Shown here piece by piece: positions 1 through 45,732 of a DNA stretch of 45,732 nucleotides. Below the pieces are notes generated by a model that was not told the origin of the DNA, made no database searches, and worked only from the letters and a program-made list of their open reading frames with translations. Both the position numbers and the translations under genes were made by a program. The first letter of the stretch is position 1, and each line of letters starts with the position of its first letter. This stretch comes from Candidatus Limicola stercorigallinarum. Its GTDB lineage: Bacteria; Actinomycetota; Coriobacteriia; Coriobacteriales; Coriobacteriaceae. The stretch lies in contig DVID01000011.1 of NCBI GenBank assembly GCA_018711625.1, forward strand, positions 1 through 45,732. The letters are read 5' to 3'.

Positions 1-1457
1 GCGGATACATTTACGATACCGTTGGCATCGATATCGAAGGTTACCTCGATCTGCGGAACGCCACGACGTGCAGCCGGAATACCGGTGAGCTGGAACTTAC
101 CGAGCGACTTGTTGTCGCGTGCCAGCTCGCGCTCGCCCTGGAGCACGTTAATCTCCACGGAGGTCTGGTTGTCAGCAGCGGTGGAGTAAATCTCGGTCTT
201 GGAAGTCGGGATCGTGGTATTGCGGTCGATCATCTTGGTCATGATGCCGCCCATGGTCTCAACGCCCAGCGACAGCGGGGTCACGTCGAGCAGCAGGATG
301 TCGCTGCCCACCGTGGAGTCGCCGCCCAGGATGGCGCCCTGGATGGACGCGCCGCAAGCAACAACCTCGTCCGGGTTCACGGACATGTTGGGCTGCTTGC
401 CGGTCATGTTCTTCACGAGCTCCTGAACAGCCGGCATACGCGTGGAGCCACCCACGAGGATGACCTCGGTGAGGTCGGAGAGCTTGAGGTTGGCGTCACG
501 CAGAGCGCTCGTGACCGGCTGCTTGCAGCGCTCGAGCAAATCATGCGTGATGCGCTCGAACTCGGTGCGCGAGAGCGTGTAGTCAAGGTGCTTCGGGCCA
601 GTGGCGTCAGCGGTGATGAAGGGCAGGTTGATGGTAGCCTGCTGAGCAGCGGAGAGCTCCTTCTTGGCGTTCTCGGCGGCCTCCTTCAGACGCTGCTGGG
701 CCATGGGGTCCTGGCGCAGATCGATGCCGTTATCGGCCTGGAACTTGTCAGCCAGCCAGTCGATGACGCGCTGATCCCAGTCGTCGCCGCCCAGGTGGTT
801 GTCGCCCGCGGTGGAGAGCACCTCAAAGACGCCGTCGGCAAGGTCGAGGATGGAGACGTCGAAGGTGCCGCCGCCCAGGTCGAAGACGAGGATGCGCTGG
901 TCGGTGCCCTTCTTGTCAAAGCCGTAGGCAAGCGCGGCCGCGGTGGGCTCGTTCACGATACGCTTGACGTTGAGGCCAGCAATCTTGCCGGCGTCTTTCG
1001 TAGCCTGACGCTGAGCGTCGTTAAAGTAGGCGGGCACGGTGATGACGGCGTCGGTAACGGTCTCGCCCAGATACTTCTCTGCGTCGGTCTTCATCTTCTG
1101 AAGAATCATGGCGCTGACCTGCTCGGGGGTGTAGTCCTGACCGTCGATGCGCGCCACGGCACGGCCGCCCTGGCCCTGAACAACCTCGTACGGCACGGTC
1201 TTAATCTCGGAGCCAACCTCGCTGTACTTGCGGCCCATGAAACGCTTGATGGAGAAGACGGTGTTCTTGGGGTTGGTGACAGCCTGGTTCTTTGCGGCCT
1301 TACCAACAATGCGGTCGCCGTCGGAGCGGAAGCCCACAACGGACGGCGTGGTGCGGTCGCCCTCGGCGTTAACAATAATGGTGGGGTTGCCACCCTCAAA
1401 TACGGCCATCGCCGAGTTGGTGGTACCAAGGTCGATACCAAGAATCTTGTTACTCAT
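1..1457 (-). CDS. dnaK: Molecular chaperone DnaK (Hsp70), 5' part; 3' end outside window
   Basis: About 485 codons of Hsp70 are present, running off the left edge. The protein opens with [19 protein letters not shown], the phosphate-1 loop of the Hsp70 ATPase; further in are [12 protein letters not shown] (phosphate 2) and [12 protein letters not shown], followed by the start of the substrate-binding domain ([14 protein letters not shown], then [13 protein letters not shown]). It is an ATP-driven cytoplasmic folding chaperone that works with DnaJ and GrpE, which are not in view. The start at 1457 is preceded by AAGGAAGGG. It is divergent from the surface protein at 1769. No CIRCE or HAIR heat-shock operator was recognised upstream. 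Confidence 0.98.
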
Positions 1458-1534
1458 GGATGATCCCTTCCTTCGTTGCCGGGCGGCCTGCGCACACATC
1501 CGGCACGGTTCTGTTCGTTCGCTCTCTATCATAT

Positions 1535-1582
1535 CCCGTTATCGCACGGGTTATACTCCGCGATTCACAAAATCTAAGTCAA
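1535..1582 (-). promoter_or_regulatory. Candidate dnaK promoter region with short inverted repeat
   Basis: On the minus strand a TTGACT (-35-like, 1577-1582) lies upstream of TATAAC (1550-1555). The 21-nt spacer is longer than usual, so this pairing is weak. Just downstream is an inverted repeat CCCGT-6 nt-ACGGG (1535-1550) that could be an operator. The rest of the 311-nt divergent gap 1458-1768 shows no gene. Confidence 0.25.
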
Positions 1583-1768
1583 TTCATATAAGATTTTTTG
1601 GTTCTTCCACATTGAGGTTATCTGTGGGCATGTTGGTAGGCCTTCCGTCGGTTTTCCGCTGATGAAATGTCGCGTCGAACGGCCGAAGCGGTGCTGGTGA
1701 GACGCAGCAGGGTGTTACCATTTTTGATATGCGCTTGTCTCTATAGGACTTCACGGGAAGGATGGCCC

Positions 1769-4693
1769 ATGTACCCCAAACGATTGCTTGCAGCCGTTTC
1801 CGGCGTCGCGCTCGCGATCTTGACGCTCGGCGGCCCTACCGCCGCGCTCGCCGTGCCGGCCTCTGCACCGGCCGTCGCAGCAAGCGGCATGACCACGGAG
1901 CTTCACGCGGAAAGCGTTGTGGACGTCGCATCCGACGCAGCCCCATCCCGCTCCAATGACGAGCTCTTCGGCGGCTACGTGTACCGCCTCTTCTACGGCA
2001 ACGAGGCCACCATCGAGCCCCTCGGAACCACGGGCTACGAGCAGCTGACCGAGCACGAGCAAAGCATATACGAAGGGCTCAAGAACCTTGTTTCGCGTAT
2101 CGCCGCGGGTGACTACGCTAACACAAAGATGATTGAAGTAAGCGGTATCTCCTACACCTATAACAAAAGCGAGCTCGGCGCCACCACAAACGACGATGCA
2201 ACAGACAAGGCACGCGAGCGCGCGGAAGAAAACCTGGGTAAGATTTTTAACGCCCTGTTTGACGATTGCCCCTACGAGCTGTATTGGTACAACAAGAGCG
2301 AGGGGCGGGTGATGTATTCCACCACCACCTTCACAGAAGAAACCGTTACCCTTACATACACTCACCTGGGATTCAGCGTGGCAAAATCCTATCAAGCAGA
2401 CCCGAACAGCACAAATGAAAACGCTAAGTTCCAGTTGGACACATCCAAAGTCGCTACAGCCAAAGCAGCCGCCACAGAAGCGCAGAAGATTGTCGGCTCC
2501 CTCGAAGGCACTAAAGATTATGACCGGCTCGTGGCATATAAGAACACGATATGCGGGCTTGTTGACTATAACTATGACGCCGCCGCGAGCGCATCCGCTG
2601 ACACATATGGCGACCCGTGGCAGCTCGTGTGGGTATTCGACAACGACCCCTCGACCAAGGTGGTATGCGAAGGCTACGCCAAGGCATTCCAGTACCTGTG
2701 CGACCTTACAACCTTCACTAACGACCAAATCCGCTGCACAACGGTGAGCGGAACCATGACAGGCGGAACCGGAGAGGCTGCAAACCACATGTGGAACATC
2801 GTCCGCCTGGACGATGGCAAAAGCTATCTCGCTGACATCACCAACAGCGATGAGGGCAGCATCGGCTCAGACGGGAGCCGTTTCCTGGTGCCGTGTACGA
2901 CCGCATCGGGTCCTGCCGATAAGCCGATAACCTACGAGTTCCCGCGTGGCGAAGGCTCTACAAGCGTCTACACGTACGGCGACGAGGATTACAGCTTGTA
3001 CAACGCCGATGTGCTGAACCTCTCGTCGGAGGCATACACGCCATCCTCTGAAGGATTCATTGACCTTGCAGATGCCAGCATCCGCCTTGAAGGCGAGACT
3101 CAAGTTTACCCATATGTGTACAACGGCAAGGAGCACGAGCCCAAACCGACTGTGTATGTTGACGGCGCTCCCGTATCGGAGTCTGCATACACAATCTTCT
3201 ATACCAACAATATCCACCCCGGTGAGGCTACCGTGACGATAACCGCTAAGACAGGCAGCAGCTACACCGGCACCGCCTCCAAAACGTTCCAGATCGAACC
3301 AAAACCGCTCGCCGTCTCACTTACAGGTAGTGCCTCAAAAGAGTATGACGGTAATACCTCGTACAACGGTGAAGGCCTTTCCCTTGTATTGGACGGTGTG
3401 ATTCCCGGCGAGGATGTTTCGGCGAGCGCGGGCTCCTATGCTTTTGACACCCCCAGTGTTGGCGAAGAACTTGTTGTAAACGCTTATGGCTTGCAGCTTT
3501 TCGGCGAGGACGAGAACAACTATGAGTTAGGATCGGAAGGTTCCATCGCTGCCGTCTCCGCCCAGGTTGGAGCAATCACCCCTGCGCGGCTGACAGCGAA
3601 CATGTTCCTCCCCATCCCCACCCAAGCGTATAGCGGCTCTGCTATCACTCCGGCAATCACCATAGACCCGGGCTTCGTCATCCCTCTATCGCCCGATGAC
3701 TACACCGTCAGCTACCAGAACAACGTCGCCCCGGGCACGGCAAGCGTCACCCTCACCGCAACCCAGGACGGCAACTACACAGGCAGTATCACCCTCACAT
3801 TCCAGATTGCCGCTGACGCCCCCGAGGTCCCCGACGACCCAACCACAAATCCCTCGCGCCCCGGAGATGGGGGCCAAGCCACCTCCATCAAGACCCCCGG
3901 CGCCTATCATGTGACCGTCTCCGTTCAAGATCCCCACCCAACAGTGGGTGAGACCGTCACGCTCCTTCCCGATGTGGACGAAGGCTACGAGGTGCGCTCC
4001 ATCTCCGTTGTCGACGAAGACGGCAACGAGATCCCTGTCACCCAAAACGAGGACGGCACCTGGTCGTTCGAGCAACCCGAGGGCGAGGTCACCGTCAAGG
4101 TCGACAGCGGCTGCGACGGCGGAAGCCACTGCTTGACCCATGCCTTCTCCGACGTCAGCCAAGAGGCCTGGTACCACGACCCCATCGACTGGGCCGTGGA
4201 GAACGACGTACTCCACGGCTACGCGGACGGCTCGGGCCTCATGAAGCCCGAGAACCGCATCAACCGCGCCGAGATGGCGGCGATCCTCTGGAACTACGCG
4301 GGTAACCCCGACCCTACCGGCAGCTTGACATTCCCCGACTGCTCCGAGGACGACTGGTATGCGCAGGCGGCGACATGGGCCGCAGAGACTGGCGCATTCT
4401 CTGGATACGCCAACGGGGCGTTCGGCCCGCTCGATGTGCTCACCCGTGAGCAGGCAGCTGTGACGCTCTGGCGCGCCGCCGGCGAGCCCGAGGTGGACGT
4501 GGACCTCTCTCAGTACCCGGACGTTGCAAGCGTGTCCCCGTTCGCACGGGAGGCGGTGGCGTGGGCCATCTCGGAGGGTGTTCTTTCGGGCCGCGAGCCC
4601 CAGCCGGGCGTGAAGCAAATCGCACCGCAAGACCCATGCTCGCGAGCCGAGGTCGCCGCCTTCCTCATGCGTTTCGACTTCCTGGAGGAGTAA
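1769..4693 (+). CDS. Secreted transglutaminase-like protein with MBG/YDG-type repeats and three SLH domains
   Basis: A 974-residue surface protein. The start at 1769 gives a typical signal peptide (MYPKRLL, hydrophobic core, AXA-type cleavage near residue 28) and has GGGAAGGA upstream. A transglutaminase-like core carries a plausible Cys-His-Asp triad: C300 (VVCEGYAKAF), H340 (ANHMWNI) and D356 (LADITNS). Beta-rich repeats follow: an MBG-like unit (about 450-510, ending TASKTFQIEPK), a YDG-type unit (KEYDGNTSY, about 510-600) and a second MBG-like unit (about 610-690, ending ITLTFQIAA). Three SLH domains (about 790-842, 855-905, 914-974) should bind the protein non-covalently to cell-wall polymers. 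The substrate is unknown; peptide cross-linking or proteolysis are both possible for this fold. Confidence 0.85.
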   Translation: MYPKRLLAAVSGVALAILTLGGPTAALAVPASAPAVAASGMTTELHAESVVDVASDAAPSRSNDELFGGYVYRLFYGNEATIEPLGTTGYEQLTEHEQSIYEGLKNLVSRIAAGDYANTKMIEVSGISYTYNKSELGATTNDDATDKARERAEENLGKIFNALFDDCPYELYWYNKSEGRVMYSTTTFTEETVTLTYTHLGFSVAKSYQADPNSTNENAKFQLDTSKVATAKAAATEAQKIVGSLEGTKDYDRLVAYKNTICGLVDYNYDAAASASADTYGDPWQLVWVFDNDPSTKVVCEGYAKAFQYLCDLTTFTNDQIRCTTVSGTMTGGTGEAANHMWNIVRLDDGKSYLADITNSDEGSIGSDGSRFLVPCTTASGPADKPITYEFPRGEGSTSVYTYGDEDYSLYNADVLNLSSEAYTPSSEGFIDLADASIRLEGETQVYPYVYNGKEHEPKPTVYVDGAPVSESAYTIFYTNNIHPGEATVTITAKTGSSYTGTASKTFQIEPKPLAVSLTGSASKEYDGNTSYNGEGLSLVLDGVIPGEDVSASAGSYAFDTPSVGEELVVNAYGLQLFGEDENNYELGSEGSIAAVSAQVGAITPARLTANMFLPIPTQAYSGSAITPAITIDPGFVIPLSPDDYTVSYQNNVAPGTASVTLTATQDGNYTGSITLTFQIAADAPEVPDDPTTNPSRPGDGGQATSIKTPGAYHVTVSVQDPHPTVGETVTLLPDVDEGYEVRSISVVDEDGNEIPVTQNEDGTWSFEQPEGEVTVKVDSGCDGGSHCLTHAFSDVSQEAWYHDPIDWAVENDVLHGYADGSGLMKPENRINRAEMAAILWNYAGNPDPTGSLTFPDCSEDDWYAQAATWAAETGAFSGYANGAFGPLDVLTREQAAVTLWRAAGEPEVDVDLSQYPDVASVSPFAREAVAWAISEGVLSGREPQPGVKQIAPQDPCSRAEVAAFLMRFDFLEE

Positions 4694-4704
4694 CACGGGC
4701 CCTG

Positions 4705-4752
4705 CCTGCGCATGTATGGCTTGGTTAACTATTTTCGCAGGTAGTAAGCCAT
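4705..4752 (+). other. Competing inverted repeats downstream of the SLH protein gene
   Basis: CCTGCG (4705-4710) pairs with CGCAGG (4736-4741), while ATGGCTT (4716-4722) pairs with AAGCCAT (4746-4752). The two pairings interleave, so they are alternatives or would form a pseudoknot. There is no clear T-tract, so a terminator role is unproven. Confidence 0.25.
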
Positions 4753-4793
4753 GTCTGACTCGGCGAACGGTATGAAAAGCTGTCTACAAGGTC

Positions 4794-4821
4794 TTGCAAA
4801 ACGCCCCACGCGGGGTATATT
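4794..4821 (+). promoter_or_regulatory. Promoter of the ferredoxin gene
   Basis: TTGCAA (4794-4799), a 16-nt spacer and TATATT (4816-4821) form a good sigma-70-type promoter about 60 nt upstream of the ferredoxin start. The spacer itself contains the inverted repeat CCCC-ACG-CGGGG. Confidence 0.55.
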
Positions 4822-4882
4822 GAAGCCACGCGACTCGATGTCATTTGCCTACGGCATCGGGCATGATCAGAGGAGGATTATT

Positions 4883-5068
4883 ATGGCTCATCCTGTTATC
4901 GATGCCGATGAGTGCATCGCCTGCGGCGTCTGCATTGACGATTGCCCCCAGGGCGTTCTGGAGCTCCAGGACGTTGCGACCGTGGTTGACGAGGATTCCT
5001 GCATCGCCTGCGGCGTGTGCCAGGAGAACTGCCCGGCCGGCGCGATCACCGAGATCGCTGAGGACTAG
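4883..5068 (+). CDS. 2[4Fe-4S] ferredoxin
   Basis: A 61-residue bacterial-type ferredoxin with two classic clusters of four cysteines, CIACGVCIDDCP and CIACGVCQENCP, each ligating a [4Fe-4S] centre. It is a low-potential cytoplasmic electron carrier. The start follows AGAGGAGG with good spacing. Length and spacing match clostridial-type ferredoxins exactly. The gene has its own promoter and its own strong terminator, so it is monocistronic. Confidence 0.95.
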   Translation: MAHPVIDADECIACGVCIDDCPQGVLELQDVATVVDEDSCIACGVCQENCPAGAITEIAED

Positions 5069-5100
5069 CATCAAGCGTTGAGCTCATATGCTTGGCATCA

Positions 5101-5128
5101 AGGCTCCCTTCGGGGAGCCTTTTCTTTT
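5101..5128 (+). terminator. Intrinsic terminator of the ferredoxin gene
   Basis: Perfect 8-bp stem AGGCTCCC / GGGAGCCT with a stable TTCG tetraloop, followed by TTTCTTTT. Confidence 0.93.
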
Positions 5129-5149
5129 CGCGCCTCAGCCCATGTCAAA

Positions 5150-5289
5150 ACTCATGCCGGAAAACGGTGCCAAGAAGCGGGTGTGCCGGATAGACTCGAA
5201 GCAGCCAGTGCCTGGACCTGCGCTTTTCTTAAGCACAAGCCCCGTCTACTCGGAGGATTTCAATTCTGGCACCGTTTTCCGTCATAAGT
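5150..5289 (-). repeat. GAGTAGAC hairpin element, copy A (140 nt)
   Basis: The 23-nt arms 5150-5172 and 5267-5289 are inverted repeats with two mismatches (shared core CGGAAAACGGTGCCA). Moving inward, both arms have exactly 15 nt and then an 8-nt box: GTCTACTC at 5244-5251 and its near-complement GGATAGAC at 5188-5195. The 48-nt loop, read on the minus strand, contains AAGAAAAGCGCAGGT, which aligns with the loops of the copies at 18510 and 36381. It lies between the convergent ferredoxin and 5359 genes. The ferredoxin gene already has a terminator, so termination alone does not explain it. Confidence 0.85.
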
Positions 5290-5358
5290 TTGCGGAAGGA
5301 TGTCTGCTGTGGACACGAGCCCGTCAAATGCACCCGGCTCCGCTGGCAAACCGCCCCC

Positions 5359-5943
5359 CTAGTAAGGCGCGCCAAGCGGTGGCAGCTGCTTGAGATAGGC
5401 CCACATGCGCTGCTTTTCGCGCGGAGAGGCGAGCGACGCCTCGAAACCATCGAGCGCAAGCACGCGCCTACCGAGTACGTGGGCCACGAGCCCCGGCTTG
5501 AGCATGGCCTCGTCAAACTGCTCAATCTGCGCAAGCGCATCACCATATGCCTCACGCATGGCATGCGCCGCCGTGTTATCGAGCAAAACCACCGCCTCAG
5601 GGTCCAGCGCCTCCAGGGCCTCGCGAAACACCTCGGCAGGAAGCAGCTCGCCTGTATCTGCCGCCGCGTGACCCGTCTCGCCCTCGCCCGCAACGGCAGC
5701 GAGGCAACAACAATCCTCGGGTGGCCAGCCTAGACGCGTTAACGCCGCGCGAAGCGCCGCGCCATCATTGCCTGCAAGAAGCTCTCCGCCCGCCCGCTCT
5801 TCCTGGTTGAGCTCGCCTTTCACCAGAACAATCGAGGATGTTGCGTTACCTGTCATGCGTACGCCGCGCTGCACCAGCCCGTCAAGCTCCTGTTTAAGTG
5901 CATCCACCAGTGCATTTGTTAGGTCTCGTGAAGAGATAGCCAT
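5359..5943 (-). CDS. Uracil-DNA-glycosylase-superfamily-like protein, function unproven
   Basis: A 194-residue soluble protein beginning MAISSRDLTNALVDAL. The ATG at 5943 has GGGGAGG four nt upstream; the open frame extends further but without a better start. The stretch ERAGGELLAGNDGAALRAAL followed by RLGWPPEDC resembles the first conserved block of family-4/5-type UDG folds, and PEAVVLLDNTAAHAM resembles their central strand-helix unit. The cysteines of FeS-type UDGs and a clear catalytic motif were not found, so this may be a non-catalytic or diverged member. Assignment is from remembered motif similarity only. Confidence 0.55.
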   Translation of the reverse strand: MAISSRDLTNALVDALKQELDGLVQRGVRMTGNATSSIVLVKGELNQEERAGGELLAGNDGAALRAALTRLGWPPEDCCCLAAVAGEGETGHAAADTGELLPAEVFREALEALDPEAVVLLDNTAAHAMREAYGDALAQIEQFDEAMLKPGLVAHVLGRRVLALDGFEASLASPREKQRMWAYLKQLPPLGAPY

Positions 5944-6177
5944 ACTGCCTCCCCAATCGTCCTCGCCATTGTACCCTCGCTGCGAGACGGATTGAACAGC
6001 CCTCATCGGCCCCGCCATCCCATTCCGTCAAGAGCGAATAGCAAAGAGGTAGCGAACTCGCGCCGCCCCACGCGCATATCGACCAAAACCAGCGCCGGGC
6101 AGCACCATGCGCGCCGTCCGTCCACCCGCCCGCGTCTGCCGGCCACGCCCCGTGCAACACGTGATGTTGACCAAATG

Positions 6178-6206
6178 TGCAACTCTCAAAATGAGTTGGG
6201 TATAAC
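6178..6206 (+). promoter_or_regulatory. Candidate trxA promoter with inverted repeat in the spacer
   Basis: TGCAAC (6178-6183), a 17-nt spacer and TATAAC (6201-6206) lie about 55 nt upstream of the thioredoxin start. An inverted repeat CAACTC-7 nt-GAGTTG (6180-6198) fills the spacer, a position suited to a repressor. The protein that would bind is not known. Confidence 0.4.
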
Positions 6207-6259
6207 GAGCACGTATCGCAACTCCAGGGTGTCATTACCCATTAGCCATAGGAGGAAAC

Positions 6260-6580
6260 ATGGCCGCAATCACCGAAGTCAACGCCCACACATTCGACGC
6301 CCTGCTCTCTGAAGAGCTCCCCGTCCTGGTGGATTTTTGGGCTCCTTGGTGCGGACCGTGTCGCACGGTTTCCCCGATTGTTGACGAGCTTGCCGAAGAG
6401 CTTGATGGAAAGCTCAAGGTAGGAAAGTGCAACGTTGACGAGAATCAAGACCTCGCCATGAAGTATGGCGTTATGTCCATCCCCACGCTCGTAATCCTGA
6501 AGAACGGCGTTGAGGCTGACCGCATTATCGGCGCCATGCCGAAGGCCCGTCTGAAGGCAGAGATCGAGAAGCACCTGTAA
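6260..6580 (+). CDS. trxA: Thioredoxin
   Basis: A 106-residue thioredoxin with the active site WCGPC (W30, C31, C34), the preceding VDFWAP strand and the cis-proline loop SIPTL near residue 76. It reduces protein disulfides in the cytoplasm, normally recharged by thioredoxin reductase, which is not in this window. Length is standard. The ATG follows TAGGAGGAAAC. It is monocistronic, with a promoter and terminator of its own. Confidence 0.97.
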   Translation: MAAITEVNAHTFDALLSEELPVLVDFWAPWCGPCRTVSPIVDELAEELDGKLKVGKCNVDENQDLAMKYGVMSIPTLVILKNGVEADRIIGAMPKARLKAEIEKHL

Positions 6581-6690
6581 GGGCGCGTTCAAAGGCGCCG
6601 CGCTGCAAGCTTTCCGAAGGCTCATAGAAGTCATCTAGCTCGCAGGACGCACAGCGCACTTTCCAGCGTCCCGTTATACGCCCCTTCCTG

Positions 6691-6721
6691 AAATGCGACG
6701 ACTCCGGTCGTCGCATTTTTT
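6691..6721 (+). terminator. Intrinsic terminator of trxA
   Basis: Perfect 11-bp stem AATGCGACGAC / GTCGTCGCATT with loop TCCG (6703-6706) and a T-tract, about 110 nt after the trxA stop. Confidence 0.92.
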
Positions 6722-6855
6722 CGTATCGGGTCTTCCTACACACGCCGTTCCATCGACCGCTCGCCGCCCTATTCATACCGCTCGCGCTTTTTCTCGACAC
6801 TCCGTACACATCCCCTTGATTGCTCCTCCATAATTGGGCGCGTTGCAAGAAATGC

Positions 6856-6886
6856 GGAAGGTAACTGCATTCCCGTAGGCCTAACC
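6856..6886 (+). promoter_or_regulatory. Ribonucleic antiterminator (RAT) bound by the LicT-type regulator
   Basis: The 31 nt fold as the RAT of the BglG/LicT family: GG, bulge A, AGG, loop TAA, CTGC, hairpin loop ATTCCC, GTAG, loop G, CCT, bulge AA, CC. The pairs are GG/CC, AGG/CCT and CTGC/GTAG (one G-U). The two asymmetric internal loops (A against AA, TAA against G) match the known family shape, while the middle stem is changed by compensating substitutions from the usual TTG/CAA. It overlaps the 5' arm of the following terminator at 6875-6886, so the two folds exclude each other. A possible -10 (CATAAT, 6829-6834) lies upstream. Inference: licT, in the same operon, controls this switch. 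Confidence 0.8.
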
Positions 6887-6951
6887 AAAATCTTGGGACT
6901 CCTGCCTTGGGGGCAGGTGTTCTCTGGCTTTTGGTTAGGCCTACTTTTTTT
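6875..6951 (+). terminator. Leader terminator of the alpha-glucoside PTS operon
   Basis: A perfect 16-bp stem (6875-6890 with 6929-6944, sequence GTAGGCCTAACCAAAA and its complement) is followed by seven Ts (6945-6951). An inner hairpin CCTGCC-TTGGG-GGCAGG sits in the loop. Its 5' arm shares 12 nt with the RAT, as in LicT/BglG/SacY-controlled leaders. Confidence 0.93.
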
Positions 6952-7028
6952 ATGTCGCCACCGCGCCACCGGCGCGCGCCGCCCGCTCCACGGGGGACCG
7001 AGCGGCTCGATAGAGAAAGGAATGCGTT

Positions 7029-7532
7029 ATGGGTCTCTTCTCCAATATCTTCGGCAAAGGAGGTGGCTCAGCTACCTCCGAGCGCATCGAAGTCACGTGC
7101 CCCCTCGCTGGTGAACTTGTAGACATCTCCACGGTCAACGACCCCGTTTTTTCCTCGCTCGCCATGGGCGACGGCGTCGCTATCAAACCCACCGAAGGAG
7201 TGCTCCTTGCACCCATCTCTGGCACCGTCGAAGCTCTCTTCCCCACCGGCCATGCCCTCGCCATCAAAGGTGACAACGGCGTCTCCATCATGCTGCACAT
7301 TGGCATCGACACCGTTGAGATGAAAGGCGACGGCTTCACCGCGCACGTAGCCGCGGGCGATCACGTATCTCGTGGACAGAAGCTTGTTGACTTCGACCTC
7401 GGCAAAATCGCACAGGCCGGTTTCGACCCCACCACGATGGTCATCGCGGCCGAGAACACATCGGGCAAAGCCCTGCACAAGCATGCGGGCGGAGCCGTCT
7501 CCACCACAGACATTGCCCTCTGGTTTGAATAG
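7029..7532 (+). CDS. crr: PTS glucose-family EIIA component
   Basis: A 167-residue EIIA of the glucose/sucrose class. H90 in SIMLHIGIDTVEMKG is the phosphorylated histidine and H75 (PTGHALAIKG) its partner. APISGTVEAL and FDPTTMVI complete the fold. It passes phosphate from HPr to the EIIB domain encoded two genes downstream, which lacks its own EIIA. A short Gly-rich N-terminus precedes the domain. GAAAGGA precedes the ATG. It is the first gene of the operon and follows the leader terminator directly. Confidence 0.95.
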   Translation: MGLFSNIFGKGGGSATSERIEVTCPLAGELVDISTVNDPVFSSLAMGDGVAIKPTEGVLLAPISGTVEALFPTGHALAIKGDNGVSIMLHIGIDTVEMKGDGFTAHVAAGDHVSRGQKLVDFDLGKIAQAGFDPTTMVIAAENTSGKALHKHAGGAVSTTDIALWFE

Positions 7533-7555
7533 CAGCCTGGCACGAAGGGATAGCC

Positions 7556-8410
7556 ATGCTCATCAAGCGCGTGTACAACAATAACGTCGCCATGGTCGTC
7601 GATGACCACGACGAAGAGTGCATCGCCATCGGGCGCGGCATGGCGTTTGGCCTCCATCCCGGCGACACGGTGGATGCATCAAAGGTGGAGCGCGTGTTTC
7701 ACCCCGAAAGTCCCGCCACCCTCGACCGCATCGAGCGGCTTGTTCGCACCATCCCCGTCGAGTATTTCACCATCGCCGAGGACATCGTGAACATGCTCCG
7801 CCGCGAGTCAAACCTCGAGGTGGGAGATGCCCTGCTTATCGCGCTCACCGATCACATCTCGCTTTCACTCGAGCGCGAGCGCGAAGGTGTCCCCTGCGAC
7901 AACCCACTCCTCATGGATATCAAGCGGTTCTACAAGCGCGAGTTTGAGCTTGCCGGACGCGCCGCCCAGATCATCGAAGAGCACACGGGCATTCGCATCT
8001 CCGAGGCAGAGCGCGGCTTCATCACGCTGCACATCGTTAACGCCTCTATGGGCCAGCGCGCCGACACCCTCGTACTCTCCATCAGTCTCATTCAGGATGT
8101 GTTGGACATCGTTGCACAGGAGTTCTCGCTCACCTACGACGAAAGCTCCATCCAATACGAACGATTCCTCCGCCACCTGCAGTTTTTTGCCATCCGCGTG
8201 CTCGACGAGAGCGCGGAGCAGTCGGAAGACACCTTCCTCTATCTCTTGGGTAAAGACCAGTACCCCGAAGCGCTCGCTTGCACCGAGAAGATCGGTGAGC
8301 ACGTGCGCCAGACCTTCGGCCGATCGGTCACCGACGCCGAAAAGGGATACCTGGTGTACCACATCATGAACCTTGTCAATGCATCCGAAAAAGAAGGGGG
8401 TTCGCAATGA
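7556..8410 (+). CDS. licT: LicT/BglG-family transcriptional antiterminator
   Basis: 284 residues: an RNA-binding CAT domain (about 1-55) and two PTS regulation domains (about 65-170 and 171-280). The four regulatory histidines fall at H100 (LTDHISLS), H159 (ITLHIVNA), H207 (FLRHLQFF) and H269 (LVYHIMNL), the numbering known from Bacillus LicT. The protein should dimerise when phosphorylated by the PTS in the absence of negative EII phosphorylation, bind the RAT at 6856-6886 and let transcription pass the leader terminator. Its stop overlaps the next start (ATGA), so translation is coupled to the permease. Confidence 0.93.
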   Translation: MLIKRVYNNNVAMVVDDHDEECIAIGRGMAFGLHPGDTVDASKVERVFHPESPATLDRIERLVRTIPVEYFTIAEDIVNMLRRESNLEVGDALLIALTDHISLSLEREREGVPCDNPLLMDIKRFYKREFELAGRAAQIIEEHTGIRISEAERGFITLHIVNASMGQRADTLVLSISLIQDVLDIVAQEFSLTYDESSIQYERFLRHLQFFAIRVLDESAEQSEDTFLYLLGKDQYPEALACTEKIGEHVRQTFGRSVTDAEKGYLVYHIMNLVNASEKEGGSQ

Positions 8411-10002
8411 AAGACAAGATCAAAGGCGCTTTGGAGGTGTTCTCGAAGTCGATCGTGCAGCCGCTTATGTACCTCTCGGTAGCGGGTATTCTGCTCATCA
8501 TCGGCATCTTGCTCACCAACAGCACCATCACAGGAATGCTGCCCTTCCTGCAGTCGGGCCCGTTCCAGCTCATCGGCAAGATCATCTACGACTCGCTGAT
8601 GTTCTTGGTGAACAACCTCTCGATCATCTTCTGCGTGGGCATCGCCGGCGCCATGGCCAAAAAGAACAAGGGCCACGCCGCGCTCATTGGCCTGATGTCC
8701 TTCTTCCTGTTCCTTGAGGCCAACAACATCACGCTTTCGCTCACCGGCGCCCTCGTGGACGCGGGCGAAAGCATGCTCGGTCTCACCGGCACGGGCCAGT
8801 CCACCATCATGGGCATCCAGGTGCTCGACACGGACGTGTTCGCCGGCATCATTGTTGGCAGCATCACCGGCGTGGTTTTCAACCGCTTCCAAGACAAGCA
8901 GTTCCCCATCGCGCTTTCCATGTTCTCGGGGGTGCGCTTCCCGTTCCTCATCATGATCCTCATCTCGTGGGTTCTTGGCTGGGGCTTCTGCTACATTTGG
9001 CCGCCCATCCAGGGCGCCATCGGTGCACTTGCTGGCCTCATTCAGGAGTCGGGCAACATCGGCCTCTTTATCTATGGCCTGCTCAACAAGCTGCTTGTTC
9101 CCACCGGCCTGCATCACCTCATTTACACCCCGTTCCAGTTCTCTGATGTGGGCGGCACGCTCACCCTCGGCGACACCGTTGTTGCCGGCGCATATCCCAT
9201 CCGTGTGGCCGAGATGGCCATGGAGGGCATGCCGTTCTCTGACAGCACCTACTTCAACAGCTACACCTTCAACAACCTCTTCCCCTACCTGGGCATTGGC
9301 CTTGCCTTCATCGTAACGGCCTATCCCAAGAACAAGGAGAAGACCAAGGCTGTCATCATCCCGCTCATCATCACCGCAATCCTTTCTTGCATCACGGAGC
9401 CCATGGACTTCCTGTTTGTGTTCGCTGCTCCCGTGCTCTTCGTGATCCACTCCATCCTCTCGGGCATCTCGCTCGTGCTGCTGAAGGTCCTCTCGATCCC
9501 GGCATCCACTTCGGGCGGCATCATCAACATCGTCGTATCGAACCTCGTGCTTGGTGTTGAGAAGACCAATTGGCCCATGATGTTTGTGCTCGGCGTCATC
9601 GTGGCCGTTGTGTACTTCCTGCTGTTCACCTTCCTCATCAAGAAGCTGAATCTGCACACCCCCGGCCGTGAGAAGGATTCCGAGCTCGTCGCTGCCGAAG
9701 CCGAGGGCGAAACGGTGGCCCAGCAGGTCACCTCGCAGGGCGCCGACGCCACCTCTGGCTCCGACGCCGCGGTGGTGGACCTCATCCGCGGCCTGGGCGG
9801 CAAGGATAACATCGAGTCGCTCGAAAATTGCTTCACGCGCCTGCGTGTGAACGTTAAGGACGAGAGCCTGGTGAACGAAGACCTTATCAACCACATGAAG
9901 AACAGCGGCATCATGCGGAAGGGTAAGGATATCCAGATCATCCTGGGCATGCAGGTTGCGCAGGTGCGCGGCCAGGTCGAGGAGGCCCTGGAGAAGATGT
10001 AG
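8407..10002 (+). CDS. PTS alpha-glucoside-type EIICB permease
   Basis: 531 residues. The N-terminal EIIC domain (about 1-410) is a multi-span membrane channel with family motifs such as GLHHLIYTPF and CITEPMDFLFVF. A low-complexity linker follows, then a C-terminal EIIB domain (about 455-531) with the phosphocysteine C475 in ESLENCFTRLRV. There is no EIIA domain; that is supplied by the first gene of the operon. It takes up and phosphorylates an alpha-glucoside. The specificity (maltose, isomaltose or another) is inferred from the GH4 enzyme encoded next and cannot be settled from sequence alone. Confidence 0.9.
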   Translation: MKDKIKGALEVFSKSIVQPLMYLSVAGILLIIGILLTNSTITGMLPFLQSGPFQLIGKIIYDSLMFLVNNLSIIFCVGIAGAMAKKNKGHAALIGLMSFFLFLEANNITLSLTGALVDAGESMLGLTGTGQSTIMGIQVLDTDVFAGIIVGSITGVVFNRFQDKQFPIALSMFSGVRFPFLIMILISWVLGWGFCYIWPPIQGAIGALAGLIQESGNIGLFIYGLLNKLLVPTGLHHLIYTPFQFSDVGGTLTLGDTVVAGAYPIRVAEMAMEGMPFSDSTYFNSYTFNNLFPYLGIGLAFIVTAYPKNKEKTKAVIIPLIITAILSCITEPMDFLFVFAAPVLFVIHSILSGISLVLLKVLSIPASTSGGIINIVVSNLVLGVEKTNWPMMFVLGVIVAVVYFLLFTFLIKKLNLHTPGREKDSELVAAEAEGETVAQQVTSQGADATSGSDAAVVDLIRGLGGKDNIESLENCFTRLRVNVKDESLVNEDLINHMKNSGIMRKGKDIQIILGMQVAQVRGQVEEALEKM

Positions 10003-10092
10003 GGGCCTCAGCCTGGGCGACCCCGTGCTCGCCCGGCCCCTTTGAACTCAGCGCTCGACCCACATCAATCTCTTACGACAGGAGTAGACACA

Positions 10093-11481
10093 ATGATCAT
10101 TACGTTAGCAGGCGGCGGCTCCACCTTTACCCCGGGCATTGTGAAGTCGATTGCACTTCGCGCCGACGAGCTTGAGGTTGACGAGATCCGCCTCTACGAC
10201 ATCAATGAGGAGCGCCAGCGCAAGGTGGGCGTGCTCGTTGACTGGATCCTCCATGAGGACCTCAAGCTCGACATCAAGCTCACCGTCACCACCGACAAGG
10301 CCGAGGCCTTCACCGACGCCTCCTTCATCTTTGCCCAGATGCGCGTGGGCGGCTACGCCATGCGCGAGCAGGACGAGAAGATTCCGCTGCGTCACGGCTG
10401 CGTGGGCCAGGAGACCTGCGGCTGCGGCGGCCTTGCCTATGGCATGCGCACCATCTTCCCCATGGTTGAGCTCATCGACGACGTGGAGAAATACGCCAAG
10501 CCCGACTACTGGATCCTCAACTACTCCAACCCGGCGGCCATTGTCTCCGAGGCCTGCCGCGTGCTTCGTCCCAAGGCGCGCATCATCAACATCTGCGACA
10601 TGCCCATCGCCATCATCGACGTTGTGGCAGCAGCCCTTGGCGTAAAGAAGCAGGACATTGTGTACGACTACTTTGGCCTGAACCACTTTGGCTGGTTCAC
10701 CTCCATCGAAGTCAATGGCGAGGAGGTCCTGCCCAAGCTGCGCGAGTACATCCACGAGCACGAGATCTTTATGCCCGAGGCGTTCCTGAAGGACAAGGGC
10801 GCGCTCATCAAGCCCAACAAGACTGAAGAGAAGAAAGATGGCGAGGAGGGCGAGCAGAACCGCCACCTCAAGGGCAGCTGGTATTACGTGTGGAAGGGCG
10901 TCTACGAGATTATGGAGCTCTTCCCCGAGTACCTGCCCAACACCTACCTCAACTACTACCTGCAGCAGAAGGAGTTCGTGGAGCACTCCAACCCCGAGCG
11001 CACGCGCGCCAACGAGGTGGAGGAGACGCGCGAGAAGAACCTCTTCGACGGCATCGACCGCTACGAGGCAACCGGCGAGATTGACGAGAGCGTGTTCTAT
11101 GCAGGCAGCCACGGCGACTGGATCGCGGACCTGGCCATCGCGCTCAAGAACGACACGAAGGCGCGCTTCCTCGTCATCACCGAAAACCGCGGAGCGCTCC
11201 CCAACATGCCCTACGATGCCATGGTTGAGGTGCCGGCCTACATTGGCAAGAAGGGTCCCGAGGTCATTGCACAAGACCCCATTCCGCTCTTCCAGCAGGG
11301 TCTCATGATGCAGCAGCTTAACTCCGAGAAACTGCTGGTTGAGGGCGCCATCGAGGGCTCGTACGAGAAAGTGCTCAAGGCGTTCACGCTCAACAAGACC
11401 GTGCCGTCCATGACCGTTGCCAAAGAGGTGCTCGACGACATGATCGAGGCCAACAAGGGCTACTGGCCTGAGCTTAAGTAA
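10093..11481 (+). CDS. 6-phospho-alpha-glucosidase, glycoside hydrolase family 4
   Basis: 462 residues. The N-terminus IITLAGGGSTFTPGIVKS is the NAD-binding loop of GH4. C168 in ICDMPIAI and H198 in LNHFGWF are the divalent-metal ligands. The CDMP form is the one associated with 6-phospho-alpha-glucosidases, while beta-specific relatives usually have CN-P. The enzyme splits the phosphorylated disaccharide delivered by the PTS into glucose 6-phosphate and a sugar, using NAD and Mn2+. The start at 10093 has ACAGGAG upstream. It is the last gene of the operon. Confidence 0.93.
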   Translation: MIITLAGGGSTFTPGIVKSIALRADELEVDEIRLYDINEERQRKVGVLVDWILHEDLKLDIKLTVTTDKAEAFTDASFIFAQMRVGGYAMREQDEKIPLRHGCVGQETCGCGGLAYGMRTIFPMVELIDDVEKYAKPDYWILNYSNPAAIVSEACRVLRPKARIINICDMPIAIIDVVAAALGVKKQDIVYDYFGLNHFGWFTSIEVNGEEVLPKLREYIHEHEIFMPEAFLKDKGALIKPNKTEEKKDGEEGEQNRHLKGSWYYVWKGVYEIMELFPEYLPNTYLNYYLQQKEFVEHSNPERTRANEVEETREKNLFDGIDRYEATGEIDESVFYAGSHGDWIADLAIALKNDTKARFLVITENRGALPNMPYDAMVEVPAYIGKKGPEVIAQDPIPLFQQGLMMQQLNSEKLLVEGAIEGSYEKVLKAFTLNKTVPSMTVAKEVLDDMIEANKGYWPELK

Positions 11482-11565
11482 AGACTCAGACAAGTTTGGC
11501 GTAGATAGCGCGACATCTACTTGCCTGGCCAAAATGAGTTTGCGCGGCCCATATGCCGCGCGGAG

Positions 11566-11598
11566 AACGGGGTGACCTGCATGGTCGCCCCGTTTTTT
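11566..11598 (+). terminator. Operon-end terminator of the PTS operon
   Basis: AACGGGGTGACC (11566-11577) pairs with GGTCGCCCCGTT (11583-11594) through one G-U pair, loop TGCAT, then a run of Ts to 11598. Confidence 0.93.
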
Positions 11599-11613
11599 CT
11601 GGCTCATAGCTCG

Positions 11614-11825
11614 TTTTTAGACAGTTAGTTCAGATATGAACGATGGGGCTCCGCGGCAGGGCGGTGACGGGCTTCCGCGCCCGCAGGCACGCGACTAAAA
11701 GTATCCAAAACGGCTTCTTATGTGGAATCCGGATATAAAGCGATAACGCCTTTTGCATAATTCCGTCCGAGGGGCTCCGGAATTCCCGGCACCCACCGTT
11801 CATATCTGAACTAACTGTCTAAAAA
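11614..11825. repeat. 212-nt element with perfect 29-nt terminal inverted repeats (MITE-like)
   Basis: Positions 11614-11642 and 11797-11825 are perfect 29-nt inverted repeats (outer end TTTTTAGACAGTTAG). Just inside, TGGG matches again after one differing base. The 154-nt interior has no convincing gene. No target-site duplication was seen at the outer edges. The size and long perfect ends suit a non-autonomous insertion, though a structured RNA is possible. It lacks the GAGTAGAC boxes and fixed loop of the three hairpin elements, so it is a separate type. Confidence 0.7.
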
Positions 11826-12126
11826 TCAGGGTGCGCGAGAAAAAACTTGACTGAGAGGGCATGTCGGCACGCGTCGAACCAACCAGACGTGCTTTAGAGC
11901 GCACAAAATGACAAGGATTCGTGAGATCTCTGTGCGTATGGAGCTCGTAGAAGCTATGCCGGCGATATTGGAACGCGGTCTTTCCCGGATGCATTAATCA
12001 ACTCGTCAGAATCCGGAGGGTTCAAGATGCCCCACCGTGTAGTCTGCTAAGCCCCCAAAGGATACTCGTGGCACAATAGGTGAAGCATATACGGGGCGAA
12101 CGTGCCCCCTGAAGAAAGGAATCACC
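11826..12126. other. Intergenic stretch upstream of the nickel/hydrogenase cluster
   Basis: No supported gene. A 29-codon frame at 11908-11997 (MTRIREISVRMELVEAM...) has no ribosome binding site and was not recognised; it may be a remnant. A possible -10 (CACAAT, 12072-12077) and an inverted repeat GGGGC-6 nt-GCCCC shortly after it lie upstream of the 12127 gene. A classical NikR operator was not found. Confidence 0.35.
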
Positions 12127-12375
12127 ATGCATGATGTGGGCATGAATATGAGCCAGCTTGCCATGAGCGTGAAACAGATTGACGACACCATCGCGCTTGC
12201 CCGCAGCTGGAGCCACGACCTCTACCACGCAACCGAAGCGTTTGACATGCAGCGCACCGAGGAGAAGCTTGCCGGCGCCATGCGCGCCCTCGACGAGGCG
12301 CGCGCCGCTTTGAGCGGCTACGAGGATGCCATCGAGGCCGACCACAACGCCGTTGGCACCGTAAAGCTGGTGTAG
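12127..12375 (+). CDS. Small helical protein beginning MHD, upstream of nikR
   Basis: 82 residues, not recognised. The sequence is helical and probably a helical hairpin (TIALARSWSHDLYHATEAF, then MQRTEEKLAGAMRALDEAR and a short tail). It starts MHDVGMNMSQ; the M-H-(E/D) amino terminus recalls HypA, where the N-terminal amine and His2 bind nickel, but the HypA zinc site is absent. GAAAGGA precedes the ATG. Its stop shares a base with the nikR start, so the two are translationally coupled. Context suggests a nickel or hydrogenase-linked role; this is inference only. Confidence 0.75.
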   Translation: MHDVGMNMSQLAMSVKQIDDTIALARSWSHDLYHATEAFDMQRTEEKLAGAMRALDEARAALSGYEDAIEADHNAVGTVKLV

Positions 12376-12821
12376 TGGTGGGAACATCCGGAACCCCGGG
12401 CGAACTTGCCCGGTTCTCCATTGCCATCCCAGCCGACCTGCTTGCAGCCTTCGACGCACAAATTGCCCGCGGGAATGGTCCCGCCAACCGATCCGAAGCC
12501 ATCCGCGACCTCATCCGGGCATCGCTGGTAGAAAACCAGCTGCGCACGCCCGATGCGGTGGTCATCGGGTCGCTCACCATGATCTACGATCATCACACGG
12601 GCGACCTCACGCGACGCCTCGATGAGGTGCAGCACGACTACACCGCCGAGATTGTCTCGACCATGCATGTGCATCTCGACCACCACAACTGCCTGGAAAT
12701 CCTCGCGCTCAAAGGCCAGGGCACGCGCATTTACGAGCTGGCAGACACGCTGCTGGGTCTCCGCGGCGTGAAGCATGGCGAGCTTACCTGCGCCGCCACC
12801 AATACAAGTCTTGAGCTGTAG
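12375..12821 (+). CDS. nikR: Nickel-responsive regulator NikR
   Basis: 148 residues. A ribbon-helix-helix DNA-binding domain (about 10-55, ARFSIAIPADLLAAFD and NRSEAIRDLIRASL) is joined to an ACT-like metal domain. The high-affinity Ni site is complete: H87 (VQHDYT), H98 and H100 (MHVHLDHHNC) and C106. The protein represses or tunes nickel genes in response to Ni2+. The start is GTG, set by the one-base overlap with the upstream stop. It sits directly before hypF, which suggests that it regulates the maturation genes as well as, or instead of, a nickel importer; no importer is in the window. Confidence 0.93.
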   Translation: MVGTSGTPGELARFSIAIPADLLAAFDAQIARGNGPANRSEAIRDLIRASLVENQLRTPDAVVIGSLTMIYDHHTGDLTRRLDEVQHDYTAEIVSTMHVHLDHHNCLEILALKGQGTRIYELADTLLGLRGVKHGELTCAATNTSLEL

Positions 12822-12860
12822 CAGTACGCGACGAGACAGCGGAAAGGGCAGGAGGCAGCG

Positions 12861-15524
12861 ATGCGAGACACGCACATCCATATAACCGGTGTGGTCCAGG
12901 GCGTGGGCATGCGCCCCTTCGTGTACCGCGAGGCAGTGGCGCACAATATCGCCGGCTGGGTGCTTAACGCGGGCGACGGCGTGCATGTTGAGGCACACGC
13001 CGCATCGAACGCTGTCATGGAGGCGTTTGTGGAGGCGCTCAGCGCGCACGCCCCCGCCGCCGCCCGCATTGAGCATGTGGATGTGACGCCCCTTAAGGGC
13101 GATGGGGCACGCGCGGACAGCGATGCCAGCAACGGGGTCGCCTTTACCATCGTGGCCTCGGACGCGAGCACCGAGCGCACCACGCTCGTCTCGCCCGACA
13201 TCGCTACCTGCCCCGACTGCCTCCGCGAGCTTTTCGACCCCGCGGACCGCCGCTATCACTACCCCTTCATCAACTGCACCAACTGCGGCCCGCGCTTCAC
13301 CATCATCGAGCGCCTTCCCTACGATCGGCCCACCACCTCGATGGATGTCTTTCCCATGTGCCCCGCCTGTGCGCAAGAATATGCCGATCCGCTCGACCGG
13401 CGCTTCCATGCACAGCCTGACGCCTGCTTTGATTGCGGCCCGCATATCACCTGGCGCGAACGCGCAGACAAACCAGGCACGACCCCTCAGGTGGGCAGCA
13501 CGCGCGAGGCGAGCGACGCCATCATCGAGCGCTGCGCCGAACTCCTGCAGGCAGGCGTCATCGTGGCCATCAAGGGGCTGGGCGGCTTCCATCTGGCCTG
13601 CGACGCCACCAACGACACCGCAGTGCGCGAGCTTAGGCGCCGCAAGCGCCGGAGCAACAAGCCGCTTGCCGTGATGGTTGCCGCACTTGACCAGGCACGG
13701 CAGCTCTGCCACATCAATGCCACAGAAGAGGAGCTGCTTACCGGCACCGTGAGACCAATTGTGCTGCTCGAACGGCGGCACGCGTCCGCAAGTGCGCCCA
13801 CACCCGCCCTTGCCCCCTCTGTGGCGTTTGACCTGCCGGAACTGGGCGTCATGCTCCCCTATACGCCGCTCCAGCACCTACTCATGGCCGCCTGCGCCAC
13901 GCACGGCATCCATGCGCTGGTGATGACCAGCGGAAACATCAGCGAGGAGCCTATCGAAATTGACGATACTCAGGCCTGGGAGCATTTGGTGGAAGGTGGT
14001 CTGGCTGATGCACTCCTGGGCAACAACCGCGCCATCCTTGCGCGCTACGACGACTCGGTCATGCGGGTGGTAGACGGCATCTGCATGCCCGTGCGCCGTG
14101 CCCGCGGATACGCACCGAGCCCTTTGCCATTGCCGAAGCTTCCTGGACCCGAAGAACCCGAGAAGCCGACGATGCCCACAGCGGAGCCTTCACCGACGCA
14201 GCAGAGCGACGTGGCGGAACCGCTCCCTACCATCCTTGCCTGTGGACCAGAGCAAAAGGCAACCTTCGCCCTTACCCGCGAGCAGGCAGGCGGCACGGCG
14301 CTCTGCTTTGTGTCACAGCACATTGGCGACGTGGAGCACGCTGGCACCTTTGATGCCTGGCACGAAGCCCGCATGCGTTTTGAAGAGCTTTTTGAGCTTG
14401 TGCCCGCCGCTCTCGCCTGCGACGTGCACCCGCACTACCTGGCCACCCAATGGGCGGAGAGCCAGGCTGATCGGCTCAATCTGCCCCTTGTTGCCGTGCA
14501 GCACCACCATGCACACATCGCCTCGGTCATTGCTGAAGCAGCGGCGGAGGGCGTCATCAACCCGAGTGAACCGGTAATCGGTGTAGCCTTCGACGGCACG
14601 GGCGCCGGGGCACAAGGGACATCCACAGATCCCAGTCTCCCCAGCCAAGCCGCGCCTTCCGGCGAGCCCGGCTCCGCGCCCGACACTAACGCCCCAAGCG
14701 GCACCTTCCCCGAAGCCCTCACCCCTGATGGCACCGTGTGGGGCGGCGAGGTTATGGTCGCTACCCTCGGGGGCTTCACCCGCGTGGCGCATCTCACGTC
14801 CTGGCGGCTACCGGGTGGCGCCGTAAGCGTCCGCGACGCTCGACGCTCCGCTTTCTCGCTTTTGCTCGCGCAGGGCCTGCTTGACCACCCGGGCACCCGC
14901 ACGCTCCTGGCAAGCCTCACCACCGAGGAGCAGGAAATCACCCGCACCATGGTCGAACGCGGTATCAATAGCCCCGCCACCACCAGCATGGGTCGCTTCC
15001 TCGACGCGCTGGCAGCCCTTAGCGGTATATGCAGCAAGGCCACCTACGAAGGCGAACCGGCCATTGAGCTGGAGGCCTGCGCCACGCGCTTCTGTGCAGA
15101 ACGGCAAGGTGCCTCCGTCGACACCTCGGCGCCCGCCTCAAATATCGAAGCAAGTGTGCCCGCCCAGCCACCGTTCGTCATCGATACCAAGCCGTTACTC
15201 CAGGAGGTCCTCGACCTCATCGCCGCAGGCGCCGACGCGGGCGCCATCGCCCTCACGGCGCATCAACGTATTGCCGGCGCCGCCGTCCAGACGGTCCTCG
15301 CCGTGGTGCGCGCAACCGGCATCGGCACCGTCGCACTCTCGGGAGGCGTCTTCATGAATCGCCTGCTGCTGAAGGCTATCCGTCGCGACCTTGAGCACGC
15401 AGGGCTCCGCGTGCTCGTGCCTCACACCGTGCCCGTCAACGACGGCTGCATCTCCTATGGCCAGGCTGCCGTTGCCCGCGCACAGCTGGCGCAGCGGATG
15501 CGCCCGCGCGACAACCACCAATAA
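12861..15524 (+). CDS. hypF: Hydrogenase maturation carbamoyltransferase HypF
   Basis: 887 residues with the full HypF order: acylphosphatase domain (about 1-90, GVVQGVGMRPFVYR), two zinc-finger units (CPDCLRELFD with CTNCGPRF; CPACAQEY with CFDCGPH), a YrdC-like domain (VAIKGLGGFHLACDA, RRKRRSNKPLAVM), and a Kae1-like carbamoyltransferase domain (VQHHHAHIASV, VAFDGTG, WGGEVM). It makes carbamoyl-AMP from carbamoyl phosphate and transfers it to the C-terminal Cys of HypE as the source of the CN ligands. It is longer than most HypF (about 750-780), owing to Pro/Glu/Thr-rich insertions near residues 420-450 and 585-620. AGGAGG precedes the ATG. Confidence 0.97.
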   Translation: MRDTHIHITGVVQGVGMRPFVYREAVAHNIAGWVLNAGDGVHVEAHAASNAVMEAFVEALSAHAPAAARIEHVDVTPLKGDGARADSDASNGVAFTIVASDASTERTTLVSPDIATCPDCLRELFDPADRRYHYPFINCTNCGPRFTIIERLPYDRPTTSMDVFPMCPACAQEYADPLDRRFHAQPDACFDCGPHITWRERADKPGTTPQVGSTREASDAIIERCAELLQAGVIVAIKGLGGFHLACDATNDTAVRELRRRKRRSNKPLAVMVAALDQARQLCHINATEEELLTGTVRPIVLLERRHASASAPTPALAPSVAFDLPELGVMLPYTPLQHLLMAACATHGIHALVMTSGNISEEPIEIDDTQAWEHLVEGGLADALLGNNRAILARYDDSVMRVVDGICMPVRRARGYAPSPLPLPKLPGPEEPEKPTMPTAEPSPTQQSDVAEPLPTILACGPEQKATFALTREQAGGTALCFVSQHIGDVEHAGTFDAWHEARMRFEELFELVPAALACDVHPHYLATQWAESQADRLNLPLVAVQHHHAHIASVIAEAAAEGVINPSEPVIGVAFDGTGAGAQGTSTDPSLPSQAAPSGEPGSAPDTNAPSGTFPEALTPDGTVWGGEVMVATLGGFTRVAHLTSWRLPGGAVSVRDARRSAFSLLLAQGLLDHPGTRTLLASLTTEEQEITRTMVERGINSPATTSMGRFLDALAALSGICSKATYEGEPAIELEACATRFCAERQGASVDTSAPASNIEASVPAQPPFVIDTKPLLQEVLDLIAAGADAGAIALTAHQRIAGAAVQTVLAVVRATGIGTVALSGGVFMNRLLLKAIRRDLEHAGLRVLVPHTVPVNDGCISYGQAAVARAQLAQRMRPRDNHQ

Positions 15525-15525
15525 A

Positions 15526-15830
15526 CCATGCGGCCCCGAACATAACCGCTGCAACCGAAACCATGGGCAGCACAACCGTCGCGTCCTTCCACACGCCGTC
15601 CCAGTCGGGCTCCTCCAACTTCACGAACGACTCGCCCTCATTGACGACGACCACGTTGTGGTACGGCTGACCATATAGTAGGTCCAACCGTAATCGGTGG
15701 AGTCTATGAGCCCCTCGTCGTTTTGCCACGCGGAAACCCGAATGGCACGTTCCAATACAGCAGCGGCAGGCGGGCCGCTCCGTGGGGTTTGCCTGCAAGG
15801 GTGCCGCGCGGTACTATCGGTTAGAAAAAT
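15526..15830 (-). pseudogene. Decayed membrane-protein gene fragment between hypF and hypC
   Basis: Protein-like text on the minus strand is split over frames: NDEGLIDSTDYGWTYYMV in one, then NVVVVNEGESFVKLEEPDWD and a hydrophobic stretch (ATVVLPMVSVAAVMFGAAWF) in another. Upstream, RLPLLYWNVPFGF lies in a third. No start or ribosome binding site was found. This looks like the frameshifted C-terminal part of a membrane protein that has been lost. The family was not identified. Chance translation cannot be excluded without a database search. Confidence 0.4.
15789..15817 (+). promoter_or_regulatory. Candidate promoter of hypCDE
   Basis: TTGCCT (15789-15794), a 17-nt spacer and TACTAT (15812-15817) lie about 70 nt before the hypC start. 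This would make hypCDE a transcription unit separate from nikR-hypF. Confidence 0.45.
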
Positions 15831-15887
15831 GATGCGGGCGGCGATGCATATACCCCTGCCGCCCGCCCCAAGATAAAGGACGTACCC

Positions 15888-16232
15888 ATGTGCCTTGCCG
15901 TTCCCGGAAATATTATCGCCTTCACCACTGAACATAGCGCCACGGTGGATATGATGGGCGTGCAGCGCGAGATCTCGACCGCGCTCACCCCCGATGCACA
16001 GGTGGGCGATTACGTGCTCATTCATGCGGGCTTTAGCATCCAGGTGGTCAGCCCCGAGGAAGCGCGTCAGACCATCGAGATCTTCCAGGAGATTCCCGAG
16101 CTCGTGGGCGAGGAGCTCGACGGCATCATGCCTCTGGGAACCGCCTCGGCCGCGTTCGATGGCACCGCGTCGGAGACCGCCCCGACGGCAGTGCCCGCGG
16201 CCGAACCTGCGACAACCGTCGCAGAGGCGTGA
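15888..16232 (+). CDS. hypC: Hydrogenase maturation chaperone HypC/HupF
   Basis: 114 residues. It starts MCLAVPGNI, with the essential Cys2 exposed after Met removal, followed by the small beta-barrel (VQREISTALTPDAQVGDYVL, HAGFSIQVVSPEEA). It carries the Fe(CN)2CO unit with HypD and delivers it to the large-subunit precursor. The usual length is about 75-95; a C-terminal Ala/Thr/Pro tail of about 25 residues is extra. AAAGGA precedes the ATG. Its stop overlaps the first possible hypD start. Confidence 0.95.
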   Translation: MCLAVPGNIIAFTTEHSATVDMMGVQREISTALTPDAQVGDYVLIHAGFSIQVVSPEEARQTIEIFQEIPELVGEELDGIMPLGTASAAFDGTASETAPTAVPAAEPATTVAEA

Positions 16233-16234
16233 AT

Positions 16235-17356
16235 ATGGCCACCCTGCCCACAGCTGCTCCGGCACAGGAGCCCATCGATTTTTCCGCCTTTCGCGATCCC
16301 AAGCTTGCGCACGAGCTTATCGAGCGCATCCATAGCCTCGTGGGCGAGCGCTCGCTCAACCTCATGGAGGTCTGCGGCACGCACACCATGAGTATCGGGC
16401 GCTATGGGTTTCGCTCCGTCATGCCTGCCGGTCTGCGCTTGCTCTCGGGCCCCGGGTGCCCCGTTTGCGTAACGGCCAACCAGGATATCGACCACATTAT
16501 CGCCCTGGCACGGCTGGACACTGTTACCATCGCCACCTTTGGCGACATGATGCGCGTGCCCGGCTCCACCTCGTCGCTTGCGGCCGAAAAAGCCGCCGGC
16601 CATGACGTACGGATTGTGTACTCTCCCCTCGACGCCATCAGGCTTGCCGAGGAGCACCCCGAGCGCTCGGTGGTATTTGCTGGCGTGGGTTTTGAAACCA
16701 CCACGCCCACCATTGCCGCCTGCATTTTGGAAGCCGCCACGCGCGGCCTGCGCAACTTCTCGGTGTTCAGCGCCCACAAAATGACGCCGCCCGCACTCCG
16801 CGCCATCGCAGACGACCCCGAGACCCGCATCGACGGCTTCATCCTTCCGGGCCACGTCTCTACCATCACCGGTCTTGAGCCGTACCAGTTCCTCGTTGGC
16901 GACTACGGCATTCCGGGCGTGGTCACGGGCTTTGAGCCGGTGGACATCTTGGAGAGCATCGTGCTCCTGGCCGAGATGGCGCTGAGCGGCACGCCGCGCA
17001 TTCAAAACGCCTACCGCCGGGGTGTTGCCGATGCGGGCAACCCGGTAGCGCGGAAGCTTGTTGACCAGGTGTTTGCGGTGTGCGATGCCACCTGGCGCGG
17101 TCTGGGAACGCTGCCGGCATCGGGTCTTGCCATCCGCGAGGAATATGCCGCCTTCGATGCGCGTCGCCGCTTCTCGGTTGAGGTGCAGCCCGCCCAAGAA
17201 CCGCGCGGTTGCCGCTGCGGCGACGTGCTGCGCGGCGCCATCACGCCTCACGGTTGCCCCCTCTTTGGCCGCACTTGTACGCCCGAGCATCCTGTGGGGC
17301 CCTGCATGGTCTCCAGCGAGGGCAGCTGCGCCGCGTACTTCCGCTATCACGAATAA
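16235..17356 (+). CDS. hypD: Hydrogenase maturation iron-sulfur protein HypD
   Basis: 373 residues. Conserved motifs are in order: EVCGTHTMSIGRYGFR, LSGPGCPVCVT, VVTGFEPVDIL, and a C-terminal cysteine-rich part (RGCRCGDVLRG, HGCPLFGRTC, CMVSSEGSCAAYFRY) holding the [4Fe-4S] cluster. HypD is the scaffold on which Fe receives CN and CO. The ATG at 16235 is chosen because AGAGG lies seven nt upstream; a GTG at 16229 overlapping the hypC stop is the alternative. Confidence 0.95.
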   Translation: MATLPTAAPAQEPIDFSAFRDPKLAHELIERIHSLVGERSLNLMEVCGTHTMSIGRYGFRSVMPAGLRLLSGPGCPVCVTANQDIDHIIALARLDTVTIATFGDMMRVPGSTSSLAAEKAAGHDVRIVYSPLDAIRLAEEHPERSVVFAGVGFETTTPTIAACILEAATRGLRNFSVFSAHKMTPPALRAIADDPETRIDGFILPGHVSTITGLEPYQFLVGDYGIPGVVTGFEPVDILESIVLLAEMALSGTPRIQNAYRRGVADAGNPVARKLVDQVFAVCDATWRGLGTLPASGLAIREEYAAFDARRRFSVEVQPAQEPRGCRCGDVLRGAITPHGCPLFGRTCTPEHPVGPCMVSSEGSCAAYFRYHE

Positions 17357-17374
17357 AACGATGGGACGATTACC

Positions 17375-18397
17375 ATGAACGACACGCAGGTGCTCCTGGG
17401 CCACGGATCGGGCGGCCAGATGATGAAGCGCATCATCGACGAGGTGTTTCTTGAGGCGTTTGGCACGCCGGAACTCCTTGCGGGCAACGACGCCGGCGTA
17501 GCCGCGTTTGCCCCCACCGGGCGCATCGCCCTTTCCACCGATAGCTTTGTGGTAACGCCGCATTTCTTCCCTGGCGGCGATATCGGCCGGCTTGCCGTGT
17601 GCGGCACGGTGAACGACGTGGCAACCTCGGGCGCTACCGTGCGCTACCTCTCCTGCGGGTTCATCCTTGAAGAGGGCTTTCCCATGGAGGACCTGCGGCG
17701 CATCTGCGCGAGCATGGCTGCTTGCGCGCGTGAGGCCGGCGTGACCATCATCACGGGCGACACCAAGGTGGTGGAACGCGGCGGCGCCGATGGCGTGTAC
17801 ATCAACACGGCCGGCGTGGGCGAGGTGCTCACGGGCGTGAATCTTTCCGGCGCGAACTGCCGCCCCGGTGACGCGGTGCTCGTTTCGGGCAACCTTGGCG
17901 ACCACGGCATTGCCATCATGAGCCAGCGTGAGGGACTCGCCTTCTCCACCACTGTCGAGAGCGACGCAGCGCCGCTCAATCACCTTATCGCCGCTGTAAT
18001 GCAGGCCGCTCCGCACGTGCGCTGCTTCCGCGACCCCACACGCGGCGGACTCGCCAGCACGCTCAACGAGTTTGCGCAGGCAAGCGGTGTTGCCATCGAG
18101 ATTGAAGAAGATGCCATCCCCGTGCAGCCCGCCGTGCAAGCCGCCTGCGAGATGCTCGGATACGACGTACTGCAGGTGGCAAATGAGGGCAAGATGGTTG
18201 CCGTGGTGCCGGCCGACGAGGCCGAAGCCGCGCTGGCCGCCATGCGCTCCAGCCGTTACGGCGAAAACGCAGCAATCATCGGGCACGTTGCCGAGGCACC
18301 CACCGCGGGCGGTCCCGTGGTGCGCGTACGTACGGCCTGGGGTTCGTCACGCATCCTCGACATGCTTGTAGGCGAGCAGCTGCCGCGCATCTGCTAA
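17375..18397 (+). CDS. hypE: Hydrogenase maturation dehydratase HypE
   Basis: 340 residues of the PurM/HypE fold: LGHGSGGQMMKRIIDEVF at the start, STDSFVVTPHFFPGGDIG, FRDPTRGGLAST, and the C-terminal tail ending PRIC. The final Cys is the site carbamoylated by HypF and dehydrated with ATP to thiocyanate, then passed to HypC-HypD. It lies 18 nt after hypD. With hypF, hypC and hypD this gives the Fe-ligand branch of [NiFe]-hydrogenase maturation; hypA, hypB and the structural genes are not in the window. Confidence 0.96.
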   Translation: MNDTQVLLGHGSGGQMMKRIIDEVFLEAFGTPELLAGNDAGVAAFAPTGRIALSTDSFVVTPHFFPGGDIGRLAVCGTVNDVATSGATVRYLSCGFILEEGFPMEDLRRICASMAACAREAGVTIITGDTKVVERGGADGVYINTAGVGEVLTGVNLSGANCRPGDAVLVSGNLGDHGIAIMSQREGLAFSTTVESDAAPLNHLIAAVMQAAPHVRCFRDPTRGGLASTLNEFAQASGVAIEIEEDAIPVQPAVQAACEMLGYDVLQVANEGKMVAVVPADEAEAALAAMRSSRYGENAAIIGHVAEAPTAGGPVVRVRTAWGSSRILDMLVGEQLPRIC

Positions 18398-18509
18398 GAG
18401 CGCTCGGCACCAAACCGCAGGCGCGTCCTGCTCATGGTCCAACACCCCTCCGCACCTGTGGATATCACACTTGGGTAGCCTTTGGGCAGCGCGCTGAACG
18501 ACCCAAATG

Positions 18510-18654
18510 AAAATGAACGCGGTTTTCCGACGTTTTTGCCCGACCTCTTGAGTAGACACGCCCCGCGGCACAAGAAAATGCCTGGTAGAGGTGTTAGCGA
18601 TTTTCTGTCTACTCGACGGGCACGTCCAAAACGTCGGAAAACCGCGCTCATTTT
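18510..18654 (+). repeat. GAGTAGAC hairpin element, copy B (145 nt)
   Basis: The 27-nt arms 18510-18536 and 18628-18654 are inverted repeats with one mismatch (core CGCGGTTTTCCGACGTTTT). Exactly 13 nt inside each arm is a perfect box: GAGTAGAC (18550-18557) and GTCTACTC (18607-18614), with 49 nt between. The loop has AAGAAAATGCCTGGT, aligning with the loops of the other copies. Within the 13-nt gaps TGCCCG and CGGGCA can also pair. The right arm runs into TTTTTT. The element separates hypE from a truncated GH1 fragment whose reading frame ends 14 nt from the arm. Confidence 0.9.
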
Positions 18655-18667
18655 TTCTGAGCCTGAC

Positions 18668-18997
18668 CTAGCGCTTACGCATCTCGGAGGTGCCCGAGCT
18701 CACCAGGTCGATGGGGCCCCACCACGCGTAGCCAAAGACCTCAACGCTGTCCTTGAGCGCCTCTGCCAGCTGCTCCACATGGCGCTTGAGGTAGTCGATG
18801 CGGTAGTCGTCCTCAATCCAGCCGTTCTCGTCGGGCGTATCAACCGCGCTCAGGCCGTTCTCGGAAATAAAGATCGGCAGGTGATAGCGGTCATAGATGT
18901 GGTTGAGCGTGATGCGGAAACCGATGGGGTCAACCGTCCAGCCCCATTCGCTCTGCTCGAGGTACGGGTTCTTGATCTGCGACACAAGCGAGGCCAA
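18668..18997 (-). pseudogene. GH1 6-phospho-beta-glucosidase fragment, truncated at both ends
   Basis: The open frame matches the C-terminal part of GH1 enzymes: QIKNPYLEQSEWGW, then LPIFISENGL (the nucleophile motif) and VFGYAWWGPIDLVS. About 350 N-terminal residues are missing. The frame stops after SEMRKR, where family members continue about 30 residues (usually with YGF-YVD). There is no proper start or ribosome binding site. The C-terminal break lies next to hairpin element B, so the break and the element may share a history. Confidence 0.85.
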
Positions 18998-19018
18998 GCG
19001 CCGCCGCCACGCCTATGC

Positions 19019-19105
19019 TTTAGCTCGGTCGACGACACCATGCGCCTCATGCAGACGGACACCTTTGAGGAGTTCGTTCGCGTGTTTGCGCACGAGCTGC
19101 GGTAG
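19019..19105 (+). pseudogene. Possible C-terminal remnant of a plus-strand gene
   Basis: The frame FSSVDDTMRLMQTDTFEEFV...AHELR ending at the stop 19103-19105 looks protein-like but has no start, no upstream homology and no ribosome binding site. The family was not recognised. It adjoins the GH1 fragment and supports the idea of a rearranged, decaying segment at 18660-19105. Confidence 0.25.
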
Positions 19106-19288
19106 GAGTCGCAGAACGTAGGACAACGGAGCCGAGGGCAAGCCGATAGGGCGTGCCGCAATACCCCCGTGCACAAGGTGTGGCACAATGGCACCGGCGC
19201 ATACGGCTCTGCCCCGTGCGCCCTCCTTATCACGTGTCGACCATCTTGGCCTGCGGACACTCCGCACGCCTGCCCCAAGGAAGCCCTT

Positions 19289-19960
19289 ATGCCTTACACC
19301 CACGTTGTTTTTGACCTTGACGGAACGCTGCTCAACACGCTTGAAGACCTTGCCCGCACGGGCAACTATGTGTGCGCCGCAAACGGCTGGCCCACTTTTG
19401 CACACGATGCGTATCGTTTTAAGGTGGGAAACGGCATCCCTAAACTCATCGAGCGTATTGTGCCAGCTGAGTATGCCTACGATTCGCACGTACTTGAGGC
19501 AACCTATACCGCGTTTTGCTCGTACTACGACGCACATAAAGAGGACCACACCTGCCCCTACCCAGGCGTGCTTGACATGCTGGACGCGCTTTCCGCCCAA
19601 GAGGTTCAGCTTGCTGTGCTCTCCAACAAAGATCATATGGCGGTAGTGCCGCTGGTAGAGCACTATTTTGGCAACCGATTCTGCGTCGTTCAGGGGCGCA
19701 CCGATGCGTTCCCGCCCAAGCCTGCCGCGCCAGCAACACTCCATGTGCTTGCAGAGATGGGAGCAGACCCTGCGCACACGCTCTATGTGGGCGATAGCAA
19801 TGTAGACGTGGCAACGGGACACAACGCGGGGCTTTCCGTCGCAGGCGTGAGCTGGGGCTTCCGTGGGCGTAGCGAGCTTGAGGCCGCCGGCGCCGATGTG
19901 ATAGTAGATACGCCCGCCGAGCTCACGCAGCTCATCATCAACGGCCGCGTGAGCTCCTAG
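19289..19960 (+). CDS. HAD-superfamily phosphatase, phosphoglycolate-phosphatase-like
   Basis: 223 residues. Motif I is FDLDGTLLNTLEDL (nucleophile Asp and acid/base Asp), motif II LAVLSNKD, motif III lysine in PPKPAAPATL, and motif IV YVGDSNVDVATGHNAG. An alpha-helical C1 cap lies between motifs I and II. The arrangement matches Gph-like phosphatases acting on small phosphate esters; the true substrate is not given by sequence. The ATG at 19289 has AAGGA upstream. Neighbours give no clear pathway. Confidence 0.9.
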   Translation: MPYTHVVFDLDGTLLNTLEDLARTGNYVCAANGWPTFAHDAYRFKVGNGIPKLIERIVPAEYAYDSHVLEATYTAFCSYYDAHKEDHTCPYPGVLDMLDALSAQEVQLAVLSNKDHMAVVPLVEHYFGNRFCVVQGRTDAFPPKPAAPATLHVLAEMGADPAHTLYVGDSNVDVATGHNAGLSVAGVSWGFRGRSELEAAGADVIVDTPAELTQLIINGRVSS

Positions 19961-20013
19961 CGATTGTCTCTATAAAGAACCGCCTATACGGAAGGCGCGT
20001 CTAAGCCTGCCAG

Positions 20014-20568
20014 CTATGACAAGAAGGCGTTGGTGATAGCGGTCTCTGCGTCTTCCGTTGTGGACCACACGCCGTCCTCGTCCTTTTCGTAGGTGATGGT
20101 AAACGTGTTCTCGACTGGTTTGGCGCTCTCCACCATCTCCATCAAAGTCTGGCCCGCCAGCGTATAGAGCCCCTGCTCATCGGTAAGCGTGGCCAAATCG
20201 AGCGTTTGGAGCTTCTCGACATAGGCCGTCTGGAAGCTCGAGAGAATGTCCGAAATTGACTTCAAGGTAACCGTCACCTGCACGTCGGCCGTGGTGTCTT
20301 CAACCTTGATGTCGTCAATCTGGTAATCGAAACCCTCAAGATACGAGGCCGCAAACTCCTTGGCATCAATACCCAGCGCGGTAAAATCCTCGCCCGAAGC
20401 AGCGGCAATCTCGTCCAACAAATCGTCTTGCGACGCCTTAAGCTCATCGAACTCAGAGGTGATGTCCTCGCGGATGAGGTCGGCAGCAGAGGGGCCGCAG
20501 CCCGCAAGACCACCCAGGCACAGGGTCACAGCAAACATAAGGGAAGCAACGAGGCGGATGCGTTTCAC
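20014..20568 (-). CDS. Putative lipoprotein, DUF-type
   Basis: 184 residues. A lipoprotein signal peptide (KRIRLVASLMFAVTLCLGG then LAGC) marks Cys24 for lipidation. The mature part is acidic and mixed alpha/beta (SEFDELKASQDDLLDEIAA, then strands such as TADVQVTVTLKSI and NTFTITYEKDEDGVW). It resembles the small secreted lipoproteins common in Coriobacteriia and other Gram-positives; no function is known. The start is GTG at 20568, supported by GAGAGGAG. Confidence 0.8.
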   Translation of the reverse strand: MKRIRLVASLMFAVTLCLGGLAGCGPSAADLIREDITSEFDELKASQDDLLDEIAAASGEDFTALGIDAKEFAASYLEGFDYQIDDIKVEDTTADVQVTVTLKSISDILSSFQTAYVEKLQTLDLATLTDEQGLYTLAGQTLMEMVESAKPVENTFTITYEKDEDGVWSTTEDAETAITNAFLS

Positions 20569-20628
20569 GGGTCTCCTCTCAGGTTGAAGTTATGGCGTCG
20601 CGCGCGAGCATGCAACGCCACACAGCAG

Positions 20629-21312
20629 CTAAGCCTTTACGCCGTACTGCGCATAGTAGGCGTCAAGTGCGCCCTTGAGCGCCTCGTCAATAACCGGGCC
20701 GCCCGGACGCTCGGGGTTAGAGAGCACCTCAACAACCTCTGCCATGCTCACAATCGAGGCAACCGGGAAGCCATAGCGCTCCTCAATCTCCTTCTGCGCC
20801 GTGGTGACGCCGCCCTTGCCCACTTCCATACGGTTCAGGCTCACGATGAGGCCCTTCACCTCAACCTGAGCGGCCGCCTTAAGGATGGGGTACGTCTCGT
20901 CGATCGACTTGCCCGAGGTGGTAACGTCCTCAACCATCACCACGCGGTCGCCGTCGGCAAGTTCGGCGCCCAGCAGATTGCCCGCATCTGCACCGTGGTC
21001 TTTGACCTCCTTGCGGTTGCAGCAATACTTGACCTCTTTGCCGTAGAGGTTGTGCAGCGCAATAGCCGTAACCACCGCCAGCGGGATGCCCTTGTACGCG
21101 GGCCCAAAGAGCACGTCAAAGTCCAACCCAAAGTTGTCGTGGATGGCGTGGGCGTAATACTCGCCCAGGCGCTTGAGCTGCTCGCCGGTAACGTAGGCGC
21201 CGGCGTTCATGAAAAAGGGGCTCTTGCGGCCGCTCTTGAGCGTGAACTCGCCAAACTTGAGCACGTCGCTCTCGACCATGAACTCAATAAACTCCTGCTT
21301 GTATGCCTCCAT
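20629..21312 (-). CDS. pyrE: Orotate phosphoribosyltransferase
   Basis: 227 residues. The PRPP-binding motif is VVMVEDVTTSGKS, and the N-terminal part has FGEFTLKSGRKSPFFMNAG and LFGPAYKGIPLAV, typical of PyrE. It converts orotate and PRPP to orotidine monophosphate in pyrimidine synthesis. The ATG at 21312 has AAAGGGAG upstream. No other pyr gene adjoins it. It is in the same direction as the lipoprotein gene, 60 nt before that gene's start, so they may be cotranscribed. Confidence 0.95.
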   Translation of the reverse strand: MEAYKQEFIEFMVESDVLKFGEFTLKSGRKSPFFMNAGAYVTGEQLKRLGEYYAHAIHDNFGLDFDVLFGPAYKGIPLAVVTAIALHNLYGKEVKYCCNRKEVKDHGADAGNLLGAELADGDRVVMVEDVTTSGKSIDETYPILKAAAQVEVKGLIVSLNRMEVGKGGVTTAQKEIEERYGFPVASIVSMAEVVEVLSNPERPGGPVIDEALKGALDAYYAQYGVKA

Positions 21313-21417
21313 GGAAGCTCCCTTTCTCGTTGTGGACGTGCGGCGCGGCGTTGCCCGCACACGCCCGCTTCATCTGCTCAAGGATACCATGCGCCCCATA
21401 CCGTGCCTGTATGAAGT

Positions 21418-21455
21418 GGATGGAACGACCCGATGAAACGACCCCGTTCCCATCC
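21418..21455. repeat. Dispersed GGGGACGGGGTCGTTTCATC-type repeat, copy 1
   Basis: Positions 21432-21455, read in reverse complement, match 36279-36303 over 24 nt with one difference (GATGGGAACGGGG against GATGGGGACGGGG, then TCGTTTCATC). The local sequence also forms a hairpin, GGATGGAAC (from 21418) with GTTCCCATCC (21446-21455). It lies between rbsK and pyrE. Confidence 0.75.
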
Positions 21456-21469
21456 ATCCCATCCATCCG

Positions 21470-22420
21470 CTAGCCTTGCCAGCCTTGGGCGATCCACTCC
21501 CACACCTCTTGCTCGGTAGGGATAGACTGCTGAGCGCCCAAGCGCGAAACCGCAATGGACGCGGCGAAGGTGGCCGGACCCATGGCATCAACCACAGGGA
21601 ACCACGCTGCGCGAGCGGCGGCAAATGCGCCCAGGTAGGTGTCGCCTGCCGCCGTGGTATCCACCACTGAGCGTGCGCAGGCGGGCACGTGGAAATACCC
21701 TTCCTCGCCCAAGTTCACCGATCCAGCACCGCCCAGTGTAATAACCGAGTTGCCCCCGGTGCGCGCGTTGAGCATCTCCAGCGCCTCTCGGCAGCTCTGC
21801 TCGTCGTGCGGAACGATGCCGGTGAGGGCTTCGCACTCTGTTTCGTTAAGGCACACCAGGTCCACTTCGCGCCACGCCTCATCGGGCAGATCGCAGGCAG
21901 GAGCCGGGTTAAAGATGGTGTAGAGCCCCCGCTTATGCGCATGCATAATCACCTGGGCTGTTGCGGCAAGGCTGCACTCACCCTGCGCAAGCAGCACACT
22001 GCCCACGCCCACAGCGCCCGATGCTATGAGCTCGTCGAGAGCACGCACGGCGTCATCGCCCGTGCGCACCATGTTGGCACCCGCAGAAACCACAATCCGG
22101 TTGTCGCCGCCCACGCGCACAATCATCGCCACCCCGGTGGCGGCGGCAGAGCTCCGCTGCACATGCGTGCAGTCAACGCCAGCTTCAACAAGATTTGCCA
22201 CGAGCGTGTCGCCAAAGGCGTCCTCGCCCACCGCACCAATCATGTAGGTGGGAGCACCCATGCGCGCCGCAGCAACCGCCTGGTTGGCACCCTTGCCGCC
22301 CGGCGTGGTCACAAACGAGCGCCCCAAAACGGTCTCACCTACGGCAGGCATACGGCTCGCCTCGATCGAAAGGTCCATGTTTATGCTGCCAAACACAACA
22401 ACAGAACGCGAATCGTCCAT
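21470..22420 (-). CDS. rbsK: Ribokinase-family (PfkB) sugar kinase, probably ribokinase
   Basis: 316 residues. PfkB motif 1 is TTPGGKGANQAVAAARMG; motif 2 is VDTTAAGDTYLGAFAA with the catalytic Asp in AGD. The N-terminus VVVFGSINMDLSI is characteristic of ribokinase. It phosphorylates ribose at C5. No ribose transporter or regulator adjoins it, so specificity for another nucleoside sugar is possible. The ATG at 22420 follows AAAGGGGG; an upstream extension in frame is Arg/Lys-rich and unlikely. Confidence 0.88.
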   Translation of the reverse strand: MDDSRSVVVFGSINMDLSIEASRMPAVGETVLGRSFVTTPGGKGANQAVAAARMGAPTYMIGAVGEDAFGDTLVANLVEAGVDCTHVQRSSAAATGVAMIVRVGGDNRIVVSAGANMVRTGDDAVRALDELIASGAVGVGSVLLAQGECSLAATAQVIMHAHKRGLYTIFNPAPACDLPDEAWREVDLVCLNETECEALTGIVPHDEQSCREALEMLNARTGGNSVITLGGAGSVNLGEEGYFHVPACARSVVDTTAAGDTYLGAFAAARAAWFPVVDAMGPATFAASIAVSRLGAQQSIPTEQEVWEWIAQGWQG

Positions 22421-22640
22421 ACGGGCCCCCTTTCGTGCTGGCTTCATCTTACCGCGCGGCTCGCGGTTTTCGTGCGCCATCTCAAGAGGCGTAGCAGCAG
22501 GCAACTCACTCCGATGACCCCTCCCAAACAACTCGCGAACCTATGGAAAGGGTGCGCGATAGCCGCCCAACAACAAGCCGGGTTGAAGGCCGGACGGTAC
22601 AATAGGTGTGCAACTACACTACGTTGATATTGGGTGATGT

Positions 22641-25082
22641 ATGTTCAACCCCATGGATTATATGAACCGTAAGCACAACACCTCGAACGGCAACGCGGGG
22701 CGCGCTGACGCCACGCAGCCGCACGACGCCGCCCAGGCGCAGCATCCCGCACGGCCCGCGGCACGAGATCACCGGCGGGCAGAGGAGCAGCACCGGGCAG
22801 CGCAGGACAAGCGGACTCCGCGTCAGCGCAAGGCGGCGCCAGGCACCCGTGCTGCAGGCATGCCGAGCGCCCAGGCTCACGGCGCCCGTCCTCACCATGC
22901 CGCACAGGCCAACGGCCGGGCGGCATCCGGCGCAGCTGCAGCCGCGCCGGCGAATACGACAACCAGTGCACCTTCCGCACGCCCGCGCTCGCGCTACATC
23001 CCGGCGCTCGACGGTATCCGCACGCTTGCCGTGCTAGCGGTGGTGCTCTACCACCTCAACCTCCCGTGGGCCCAGGGCGGTCTTTTGGGAGTCACGGTCT
23101 TCTTTGTGCTCTCGGGCTACCTCATCACGCATCTTCTTCTTGAGGAGTTCCAGCACACAGGCAGCATCGACCTTAAGGGCTTCTGGGTGCGGCGCATGCG
23201 GCGTCTGATGCCAGCCATCGTGACCGTGATGGTGGTCACCTGCGCGCTTTGCACCATCTTCAACCATGTCATGCTCACCAAGATGCGGCCGGACATCCTG
23301 CCCTCGCTCTTTTTTGTCAACAACTGGTGGCAGATCCTGCAAAACGTGTCGTACTTTGACGCGCTGGGCGACCCTTCACCGCTCACGCACTTCTGGTCGC
23401 TTGCCATCGAGGCTCAGTTTTACCTGGTGTGGCCGCCCATCCTTCTGCTCATGCTCAAGCTGGGTGTGAAGCGCACGCCCACCCGCCGCATCGTGGTGGC
23501 GCTTGCCGCCATATCGGCGCTGGCCATGGCACTTCTCTACAACCCCGCGGTCGACCCCAGCCGCATCTATTACGGTACCGATACGCGCGTATTCTCGCTA
23601 CTTCTGGGTGCTTGGCTCGCCTTTATTCCCGAGCGCGCCCTCAACCCGCGCGGAATCATCAACGCCATCGGCCTTGGGCGTTTCTTGCCTGCCCGTGCAC
23701 ATGAAACGGCATCTGCTCAAGAAACCTCAAGCGAAGCACGTACGGGAGCCCCGCACACGGCATCTCGCCCCAGCCCCCGCATCTCCCCCGCTCTCGCAAC
23801 CGACCTTGTGGGTCTTGCGGGCCTCGCAGGCCTTGTCCTCATGGTGGTCTTCACCAATGGCTACACGGCCTTCCCCTATCAGGGCGGCACGCTTCTGTGC
23901 ACCATCCTCACACTCATGCTCATGATGGCGGCCATCCAGCCTGCCGGGATTCTTGCCCGCGCGCTCTCATGGACTCCGCTCGTATGGCTGGGCAAGCGCT
24001 CCTACGGCATCTACCTGTGGCATTATCCGTTGCTCATGCTTATGAACCCCGTGGCCGACGTGACCGAAAAGCCATGGTGGCTGCTCATTGTTCAAGCGCT
24101 CGTGGTGGTTGCCGCGGCCGAGGTCTCGTACCGCTTTATCGAGACGCCGTTTAGGCACGGAGCCTTCGGTCGCTTTGTGAAGCAGCTCCGCTCGGGCAAC
24201 ATCTCCCTCCCCGTAATGGTCCGCAGGCACGTGCCCCTAGTTGCCGTATGCGCCGCACTTGCCGTGGTTGCCCTGGGTGGCCTGGTGTTTGTGCCCAATA
24301 CCTCGGCCCTGAGCGAGGAGGGCGCGGCGCTTCTGGCCGACGGCGCAGCAAGCAATGGCAACACAGGAGCCGAGGGCGGAGATGCCGCCGCCAATGCCGC
24401 AGGTGGAGACAACGCCGCATCTGCCACTAACACCTCAGGCGACGCAGGCGCCACCGATGATTCGGGCTTCCCCGCAGGTTCCTACGACATCTTGATGGTG
24501 GGCGACTCGGTCTCGCTCCGCTGTGTCAACACCTTTGCGAACACCTTCCCGCACGGGCACATCGACGCTGCCAAAAGCCGCCAGTTTAGCGCTGGCATCG
24601 AAACCTACCGCAGCTATGTTGACCAAAACCTTGCAGGCAAGATTGCTGTCTTTGCCCTGGGAACCAATGGCCTTGTCACCGACGAGCAAATCGATGAGCT
24701 TATGGGGCTTGTGGGCTCCAAGCGTGTTGCCGTCTTCATCAATACGCGAAGCCCGCAGCCGTGGGTAGGCGCCACTAACGAGGCCATCGCCCGTGCGGCC
24801 GAACGCTATGACAACGTGCGCGTTATCGATTGGTACGGATACAGCGCCAACCGCAATGATGTCTTTGACGGCGACGGCACGCATTTAAACAATAAGGGCG
24901 CCAACGAGTACATCAACCTCGTTTATGACGCGGTGAAGGAAGACCTGCCGGTGCACCCCGAAGATCATGCAAGCGATCCGCAGCCCGCCAAGGTGCACGA
25001 TGCCCTCAACAAGGTTGCATCTGCCCTGGCCCATGGCTTTGCGCCGCATGCCCTCAACCCCAAGGAGGGCAGCGCGGCGTAA
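22641..25082 (+). CDS. OatA-like acyltransferase with C-terminal SGNH domain
   Basis: 813 residues. About 115 disordered residues rich in Ala, His, Arg and Gln lead into an acyltransferase-3 membrane domain (about 118-490; RYIPALDGIRTLAVLAVVLYH region with its conserved His, and HFWSLAIEAQFYLVWP). After a further membrane segment and an Ala/Gly/Asn linker comes an extracellular SGNH domain with S623 (MVGDSVSL), ALGTNG, and D745/H748 (DGTHLN). This two-domain layout is that of peptidoglycan O-acetyltransferase OatA, which confers lysozyme resistance, though acylation of other surface polymers is possible. The start may be 22641 or 22656. Confidence 0.88.
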   Translation: MFNPMDYMNRKHNTSNGNAGRADATQPHDAAQAQHPARPAARDHRRAEEQHRAAQDKRTPRQRKAAPGTRAAGMPSAQAHGARPHHAAQANGRAASGAAAAAPANTTTSAPSARPRSRYIPALDGIRTLAVLAVVLYHLNLPWAQGGLLGVTVFFVLSGYLITHLLLEEFQHTGSIDLKGFWVRRMRRLMPAIVTVMVVTCALCTIFNHVMLTKMRPDILPSLFFVNNWWQILQNVSYFDALGDPSPLTHFWSLAIEAQFYLVWPPILLLMLKLGVKRTPTRRIVVALAAISALAMALLYNPAVDPSRIYYGTDTRVFSLLLGAWLAFIPERALNPRGIINAIGLGRFLPARAHETASAQETSSEARTGAPHTASRPSPRISPALATDLVGLAGLAGLVLMVVFTNGYTAFPYQGGTLLCTILTLMLMMAAIQPAGILARALSWTPLVWLGKRSYGIYLWHYPLLMLMNPVADVTEKPWWLLIVQALVVVAAAEVSYRFIETPFRHGAFGRFVKQLRSGNISLPVMVRRHVPLVAVCAALAVVALGGLVFVPNTSALSEEGAALLADGAASNGNTGAEGGDAAANAAGGDNAASATNTSGDAGATDDSGFPAGSYDILMVGDSVSLRCVNTFANTFPHGHIDAAKSRQFSAGIETYRSYVDQNLAGKIAVFALGTNGLVTDEQIDELMGLVGSKRVAVFINTRSPQPWVGATNEAIARAAERYDNVRVIDWYGYSANRNDVFDGDGTHLNNKGANEYINLVYDAVKEDLPVHPEDHASDPQPAKVHDALNKVASALAHGFAPHALNPKEGSAA

Positions 25083-25140
25083 GGCGGGTGCAGGAGCAAG
25101 CGGAGGCTACACAATCGCAACCTCCCCAGTGACTGTTCAG

Positions 25141-25210
25141 CGCTATCTTGTTATTTCGACGTTGAATACGGTGTTTTTGGCCCCTTCAAGGTCAAAAAAA
25201 CAAGATAGCG
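25141..25210. terminator. Long hairpin between convergent genes, probable bidirectional terminator
   Basis: CGCTATCTTGTT (25141-25152) pairs perfectly with its complement at 25199-25210, and the stem continues with a few mismatches to about 25 bp, including GTTGAA with TTCAAG. A-rich and T-rich stretches flank the inner stem. It lies between the convergent acyltransferase and NRMT genes. It shares no box with the GAGTAGAC elements. Confidence 0.6.
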
Positions 25211-25246
25211 AAAAGCCGGAGGCCGGCAGAAGGCGTGCGGCCACCT

Positions 25247-26488
25247 CTAGAAGCCAAGCGCCTGCAGCACGAACATGATCACGGTAAGCACCGTGATTAA
25301 CACAATTGTGGCCCAGGTGAGGATGTTCCATACGCGCCCATTGCGGTAGTCGCCCATAATGCGGCGGTCGCGTGCGATGAACACCAAAAACACGAGCAGC
25401 ACCGGCAACAACACGCCGTTGATCACCTGCGCGCTCATCATAATGTCAAAGAGGTTGATCCCCGGCAAAATCACCAAGAGGGCCGAGAACATGATGATGC
25501 CCGTGATAATACCGCGATAGGTGGGGGCTTCTTCCCAGGTACGGTCGGCACCGCGCTCCCAACCAAAGGCCTCGCAGATAGCAGATGACGTCACGCCCGG
25601 CAGCACACAGGCAGCCAAAAAGCTTGCCGCCACCAAACCGGCAGCAAAAAGAATCGTCGACCATTCGCCTGCAATAGGCTCAAGCGCCAGCGCCGCGTCG
25701 GCAGCATCCGCCACCTCAATTCCCGCTGGAAAGAGCACCGTACCCGTGGTCACAATGATGAACCAGGCAATGCCGCACGCCAAAATGGAGCCCGAGACCG
25801 TGTCAACGCGCTGCAGCGCAATGCCGTTCTCGTCCACGTTTTTATCGACCACGTTGTTCTGAGCCAAAAAGATCATCCAGGGCGCAATGGTGGTACCGAT
25901 GGTTGCCACCAAAAGAGAGACGTACTCGGGCTCACTCACCAGCGAGGGCGTCACAGTGGCCTTCGCCACGGCGACCCAATCGGGCCCCGCAAGTACGCCC
26001 GCCACCACATAGGTCAAAAACACGCAGCTCACAGCCAAGAGCACCTTTTCGATGCGCTTGAAGCTGCCGGACATGGTGAGAAGCCAAATCACGAGCGCCA
26101 TAAGCGGCACCGAGATGGTCTTGGGCACCCCAAAGAGGGCCAAGCCGCTGGCAATGCCGGCGAACTCCGAGATGGTGACCGACGTATTGGCAATCAAGAG
26201 CGCCCCCATGGCAAACGCGCTTTTGCGCACGCCAAAACGCTCGCGGATGAGCGAGGCAAACCCCTTGCCGGTAACGCAGCCGCAGCGCGCCGCTGTCTCT
26301 TGCACCACGATGAGAAGAACCGCCATCACCGGCAAAATCCAGAGCGTGCCATAACCATAGGTGGCTCCGGCACTTGAATAGGTTGCGATGCCGCCGGCGT
26401 CGTTGCCAGCAAGCGCCGCGAGCAAACCCGGCCCCATCGCGCCAAGCACGGCCACCAGCGTGAGCTTGTTATCCGACCCGTGTTTCAT
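25247..26488 (-). CDS. Nramp-related transporter, NRMT type (probable Mg2+)
   Basis: 413 residues with about eleven membrane spans. In Nramp proteins, TM1 carries DPGN and TM6 MPH. Here TM1 reads LAGNDAGGIATY (D30 kept, Asn site changed to Gly) and TM6 reads TTIAPWMIFLAQ (A202-P203-W204-M205, no Met-Pro-His). Loss of the soft-metal Met is the hallmark of the NRMT clade, whose studied member from Eggerthella lenta (also Coriobacteriia) moves Mg2+ and Mn2+. The gene is 18 nt downstream of an MgtE-like gene, which fits Mg2+. Automatic labels as Mn transporter MntH would therefore mislead. Confidence 0.82.
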   Translation of the reverse strand: MKHGSDNKLTLVAVLGAMGPGLLAALAGNDAGGIATYSSAGATYGYGTLWILPVMAVLLIVVQETAARCGCVTGKGFASLIRERFGVRKSAFAMGALLIANTSVTISEFAGIASGLALFGVPKTISVPLMALVIWLLTMSGSFKRIEKVLLAVSCVFLTYVVAGVLAGPDWVAVAKATVTPSLVSEPEYVSLLVATIGTTIAPWMIFLAQNNVVDKNVDENGIALQRVDTVSGSILACGIAWFIIVTTGTVLFPAGIEVADAADAALALEPIAGEWSTILFAAGLVAASFLAACVLPGVTSSAICEAFGWERGADRTWEEAPTYRGIITGIIMFSALLVILPGINLFDIMMSAQVINGVLLPVLLVFLVFIARDRRIMGDYRNGRVWNILTWATIVLITVLTVIMFVLQALGF

Positions 26489-26505
26489 GCCTCACCGCCC
26501 GGCGC

Positions 26506-28374
26506 TCACGCCGCAAGCCACAGCACCAGCATGGTTGCTGCCACCGCATACACCACACCAGCGATGAGCACGCCCGAGACGCCCAGCGCGCTACCCGAGG
26601 TGTTAAGGTCGCGGTCGTCACGCCAAAAGAGCAGCTTAAGGTAGATGACCGAGAGCGCACAGCTCGCAAAGGCCACAAGGGCTGCAAGGGCAAAGCTTGT
26701 TGAGAGCAGCTCGGCAGAGAGTGCCGCAGCGCCAGAACCAGTTGCAAGCACGCCTTCGGGGTAGGCCGCACCCAGCACAAGCTGGCCGCACAGATAGATC
26801 ACCACCGCCAGCACGGCACCCACCAGCGTGGTTTGCGCGAAGAAGCCCAGGTAGGGCTTGTCGCCATCCTCGGCCGGCTCGTATTCCAGATAGTAGTTGC
26901 GCACAAACGACACAGCACGGCTTGCAGTAAGCAGCACCACCGGCATCGCGCACATGGGATAGAGCACCAAGCTGCCCTGGCTGCCCAACATCTCAAGCGC
27001 CGCAGCCACAATGCCCGAGGCAATGGCCCATACCAAAAGCCAATACTGGCGCCGTGCGAACCATGCAAACATATGCATCGACTCGCCCGAGCCGCCCTCA
27101 GAGGCGCCCATGCCCGCGATCTGCAGATCTTCCTGATGCTCCTCGCTCATGACCTCCATGGCGTCGTCCACGGTAACAATGCCCAGGATATGCCGGTTCT
27201 CGTCGCACACCGGCATGGCGGCAAGGTTGTACTTCGACATCTCCTCGGCCACGTCTTCCTGATCTTCGTCGGGGGCTACCCACACCACGTCACGGTAGGC
27301 CAAGCTGTTCAGGCGAGCATCGTGATCCGCCACAATGAGCGAGCGGAGCGAAAGCACACCCGTGAGCGCACCGGCAGGATCGAGGGTGTACACGTAGTAG
27401 ATGCTCTCAAAGTCCTCATCAAGCTTGCGAATGGCTTCAATGGCATCGTCCACCGTGTCAGTGGCAGGCAGCGCCACAAACTCGGAGGTCATGATACGGC
27501 CGGCAGTGTTCTCCTCGTAGCCCAGAAGATTACGGATGGCACGCTCTTCCTTCACGCCCATCAGACGCAGCAGCTTCTCAGCCTTTTCGTAATCCAGCTC
27601 GTCAATGAGCGCGGCAGCGTCGTCCGGGTCCATAAGGGCAAGCATCGAGGACGCATCGCGGTCGCTCATGCCCTCAAGTACCTCGGCTACCAGCTCCTCG
27701 TCGTCAAACTCCGAGATAGCCTCGGCCATCTGGGCTGTGTCGAGCTGGGCGAACACCTCGCCGCGCAACCTGGGGTCGAGCTGCTCGATAATGTCTGCGA
27801 TGTCTGCAGGGTGCAGCTCGTCGAGGGTCTTGTGCGAAACGGAAAGCTTGATCTGCTGCGTGCTGCGCTCAAGCAGGTCCATGTACGACCAGGCGATGAT
27901 GTGCTCGGGCAGGGGCTTGCCCAGCACTTTCGAAGCGCCCACTACCACATGCTCGAGCATGGGATGGATTGCACGGAGCAGGCCGCGAATGCCCACTTCG
28001 GCGCCCAGTAGGCGCAGCTGGTTCTCGCCCGAGGCAGAAAGCTTGAGGTCGTTTACGCGCACAACCTTGAGGCCTTGCGTATCCACAATCTGCTTGTTGA
28101 GGATGTCGCGCGCCAGCAGCAACTCGTCGGGCTGCAAGTAGGAGAAGCGCACATCGGTGGCACGCGCCTTAAGATAGACACCCGTGTCGTCGAGATGGTC
28201 TACGTACTTGCGCCACGAGATCATGAAGGGCGTCTTGGCCGGCCCCTGAAACGCCAGAGACGTCACGTGCGGAAAAACCTCGCCCGTGGCGATACCCAGA
28301 TCGTTTACAACGCCGAGCCGTTCCCCATCGACATCAACAACGGGGAGCTTGAGCATCTCGGAAAGATAGTTCAT
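26506..28374 (-). CDS. MgtE-like magnesium transporter with PRC-barrel N-terminus and CBS pair
   Basis: 622 residues, longer than ordinary MgtE (about 450). Order: two PRC-barrel-like units (about 1-160, VVDVDGERLGVVNDL and LKVVRVNDLKL), an MgtE N-domain (about 190-290, HPADIADIIEQLDP, DPDDAAALIDEL), two CBS domains (about 300-420, ending GIVTVDDAMEVM), and a membrane domain with about five spans. CBS and N domains sense Mg2+ and gate the pore in MgtE. The ATG follows AAAGGAGCACC. It forms an operon with the NRMT gene. The membrane part is diverged from classical MgtE, so Mg2+ is an inference from domains and neighbour. Confidence 0.82.
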   Translation of the reverse strand: MNYLSEMLKLPVVDVDGERLGVVNDLGIATGEVFPHVTSLAFQGPAKTPFMISWRKYVDHLDDTGVYLKARATDVRFSYLQPDELLLARDILNKQIVDTQGLKVVRVNDLKLSASGENQLRLLGAEVGIRGLLRAIHPMLEHVVVGASKVLGKPLPEHIIAWSYMDLLERSTQQIKLSVSHKTLDELHPADIADIIEQLDPRLRGEVFAQLDTAQMAEAISEFDDEELVAEVLEGMSDRDASSMLALMDPDDAAALIDELDYEKAEKLLRLMGVKEERAIRNLLGYEENTAGRIMTSEFVALPATDTVDDAIEAIRKLDEDFESIYYVYTLDPAGALTGVLSLRSLIVADHDARLNSLAYRDVVWVAPDEDQEDVAEEMSKYNLAAMPVCDENRHILGIVTVDDAMEVMSEEHQEDLQIAGMGASEGGSGESMHMFAWFARRQYWLLVWAIASGIVAAALEMLGSQGSLVLYPMCAMPVVLLTASRAVSFVRNYYLEYEPAEDGDKPYLGFFAQTTLVGAVLAVVIYLCGQLVLGAAYPEGVLATGSGAAALSAELLSTSFALAALVAFASCALSVIYLKLLFWRDDRDLNTSGSALGVSGVLIAGVVYAVAATMLVLWLAA

Positions 28375-28634
28375 GGTGCTCCTTTAGCCCATGGCCAGAC
28401 ACACCGGCCAGAGAAGGTACGGAACGAATGCACGCCCGCATGAGCGGCGCACGGGAAACCCCATGCGTGCGCCACCAAGAGCACCCGCAGGGGTTAGCGA
28501 CTATGAGGTCGGGGTTTAGATTTCACCTTATGCCTTTCGGTCAACCCTGCATATTGCGCGGCCATGCGCCCGGTTGCCCGAGCGTATGGCTGCAGCCCAT
28601 CTATTGTATAGCAAGCGTGTCGGAGATGCTTGAA
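28375..28634 (-). promoter_or_regulatory. Promoter and about 220-nt structured leader of the mgtE-NRMT operon
   Basis: On the minus strand TTCAAG (28629-28634), an 18-nt spacer and TATACA within TATACAAT (28603-28610) suggest a start near 28596, leaving a leader of about 220 nt before the mgtE ATG. The leader contains a strong hairpin, GGCGCACG (28466-28473 on the minus strand) with CGTGCGCC (28446-28453), and a GGGTT/AACCC pairing further upstream. The known M-box Mg2+ riboswitch pattern was not recognised. The remaining 28635-28783 shows no gene. Confidence 0.4.
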
Positions 28635-28783
28635 CATATTGCACGACGCGTCGCACGGCCCGGGCACGCATATGTGCGCAGAAACTGCTGGGGGCGCCAC
28701 AGCTGGCGCGCGGTCGCGGCCCTCATTGCGCCGCAGGCAGCCGCGCGCATGGGCAGGAGCTCTCCCCCGCCCCCGGCCATGCC

Positions 28784-30121
28784 CTACACGGCGGGCAACT
28801 CGCTTCCTTCGGGCATGGCGACGGCGCCTTGGGCCACCGCCTGAGGCAGCCGGCCGTCAAGATCGATAAGCTCCGACACCGTTACCAGCTGGTAGCCCTG
28901 CTCGTGCAGGCCGTCGATAATGCCGGGCAGCGCCTCAACATCCTGGCTGCGGTTACCACCACCGTCGTGCATGAGGATGATGGAGCCATTCTTCACATTG
29001 TTGAGCACCGCGTTGGTGATGGCCTGGGCGCCGGGGCGTTTCCAGTCAAGCGTGTCGATATTCCAGAGCACGTTGCACGAGATAAGGTCGCCCGCACGCC
29101 CCCATTCAACATCGGTGAAGGCTCCATAGGGCGCACGCATCATCTGGATTGCTGTGCCCGAGGCCTGCTCAAGCGTATCGAAGGCCGAGGTAATCTCGGA
29201 ACGCAGCGTGTCGCGGTCCAACTGGGGCAGATTCTGGTGCGAGTTGGTGTGGCTCGCCACCTCACAGCCAGCATCCACAATCGCTTTGACGCCCGCAGGA
29301 TCGCCCGCCGCGCTCTGGCCAAGGTTGAAAAAGGTAGCCCGCGCGCCCTTCTCTTTGAGCACCTCAAGAATCTGCGGCGTGTATTTGCTGGGGCCGTCAT
29401 CAAAGGTAAGCGCCGCGTATTTGCCGCCTTTGGGCTTAAGGTTGACCGACGAGACCACCATGTCCTGCGCGGGCTGAAGGATCTCTTTGTCCACCATCTC
29501 GCCCGACTGTTCACCCACAAGCACGGTCTTGCTGCCCGGCTTGCCCCACTGCGACACGTATTGCACCGCACCGCCGCGCTCCATCTGTACGGCGGGCGAA
29601 ACCGCAACCGTTTCCTCGTGGCTGGGCTCCTGCGCGTCGGTACCGTTTACCACTGCATACGTGGCTCCCTCGCGCACAGCTGTCGTCGCCACCTCGTCGG
29701 CCGAGAGCTCTTCGCCCTCGCAGGTGACGATCGGCGCATTGCCGCCATCTTCATCGAGCACGTTGCCGCCCACCGAAAGCAAACGCCCCGGCACGGCACC
29801 AAACCAATCGTTTTCCCTCATAACGTCGGCCAGTGGGGTGCTCACGCTCACGCTGAGCTCGGCATCGTTGACCCTGAGCGACACGGGACGGAGCCTGAAC
29901 ATCCACAGGCCTGCGCCCAGCACAAGCGCCAACACGAGCGCTACCGCAGCGAGAGCTTTGCGCGGCACGGCACGTCGCCGCTGCTTGGAGGGCTTGTGGC
30001 CGTGCGCGGCACGCGTGGTCGGGTGCGTTGCACCCGCATCTGCGCGATGCGCGGCCGTAGGTGGCACATGCGCGGCACGCTGCTCCGTCTTATCTACGTC
30101 GACGTTTTCCTTCTTGTCCAT
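28784..30121 (-). CDS. Membrane-anchored polysaccharide deacetylase (NodB), active-site residues intact
   Basis: 445 residues. A basic cytoplasmic N-terminus, one membrane span (about 56-75), an extracellular region (about 80-230) and a C-terminal NodB domain. All catalytic motifs are kept: LTFDDGP (base D241, metal D242), SHTNSH (H291, H295), MRAPYGAF, TLDWKRPG and LMHDGGG. It should remove N- or O-acetyl groups from a wall polysaccharide, for example peptidoglycan GlcNAc or a teichoic-type polymer, in a metal-dependent manner. It is the active partner of the adjacent degenerate paralogue. ATG at 30121 with GAGAGGG upstream. Confidence 0.9.
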   Translation of the reverse strand: MDKKENVDVDKTEQRAAHVPPTAAHRADAGATHPTTRAAHGHKPSKQRRRAVPRKALAAVALVLALVLGAGLWMFRLRPVSLRVNDAELSVSVSTPLADVMRENDWFGAVPGRLLSVGGNVLDEDGGNAPIVTCEGEELSADEVATTAVREGATYAVVNGTDAQEPSHEETVAVSPAVQMERGGAVQYVSQWGKPGSKTVLVGEQSGEMVDKEILQPAQDMVVSSVNLKPKGGKYAALTFDDGPSKYTPQILEVLKEKGARATFFNLGQSAAGDPAGVKAIVDAGCEVASHTNSHQNLPQLDRDTLRSEITSAFDTLEQASGTAIQMMRAPYGAFTDVEWGRAGDLISCNVLWNIDTLDWKRPGAQAITNAVLNNVKNGSIILMHDGGGNRSQDVEALPGIIDGLHEQGYQLVTVSELIDLDGRLPQAVAQGAVAMPEGSELPAV

Positions 30122-30183
30122 GCAAGCGCCCTCTCGACCAAGCACATGAGCGCGTCACCCGCACCACGCGGGACACGCTGGAG

Positions 30184-31572
30184 TTAGACAGCAGCACCGT
30201 CCTCGTCAGCAACCGTGGGCAGCGCCGCATCGTCGGGCATAGACACCTTTGAGAGATTCACCTGTTCGGCAAGCGTATCGTCGGTGGCTATCAAGTCCGA
30301 CAAGGTGACCAGAGTATAGCCTTCGTCCTGGAGCCTATCGATAAGCGCTGGCAGCGCTTCAACAGTCTGTTCACCCGTCGCAGCGTTGTCGGTGAGCAAG
30401 ATGATGTTGCCGCTGCGCACCGAACCGCACACGTCTTCAACAATCTGGTTTGCCCCCGGCAGCAGCCAGTCACCCGAGTCCACGTTCCACGACACCACGG
30501 CGCTCAGCATATCCATGGTCTCCGCCCAGTTCTCCAGCGAGAACGTGGCGTAAGGTGCCCGCAGCAAATGCACATCTTCGCCGGTAGCGCTCTTGATGGC
30601 ATCAAATCCACGCTGAATCTGCTGCCGCAGCTCATCACCGGACATCTTGGAAAGGTCGGTATCGCTATAGGAGTTTGAGCCCAATTCCATACCGGCATCG
30701 GCAAGGGTTTTTGCGGCTGCGGCATTCGCCTCAACGGCATCGCCTGAGAGGAAAAACGTGGCCTTCACGCCCTTTTCCTTCAGGATGTCCACAATTTGGG
30801 AGGTGTATGAGCTCGGGCCCTCGTCGAAGGTGATTGCCACGTATTTGCCGTCTTCAGGAGAAACCGAGGAGGCCGCGATCTCGCAATTCACCACTTCCTG
30901 CACCACGCCGCGGTCGGCAGTTTTGCCCGAGACCAATCCTGTCCATATCTCAGATCTGCCCGGGACGCCCCAGGTTTTCACATACTGGATGGCGCCCGTA
31001 CCCTTCACCGTCACCGTAGGTGCGATGGTGGTTGCGGCAACATCGTGCTCTTCGTAGGTGTCGGCTCCGTCCTCCACCGTGAGCTCTTCCCCGCCCGTGA
31101 GCGATGTGGACGAGAGCGCGTCCAGCGCCACAGCCTTACCGTCGAGCGTCACACTGTAGCGCTCGCCCCCGCGCTTCTCAAGCACGCTATCGTCCACTGC
31201 AAGCAAATTGCCCGCCACGGTGGTTTCATCGAGGCCCTGATCCTCAATAACCTGCTCGATGGTGGAGTTGATGCGCACCGATACCTCATTGCCATTGAGG
31301 GTGATGCCCACACCACGGTTCATGTACCAGATGACGCTCGCAACAAAAAAGAGGGCGGCGCAACCCACCGCAATGATGGCGTAGGGCTTGCGCGAGTTGT
31401 TCCCACCCGCGCGGAAGCCCTTGCGCTTGCGGCCAAACCCCTGAGAATGATTGAGGTACTGCGCGCCGGGACGCCGTTGCGCACGACGTCCAGGGCGCAG
31501 ATAGCCCTGATTTTTGGTATTGCGCCGCATGTGCGGCTTTTTGGGTGAGTAGGAGGTGGTGTAGTTAGGCAA
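30184..31572 (-). CDS. NodB-domain paralogue with lost metal ligands (probable pseudoenzyme)
   Basis: 462 residues with the same layout as the neighbour: basic N-terminus, one span (about 64-83), an extracellular domain with a region like the DUF348 unit of cell-wall proteins (ITLNGNEVSVRINST), and a NodB domain. The catalytic motifs are broken: TFDEGP (metal Asp to E251), SNSYSD in place of SH-x3-H (N300, D304), and LLTDNAA in place of LMHDGGG. RAPYATF is kept. It probably binds glycan or a partner without deacetylating. The start is TTG at 31572, supported by AAGGAG seven nt upstream. Confidence 0.85.
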   Translation of the reverse strand: MPNYTTSYSPKKPHMRRNTKNQGYLRPGRRAQRRPGAQYLNHSQGFGRKRKGFRAGGNNSRKPYAIIAVGCAALFFVASVIWYMNRGVGITLNGNEVSVRINSTIEQVIEDQGLDETTVAGNLLAVDDSVLEKRGGERYSVTLDGKAVALDALSSTSLTGGEELTVEDGADTYEEHDVAATTIAPTVTVKGTGAIQYVKTWGVPGRSEIWTGLVSGKTADRGVVQEVVNCEIAASSVSPEDGKYVAITFDEGPSSYTSQIVDILKEKGVKATFFLSGDAVEANAAAAKTLADAGMELGSNSYSDTDLSKMSGDELRQQIQRGFDAIKSATGEDVHLLRAPYATFSLENWAETMDMLSAVVSWNVDSGDWLLPGANQIVEDVCGSVRSGNIILLTDNAATGEQTVEALPALIDRLQDEGYTLVTLSDLIATDDTLAEQVNLSKVSMPDDAALPTVADEDGAAV

Positions 31573-31634
31573 TGGTTCTCCTTCTCAAAACGATATGTAG
31601 CGATGTGCGCCCTAGTTGCGCGACATGAATCCGC

Positions 31635-32405
31635 TCATCGTTTGGACTTCTTCTTAGCGGATGAGCCCGCGGATCCGCTCGCCTTTTTGTACTCCTCTTT
31701 GAACGCCTTGAACATGCCCTTGGTCTTGCCCAGCTGCTTGCCCAGGGCGCGGCTACCCTTCTCCACGGCAACCGAACCATGCTCGTCGAGCTTGCGAGCA
31801 CCCGATTTAACCTTGTCGCTGATCACCACAGTGGCCTCGGCAGCCTTAGCCGCCATACCGCCTGAAACATCAAGCTCCGCTGCGTCGTCGGATACTATCA
31901 TGGCGCCGTCGCGATATCCGCGTACCATGCTCGCGGGCATCTCAACCGTGCCCAGAAGCGCCGTTGCCGCAGCGCCCGCTGTCACGGTAAACGCCGTTAC
32001 GACCCCAGTCTTGGGGTTGAAGGCGGCATTGCTGCAGTAGCCCAAGGTCTTGCCGGCCTCGGTCACCACGTCCATCCCGCACCACACGATGCAGGCGTCG
32101 AGGTCCACACCCAAGCGCTCGGCCGCGGCTTTGTCGTACGAGGCCTTGCTATCGGCAACAACAAGCACCCCCTCGTACCACGAGAGGGCATCAAACGCCA
32201 CAAAGCGATCGGGTTGCTTGATCATGCCTGCGATATCGGGCGGCGACACCATAAAGCCAATCATGCGGCGGCCATCCGGCGTGAACACCGCAAGGTGAAT
32301 CTTGCCCAGCCGACGCGGCTCGCGAGGCGTTCCATCCTTACGGGTGAGCTTATCCTCGGGAACCGCGCGGTAAATCTTCAGGCCCTGGAAATCTCCGACG
32401 AGCAT
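31635..32405 (-). CDS. PRC-barrel-domain protein with basic C-terminal tail
   Basis: 256 residues, no signal peptide or membrane span. PRC-barrel-like units are seen early (KIYRAVPEDKL, RLGKIHLAVFTPDGRRMIGF) and again in the middle (MDVVTEAGKTLGYCSNAAF). The last 40 residues are Lys/Ser-rich (KEEYKKASGSAGSSAKKKSK). Its start overlaps the stop of the YtxH-like gene (TAATG), so they are coupled. The function is unknown; PRC barrels occur in RNA-processing and envelope-related proteins. Confidence 0.75.
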   Translation of the reverse strand: MLVGDFQGLKIYRAVPEDKLTRKDGTPREPRRLGKIHLAVFTPDGRRMIGFMVSPPDIAGMIKQPDRFVAFDALSWYEGVLVVADSKASYDKAAAERLGVDLDACIVWCGMDVVTEAGKTLGYCSNAAFNPKTGVVTAFTVTAGAAATALLGTVEMPASMVRGYRDGAMIVSDDAAELDVSGGMAAKAAEATVVISDKVKSGARKLDEHGSVAVEKGSRALGKQLGKTKGMFKAFKEEYKKASGSAGSSAKKKSKR

Positions 32406-32791
32406 TAGGCCTCGGGAGCAGCATCCGCCTGAGCGGCATCGTCGCTGGCAAATTCAACCTGGACATCCATCGCAGGGTGAATCGTGCCGCCAGAAACAGC
32501 CTCGTTCAGCGTCTCGCGCAGCTGATCCATACGCTCACGCGCCAGATCAACCTTGGCACGAAGCTCGTCGGTCTTGGCATCGACCATCGGGCCGAAATCG
32601 TTCAGAGCAGAACGGGCCTGCTCGGCACCCTGCTCGTACATGTCGCGCGCGTTATCCCACGCGTCATTGGCCATGTCGGCGGCCATCGCACGCGTCTCGG
32701 CGCCCGAACGCGGGGCGACCAAAATACCAATGATGGCACCGGCGGCGGCACCGATCACGGTACCTGCAACAAAGCTGAACGTTTTGCCCAT
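32405..32791 (-). CDS. YtxH-like small membrane protein
   Basis: 128 residues. One N-terminal glycine-rich membrane span (FVAGTVIGAAAGAIIGILVAP) followed at once by RSGAETRA, the hallmark of YtxH-domain proteins, then a long amphipathic helix and an acidic Ala-rich tail. YtxH-like proteins are often stress-induced; no activity is known. GTAGGAGGG lies upstream of the ATG. It is coupled to the PRC-barrel gene. Confidence 0.85.
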   Translation of the reverse strand: MGKTFSFVAGTVIGAAAGAIIGILVAPRSGAETRAMAADMANDAWDNARDMYEQGAEQARSALNDFGPMVDAKTDELRAKVDLARERMDQLRETLNEAVSGGTIHPAMDVQVEFASDDAAQADAAPEA

Positions 32792-33007
32792 GGCTATTCC
32801 CTCCTACGAGGATTATCTACGGATGGTTTCTCATTATACCCATATGGCACGCGCCTACGCGATGTGTGACGCCCGGAAGGATTCCGCACGGCCGCAAGCG
32901 GTTGGCAGGGCGGCAGTGAAGCCGGAACTTCAGGCCACAGGGCTCAAGCCGTCTGCAAGCGTATGCAGAGGCCGCGCGGGGCAAACCCCCTGCCGCCCCG
33001 CGGGCGC

Positions 33008-33688
33008 TTAGTACCCCACCTCGTGGCTTGCCGCAGCGGCGCCGCCAAACACCGGCTCCGAACCCTCCGGCTGGCCTTCAAAGGCAGGCGCCTCGGCGGC
33101 ATCAAAGTCGGGCTGTGCGTCGGCAGGAGCATCTACATCCTCAGCGGGAACCTCATCAGCAGAGGCATCTGCAGCCGCGGCCTCCGCACCCGCATTCTCC
33201 TCGGCCCCCTCGCCGCGCAACGAGAGCACCAGGCTCCGCAGGGCGGCAACGGTACCCGGAACATCCGGCGCCGGGGCGTCCGCATGCAAAAATGCCCAGT
33301 CCATCATGAAGGTGGCCGACGAAAGCGAGCCGATGGTCAGCGCGTCATCGGGGCACGAGAGCTCAACGTCAAAGAGGCGCGGGTCGTTCTCCACACCCTT
33401 GGTGCGCCCGCACGAAATGTCCCCCGCAAGGCCCGTCTCGTTCATGATCTCGACGGTCAGGTGCTCAAGCAGATGTGCCAGCTCGGTATCGCCCATGCAA
33501 TCTTGGAAGGCACGGCCGGCGTCGCCCAGGCACACGTGCTTGGCAATGGCGGGGGCCAGGTAATACACGCGAGCCGTGGCCTCAATATCCTCGGACGTCA
33601 TGAGCGGCATCCCCGGATTCACGAGCACGCGAGCGCGAATCTTGTCCTCACCCACGGTGATTTTCAAAATGTTGAACAGCTCTGCCAT
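33008..33688 (-). CDS. Protein with a cyanophycin-synthetase-N-domain-like segment and acidic tail
   Basis: 226 residues, soluble. The first 155 residues form a folded domain; LAHLLEHLTVEIMNETGLAG followed by ISCGRTKG resembles the HVIEH-AL-LQ-LAG-D--FGRTR block of the N-terminal domain of cyanophycin synthetase, where it helps primer binding. The ATP-grasp and Mur-ligase parts of that enzyme are absent. The last 70 residues are Ala/Asp/Glu-rich and probably disordered. Function is unknown; the similarity is recalled, not computed. Confidence 0.6.
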   Translation of the reverse strand: MAELFNILKITVGEDKIRARVLVNPGMPLMTSEDIEATARVYYLAPAIAKHVCLGDAGRAFQDCMGDTELAHLLEHLTVEIMNETGLAGDISCGRTKGVENDPRLFDVELSCPDDALTIGSLSSATFMMDWAFLHADAPAPDVPGTVAALRSLVLSLRGEGAEENAGAEAAAADASADEVPAEDVDAPADAQPDFDAAEAPAFEGQPEGSEPVFGGAAAASHEVGY

Positions 33689-33744
33689 GGCTCTCCGTTC
33701 TTCGAACCCTATCTGCTTTGGGCAGCTACACCGGCGGGGCGGCT

Positions 33745-35145
33745 CTAGGCGCGCTCACCCTCGGCATGCCTGCGCGAGGCGCTCTCGCTTGCCCCAGCGC
33801 TCGTCTTCTCGCCCATCGTATCATGCTCCTCGGCATCGGTGGCTTGCGGCTTGGACTCCTCGGGGGCTGTCACGCGAATGAGCGAGATGCGCTGGCCGCG
33901 CATGGACTGCACCTTGAACTTGTACCCATCCACCTCAAAGACCTCGCCGATGTTGGGCACGCCGTCGCAGATGTCGAGGATCCAGCCAGCGATGGTCTCG
34001 TAGTCGTCGCTCTCTTCGATGGGCCAGCCCAGCTCAACGGCATCATCGCACGAGAATCGGCCATCAACCAGCCATTCACGACGCGAGAGGCGCGTGAGGT
34101 ATTTGTTGTCGGGATCAAACTCGTCCTCGATCTCGCCCACAATCTCCTCAACGATGTCCTCCACGGTGATGAGGCCGGCCGTGCCGCCGTACTCGTCCAC
34201 CACAACCACCATCTGCTCGTGGGCCGTCTGCATCTCGGAGAGCAGCGGCAGGATGTCTTTGGTGTCGGGCACAAAGGATGCGTCGCGCAGGTGGGTACGC
34301 ACGTGCTCCTTGCCGCGGCTCGACAGCGCGAGCTCGATGAGGTCCTTGATGTGCGCGATACCCACGATGTTGTCGGGGTCCTCGTGATAGATCGGCACGC
34401 GCGAGTAGCCGGTGCGGCGCATCTCGTCGAGCACCTGCTCCACGGTGTCGGTGTCTTCGGCCATCGTCACATCCACGCGCGGCACCATGACCTCACGCGC
34501 CACTGCATCGCCCAGGTCGAAGATCTCGTGGATCATGCGCTTCTCTTCATCGAGCAGGGTGTCCTGCTCCGAGACCATGTACTTGATCTCTTCCTCCGAG
34601 ACATTCTGGCGATCGTCCGCGCTCTTGATGCCTAGGATGGCGGAGATGCCGTTGGCAGAAGCCTGCGTGAGCCACACCAGCGGCTTGGCAATGCGGCGGA
34701 AGACCATGATGGTGCCCGCGACAGACTTTGCCATGCCCTCGGCGTCCGAGAGGCCGATGCGCTTGGGCACGAGCTCGCCGATGACGATGGAGAGATACGA
34801 CACGATGAGCGTAATGATGATGGGCGCTGCCAGCGGCGCCACAGCGGTGAGCGGCGCCAGACCAAACGACTCCATCCAGCTGGCAAGTGGGTCGGAAAGC
34901 GTGTTGGACGAGACCGTGGCCGAGAAGAAGCCGACGAGCGTGATGGCAACCTGGATGGTGGCCAGGAAGTCCGTGGAGTCCGACGCCAGCTCAAGCGCCT
35001 GCACCGCGCGCTTGTCGCCCTCCTCGGCGTCGTGCTCGAGCGAAGCACGCTTCGCCGTGGTGAGCGCCATCTCGGACATGGAGAAAAAACCGTTCAGCAC
35101 GGTGAGCAATATCGTGGCGACGATAGAAAACACAATCATGCTCAT
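33745..35145 (-). CDS. CNNM/CorC-family (hemolysin C-like) membrane protein
   Basis: 466 residues. A DUF21 membrane domain with about three to four spans (1-180; NGFFSMSEMALTTAKR, IVIGELVPKRIGL), a CBS pair (about 205-330; MVPRVDVTMAEDTDTVEQVL and MVVVVDEYGGTAGLITVEDI), and a C-terminal CorC-HlyC domain (about 350-430). CNNM/CorC proteins take part in Mg2+ and Co2+ export or Na+/Mg2+ exchange. An Asp/Glu/Ser-rich tail follows. The ATG at 35145 is preferred over a TTG at 35187 that lacks a ribosome binding site, though the nearest GGGAGG is about 15 nt away. Confidence 0.88.
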   Translation of the reverse strand: MSMIVFSIVATILLTVLNGFFSMSEMALTTAKRASLEHDAEEGDKRAVQALELASDSTDFLATIQVAITLVGFFSATVSSNTLSDPLASWMESFGLAPLTAVAPLAAPIIITLIVSYLSIVIGELVPKRIGLSDAEGMAKSVAGTIMVFRRIAKPLVWLTQASANGISAILGIKSADDRQNVSEEEIKYMVSEQDTLLDEEKRMIHEIFDLGDAVAREVMVPRVDVTMAEDTDTVEQVLDEMRRTGYSRVPIYHEDPDNIVGIAHIKDLIELALSSRGKEHVRTHLRDASFVPDTKDILPLLSEMQTAHEQMVVVVDEYGGTAGLITVEDIVEEIVGEIEDEFDPDNKYLTRLSRREWLVDGRFSCDDAVELGWPIEESDDYETIAGWILDICDGVPNIGEVFEVDGYKFKVQSMRGQRISLIRVTAPEESKPQATDAEEHDTMGEKTSAGASESASRRHAEGERA

Positions 35146-35293
35146 GGATACGAAATCAAACCTCCCAAACAGGGTGAAAAATAACAACGCTGCCGGACAT
35201 TGGGCATTCGCCGGGCGGACGGCAGGCGGGGCTTCTCTTTGGGGTCACGACCAAGACGCTGTCGCGACATCCCCACAGAGCAACGCGGCTGTG

Positions 35294-36154
35294 CTAAATC
35301 ACGTACAGGATCACCGCCATAAAGATGAAGACGCTCCCCGCGAGCACCCAGAGGTGCCACACGCTGTGCATATAGCGGATCTTCTTCATAAGGTAAAAAC
35401 CGGTACCGATGGTGTAGCAGATGCCACCCACGGTAAGAAGCGCAAGCGCCACCGGGTCGAGCGACCCTATGAGCTGGGGCAGGCGGAACACCACGAGCCA
35501 TCCCATGATGAGATAGATGAGGATGGTGACCCAGCGCGGCTGACGCTGTCGGCCGATAATCTCAAACGAAATGCCCGCGAATGCGAGTGCCCACACCGCC
35601 ACAAAGAGCAGCACGCCACCGTTTTCGATGAGCGTGATCAGGCAAAACGGCGTATAGCTGCCTGCGATGAGCAGATAGATGCAGCTGTGGTCGATAGTGC
35701 GGAAGATGCGCTTGGCGGCCGGCACCTGGATGGCGTGGTAGAGCGTCGACGCAAGATATTCCAGGATGAGCGTCACGCCGAATACAATGGCCGACGCAAT
35801 ATGCGTGGGCGCGGCACCGCCCAGGGCGGCCTTCACAATAAGGAGCACGAGCCCTGCGATGGCCAGCAGCACACCTAAGCCATGCGTGATGGAGTTGGCG
35901 ATCTCTTCGCCGAGGGTGTAATGAGGAAGCTCGCGGCGCTCACGACCCGACGAGCCCTTGCGCTCGCGATGCGGAGGACGAGGGCACTTCCGCCGCCGCA
36001 TGGGGCACGAAGCGCAGATGTCATCGACCGCCTCGTCGGCAGCGTCGCAGTCGGCAACGTTGCCTTCCTGAGGCAGCGATGCAGGTTCATGCGCGGGCGC
36101 GTCGTGCGCGCCCGAGGTACTTCGCGATGTTGAACTGTCGCCTGATGCGGACAT
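35294..36154 (-). CDS. Hemolysin III / PAQR-family membrane protein
   Basis: 286 residues. A hydrophilic N-terminal extension of about 75 residues contains a Cys/Arg motif (CASCPMRRRKC), unusual for this family. Seven membrane spans follow with the conserved PAQR features: EIANSITHGLG, STLYHAIQ, DHSCIYLLIAGSYTP and the C-terminal HSVWHLWVLAGS; the histidines and Asp form a zinc-type site. Bacterial members have been linked to membrane fluidity and ceramidase-like hydrolysis; hemolytic action is not implied. GGAGG lies 12 nt before the ATG. Confidence 0.88.
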   Translation of the reverse strand: MSASGDSSTSRSTSGAHDAPAHEPASLPQEGNVADCDAADEAVDDICASCPMRRRKCPRPPHRERKGSSGRERRELPHYTLGEEIANSITHGLGVLLAIAGLVLLIVKAALGGAAPTHIASAIVFGVTLILEYLASTLYHAIQVPAAKRIFRTIDHSCIYLLIAGSYTPFCLITLIENGGVLLFVAVWALAFAGISFEIIGRQRQPRWVTILIYLIMGWLVVFRLPQLIGSLDPVALALLTVGGICYTIGTGFYLMKKIRYMHSVWHLWVLAGSVFIFMAVILYVI

Positions 36155-36251
36155 AAGCGTGTATGTTCCTCCAAAATAGACTGCTCATAACTATAGCAGA
36201 AGCCTTATATCAACGCGAGAACCACCGCAGGGCGCAGGTGAGCGGATGGTT

Positions 36252-36305
36252 GGAGACGGGGGTGTTTCGTCCACGGACGGATGGGGACGGGGTCGTTTCA
36301 TCCAC
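36252..36305. repeat. Tandem direct repeat, including copy 2 of the dispersed GGGGACGGGG repeat
   Basis: Two 23-nt units, 36252-36274 and 36283-36305, are 19/23 identical (GGAGACGGGGGTGTTTCGTC and GGGGACGGGGTCGTTTCATC, each ending CCAC). The second, extended to 36279-36303, matches the reverse complement of 21432-21455. They open the gene-free stretch 36155-36748. Confidence 0.75.
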
Positions 36306-36380
36306 CCAGGACCCGCGAGCTCTCTGGGCGGGAGATGCGGCCCGATCGGGAGGGTCCCGGTACCCCACGGGTGTTCCGGC

Positions 36381-36525
36381 AAAAAAGTACGTCATTTCAG
36401 TACGCGATGCGCGATTCCGTGAGTAGACGCGGCTTGCGGAGGCGCGCCAACTGCGGTTTTGTTGAATGCGGGCGGCTGCCTGCTCGGACAAAGCCGAATT
36501 ACGTACTGAAATGACGTACTTTTTT
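36381..36525 (-). repeat. GAGTAGAC hairpin element, copy C (145 nt)
   Basis: Perfect 24-nt arms at 36381-36404 and 36502-36525 (core GTACGTCATTTCAGTACG with an outer A6/T6). Exactly 16 nt inside each arm is a box: GAGTAGAC (36421-36428) and GCCTGCTC (36478-36485, two changes from GTCTACTC). The 49-nt loop, read on the minus strand, contains AACAAAACCGCAG at the same offset as AAGAAAA in copies A and B. It lies between two same-strand genes, so convergent termination is not the reason for its presence. Confidence 0.9.
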
Positions 36526-36585
36526 TCGCGCGTCGTGGCTCGGGCCCGCCGCGCCCGGCGCCACGGACCACGCACCCCTTCCATG

Positions 36586-36659
36586 CCGTTGGGGACGGGT
36601 GCGGTTGGCAGAACGCCTGATCTACAGGGCGGTCTGCCAACCGTACCCGTCCCCAATGG
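36586..36659. repeat. 74-nt giant hairpin with GGGGACGGG motif
   Basis: Arms 36586-36615 and 36630-36659 are inverted repeats with 27 of 30 positions matching (core TTGGGGACGGG, then GGTTGGCAGA). The 14-nt loop itself pairs (CCTG-ATCTA-CAGG), giving an almost continuous stem. It shares GGGGACGGG with the direct repeats at 36252-36305 and 21432-21455. Confidence 0.8.
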
Positions 36660-36677
36660 CACGATGGCAAAGGCAGC

Positions 36678-36713
36678 GGGCGCCGGAGCCCCTCCTCGGG
36701 AGAACCGGCGCCC
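36678..36713 (-). terminator. GC-rich hairpin after the DUF362 gene
   Basis: GGGCGCCGG (36678-36686) pairs with CCGGCGCCC (36705-36713), with an inner CTCC/GGAG pairing. It lies 36 nt past the stop of the minus-strand DUF362 gene. There is no clear T-tract, so it is only a possible terminator. Confidence 0.4.
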
Positions 36714-36748
36714 GGTGTCGTAACGCAGCGTATTGCTGCTCTCTGGAG

Positions 36749-37936
36749 CTACTTGACCTCGATGAGCTCGTAGTGGCTCGTGCCCAGGCCAATCTTCTCG
36801 GCATGCTCGATCATCGAGCGCCAATTGGTGTCGGGATGCGTCATGTTGAAGTGATCGTGCTCGCAGCGCTCGGGGACGCCGCCCTCGGCCTCGAGCTTTG
36901 CGCGCATCTCGGTCAGCTCGGTATCGGGCATTGCGGGCGCGGCGAGTGCCATGTCGATCGCAGCCTGATCGATTGCCACCGGGTCAAAGCTTGCAAACAT
37001 ACCCAGGTCGGGCACGATGGGCGTGTCGTTCTCGGCATGGCAGTCGCAGTTGGGAGAGATGTCGATGGCAAGCGAGATGTGGAAGCTCGGGCGGTCCTGC
37101 ACGATGGCCTGCGTGTACTCGGCAATCTTGTAGTTGAGCACATCTACCGCGGCGTCATAGTCTGGCTCGATGGCGTCCTGGTTGCACGCGCCGATGCAGC
37201 GGCCGCAACCCACGCAGCGGTCGTGATCGATGTGGGCCACTGGCACGGTCACCGTCTTGCCGCTCTTGAGCTCGCGCTCGCGGGTCTCCTCAAAGCTTAC
37301 GGCGCCGTGCGCGCAGATGCGCTCGCAGGCGTGGCAACCGATGCACTTCTCGGTGTGCACGCTCGGCTTGCCGGCCGCATGCTGCTCCATCTTGCCGGCG
37401 CGGCTGCCGCCGCCCATGCCCAGGTTCTTCATGCAGCCGCCAAAGCCCGCCTGCTCGTGACCCTTGAAATGCGTGAGCGAGATCACAATGTCGGCATCCA
37501 TGAGGGCGTGGCCGATCTTGGCCTCCTTCACGTACTCGCCATTCTTCACGGGCACGAGGGTCTCGTCGGTGCCCTTGAGGCCGTCGGCGATGATCACGTG
37601 GCAGCCCGTGGCGTAGGGCGTGAAACCGTTCTGGTAGGCGCAGTCGATGTGCTCGAGCGCGTTTTTGCGGCTGCCCACGTAAAGCGTGTTGCAGTCGGTG
37701 AGGAAGGGCTTGCCACCCAGCTCCTTGACCACGTCGGCGACGGCGCGCGCGTAGTTGGGGCGCAGGAAGCTGAGGTTCCCCAGCTCGCCAAAGTGAATCT
37801 TGATGGCCACAAACTTGTTCTCGAAGTCGATCTCGCCGATGCCGGCACGACGGATGAGGCGCTTGAGCTTATCAAGCTGGCTTTCTCGGCCGTGGGTGCG
37901 TAGGTTGCAATAGTAGACGTTGGCCTTCGTAGACAT
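36749..37936 (-). CDS. DUF362-domain protein with two [4Fe-4S] clusters
   Basis: 395 residues, cytoplasmic. The DUF362 parts (ANVYYCNLRTHGRE, VAIKIHFGELGNLSFLRP, DIVISLTHFKGHEQAGFGG, LAIDISPNCDCHAEND, DPVAIDQAAIDMAL) surround a ferredoxin insert with CIGCHACERICAHGA and CVGCGRCIGACNQDA. Members of this group are probable electron-transfer or redox proteins of anaerobes; the substrate is unknown. The ATG at 37936 has GGGGAGGG upstream. Its promoter region lies next to the end of the ABC transporter operon. Confidence 0.88.
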   Translation of the reverse strand: MSTKANVYYCNLRTHGRESQLDKLKRLIRRAGIGEIDFENKFVAIKIHFGELGNLSFLRPNYARAVADVVKELGGKPFLTDCNTLYVGSRKNALEHIDCAYQNGFTPYATGCHVIIADGLKGTDETLVPVKNGEYVKEAKIGHALMDADIVISLTHFKGHEQAGFGGCMKNLGMGGGSRAGKMEQHAAGKPSVHTEKCIGCHACERICAHGAVSFEETRERELKSGKTVTVPVAHIDHDRCVGCGRCIGACNQDAIEPDYDAAVDVLNYKIAEYTQAIVQDRPSFHISLAIDISPNCDCHAENDTPIVPDLGMFASFDPVAIDQAAIDMALAAPAMPDTELTEMRAKLEAEGGVPERCEHDHFNMTHPDTNWRSMIEHAEKIGLGTSHYELIEVK

Positions 37937-38061
37937 ACAGCCCTCCCCTTGTGTGATGGACGTCAACGCGCGGGCCAGGCGATTGCCCGCGGCACATAGC
38001 GCATGCCCATTATCTCCGATGTCGGCGCCGCGAGACTCCTTCCCCTGTCGAAAACCTGAGA

Positions 38062-39252
38062 CTAGGCAGCCTCGCGGTCGCGCACGCGCCCCAAGGCCAG
38101 CGCCACCGAGACCACCGCCGCCGCAAACAGCGCGGTCACGCCGGCACAAGCCGCCACGTCCGCCGCCACGTCGAGCGTGATCCGGGGCGCCTCGTACACC
38201 CGCACAATCCCCTGCACGCACCAGTACCCGGGCGTCAGGCGGGCGATGCTCTCGATCGCAGGCCCCATCTGGTCAATCGAGACCCAGGTTCCGGCCAAAA
38301 AGGTGAGCACCATGCTCGCGATGTTCGCGACGGCGTGCGCCACCTCGTGCGACACGCCCAGCTGCCACAGCAAAAAGCCAAATCCCGTGCCCACGAGCGC
38401 CAGCGCGAGAAGCGCCATCTGAATGAACAGGACCGCCCCCATCGAAACGCCCGCGAGCGCGTCGCGATACACCATGAAGCCGAGGGCCCCGTTGAGCGCC
38501 CAGACGAGCACGCCGCAGAACCCGATGGCCATGCCCGTCTGGCAGCGAAACGATCCATCCGAGACACTCGACGCCCCCAGCCTGCGGCGCACGTCGGGAT
38601 CGCGGAGGCTCGCCAGCCCCTGGGAGACGATCGCCGCGATGCCGCCAAAGAGCGGGTAGGTGGCGAACTGCACATAGACCAGGTAGTCGGTGGGCACCCC
38701 CGCCTCCTCCGGCTCAGCGCGCGACACCTCGACGCCCGAGGACTGCACGTCGCCCAACCACGAGATCAGATCCGACGCAGGCGCATCGCTCGCCGCCGCC
38801 AAGGCATAGAGCTCCTGCGCCCAGCCGCGGACGCGCTCGTCCATGAGGGTTCCATCGGCCCCGCCATAGCTCACGATGGTCTCAAGGGCGGGGGCGTCCG
38901 CCCCCTCGCGGGCGGCGGCAAGCATGTCCTCCCCCCATCCCTCGGGGATGACGAGCACGTAGGACGCAACGTCGCGGGCGGCGGCATCTTGCAGGGCATA
39001 GGTAGAGTCCTCGAGCTCGACATAGGTGCTCTCCGAGCGCACGAAGGCCTCAAGCGCCTGCGACACCTCGCTGCCGTCGCGGTCAATCACGGCCGCGCGC
39101 GGCAGCTCCTCCTGGAACCCTCCACCATCAGACTCCACGTATCCCACGCTCTCGCCCATGACCATGCCCATGGCCGACAGCGCCAGGACGTATATGGCGA
39201 ACAGCGGCCAGCTGTTGCGAATGAGTCGAAGGGCGATTCTAAAGACTTGCAT
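38062..39252 (-). CDS. ABC-2-type exporter permease, second subunit
   Basis: 396 residues. One N-terminal span (about 15-34), a large extracytoplasmic domain (about 40-225), then five C-terminal spans (LVYVQFATYPLFGG, ALNGALGFMVYRDAL region, IASMVLTFLAGTWVS, LTPGYWCVQGIVRVY), the layout of YhgE/ABC-2 exporters. The start overlaps the end of the first permease gene by 14 nt. It probably forms a heterodimer with that permease and the ATPase. The cargo is likely a lipid or antimicrobial peptide, inferred from the adjoining sensor system. Confidence 0.87.
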   Translation of the reverse strand: MQVFRIALRLIRNSWPLFAIYVLALSAMGMVMGESVGYVESDGGGFQEELPRAAVIDRDGSEVSQALEAFVRSESTYVELEDSTYALQDAAARDVASYVLVIPEGWGEDMLAAAREGADAPALETIVSYGGADGTLMDERVRGWAQELYALAAASDAPASDLISWLGDVQSSGVEVSRAEPEEAGVPTDYLVYVQFATYPLFGGIAAIVSQGLASLRDPDVRRRLGASSVSDGSFRCQTGMAIGFCGVLVWALNGALGFMVYRDALAGVSMGAVLFIQMALLALALVGTGFGFLLWQLGVSHEVAHAVANIASMVLTFLAGTWVSIDQMGPAIESIARLTPGYWCVQGIVRVYEAPRITLDVAADVAACAGVTALFAAAVVSVALALGRVRDREAA

Positions 39253-40486
39253 AGCGCTGCCTCCTCATGAAGAACGCGGACGCGCCAAAAAGCACCGCCG
39301 CCATGGCACCGAGCGTGGCAAGCGTTGCCGCAAAGGGCGCGAGCGAGTCGTAATAGGTGAGCGTGTAAAAGGCATTGGTTGCCTGGACCGCCGGATTTAT
39401 GGTCTGGAGCCATGGGAGATGCGCGGTGAGCCAGTCGGAAAGCGCCATGGCGGGGTCCCCGTACAGGCCGGCTGGCAGCGACAGCGCAAGGGTGCTCAGC
39501 GTCAGGCTGATGTCCTTCGCCGTCTGAGAGGGCCAGGGAAGCGACCAGATGAAGGCTCCGAAGGCGCACGACACGAGCGCGCATGCGGCGCAGGCCGCAA
39601 GCGCAAGCACCTCCCGCCCCGCAAACGAGACCCCGGCGACAACCACCAGGTAGGCCAGCGCAACGATCAGGCAGGCAAAGACGATCAGCCAGCTTGCCAT
39701 CAGCGCCGCAAGCAGCTGGCGGGCGGGGCGAGCAGACGACACCTGCATGCGCATTCCCACCGGCGACATGTTGGCGCGCATGCGCTCCACCATGAGGGCG
39801 GCGACATTGGAGCCCATGATGCTCGAAAAGCCCAGGACGGCATAATAGAACCTGGTCGCCATCCTCGGCTCGACGCGCATGATGTCCAGCTGCTCGGTCG
39901 CCACGTCGTCGCCCGCCATGTCGCGGGCAAGCTGCATGGCGGCCTCGGGGGCAGACAGCGCCTCGGGGTCAGCCGCCGCGAGCTCCGACGCCGCCCGCGA
40001 CGCCTGCACGTAGCGGTCTAGCACCGCTTGCACCACCGACTCCGCCGTTCCGTTCATGCTCGACGGGGGCACGGTAAGCTCCGGCATGCCATCGGCATCA
40101 GCGCCTACCACCATCTCCACCTCACCGGCCAGCAGTCCCTGCCGCGCGGCCCCGTCATTCTCATAGCCTGTTAGCGCAAGACTCAGCGGGGCATCCTCAT
40201 CCTGCGAATCCAACGACTCCATGAGGCCGCCCGCGGCGTCGAGCACCTCTCCCCCATCGGAAGCAAGCCCTGCGAGCAGCTCCCGCAGCCCCGTCGCCTC
40301 GTCCGAGGCAAAGGCGTCATCTGTCACCACGCCCAGCTCGATCGTGCCCAGATACCGGTTCGAGGTCATGTCGCCAAGCATCACCATGAGCAGCGTAGCG
40401 AGCAAAATGGGAAACACCACCACCCAAATCACGACGGTGCTGTTCCGCAGCGTCGAGCGGATGTTGTATCCGATGAGCGTCAACAT
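39239..40486 (-). CDS. ABC-2-type exporter permease, first subunit
   Basis: 415 residues with the same layout: N-terminal span (STVVIWVVVFPILLATLLMVM), an extracytoplasmic domain of about 190 residues and five C-terminal spans (FYYAVLGFSSIMGSNVAALM, LLAALMASWLIVFACLIVAL, and a final pair ending in a basic tail). The motif at TM5 (LPWLQTINPAVQATNAFY) matches LTPGYW of the partner. It starts three nt after the ATPase stop, so the three genes are one operon. Confidence 0.87.
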   Translation of the reverse strand: MLTLIGYNIRSTLRNSTVVIWVVVFPILLATLLMVMLGDMTSNRYLGTIELGVVTDDAFASDEATGLRELLAGLASDGGEVLDAAGGLMESLDSQDEDAPLSLALTGYENDGAARQGLLAGEVEMVVGADADGMPELTVPPSSMNGTAESVVQAVLDRYVQASRAASELAAADPEALSAPEAAMQLARDMAGDDVATEQLDIMRVEPRMATRFYYAVLGFSSIMGSNVAALMVERMRANMSPVGMRMQVSSARPARQLLAALMASWLIVFACLIVALAYLVVVAGVSFAGREVLALAACAACALVSCAFGAFIWSLPWPSQTAKDISLTLSTLALSLPAGLYGDPAMALSDWLTAHLPWLQTINPAVQATNAFYTLTYYDSLAPFAATLATLGAMAAVLFGASAFFMRRQRYASL

Positions 40487-40489
40487 GGC

Positions 40490-41446
40490 TCACCTCCCCG
40501 CCTCGGCACCGTCACGCAGCTCGCGGCCGGTGATCTCGAGAAAGACATCGTTCAGCGTGGGAGGCGCCGACCAGACGCGCCCGATCGCCACGCCGGCATC
40601 GGTGAGCTCGCGCAGCACGTCCATGAGGTTATGCGGGTTCGCCTCGCATACGCAGACGAGCACGTCATCTTCCATCTCGATCGTAATCGCATGGGGCAGG
40701 GCGCGCAGACGCGCCAGCAGCTCATCGGGCATGCGGTCGACTTCGACCTGGATGCGCTCGCCCACCGAGATCATCCGCTTAAGCTCGTCGGCGGTGCCCT
40801 GGGCCAGCACGCGCCCATGGTCCATGATCACGATGCGCGAGCAGATCTGCTCGACCTCTTCCATGTAGTGGCTCGTATAGACCACCGTGGCTCCCTCGTC
40901 GCGCAGGCGCTGGATGCCGCGCAGGATGGCGTTGCGGCTTTGCGGGTCGACCGCAACCGTGGGCTCGTCGAAGAAGATGAGCTCGGGGCGATGCGCGATG
41001 CCGCAGGCGATATTGAGGCGACGCAGCAAGCCGCCCGAGAGCTTGCGCGGGCGGAACCCGATAAAGTCTTCCAGGCCCACGAAGTCGATGGCCGCCTCCA
41101 CGAGCGGCTGGCGAAGCTTGCGGTCCGGCACGTAGAGCGAGCAAAAGCAGTCGATGTTCTCGCGCACGGTGAGCTCGTTCATGACAGCCACCTGCTGCGG
41201 CACCACGCCGATGCGCCGCTTGAGGTCATAGCGCGCCGGCGTCATGGGCTCGCCAAAGAGCTCGATGCGCCCTTTGTCGTAGGTGAGCAGCTGCAGCATG
41301 CAGTTGATGGCGGTCGTCTTGCCCGACCCGTTGGGACCGAGCAGGCCCAAGATCTCGCCCGGCGCGATGTGCAGGTCAAAATGGTCAAGGGCGACAAGTT
41401 CGCCATAGCGCTTGACCACGCTGTCCACGGATACGATGTCTGCCAT
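40490..41446 (-). CDS. ABC exporter ATP-binding protein
   Basis: 318 residues. Walker A GPNGSGKTT, a Q-loop (GVVPQQVAVMNEL), signature RKLSGGLLRRLNIACG, Walker B LIFFDEPTVAVDP and the switch histidine in VVYTSHYMEE. A C-terminal domain of about 90 residues is typical of drug, lantibiotic and daunorubicin-type exporters. The ATG at 41446 has AGAGGAGG upstream. It is divergent from the histidine kinase and response regulator genes. Confidence 0.95.
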   Translation of the reverse strand: MADIVSVDSVVKRYGELVALDHFDLHIAPGEILGLLGPNGSGKTTAINCMLQLLTYDKGRIELFGEPMTPARYDLKRRIGVVPQQVAVMNELTVRENIDCFCSLYVPDRKLRQPLVEAAIDFVGLEDFIGFRPRKLSGGLLRRLNIACGIAHRPELIFFDEPTVAVDPQSRNAILRGIQRLRDEGATVVYTSHYMEEVEQICSRIVIMDHGRVLAQGTADELKRMISVGERIQVEVDRMPDELLARLRALPHAITIEMEDDVLVCVCEANPHNLMDVLRELTDAGVAIGRVWSAPPTLNDVFLEITGRELRDGAEAGR

Positions 41447-41578
41447 GACAACCTCCTCTGAAGTCGGCAGCGGATTGGCGCGCACCTGAGCGTGCGAACG
41501 CGAACGGCCTTATGCCCGGACGCTCGGGCGCGATCGCCTCGCCGCTCGGACGGGTGAGCAGCCCCTCTGTCGGTCACC

Positions 41579-41607
41579 ATTGTCCCGGGCGCGCCGACGC
41601 CACGGAA
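41579..41607 (-). promoter_or_regulatory. Candidate promoter of the ABC operon
   Basis: On the minus strand GACAAT (41579-41584) is a -10 candidate with TTCCGT 17 nt upstream (41602-41607). The -35 is poor, which would fit an activated promoter: the palindrome at 41609-41620 abuts it, centred near -42. Confidence 0.35.
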
Positions 41608-41608
41608 G

Positions 41609-41682
41609 TGAGATTTGTCACAGCCTGGCAGACGGGGGCGAGGCATTTACCAAATGAGGCCCGCGGCCCATGACAAATGTCA
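41609..41682. promoter_or_regulatory. Paired palindromic operators, TGACA-NN-TGTCA
   Basis: 41671-41682 is a perfect 5-2-5 palindrome, TGACAAATGTCA. 41609-41620 is TGAGATTTGTCA, the same palindrome with one change. The two sites match 11/12 when one is reversed, and their centres are 62 nt apart, about six turns of DNA. They lie in the 310-nt divergent gap between the exporter and two-component genes, so the response regulator at 42923 is the natural candidate to bind them. Confidence 0.6.
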
Positions 41683-41743
41683 CGATTCGGGAGCGGACCG
41701 GCAAGAAGCGACCATCCTGACAGCCAACGGCGCGGCGCACCGA

Positions 41744-41749
41744 TACAAT
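41744..41749 (+). promoter_or_regulatory. -10 box giving a probable leaderless histidine-kinase mRNA
   Basis: TACAAT (41744-41749) ends seven nt before the ATG at 41757, so transcription should begin at or within a base or two of the start codon. No ribosome binding site precedes the ATG. A -35 is uncertain; CTGACA at 41717-41722 is 21 nt away. Confidence 0.45.
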
Positions 41750-41756
41750 CGAGAAC

Positions 41757-42926
41757 ATGGAACGACTCATGGACAAACTCGCGCTTGTGCTGTGCTGCAT
41801 GCCCTTGGCGGCGCTCGATGCCGAGGCGCCCGCCGTGGTGCCCCTGCTCGTCGCCGTCATCGCCGCCTGCCTTGGGGAGGTCGTTCCGCCGAGACGACGC
41901 GCGTGGCCCTCTATCGCCTATGCGGTTGCCGCAGTGTTTGCACAGGCGCTGCTGCCCTTCTTGCCCCTTGCCGCCTACGACCTTGCCCGACCGAGCGGGC
42001 ATGACGCCTCTGCCGCCGAACCCGCACGCAGCCTCCCGCGCCCCGCAGCCCGCGCCCTCATGTGCGCGGCACCGATCGCCGTCGCTGCCACCGGCGGCTC
42101 GACGTCTCCTTTGGCCTGCGGGCTTTCTGTTGGGCTTTGCCTTGCCGCCGCGCTCATGGCGGCCCGCACCCGCGACGTCGAGGTGCAACGAAGCGCCAAC
42201 CATCGCCAGCGAGACGCGCTGCGCGAGCAGGCACTCTCGCTCGCCGAGAAAAACCGCGACCTGCTGGACCGCCGCGTGTGGGAGATACGCGTGGCCGTGC
42301 TGGAGGAGCGCTCGCGCATTGCCCGCTCCATCCACGACGATGTAGGCCACCTGCTCACGCGCGCCGTGCTGCAAGCCCAGGCCCAACAAGTGCTCCACGC
42401 TGCCGACCCTGCGGTGGCCGACGCCTTCGCGCAGCTGGGCGGCACCTTAAACGAGGCACTCGACACCGTGCGCGCCAGTGTCCACGACCTGCACGATGAA
42501 GGCGTCGACCTGGGGGCACAGGTTCGTGCCGTGGCAGACGAGTCCCCGTGCCCCGTGGACGCGACGGTGCAGGTTGAGGACGCGCCCATCCCCATCGCCG
42601 GCTGCCTCTTGGCGGTGACGCGCGAGGCGCTCTCGAATGTGGCCCGCCACAGCGATGCGACGCGCGTCGAGCTTTCGCTACTCGAGCATCCCGGCTTCTG
42701 GCGGCTCTCCATCACCGATAACGGCAGCGCCACCGCAGCGGGGGCATCCGCGCGGGGCGCTGGAAGCACGGCCGGGGGCGCCGCACCCGGGGCATCCGCC
42801 GGCCTGGGGCTCATCTCCATGGAGGAGCGTGTGCGCGCCCTGGGCGGCACCTTCTCCGCCGGCCCAGCGCCGGGCGGCGGCTTCACCGTCTTCGCCTCAA
42901 TCCCCAAGGAAGGTGCACGCGCATGA
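41757..42926 (+). CDS. Sensor histidine kinase, NarL/LiaS-type (HisKA_3)
   Basis: 389 residues. The N-terminal 140 residues hold several membrane spans with almost no extracytoplasmic domain, the style of intramembrane-sensing kinases that watch over envelope stress. The phosphoacceptor is H193 in RSIHDDVGHLL, followed by the HATPase domain (VTREALSNVARHSDATRVEL, ITDNGSA, GLGLISMEERVRALGG). An Ala/Gly-rich insertion splits the N box from the G box. The gene is coupled to the regulator by an ATGA overlap. Context suggests that it senses the substrate of the divergent exporter. Confidence 0.92.
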   Translation: MERLMDKLALVLCCMPLAALDAEAPAVVPLLVAVIAACLGEVVPPRRRAWPSIAYAVAAVFAQALLPFLPLAAYDLARPSGHDASAAEPARSLPRPAARALMCAAPIAVAATGGSTSPLACGLSVGLCLAAALMAARTRDVEVQRSANHRQRDALREQALSLAEKNRDLLDRRVWEIRVAVLEERSRIARSIHDDVGHLLTRAVLQAQAQQVLHAADPAVADAFAQLGGTLNEALDTVRASVHDLHDEGVDLGAQVRAVADESPCPVDATVQVEDAPIPIAGCLLAVTREALSNVARHSDATRVELSLLEHPGFWRLSITDNGSATAAGASARGAGSTAGGAAPGASAGLGLISMEERVRALGGTFSAGPAPGGGFTVFASIPKEGARA

Positions 42927-43615
42927 GAATCGCCATTGTGGACGATGACCGCCTGATCTGCGACTCGCTGAGCATTATCCTGGGCGCACAAGACGATATC
43001 GAAGTGTGCGGATGCGGCTCGCACGGCGATGACGCCCTGCGGCTCTACCAGGAACTTCGGCCGGATATTCTGCTGCTCGACATCCGCATGCCGGGCCGCG
43101 ACGGCCTCTCAGCCACCGAGGAGCTGTTGCACGAGCACCCCGAAGCGCGCGTGGTCTTTCTCACCACCTTTTCGGACGATGAGTACATCGTGCGCGCGCT
43201 GCGGGCCGGTGCACGCGGCTACCTGATCAAGCAGGATGCCTCGGTCATCGCCCCGGCGCTGCGAGCCGTGATGCGCGGCCAACGTGTGCTTGAGGGGGAG
43301 GTGCTGGAGCGTCTGCCGTTTATGGTTGCGGGCGGTGCTGGCGCGAGCGGTGCCGAGGGCGGACGTGACGGCGCCGCGGCCCACAGCGGGCCCGCTCAAG
43401 CTCGTGACACCGAGCGGCCGGACGCCTTCGCGCTGCTCACCGACCGCGAATACGAGGTGGTGCGCCTCATCGCCGAGGGGCTCGACAACAAAGAGATCGC
43501 CGCCGCTGCTTACATGGGCGAGGGCACCGTGCGCAACCATATCAGCTCAATCCTCGCCAAGCTGCACCTTAAAAACCGCACACAGATTGCCGTGGCCTAC
43601 TATCGTCAGACCTAA
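42923..43615 (+). CDS. Response regulator, NarL/LuxR type
   Basis: 230 residues. Receiver domain with the acidic pair DDD (residues 7-9), phospho-acceptor D53 (ILLLDIRMPGRDG), T (VFLTTFSD) and K (GYLIKQDAS). A low-complexity linker of about 35 residues leads to a LuxR-type helix-turn-helix (FALLTDREYEVVRLIAEG, NKEIAAAAYMGEGTVRNHIS). It probably binds the two TGACA-NN-TGTCA sites between the two operons and so controls the exporter. Confidence 0.94.
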   Translation: MRIAIVDDDRLICDSLSIILGAQDDIEVCGCGSHGDDALRLYQELRPDILLLDIRMPGRDGLSATEELLHEHPEARVVFLTTFSDDEYIVRALRAGARGYLIKQDASVIAPALRAVMRGQRVLEGEVLERLPFMVAGGAGASGAEGGRDGAAAHSGPAQARDTERPDAFALLTDREYEVVRLIAEGLDNKEIAAAAYMGEGTVRNHISSILAKLHLKNRTQIAVAYYRQT

Positions 43616-43729
43616 GAGCGCCTCTTGAAGATGTTGTCTGCGGCACCGCCCCCGGGTCGTCGCGTGGCGAAGCGGCGCGCGAGTTCCCCTACAATGTGGG
43701 TCGAGCATACAACCCCAAAGGAGCACGCC

Positions 43730-45358
43730 ATGGAGAGACCTTCTTCGACATCCTCGCTTCCCCGCGTCACCCTCGCCGAGCTCGCCCGCCTGTTGGAGGG
43801 CCGGGGCGTCTCCGCCCGCTGCGAACCCGCCGACACCGCGGCACACGTGCAGGGCATGACGGTCGACTCGCGCGAGGTGCGGCCCCGCAATCTCTTTGTG
43901 TGCAAAGGCGCCGCGTTTCGGCCAGCCTTCCTCGCCAGCGCTGTTGAGGCGGGAGCCGCCGCCTACCTCTGCAGCGACGACCCCGAGCTCTTGGCGGAGC
44001 TTACCGCGGCCGCGCCCACCTGCCCGCGCCTCGTGGTCTCGGACGTGCGCCGTGCCATGGCGCTCGTGGCCCCCGCCATCTACGACCATCCGGAGCGCGC
44101 GCTCACCGTGTGCGGCATCACCGGCACCAAGGGCAAGTCGACCGTGGCGTACATGCTGCGCTCGATCCTTCTTGCCAGCGGGGATGTACCATCCATCCTG
44201 GGCTCCATCGAAACGGACGATGGCGTGGAATCCTACGAGAGCCACAACACTACCCCTGAGGCTCCCGAGCTGTGGCGCCACCTGCGCAACACGGTGGATG
44301 CGGGGCGCACGCGCATGGTCATGGAGGTCTCCAGCCAGGGCCTCAAGTACGACCGCGTGCTGGGGCTGCCGTTTGATATCGCTTGCTTCCTGAATATCGG
44401 ACGCGATCATATCTCGAGCGTGGAGCATCCCACCTTCGAGGACTATTTCGCGAGCAAGCTTCGTATCTTCGAACACGCCGAGACCGCTGTGGTGAACCTC
44501 GCCACCGAGCACGTAGACGCGGTGCTCGCAGCGGCATCGCACGCCCAGCGCCTGGTCACCGTTCGCGCATGCCATGAGAATGGCACCGGCAACGACGCGA
44601 AGAACACGAGCGAGGCCGCCGGCGCAACCAGCTCGACAACGACTGGCGCCGTCATCCCCACTTTTGAGGCCAAGGATATCCGTTCCACCGCCGCAGGCCT
44701 TGCGTTTGACGTTCTCGAGCGCGATGCCTCCGGCGCGCTCGTGGCTTCCACGTCCATCGCCCTTGGCATGGCGGGCCTCTTCAACGTGGACAACGCGCTT
44801 GCGGCCATCGCGTGCGCACACCTCATGGGCGTGGATTACGCCGCCATCGCCGCCGGCCTTGCGCATGTGCGCGTTCCGGGCCGCATGGAGCTTGTGCCCT
44901 CGCCCGATGGCAAGGTGCTTGCCATCGTCGACTACGCCCATAACGAGCTCTCATTCGAGACGCTCTTCTCGTCGGTCAAGCGCGAATACCCCGGACGGCG
45001 CGTCATTGCCCTCTTTGGCGCCCCTGGCGGCAAAGCGCAGGAACGCCGTGAGGCGCTGCCGCGCGTTGCCAGCAAATACGCCGACCTTATCATCTACACC
45101 GAGGAGGATCCCGCTCACGAGCGCGTCGAAGACATTTGCGCCGAGCTCGCCGCCAACACCCCCGCAGGCGTAGCCCATAAGATCATCTGCGACCGCGAGC
45201 AGGCTGTTTCCGCCGCAATCGAGGCTGGTCGCGAAGCGCCCGAAGGCGCTGTCGTACTGCTCCTTGCCAAGGGAGACGAAACACGCCAGCACCGAGGCGA
45301 CGACTACCCCGAGGTGGAAAGCGACCTCTCCATCGCCCGCCGCCTCCTGAGCGATTAA
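43730..45358 (+). CDS. murE: MurE-type UDP-N-acetylmuramoyl-peptide ligase
   Basis: 542 residues with the Mur ligase order: N-terminal domain with MTVDSREVRPRNLFVCKGA, ATP-binding domain with GITGTKGKSTVAYM, EVSSQGLKYDRV and FLNIGRDHISSVEHP, and C-terminal domain with VDYAHNELSFETL. It adds the third residue of the peptidoglycan stem peptide. The DAP-type DNPR motif is absent; FGAPGGKAQERRE and TEEDPAHERVEDI resemble lysine- or ornithine-adding enzymes of Gram-positives. The diamino acid is thus probably Lys or Orn, not DAP. AAAGGAG precedes the ATG, and TACAAT at 43690-43695 is a likely -10. Confidence 0.88.
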   Translation: MERPSSTSSLPRVTLAELARLLEGRGVSARCEPADTAAHVQGMTVDSREVRPRNLFVCKGAAFRPAFLASAVEAGAAAYLCSDDPELLAELTAAAPTCPRLVVSDVRRAMALVAPAIYDHPERALTVCGITGTKGKSTVAYMLRSILLASGDVPSILGSIETDDGVESYESHNTTPEAPELWRHLRNTVDAGRTRMVMEVSSQGLKYDRVLGLPFDIACFLNIGRDHISSVEHPTFEDYFASKLRIFEHAETAVVNLATEHVDAVLAAASHAQRLVTVRACHENGTGNDAKNTSEAAGATSSTTTGAVIPTFEAKDIRSTAAGLAFDVLERDASGALVASTSIALGMAGLFNVDNALAAIACAHLMGVDYAAIAAGLAHVRVPGRMELVPSPDGKVLAIVDYAHNELSFETLFSSVKREYPGRRVIALFGAPGGKAQERREALPRVASKYADLIIYTEEDPAHERVEDICAELAANTPAGVAHKIICDREQAVSAAIEAGREAPEGAVVLLLAKGDETRQHRGDDYPEVESDLSIARRLLSD

Positions 45359-45379
45359 GGAAACGGCGGCGCAATGGCC

Positions 45380-45420
45380 CCCCTCCGGGCCGAGGGTTAA
45401 CGGCCCGGAGGGGCCCTCGG
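45380..45420. terminator. GC-rich hairpin downstream of murE with alternative pairing
   Basis: CCCCTCCGGGCCG (45380-45392) pairs perfectly with 45401-45413. CCGAGGG (45390-45396) can instead pair with CCCTCGG (45414-45420), so the two folds compete. There is no T-tract. It is likely the end of the murE transcript. The remaining 45421-45587 holds nothing recognisable. Confidence 0.5.
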
Positions 45421-45587
45421 CGATTGTTCGCGGCGGCGAATCAGCGGTGACCTGCAGGTTGAACCGGGCCAGCGAGCGGCTCTGTGTTGGAGCAGGTTGC
45501 CGTGAAAGAGGGGGATGCGTGCTTCCGCACGCGCCCGTCGATTGAACGGCAAGATGCCCAACACAAAGCCGCGCAGCGTCAAACGAG

Positions 45588-45609
45588 CCGCCGTTCGGTA
45601 GAACGGCGG
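45588..45609 (-). terminator. Terminator hairpin of the asparagine synthase-like gene
   Basis: Perfect 9-bp stem CCGCCGTTC / GAACGGCGG with a 4-nt loop, five nt after the stop of the minus-strand gene; a short T-containing tail (CGTTTGA) follows. Confidence 0.7.
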
Positions 45610-45614
45610 AACCT

Positions 45615-45732
45615 TTACGCCTCGTCGATGAAGTACCGCTTGTACCAGATGAGGAACGTGAGCGCCGTATAGATCTTGCGCTGGTTGAGCGCCTTGCCCT
45701 CAAAGTGCTCGTCGAGCATCTGCATGAGCTTC
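45615..45732 (-). CDS. Asparagine synthase (glutamine-hydrolysing)-like protein, C-terminal 38 residues
   Basis: Only the end of the gene is inside the window. The peptide KLMQMLDEHFEGKALNQRK continuing to FLIWYKRYFIDEA resembles the C-terminal helix of asparagine synthase B, where a W-LL-F--W---F pattern follows a GK---N motif. The enzyme would form Asn from Asp, Gln and ATP. The fragment is short, so the identification is tentative, but the frame is clearly coding and has a terminator right after it. Confidence 0.6.
   Translation of the reverse strand, partial: KLMQMLDEHFEGKALNQRKIYTALTFLIWYKRYFIDEA

What the first reader, a model, noticed from the sequence alone, without database searches (positions are those of the whole stretch)
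5150..36525. A family of ~140-145 nt hairpin elements with GAGTAGAC boxes, fixed geometry and copy-specific stems
Three intergenic elements (5150-5289, 18510-18654, 36381-36525) share one plan: a 23-27 nt arm, an identical gap on both sides (15/15, 13/13, 16/16 nt), an 8-nt box GAGTAGAC with its complement GTCTACTC (up to two or three changes in one box), and a loop of 48, 49 and 49 nt. When oriented, the loops align around AASAAAA at offset 14-15, often followed by CGCAG. The arm sequences differ from copy to copy, yet pair within each copy. A transposon end would be conserved between copies. Pairing without sequence conservation points to a structured RNA, a palindrome-dependent mobile DNA, or a DNA structure read by a protein. 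The family was not recognised as a described one.
Basis: partly seen in the sequence, partly recalled or inferred. Interest (0 to 1): 0.88.

Follow-up and report, generated by a model that had tools for sequence, protein, structure and literature searches.

The report
Palindromic DNA repeats of Collinsella relatives
The three hairpins belong to a large, apparently undescribed family of non-coding palindromic repeats scattered between genes in Collinsella and its relatives; they resemble the REP repeats of other bacteria, and a jumping gene of the IS110 family inserts precisely into their conserved centre.

Summary
The three elements belong to a non-coding family with about 30 copies in this 1.96-Mb Coriobacteriaceae draft genome. 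A covariance model finds it in 57 of 58 other sampled genomes of the family and a few of other families. Geometry is near-constant: in all 11 copies of one arm type the arms start 107 nt apart. Arms are not copy-specific; they come in types (11 and 14 copies of the two commonest here). Types differ from each other but pair within each copy. The most widely shared part is an asymmetric core, AAcAAAAsCGCAGGTAGA. Pair changes include direct A-T/T-A and G-C/C-G swaps, G.U excess is small, and one orthologue has its interior inverted. This suggests DNA-level arm copying (template switching) more than an RNA. Copies favour convergent gaps (19 of 35), show no target duplication, are missing at some orthologous sites, and have slow-evolving inner arms at one tested site. 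An IS110-family element sits in the core at 23 of 23 junctions, as IS621 does in E. coli REPs. Best reading: a REP/REPIN-like mobile palindrome family. Its usual partner, RAYT, was tested and not supported; the mobiliser is unknown.

The parts
5148..5291 (-). Element E1 (arm type CATGMCGGAAAACGGTGCCA); oriented by its core on the - strand
   Evidence: second copy of this arm type at G000 C26:17484
5188..5195 (.). E1 left box GGATAGAC
5216..5230 (-). E1 core AAGAAAAGCGCAGGT
   Evidence: 0 mismatches
5244..5251 (.). E1 right box GTCTACTC
18509..18655 (+). Element E2 (arm type A, CGGTTWTCCGACGTTTT; 11 copies in the genome)
18550..18557 (.). E2 left box GAGTAGAC
18572..18589 (+). E2 core AAGAAAATGCCTGGTAGA
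18607..18614 (.). E2 right box GTCTACTC
36381..36525 (-). Element E3 (arm type GTACGTCATTTCAGTACG); oriented by its core on the - strand
   Evidence: related arm at G000 C5:16360
36421..36428 (.). E3 left box GAGTAGAC
36449..36463 (-). E3 core AACAAAACCGCAGTT
   Evidence: 1 mismatch
36478..36485 (.). E3 right box GCCTGCTC

Best explanation
The elements are a family of compound extragenic palindromes: REP/REPIN-like non-coding DNA repeats of Coriobacteriaceae. Most are about 145 bp: two inverted arms, two inverted boxes, one asymmetric core. Inferred mechanism: arm types spread as small populations of non-autonomous mobile DNA whose whole length can fold into one hairpin in single strand. Copies survive mainly behind genes, where they do little harm. 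Arm complementarity is kept by DNA-level processes (template switching between the arms during replication, which also inverts the interior) and by selection on the inner arms. The conserved core serves as the target of an IS110-family insertion sequence. Shown: the family, its geometry, arm types, positions, absence at some orthologous sites, slow inner-arm evolution at one site, one interior inversion, and precise IS110 targeting. Inferred: mobility itself, hairpin formation in the cell, template switching. The mobilising enzyme is not identified.
For: Multi-copy, with two arm types at 11 and 14 copies in one genome and other types in relatives. Arm-to-arm start distance 107 in all 11 type-A pairs. 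Over 88 rows, arms pair 92% with their own partner and 26% with partners of elements with unlike arms (the register was chosen to favour own pairing, so 92% is somewhat biased up). Convergent-gap enrichment 19 of 35 versus 58 of 301, p = 2e-5. Element missing at the orthologous interval in G001 (two G000 sites), in G045 and in G035. In genus g18 the box is an inverted copy of the arm in five copies read, so each half is itself a REP-like hairpin. One orthologue has its interior inverted; template switching between inverted repeats is stated to homogenise arms and invert spacers (PMC8604942, start of abstract in the listing). IS110 in the core at 23 of 23 left junctions, like IS621 in E. coli REPs (PMC11208160, passages and reference titles) and other REP-specific IS (PMC1525189, abstract).
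Against: No RAYT link: none of 20 Y1_Tnp loci examined has an element within about 1.5 kb, and the single RAYT-like gene of this genome is flanked by a different repeat; seven genomes of the family have elements but no Y1_Tnp match (G011, G014, G015, G020, G021, G023, G030). No target-site duplication above shuffles. No autonomous copy for the one arm type searched in each of G000, G037, G046 and G098. No transposition event was seen; absences could be losses. Inner arms evolve slowly in place (4 of 38 columns variable versus 22 of 55 flank columns), which a dead selfish copy would not need.
Confidence: 0.58

Rival explanations
1. Host-domesticated DNA site, such as a nucleoid or chromosome-organising site like the E. 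coli BIME/RIP elements (recalled): proteins bind arms, boxes and core as one complex, and arm types follow the specificity of arm-binding proteins.
For: Near-constant spacing despite diverged interiors; inner arms evolve slowly at orthologous sites; no gap inside the element in 15 orthologues of one site; some copies are about 10 bp shorter on each side, near one helical turn (L059, L111).
Against: Copies in a single-contig Collinsella-like genome are not evenly spaced by eye (G037 positions; no test run). Several arm types coexist in one genome. No lone arm-A site was found in G000. Two G000 sites are empty in G001.
Confidence: 0.2
2. Structured RNA, or a bidirectional transcription terminator / 3' UTR element working as RNA.
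For: Covariation beyond shuffles (13 pairs with both sides changed, 0 of 500 shuffles). Position behind genes. In several Collinsella copies the core forms a GC hairpin flanked by A and T runs. G.U exceeds A.C, 48 to 30 in the arms (p = 0.054) and 64 to 39 in the boxes.
Against: The strong G.U bias expected of a selected RNA strand is missing (expectation from general knowledge; no known RNA was run as yardstick). Direct A-U/U-A and G-C/C-G swaps are common. A core helix is not predicted in the arm-type-A consensus. E1 already lies beyond an ordinary-looking terminator at about 5098-5128. Template switching can give the same covariation without RNA function (listing). No credible Rfam match.
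Confidence: 0.12
3. Classical MITE: terminal inverted repeats moved by a DDE transposase encoded elsewhere.
For: Inverted ends, small size, multi-copy, non-coding, several types per genome.
Against: No target-site duplication above shuffles in 25 copies (ends taken from the model hits, so the exact ends are uncertain). In a MITE the ends are the shared part, but here ends vary between types while the core is shared. The only long arm-flanked unit found is an IS256 inserted into a copy, with its own ends and an 8-bp duplication read by eye.
Confidence: 0.08

Closest known systems
REPINs (inverted REP doublets with RAYT; PMC3116915, passages read)
   Same: Inverted conserved ends, more variable spacer, fixed end-to-end distance, several groups per genome, extragenic, whole unit can fold as one hairpin
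   Different: About 145 bp with an added box pair and a conserved asymmetric core; no RAYT association found; arms vary widely between types; tens of copies rather than hundreds
REP / BIME / RIP elements (GTAG- and CGTC-tagged REPs, PMC3733652, passages read; RIP recalled)
   Same: Extragenic palindromes, often inverted pairs around a middle, targets of IS elements
   Different: A half-element hairpin is seen only in the g18 relatives (arm and box complementary); GTAG occurs in the GAGTAGAC box and in the core, not shown at the foot of a REP stem
E. coli REP as target of IS621 (IS110 family; PMC11208160, passages and reference titles)
   Same: An IS110-family element inserts at one exact place in a repeated palindrome
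   Different: Different repeat, different IS; matching of a guide RNA to the core could not be shown (only 6-nt complements)
MITEs / Correia-type elements (recalled)
   Same: Short non-coding units with inverted ends
   Different: No target duplication found; ends vary, middle conserved

Membership tests
REPIN | Two inverted conserved ends at fixed distance with variable spacer | tested here: met
   (107 nt in all 11 type-A pairs)
REPIN | Mainly extragenic | tested here: met
   of 38 elements examined, 1 overlaps a predicted CDS and 37 do not (overlaps up to 40 nt were tolerated; home-made gene caller); the two weakest hits were not included
REPIN | Associated RAYT gene flanked by the same REP | tested here: not met
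   0 of 20 Y1_Tnp loci examined carry an element (one locus per genome; one search listed more matches); seven genomes of the family have elements but no Y1_Tnp match
REPIN | Excision or transposition intermediates | not testable with these tools
   no sequencing reads available
REP (GTAG/CGTC) | 20-40 bp palindrome with a GTAG or CGTC tag at its foot | tested here: inconclusive
   GTAG lies in box and core by eye; half-element hairpin only in g18
REP | Target of specific IS elements (a loose criterion) | tested here: met
   23 of 23 IS110 left junctions in the core motif
MITE | Target-site duplication | tested here: not met
   mean 2.68 nt versus 2.63 shuffled, 88 of 200 shuffles as high
MITE | Autonomous relative with the same ends | tested here: not met
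   one arm type searched in each of 4 genomes; other types not searched
Known structured RNA | Match to an Rfam covariance model | tested here: not met
   (window, gathering threshold): 0; (20 loci, E up to 1): the one match overlapping an element is a microRNA family at 25.9 bits against a gathering score of 230 (L057)

The most novel reading that the evidence does not exclude
A new class of mobile palindrome in which the ends are replaceable and the middle is the identity: arm sequence is rewritten (mutations copied across the stem by template switching, interiors exchanged and inverted between copies), while an unknown core-reading or hairpin-reading enzyme, neither RAYT nor a DDE transposase, spreads the units, and IS110 elements have specialised on the core.
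Probability: 0.28. Interest if true: 0.8.

Novelty: new variant of a known kind. Interest (0 to 1): 0.6.

Why it matters
Collinsella is a common gut genus, and this is an abundant repeat family in its intergenic DNA. It offers many arm types, with orthologous sites across dozens of species, in which arm copying, interior inversion and interior exchange can be read directly. That makes it a test bed for how palindromes keep their pairing without RNA function. The precise IS110 landing site adds a pairing of a bridge-RNA recombinase family with a repeated palindrome in Actinomycetota. It also warns that covariation in intergenic hairpins does not by itself show a structured RNA.

Tried and rejected
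RAYT as mobiliser: PF01797 matches in 36 of 60 relatives, but 0 of the 20 loci examined carry an element nearby (model R1 is centred on one arm type and could miss others), and the RAYT-like gene of this genome has its own, different repeat. Autonomous version: an arm pair 1.65 kb apart in G098 is an IS256 (PF00872) inserted into a copy, with TCGACATG duplicated. IS110 as origin of the family: rejected as such, since G037 and G042 have 23 and 29 cores and no copy of that IS end. Guide RNA of the IS: only 6-nt complements of the target in its non-coding ends, uninformative. Rfam: no credible match. Viral contigs: 0 for one pattern; phages: no match to E2; plasmids, one Collinsella copy as query: one record, the 899,693-bp circular 'plasmid 6' of Collinsella aerofaciens, which carries argS and rho beside the element. 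Arm typing by clustering gave 27 groups over 88 rows, but this is rough: some groups are the same arm in a shifted register, the largest merges several types, and at least one element is counted twice. Core helix: seen in several Collinsella copies, absent from the type-A consensus. Counts per genome are not copy numbers: palindromic copies are hit on both strands and 32 candidates were scored per genome; I read only about 30 of those matches as sequence. For the site test flanks of six sites were prepared and two were sent. In the context count the two weakest hits (L092:18654, L116:12340) were left out, and 3 of 38 elements could not be classed: one overlaps a predicted gene, two lie at the end of the fetched sequence. 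In the G.U/A.C count 4 elements of ambiguous direction and those without a findable box or arm were dropped; 78 remain. Orthologous comparison with G001 and G002 used only 20 fetched regions around their own elements, so it is a partial and biased sample.
Full report
WHAT WAS CHECKED. The window is the whole contig C1 of a 1,955,970-base, 49-contig draft genome called G000. The three elements are present as described. blastn with E2 finds copies on other contigs and in one of the two same-genus genomes. The arm CGGTTATCCGACGTTTTG, allowing 3 mismatches, occurs 23 times in G000: 11 pairs plus one site in a contig overlap (C25 repeats the end of C27). The distance between paired arms, start to start, is 107 nt in all 11 pairs. 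Fourteen copies (11 from G000, 3 from G001) align over 147 columns without a gap, although the interiors are much diverged.

INDEPENDENT TEST. A covariance model built from those 14 copies, which include E2 but not E1 or E3, finds E1 (E 7e-12), E3 (E 4e-11) and twelve G000 copies of a second arm type, B (TTTTCGATTTGTTGCAGTTT). With two more from the core search, type B has 14 copies. The E1 arm recurs at C26:17484 and an E3-like arm at C5:16360; a fragment at C11:58360 is below the control threshold. So arms are shared within types. The model matches 65 of 98 sampled relatives at E up to 0.01: this genome, 57 of the 58 others of its family (all but G004; a few only weakly, for example G048 with one hit at 0.0013), and 7 of other families of the order, two of them by one weak hit each. 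The numbers per genome in that table are not copy numbers, and I read only part of the matches as sequence. Named carriers are Collinsella tanakaei, C. stercoris, C. provencensis, Collinsella sp. An2, Enorma massiliensis, E. phocaeensis and one uncultured Coriobacteriaceae bacterium (10 stretches).

ANATOMY. From outside in: an arm of about 18-28 bp; an unpaired spacer of about 13 nt; a box (GAGTAGAC/GTCTACTC, or CGACCATG/CATGGTCG in many Collinsella copies); a loop holding an asymmetric core AAcAAAAsCGCAGGTAGA. The core is the most widely shared part. The pattern AANAAAANCGCAGGT with one mismatch occurs 29, 18, 29, 23, 6 and 4 times in G000, G006, G042, G037, G095 and G004; the reversed control gives 0, 0, 1, 0, 0 and 1. 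I fetched 41 such cores (10 in G000, 28 in G042, 3 in G095). At 26 of 41, flanking inverted arms score above the control's 95th percentile, at 21 above its maximum (263 control positions); 15 do not. In several Collinsella copies the core continues into an inner hairpin such as AAAACCGCAGG-TAGAACG-CCTGCGGTTTT, but this helix is not in the type-A consensus. In genus g18 of another family the box is an inverted copy of the arm (TCGAGTCTGTACTTTT-N13-AAGTACAGACTCGA; L238, L242, L243, L254, L255), so each half is itself a hairpin. Some copies are shorter by about 10 bp on each side (L059, L111).

PAIRING. In 88 rows the left arm pairs 92% with its own right arm (lowest 67%) and 26% with right arms of elements with unlike arms (highest 58%). 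The register was chosen by own pairing, which favours the first figure. In the 14-copy alignment 13 pairs show changes on both sides and 0 of 500 shuffles reach this. Many double changes are direct swaps (A-U to U-A in 6 copies at column 17; G-C to C-G in 5 at column 7 and 3 at column 14). Over 78 oriented elements, departures are 48 G.U against 30 A.C among 2026 arm cells, and 64 against 39 in the boxes (p = 0.054 for the arms). This is a lean towards the core-defined strand, but a selected RNA strand would be expected to prefer G.U much more clearly (general knowledge; no yardstick RNA was run). Template switching between inverted repeats is stated to homogenise arms and to invert spacers (PMC8604942, start of abstract in the listing; also PMC8794818, listing). 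Both outcomes are seen here.

ORTHOLOGOUS SITES. At one Collinsella locus I could read 15 genomes (of 22 loci tried). In 14 a second element is present with the same or nearly the same outer arm. The interior is of kind alpha in 9 and of kind beta in 4; in 1 (L135) alpha is present inverted. In the fifteenth (G045) both elements are missing and another hairpin is present. At a second site, 15 orthologues (12 distinct) carry the element with no gap inside it. The inner 19 arm positions on each side vary at 4 of 38 columns, flanks at 22 of 55, the interior at 41 of 100; the outer 10 positions on each side vary at 8 of 20, like the flanks (p = 0.0014 against flanks and 0.0004 against the interior). 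G035 lacks this element and has a different hairpin there. At the first locus arms diverge by 0.03-0.08, the spacer between elements by 0.225, flanks (partly coding) by 0.09-0.13. Between G000 and G001, two G000 sites lack the element in the orthologous interval of G001 (259 against about 506 bp and 117 against about 570 bp). At the E1 site G002 has an element with a different arm type beyond the same gene end and terminator; the other flank of E1 lies about 4.5 kb further in G002. Gains and losses cannot be told apart here.

CONTEXT. With a home-made gene caller, 35 of 38 elements could be classed: 19 between convergent, 13 codirectional, 3 divergent genes, against 58, 162 and 81 of 301 gaps of at least 160 bp (p = 2e-5 for convergent). 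E1 and E2 lie between convergent genes, E3 between codirectional ones. E1 lies beyond an ordinary-looking terminator. No target-site duplication exceeds shuffles in 25 G000 copies. The one annotated named case lies between argS and rho of C. aerofaciens with no feature annotated under it.

IS110. At the second site, G047 and G049 carry an insertion (1560 bp in L351) exactly in the core: AAAACCG | IS | CAGGTAGA. Its protein matches PF01548 and PF02371, the IS110 family. The left end of this IS occurs 23 times in 6 of 42 genomes of the genus. In 23 of 23 the preceding bases are AAAACCG with at most one change. In 16 the known Collinsella arm is visible upstream, in 4 another arm with GAGTAGACTTTTTTG, and in 3 no arm is recognisable in the 60 nt shown (arms read by eye). 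The right junction CAGGTAGA was read in three copies (L351, L352, L139). Several are the same site in different species, so independent insertions are fewer than 23. IS621 of E. coli, also of the IS110 family, uses REPs as target (PMC11208160, passages and reference titles), and other REP-specific IS are listed in PMC1525189 (abstract). Complements of the target in the IS non-coding ends reach only 6 nt, which shows nothing.

MOBILISER. RAYT was tested because REPINs are linked to it. PF01797 matches in 36 of 60 relatives; G004, without model hits, has none; but G011, G014, G015, G020, G021, G023 and G030 have elements and no match. No element lies in any of the 20 Y1_Tnp loci examined. The RAYT-like gene of G000 is flanked by a different inverted repeat with GGGGACGTGTTCC. 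An arm pair 1.65 kb apart in G098 is an IS256 inserted in a copy. The mobiliser remains unknown.

LITERATURE. Searches for Collinsella with palindromic/intergenic/repeat, with REP/REPIN/MITE terms, REPIN with RAYT, and Collinsella aerofaciens with small RNA gave no description of this family in the held open-licence library. PMC8040213 reports 250 palindromic candidate RNAs from human microbiomes; Collinsella appears there once, for a candidate upstream of ribosomal protein L7/L12 (passages). Its supplementary tables were not looked at, so overlap cannot be excluded. PMC3733652 and PMC6006769 do not mention Collinsella or Coriobacteria in the main text.

VERDICT. Real and widespread, and best explained as REP/REPIN-like mobile palindromes of Coriobacteriaceae with replaceable arms and a fixed core. 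It works like a REPIN, but is not filed as one because the RAYT link was tested and not met.

Noticed in passing
36584-36661: A second hairpin 58 bp from E3 (34-nt arms, 10-nt loop, GGGGACGG...CCGTCCCC) resembles the repeats seen around the RAYT-like gene of this genome; similar half-repeats lie next to several Collinsella copies.
   Followed up: partly
11614-11825: 34-nt inverted arms (97% complementary) around 144 nt; no clear GAGTAGAC box or core. Possibly a longer relative or another repeat family.
   Followed up: partly
6875-6944: Perfect 16-bp inverted repeat with 38-nt loop followed by a run of T, perhaps a terminator or another palindrome type.
   Followed up: no
25141-25210: 26-nt inverted repeat (88% complementary) with 18-nt loop between genes.
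   Followed up: no
L140 (G045), L235 (G037), L353 (G040): Other recurrent Collinsella hairpins with arms such as TTGCGGTGAAATACGGACTG or TTGCGGTGGAATA and a short loop, beside or in place of the elements.
   Followed up: no
L054, L058, L061, L063: Several copies lie within about 1 kb of tRNA genes, including a repeated tRNA array in Collinsella genomes; not tested for enrichment.
   Followed up: no
1667-4693: Large open frame with S-layer homology and YDG domains, a likely surface protein.
   Followed up: no
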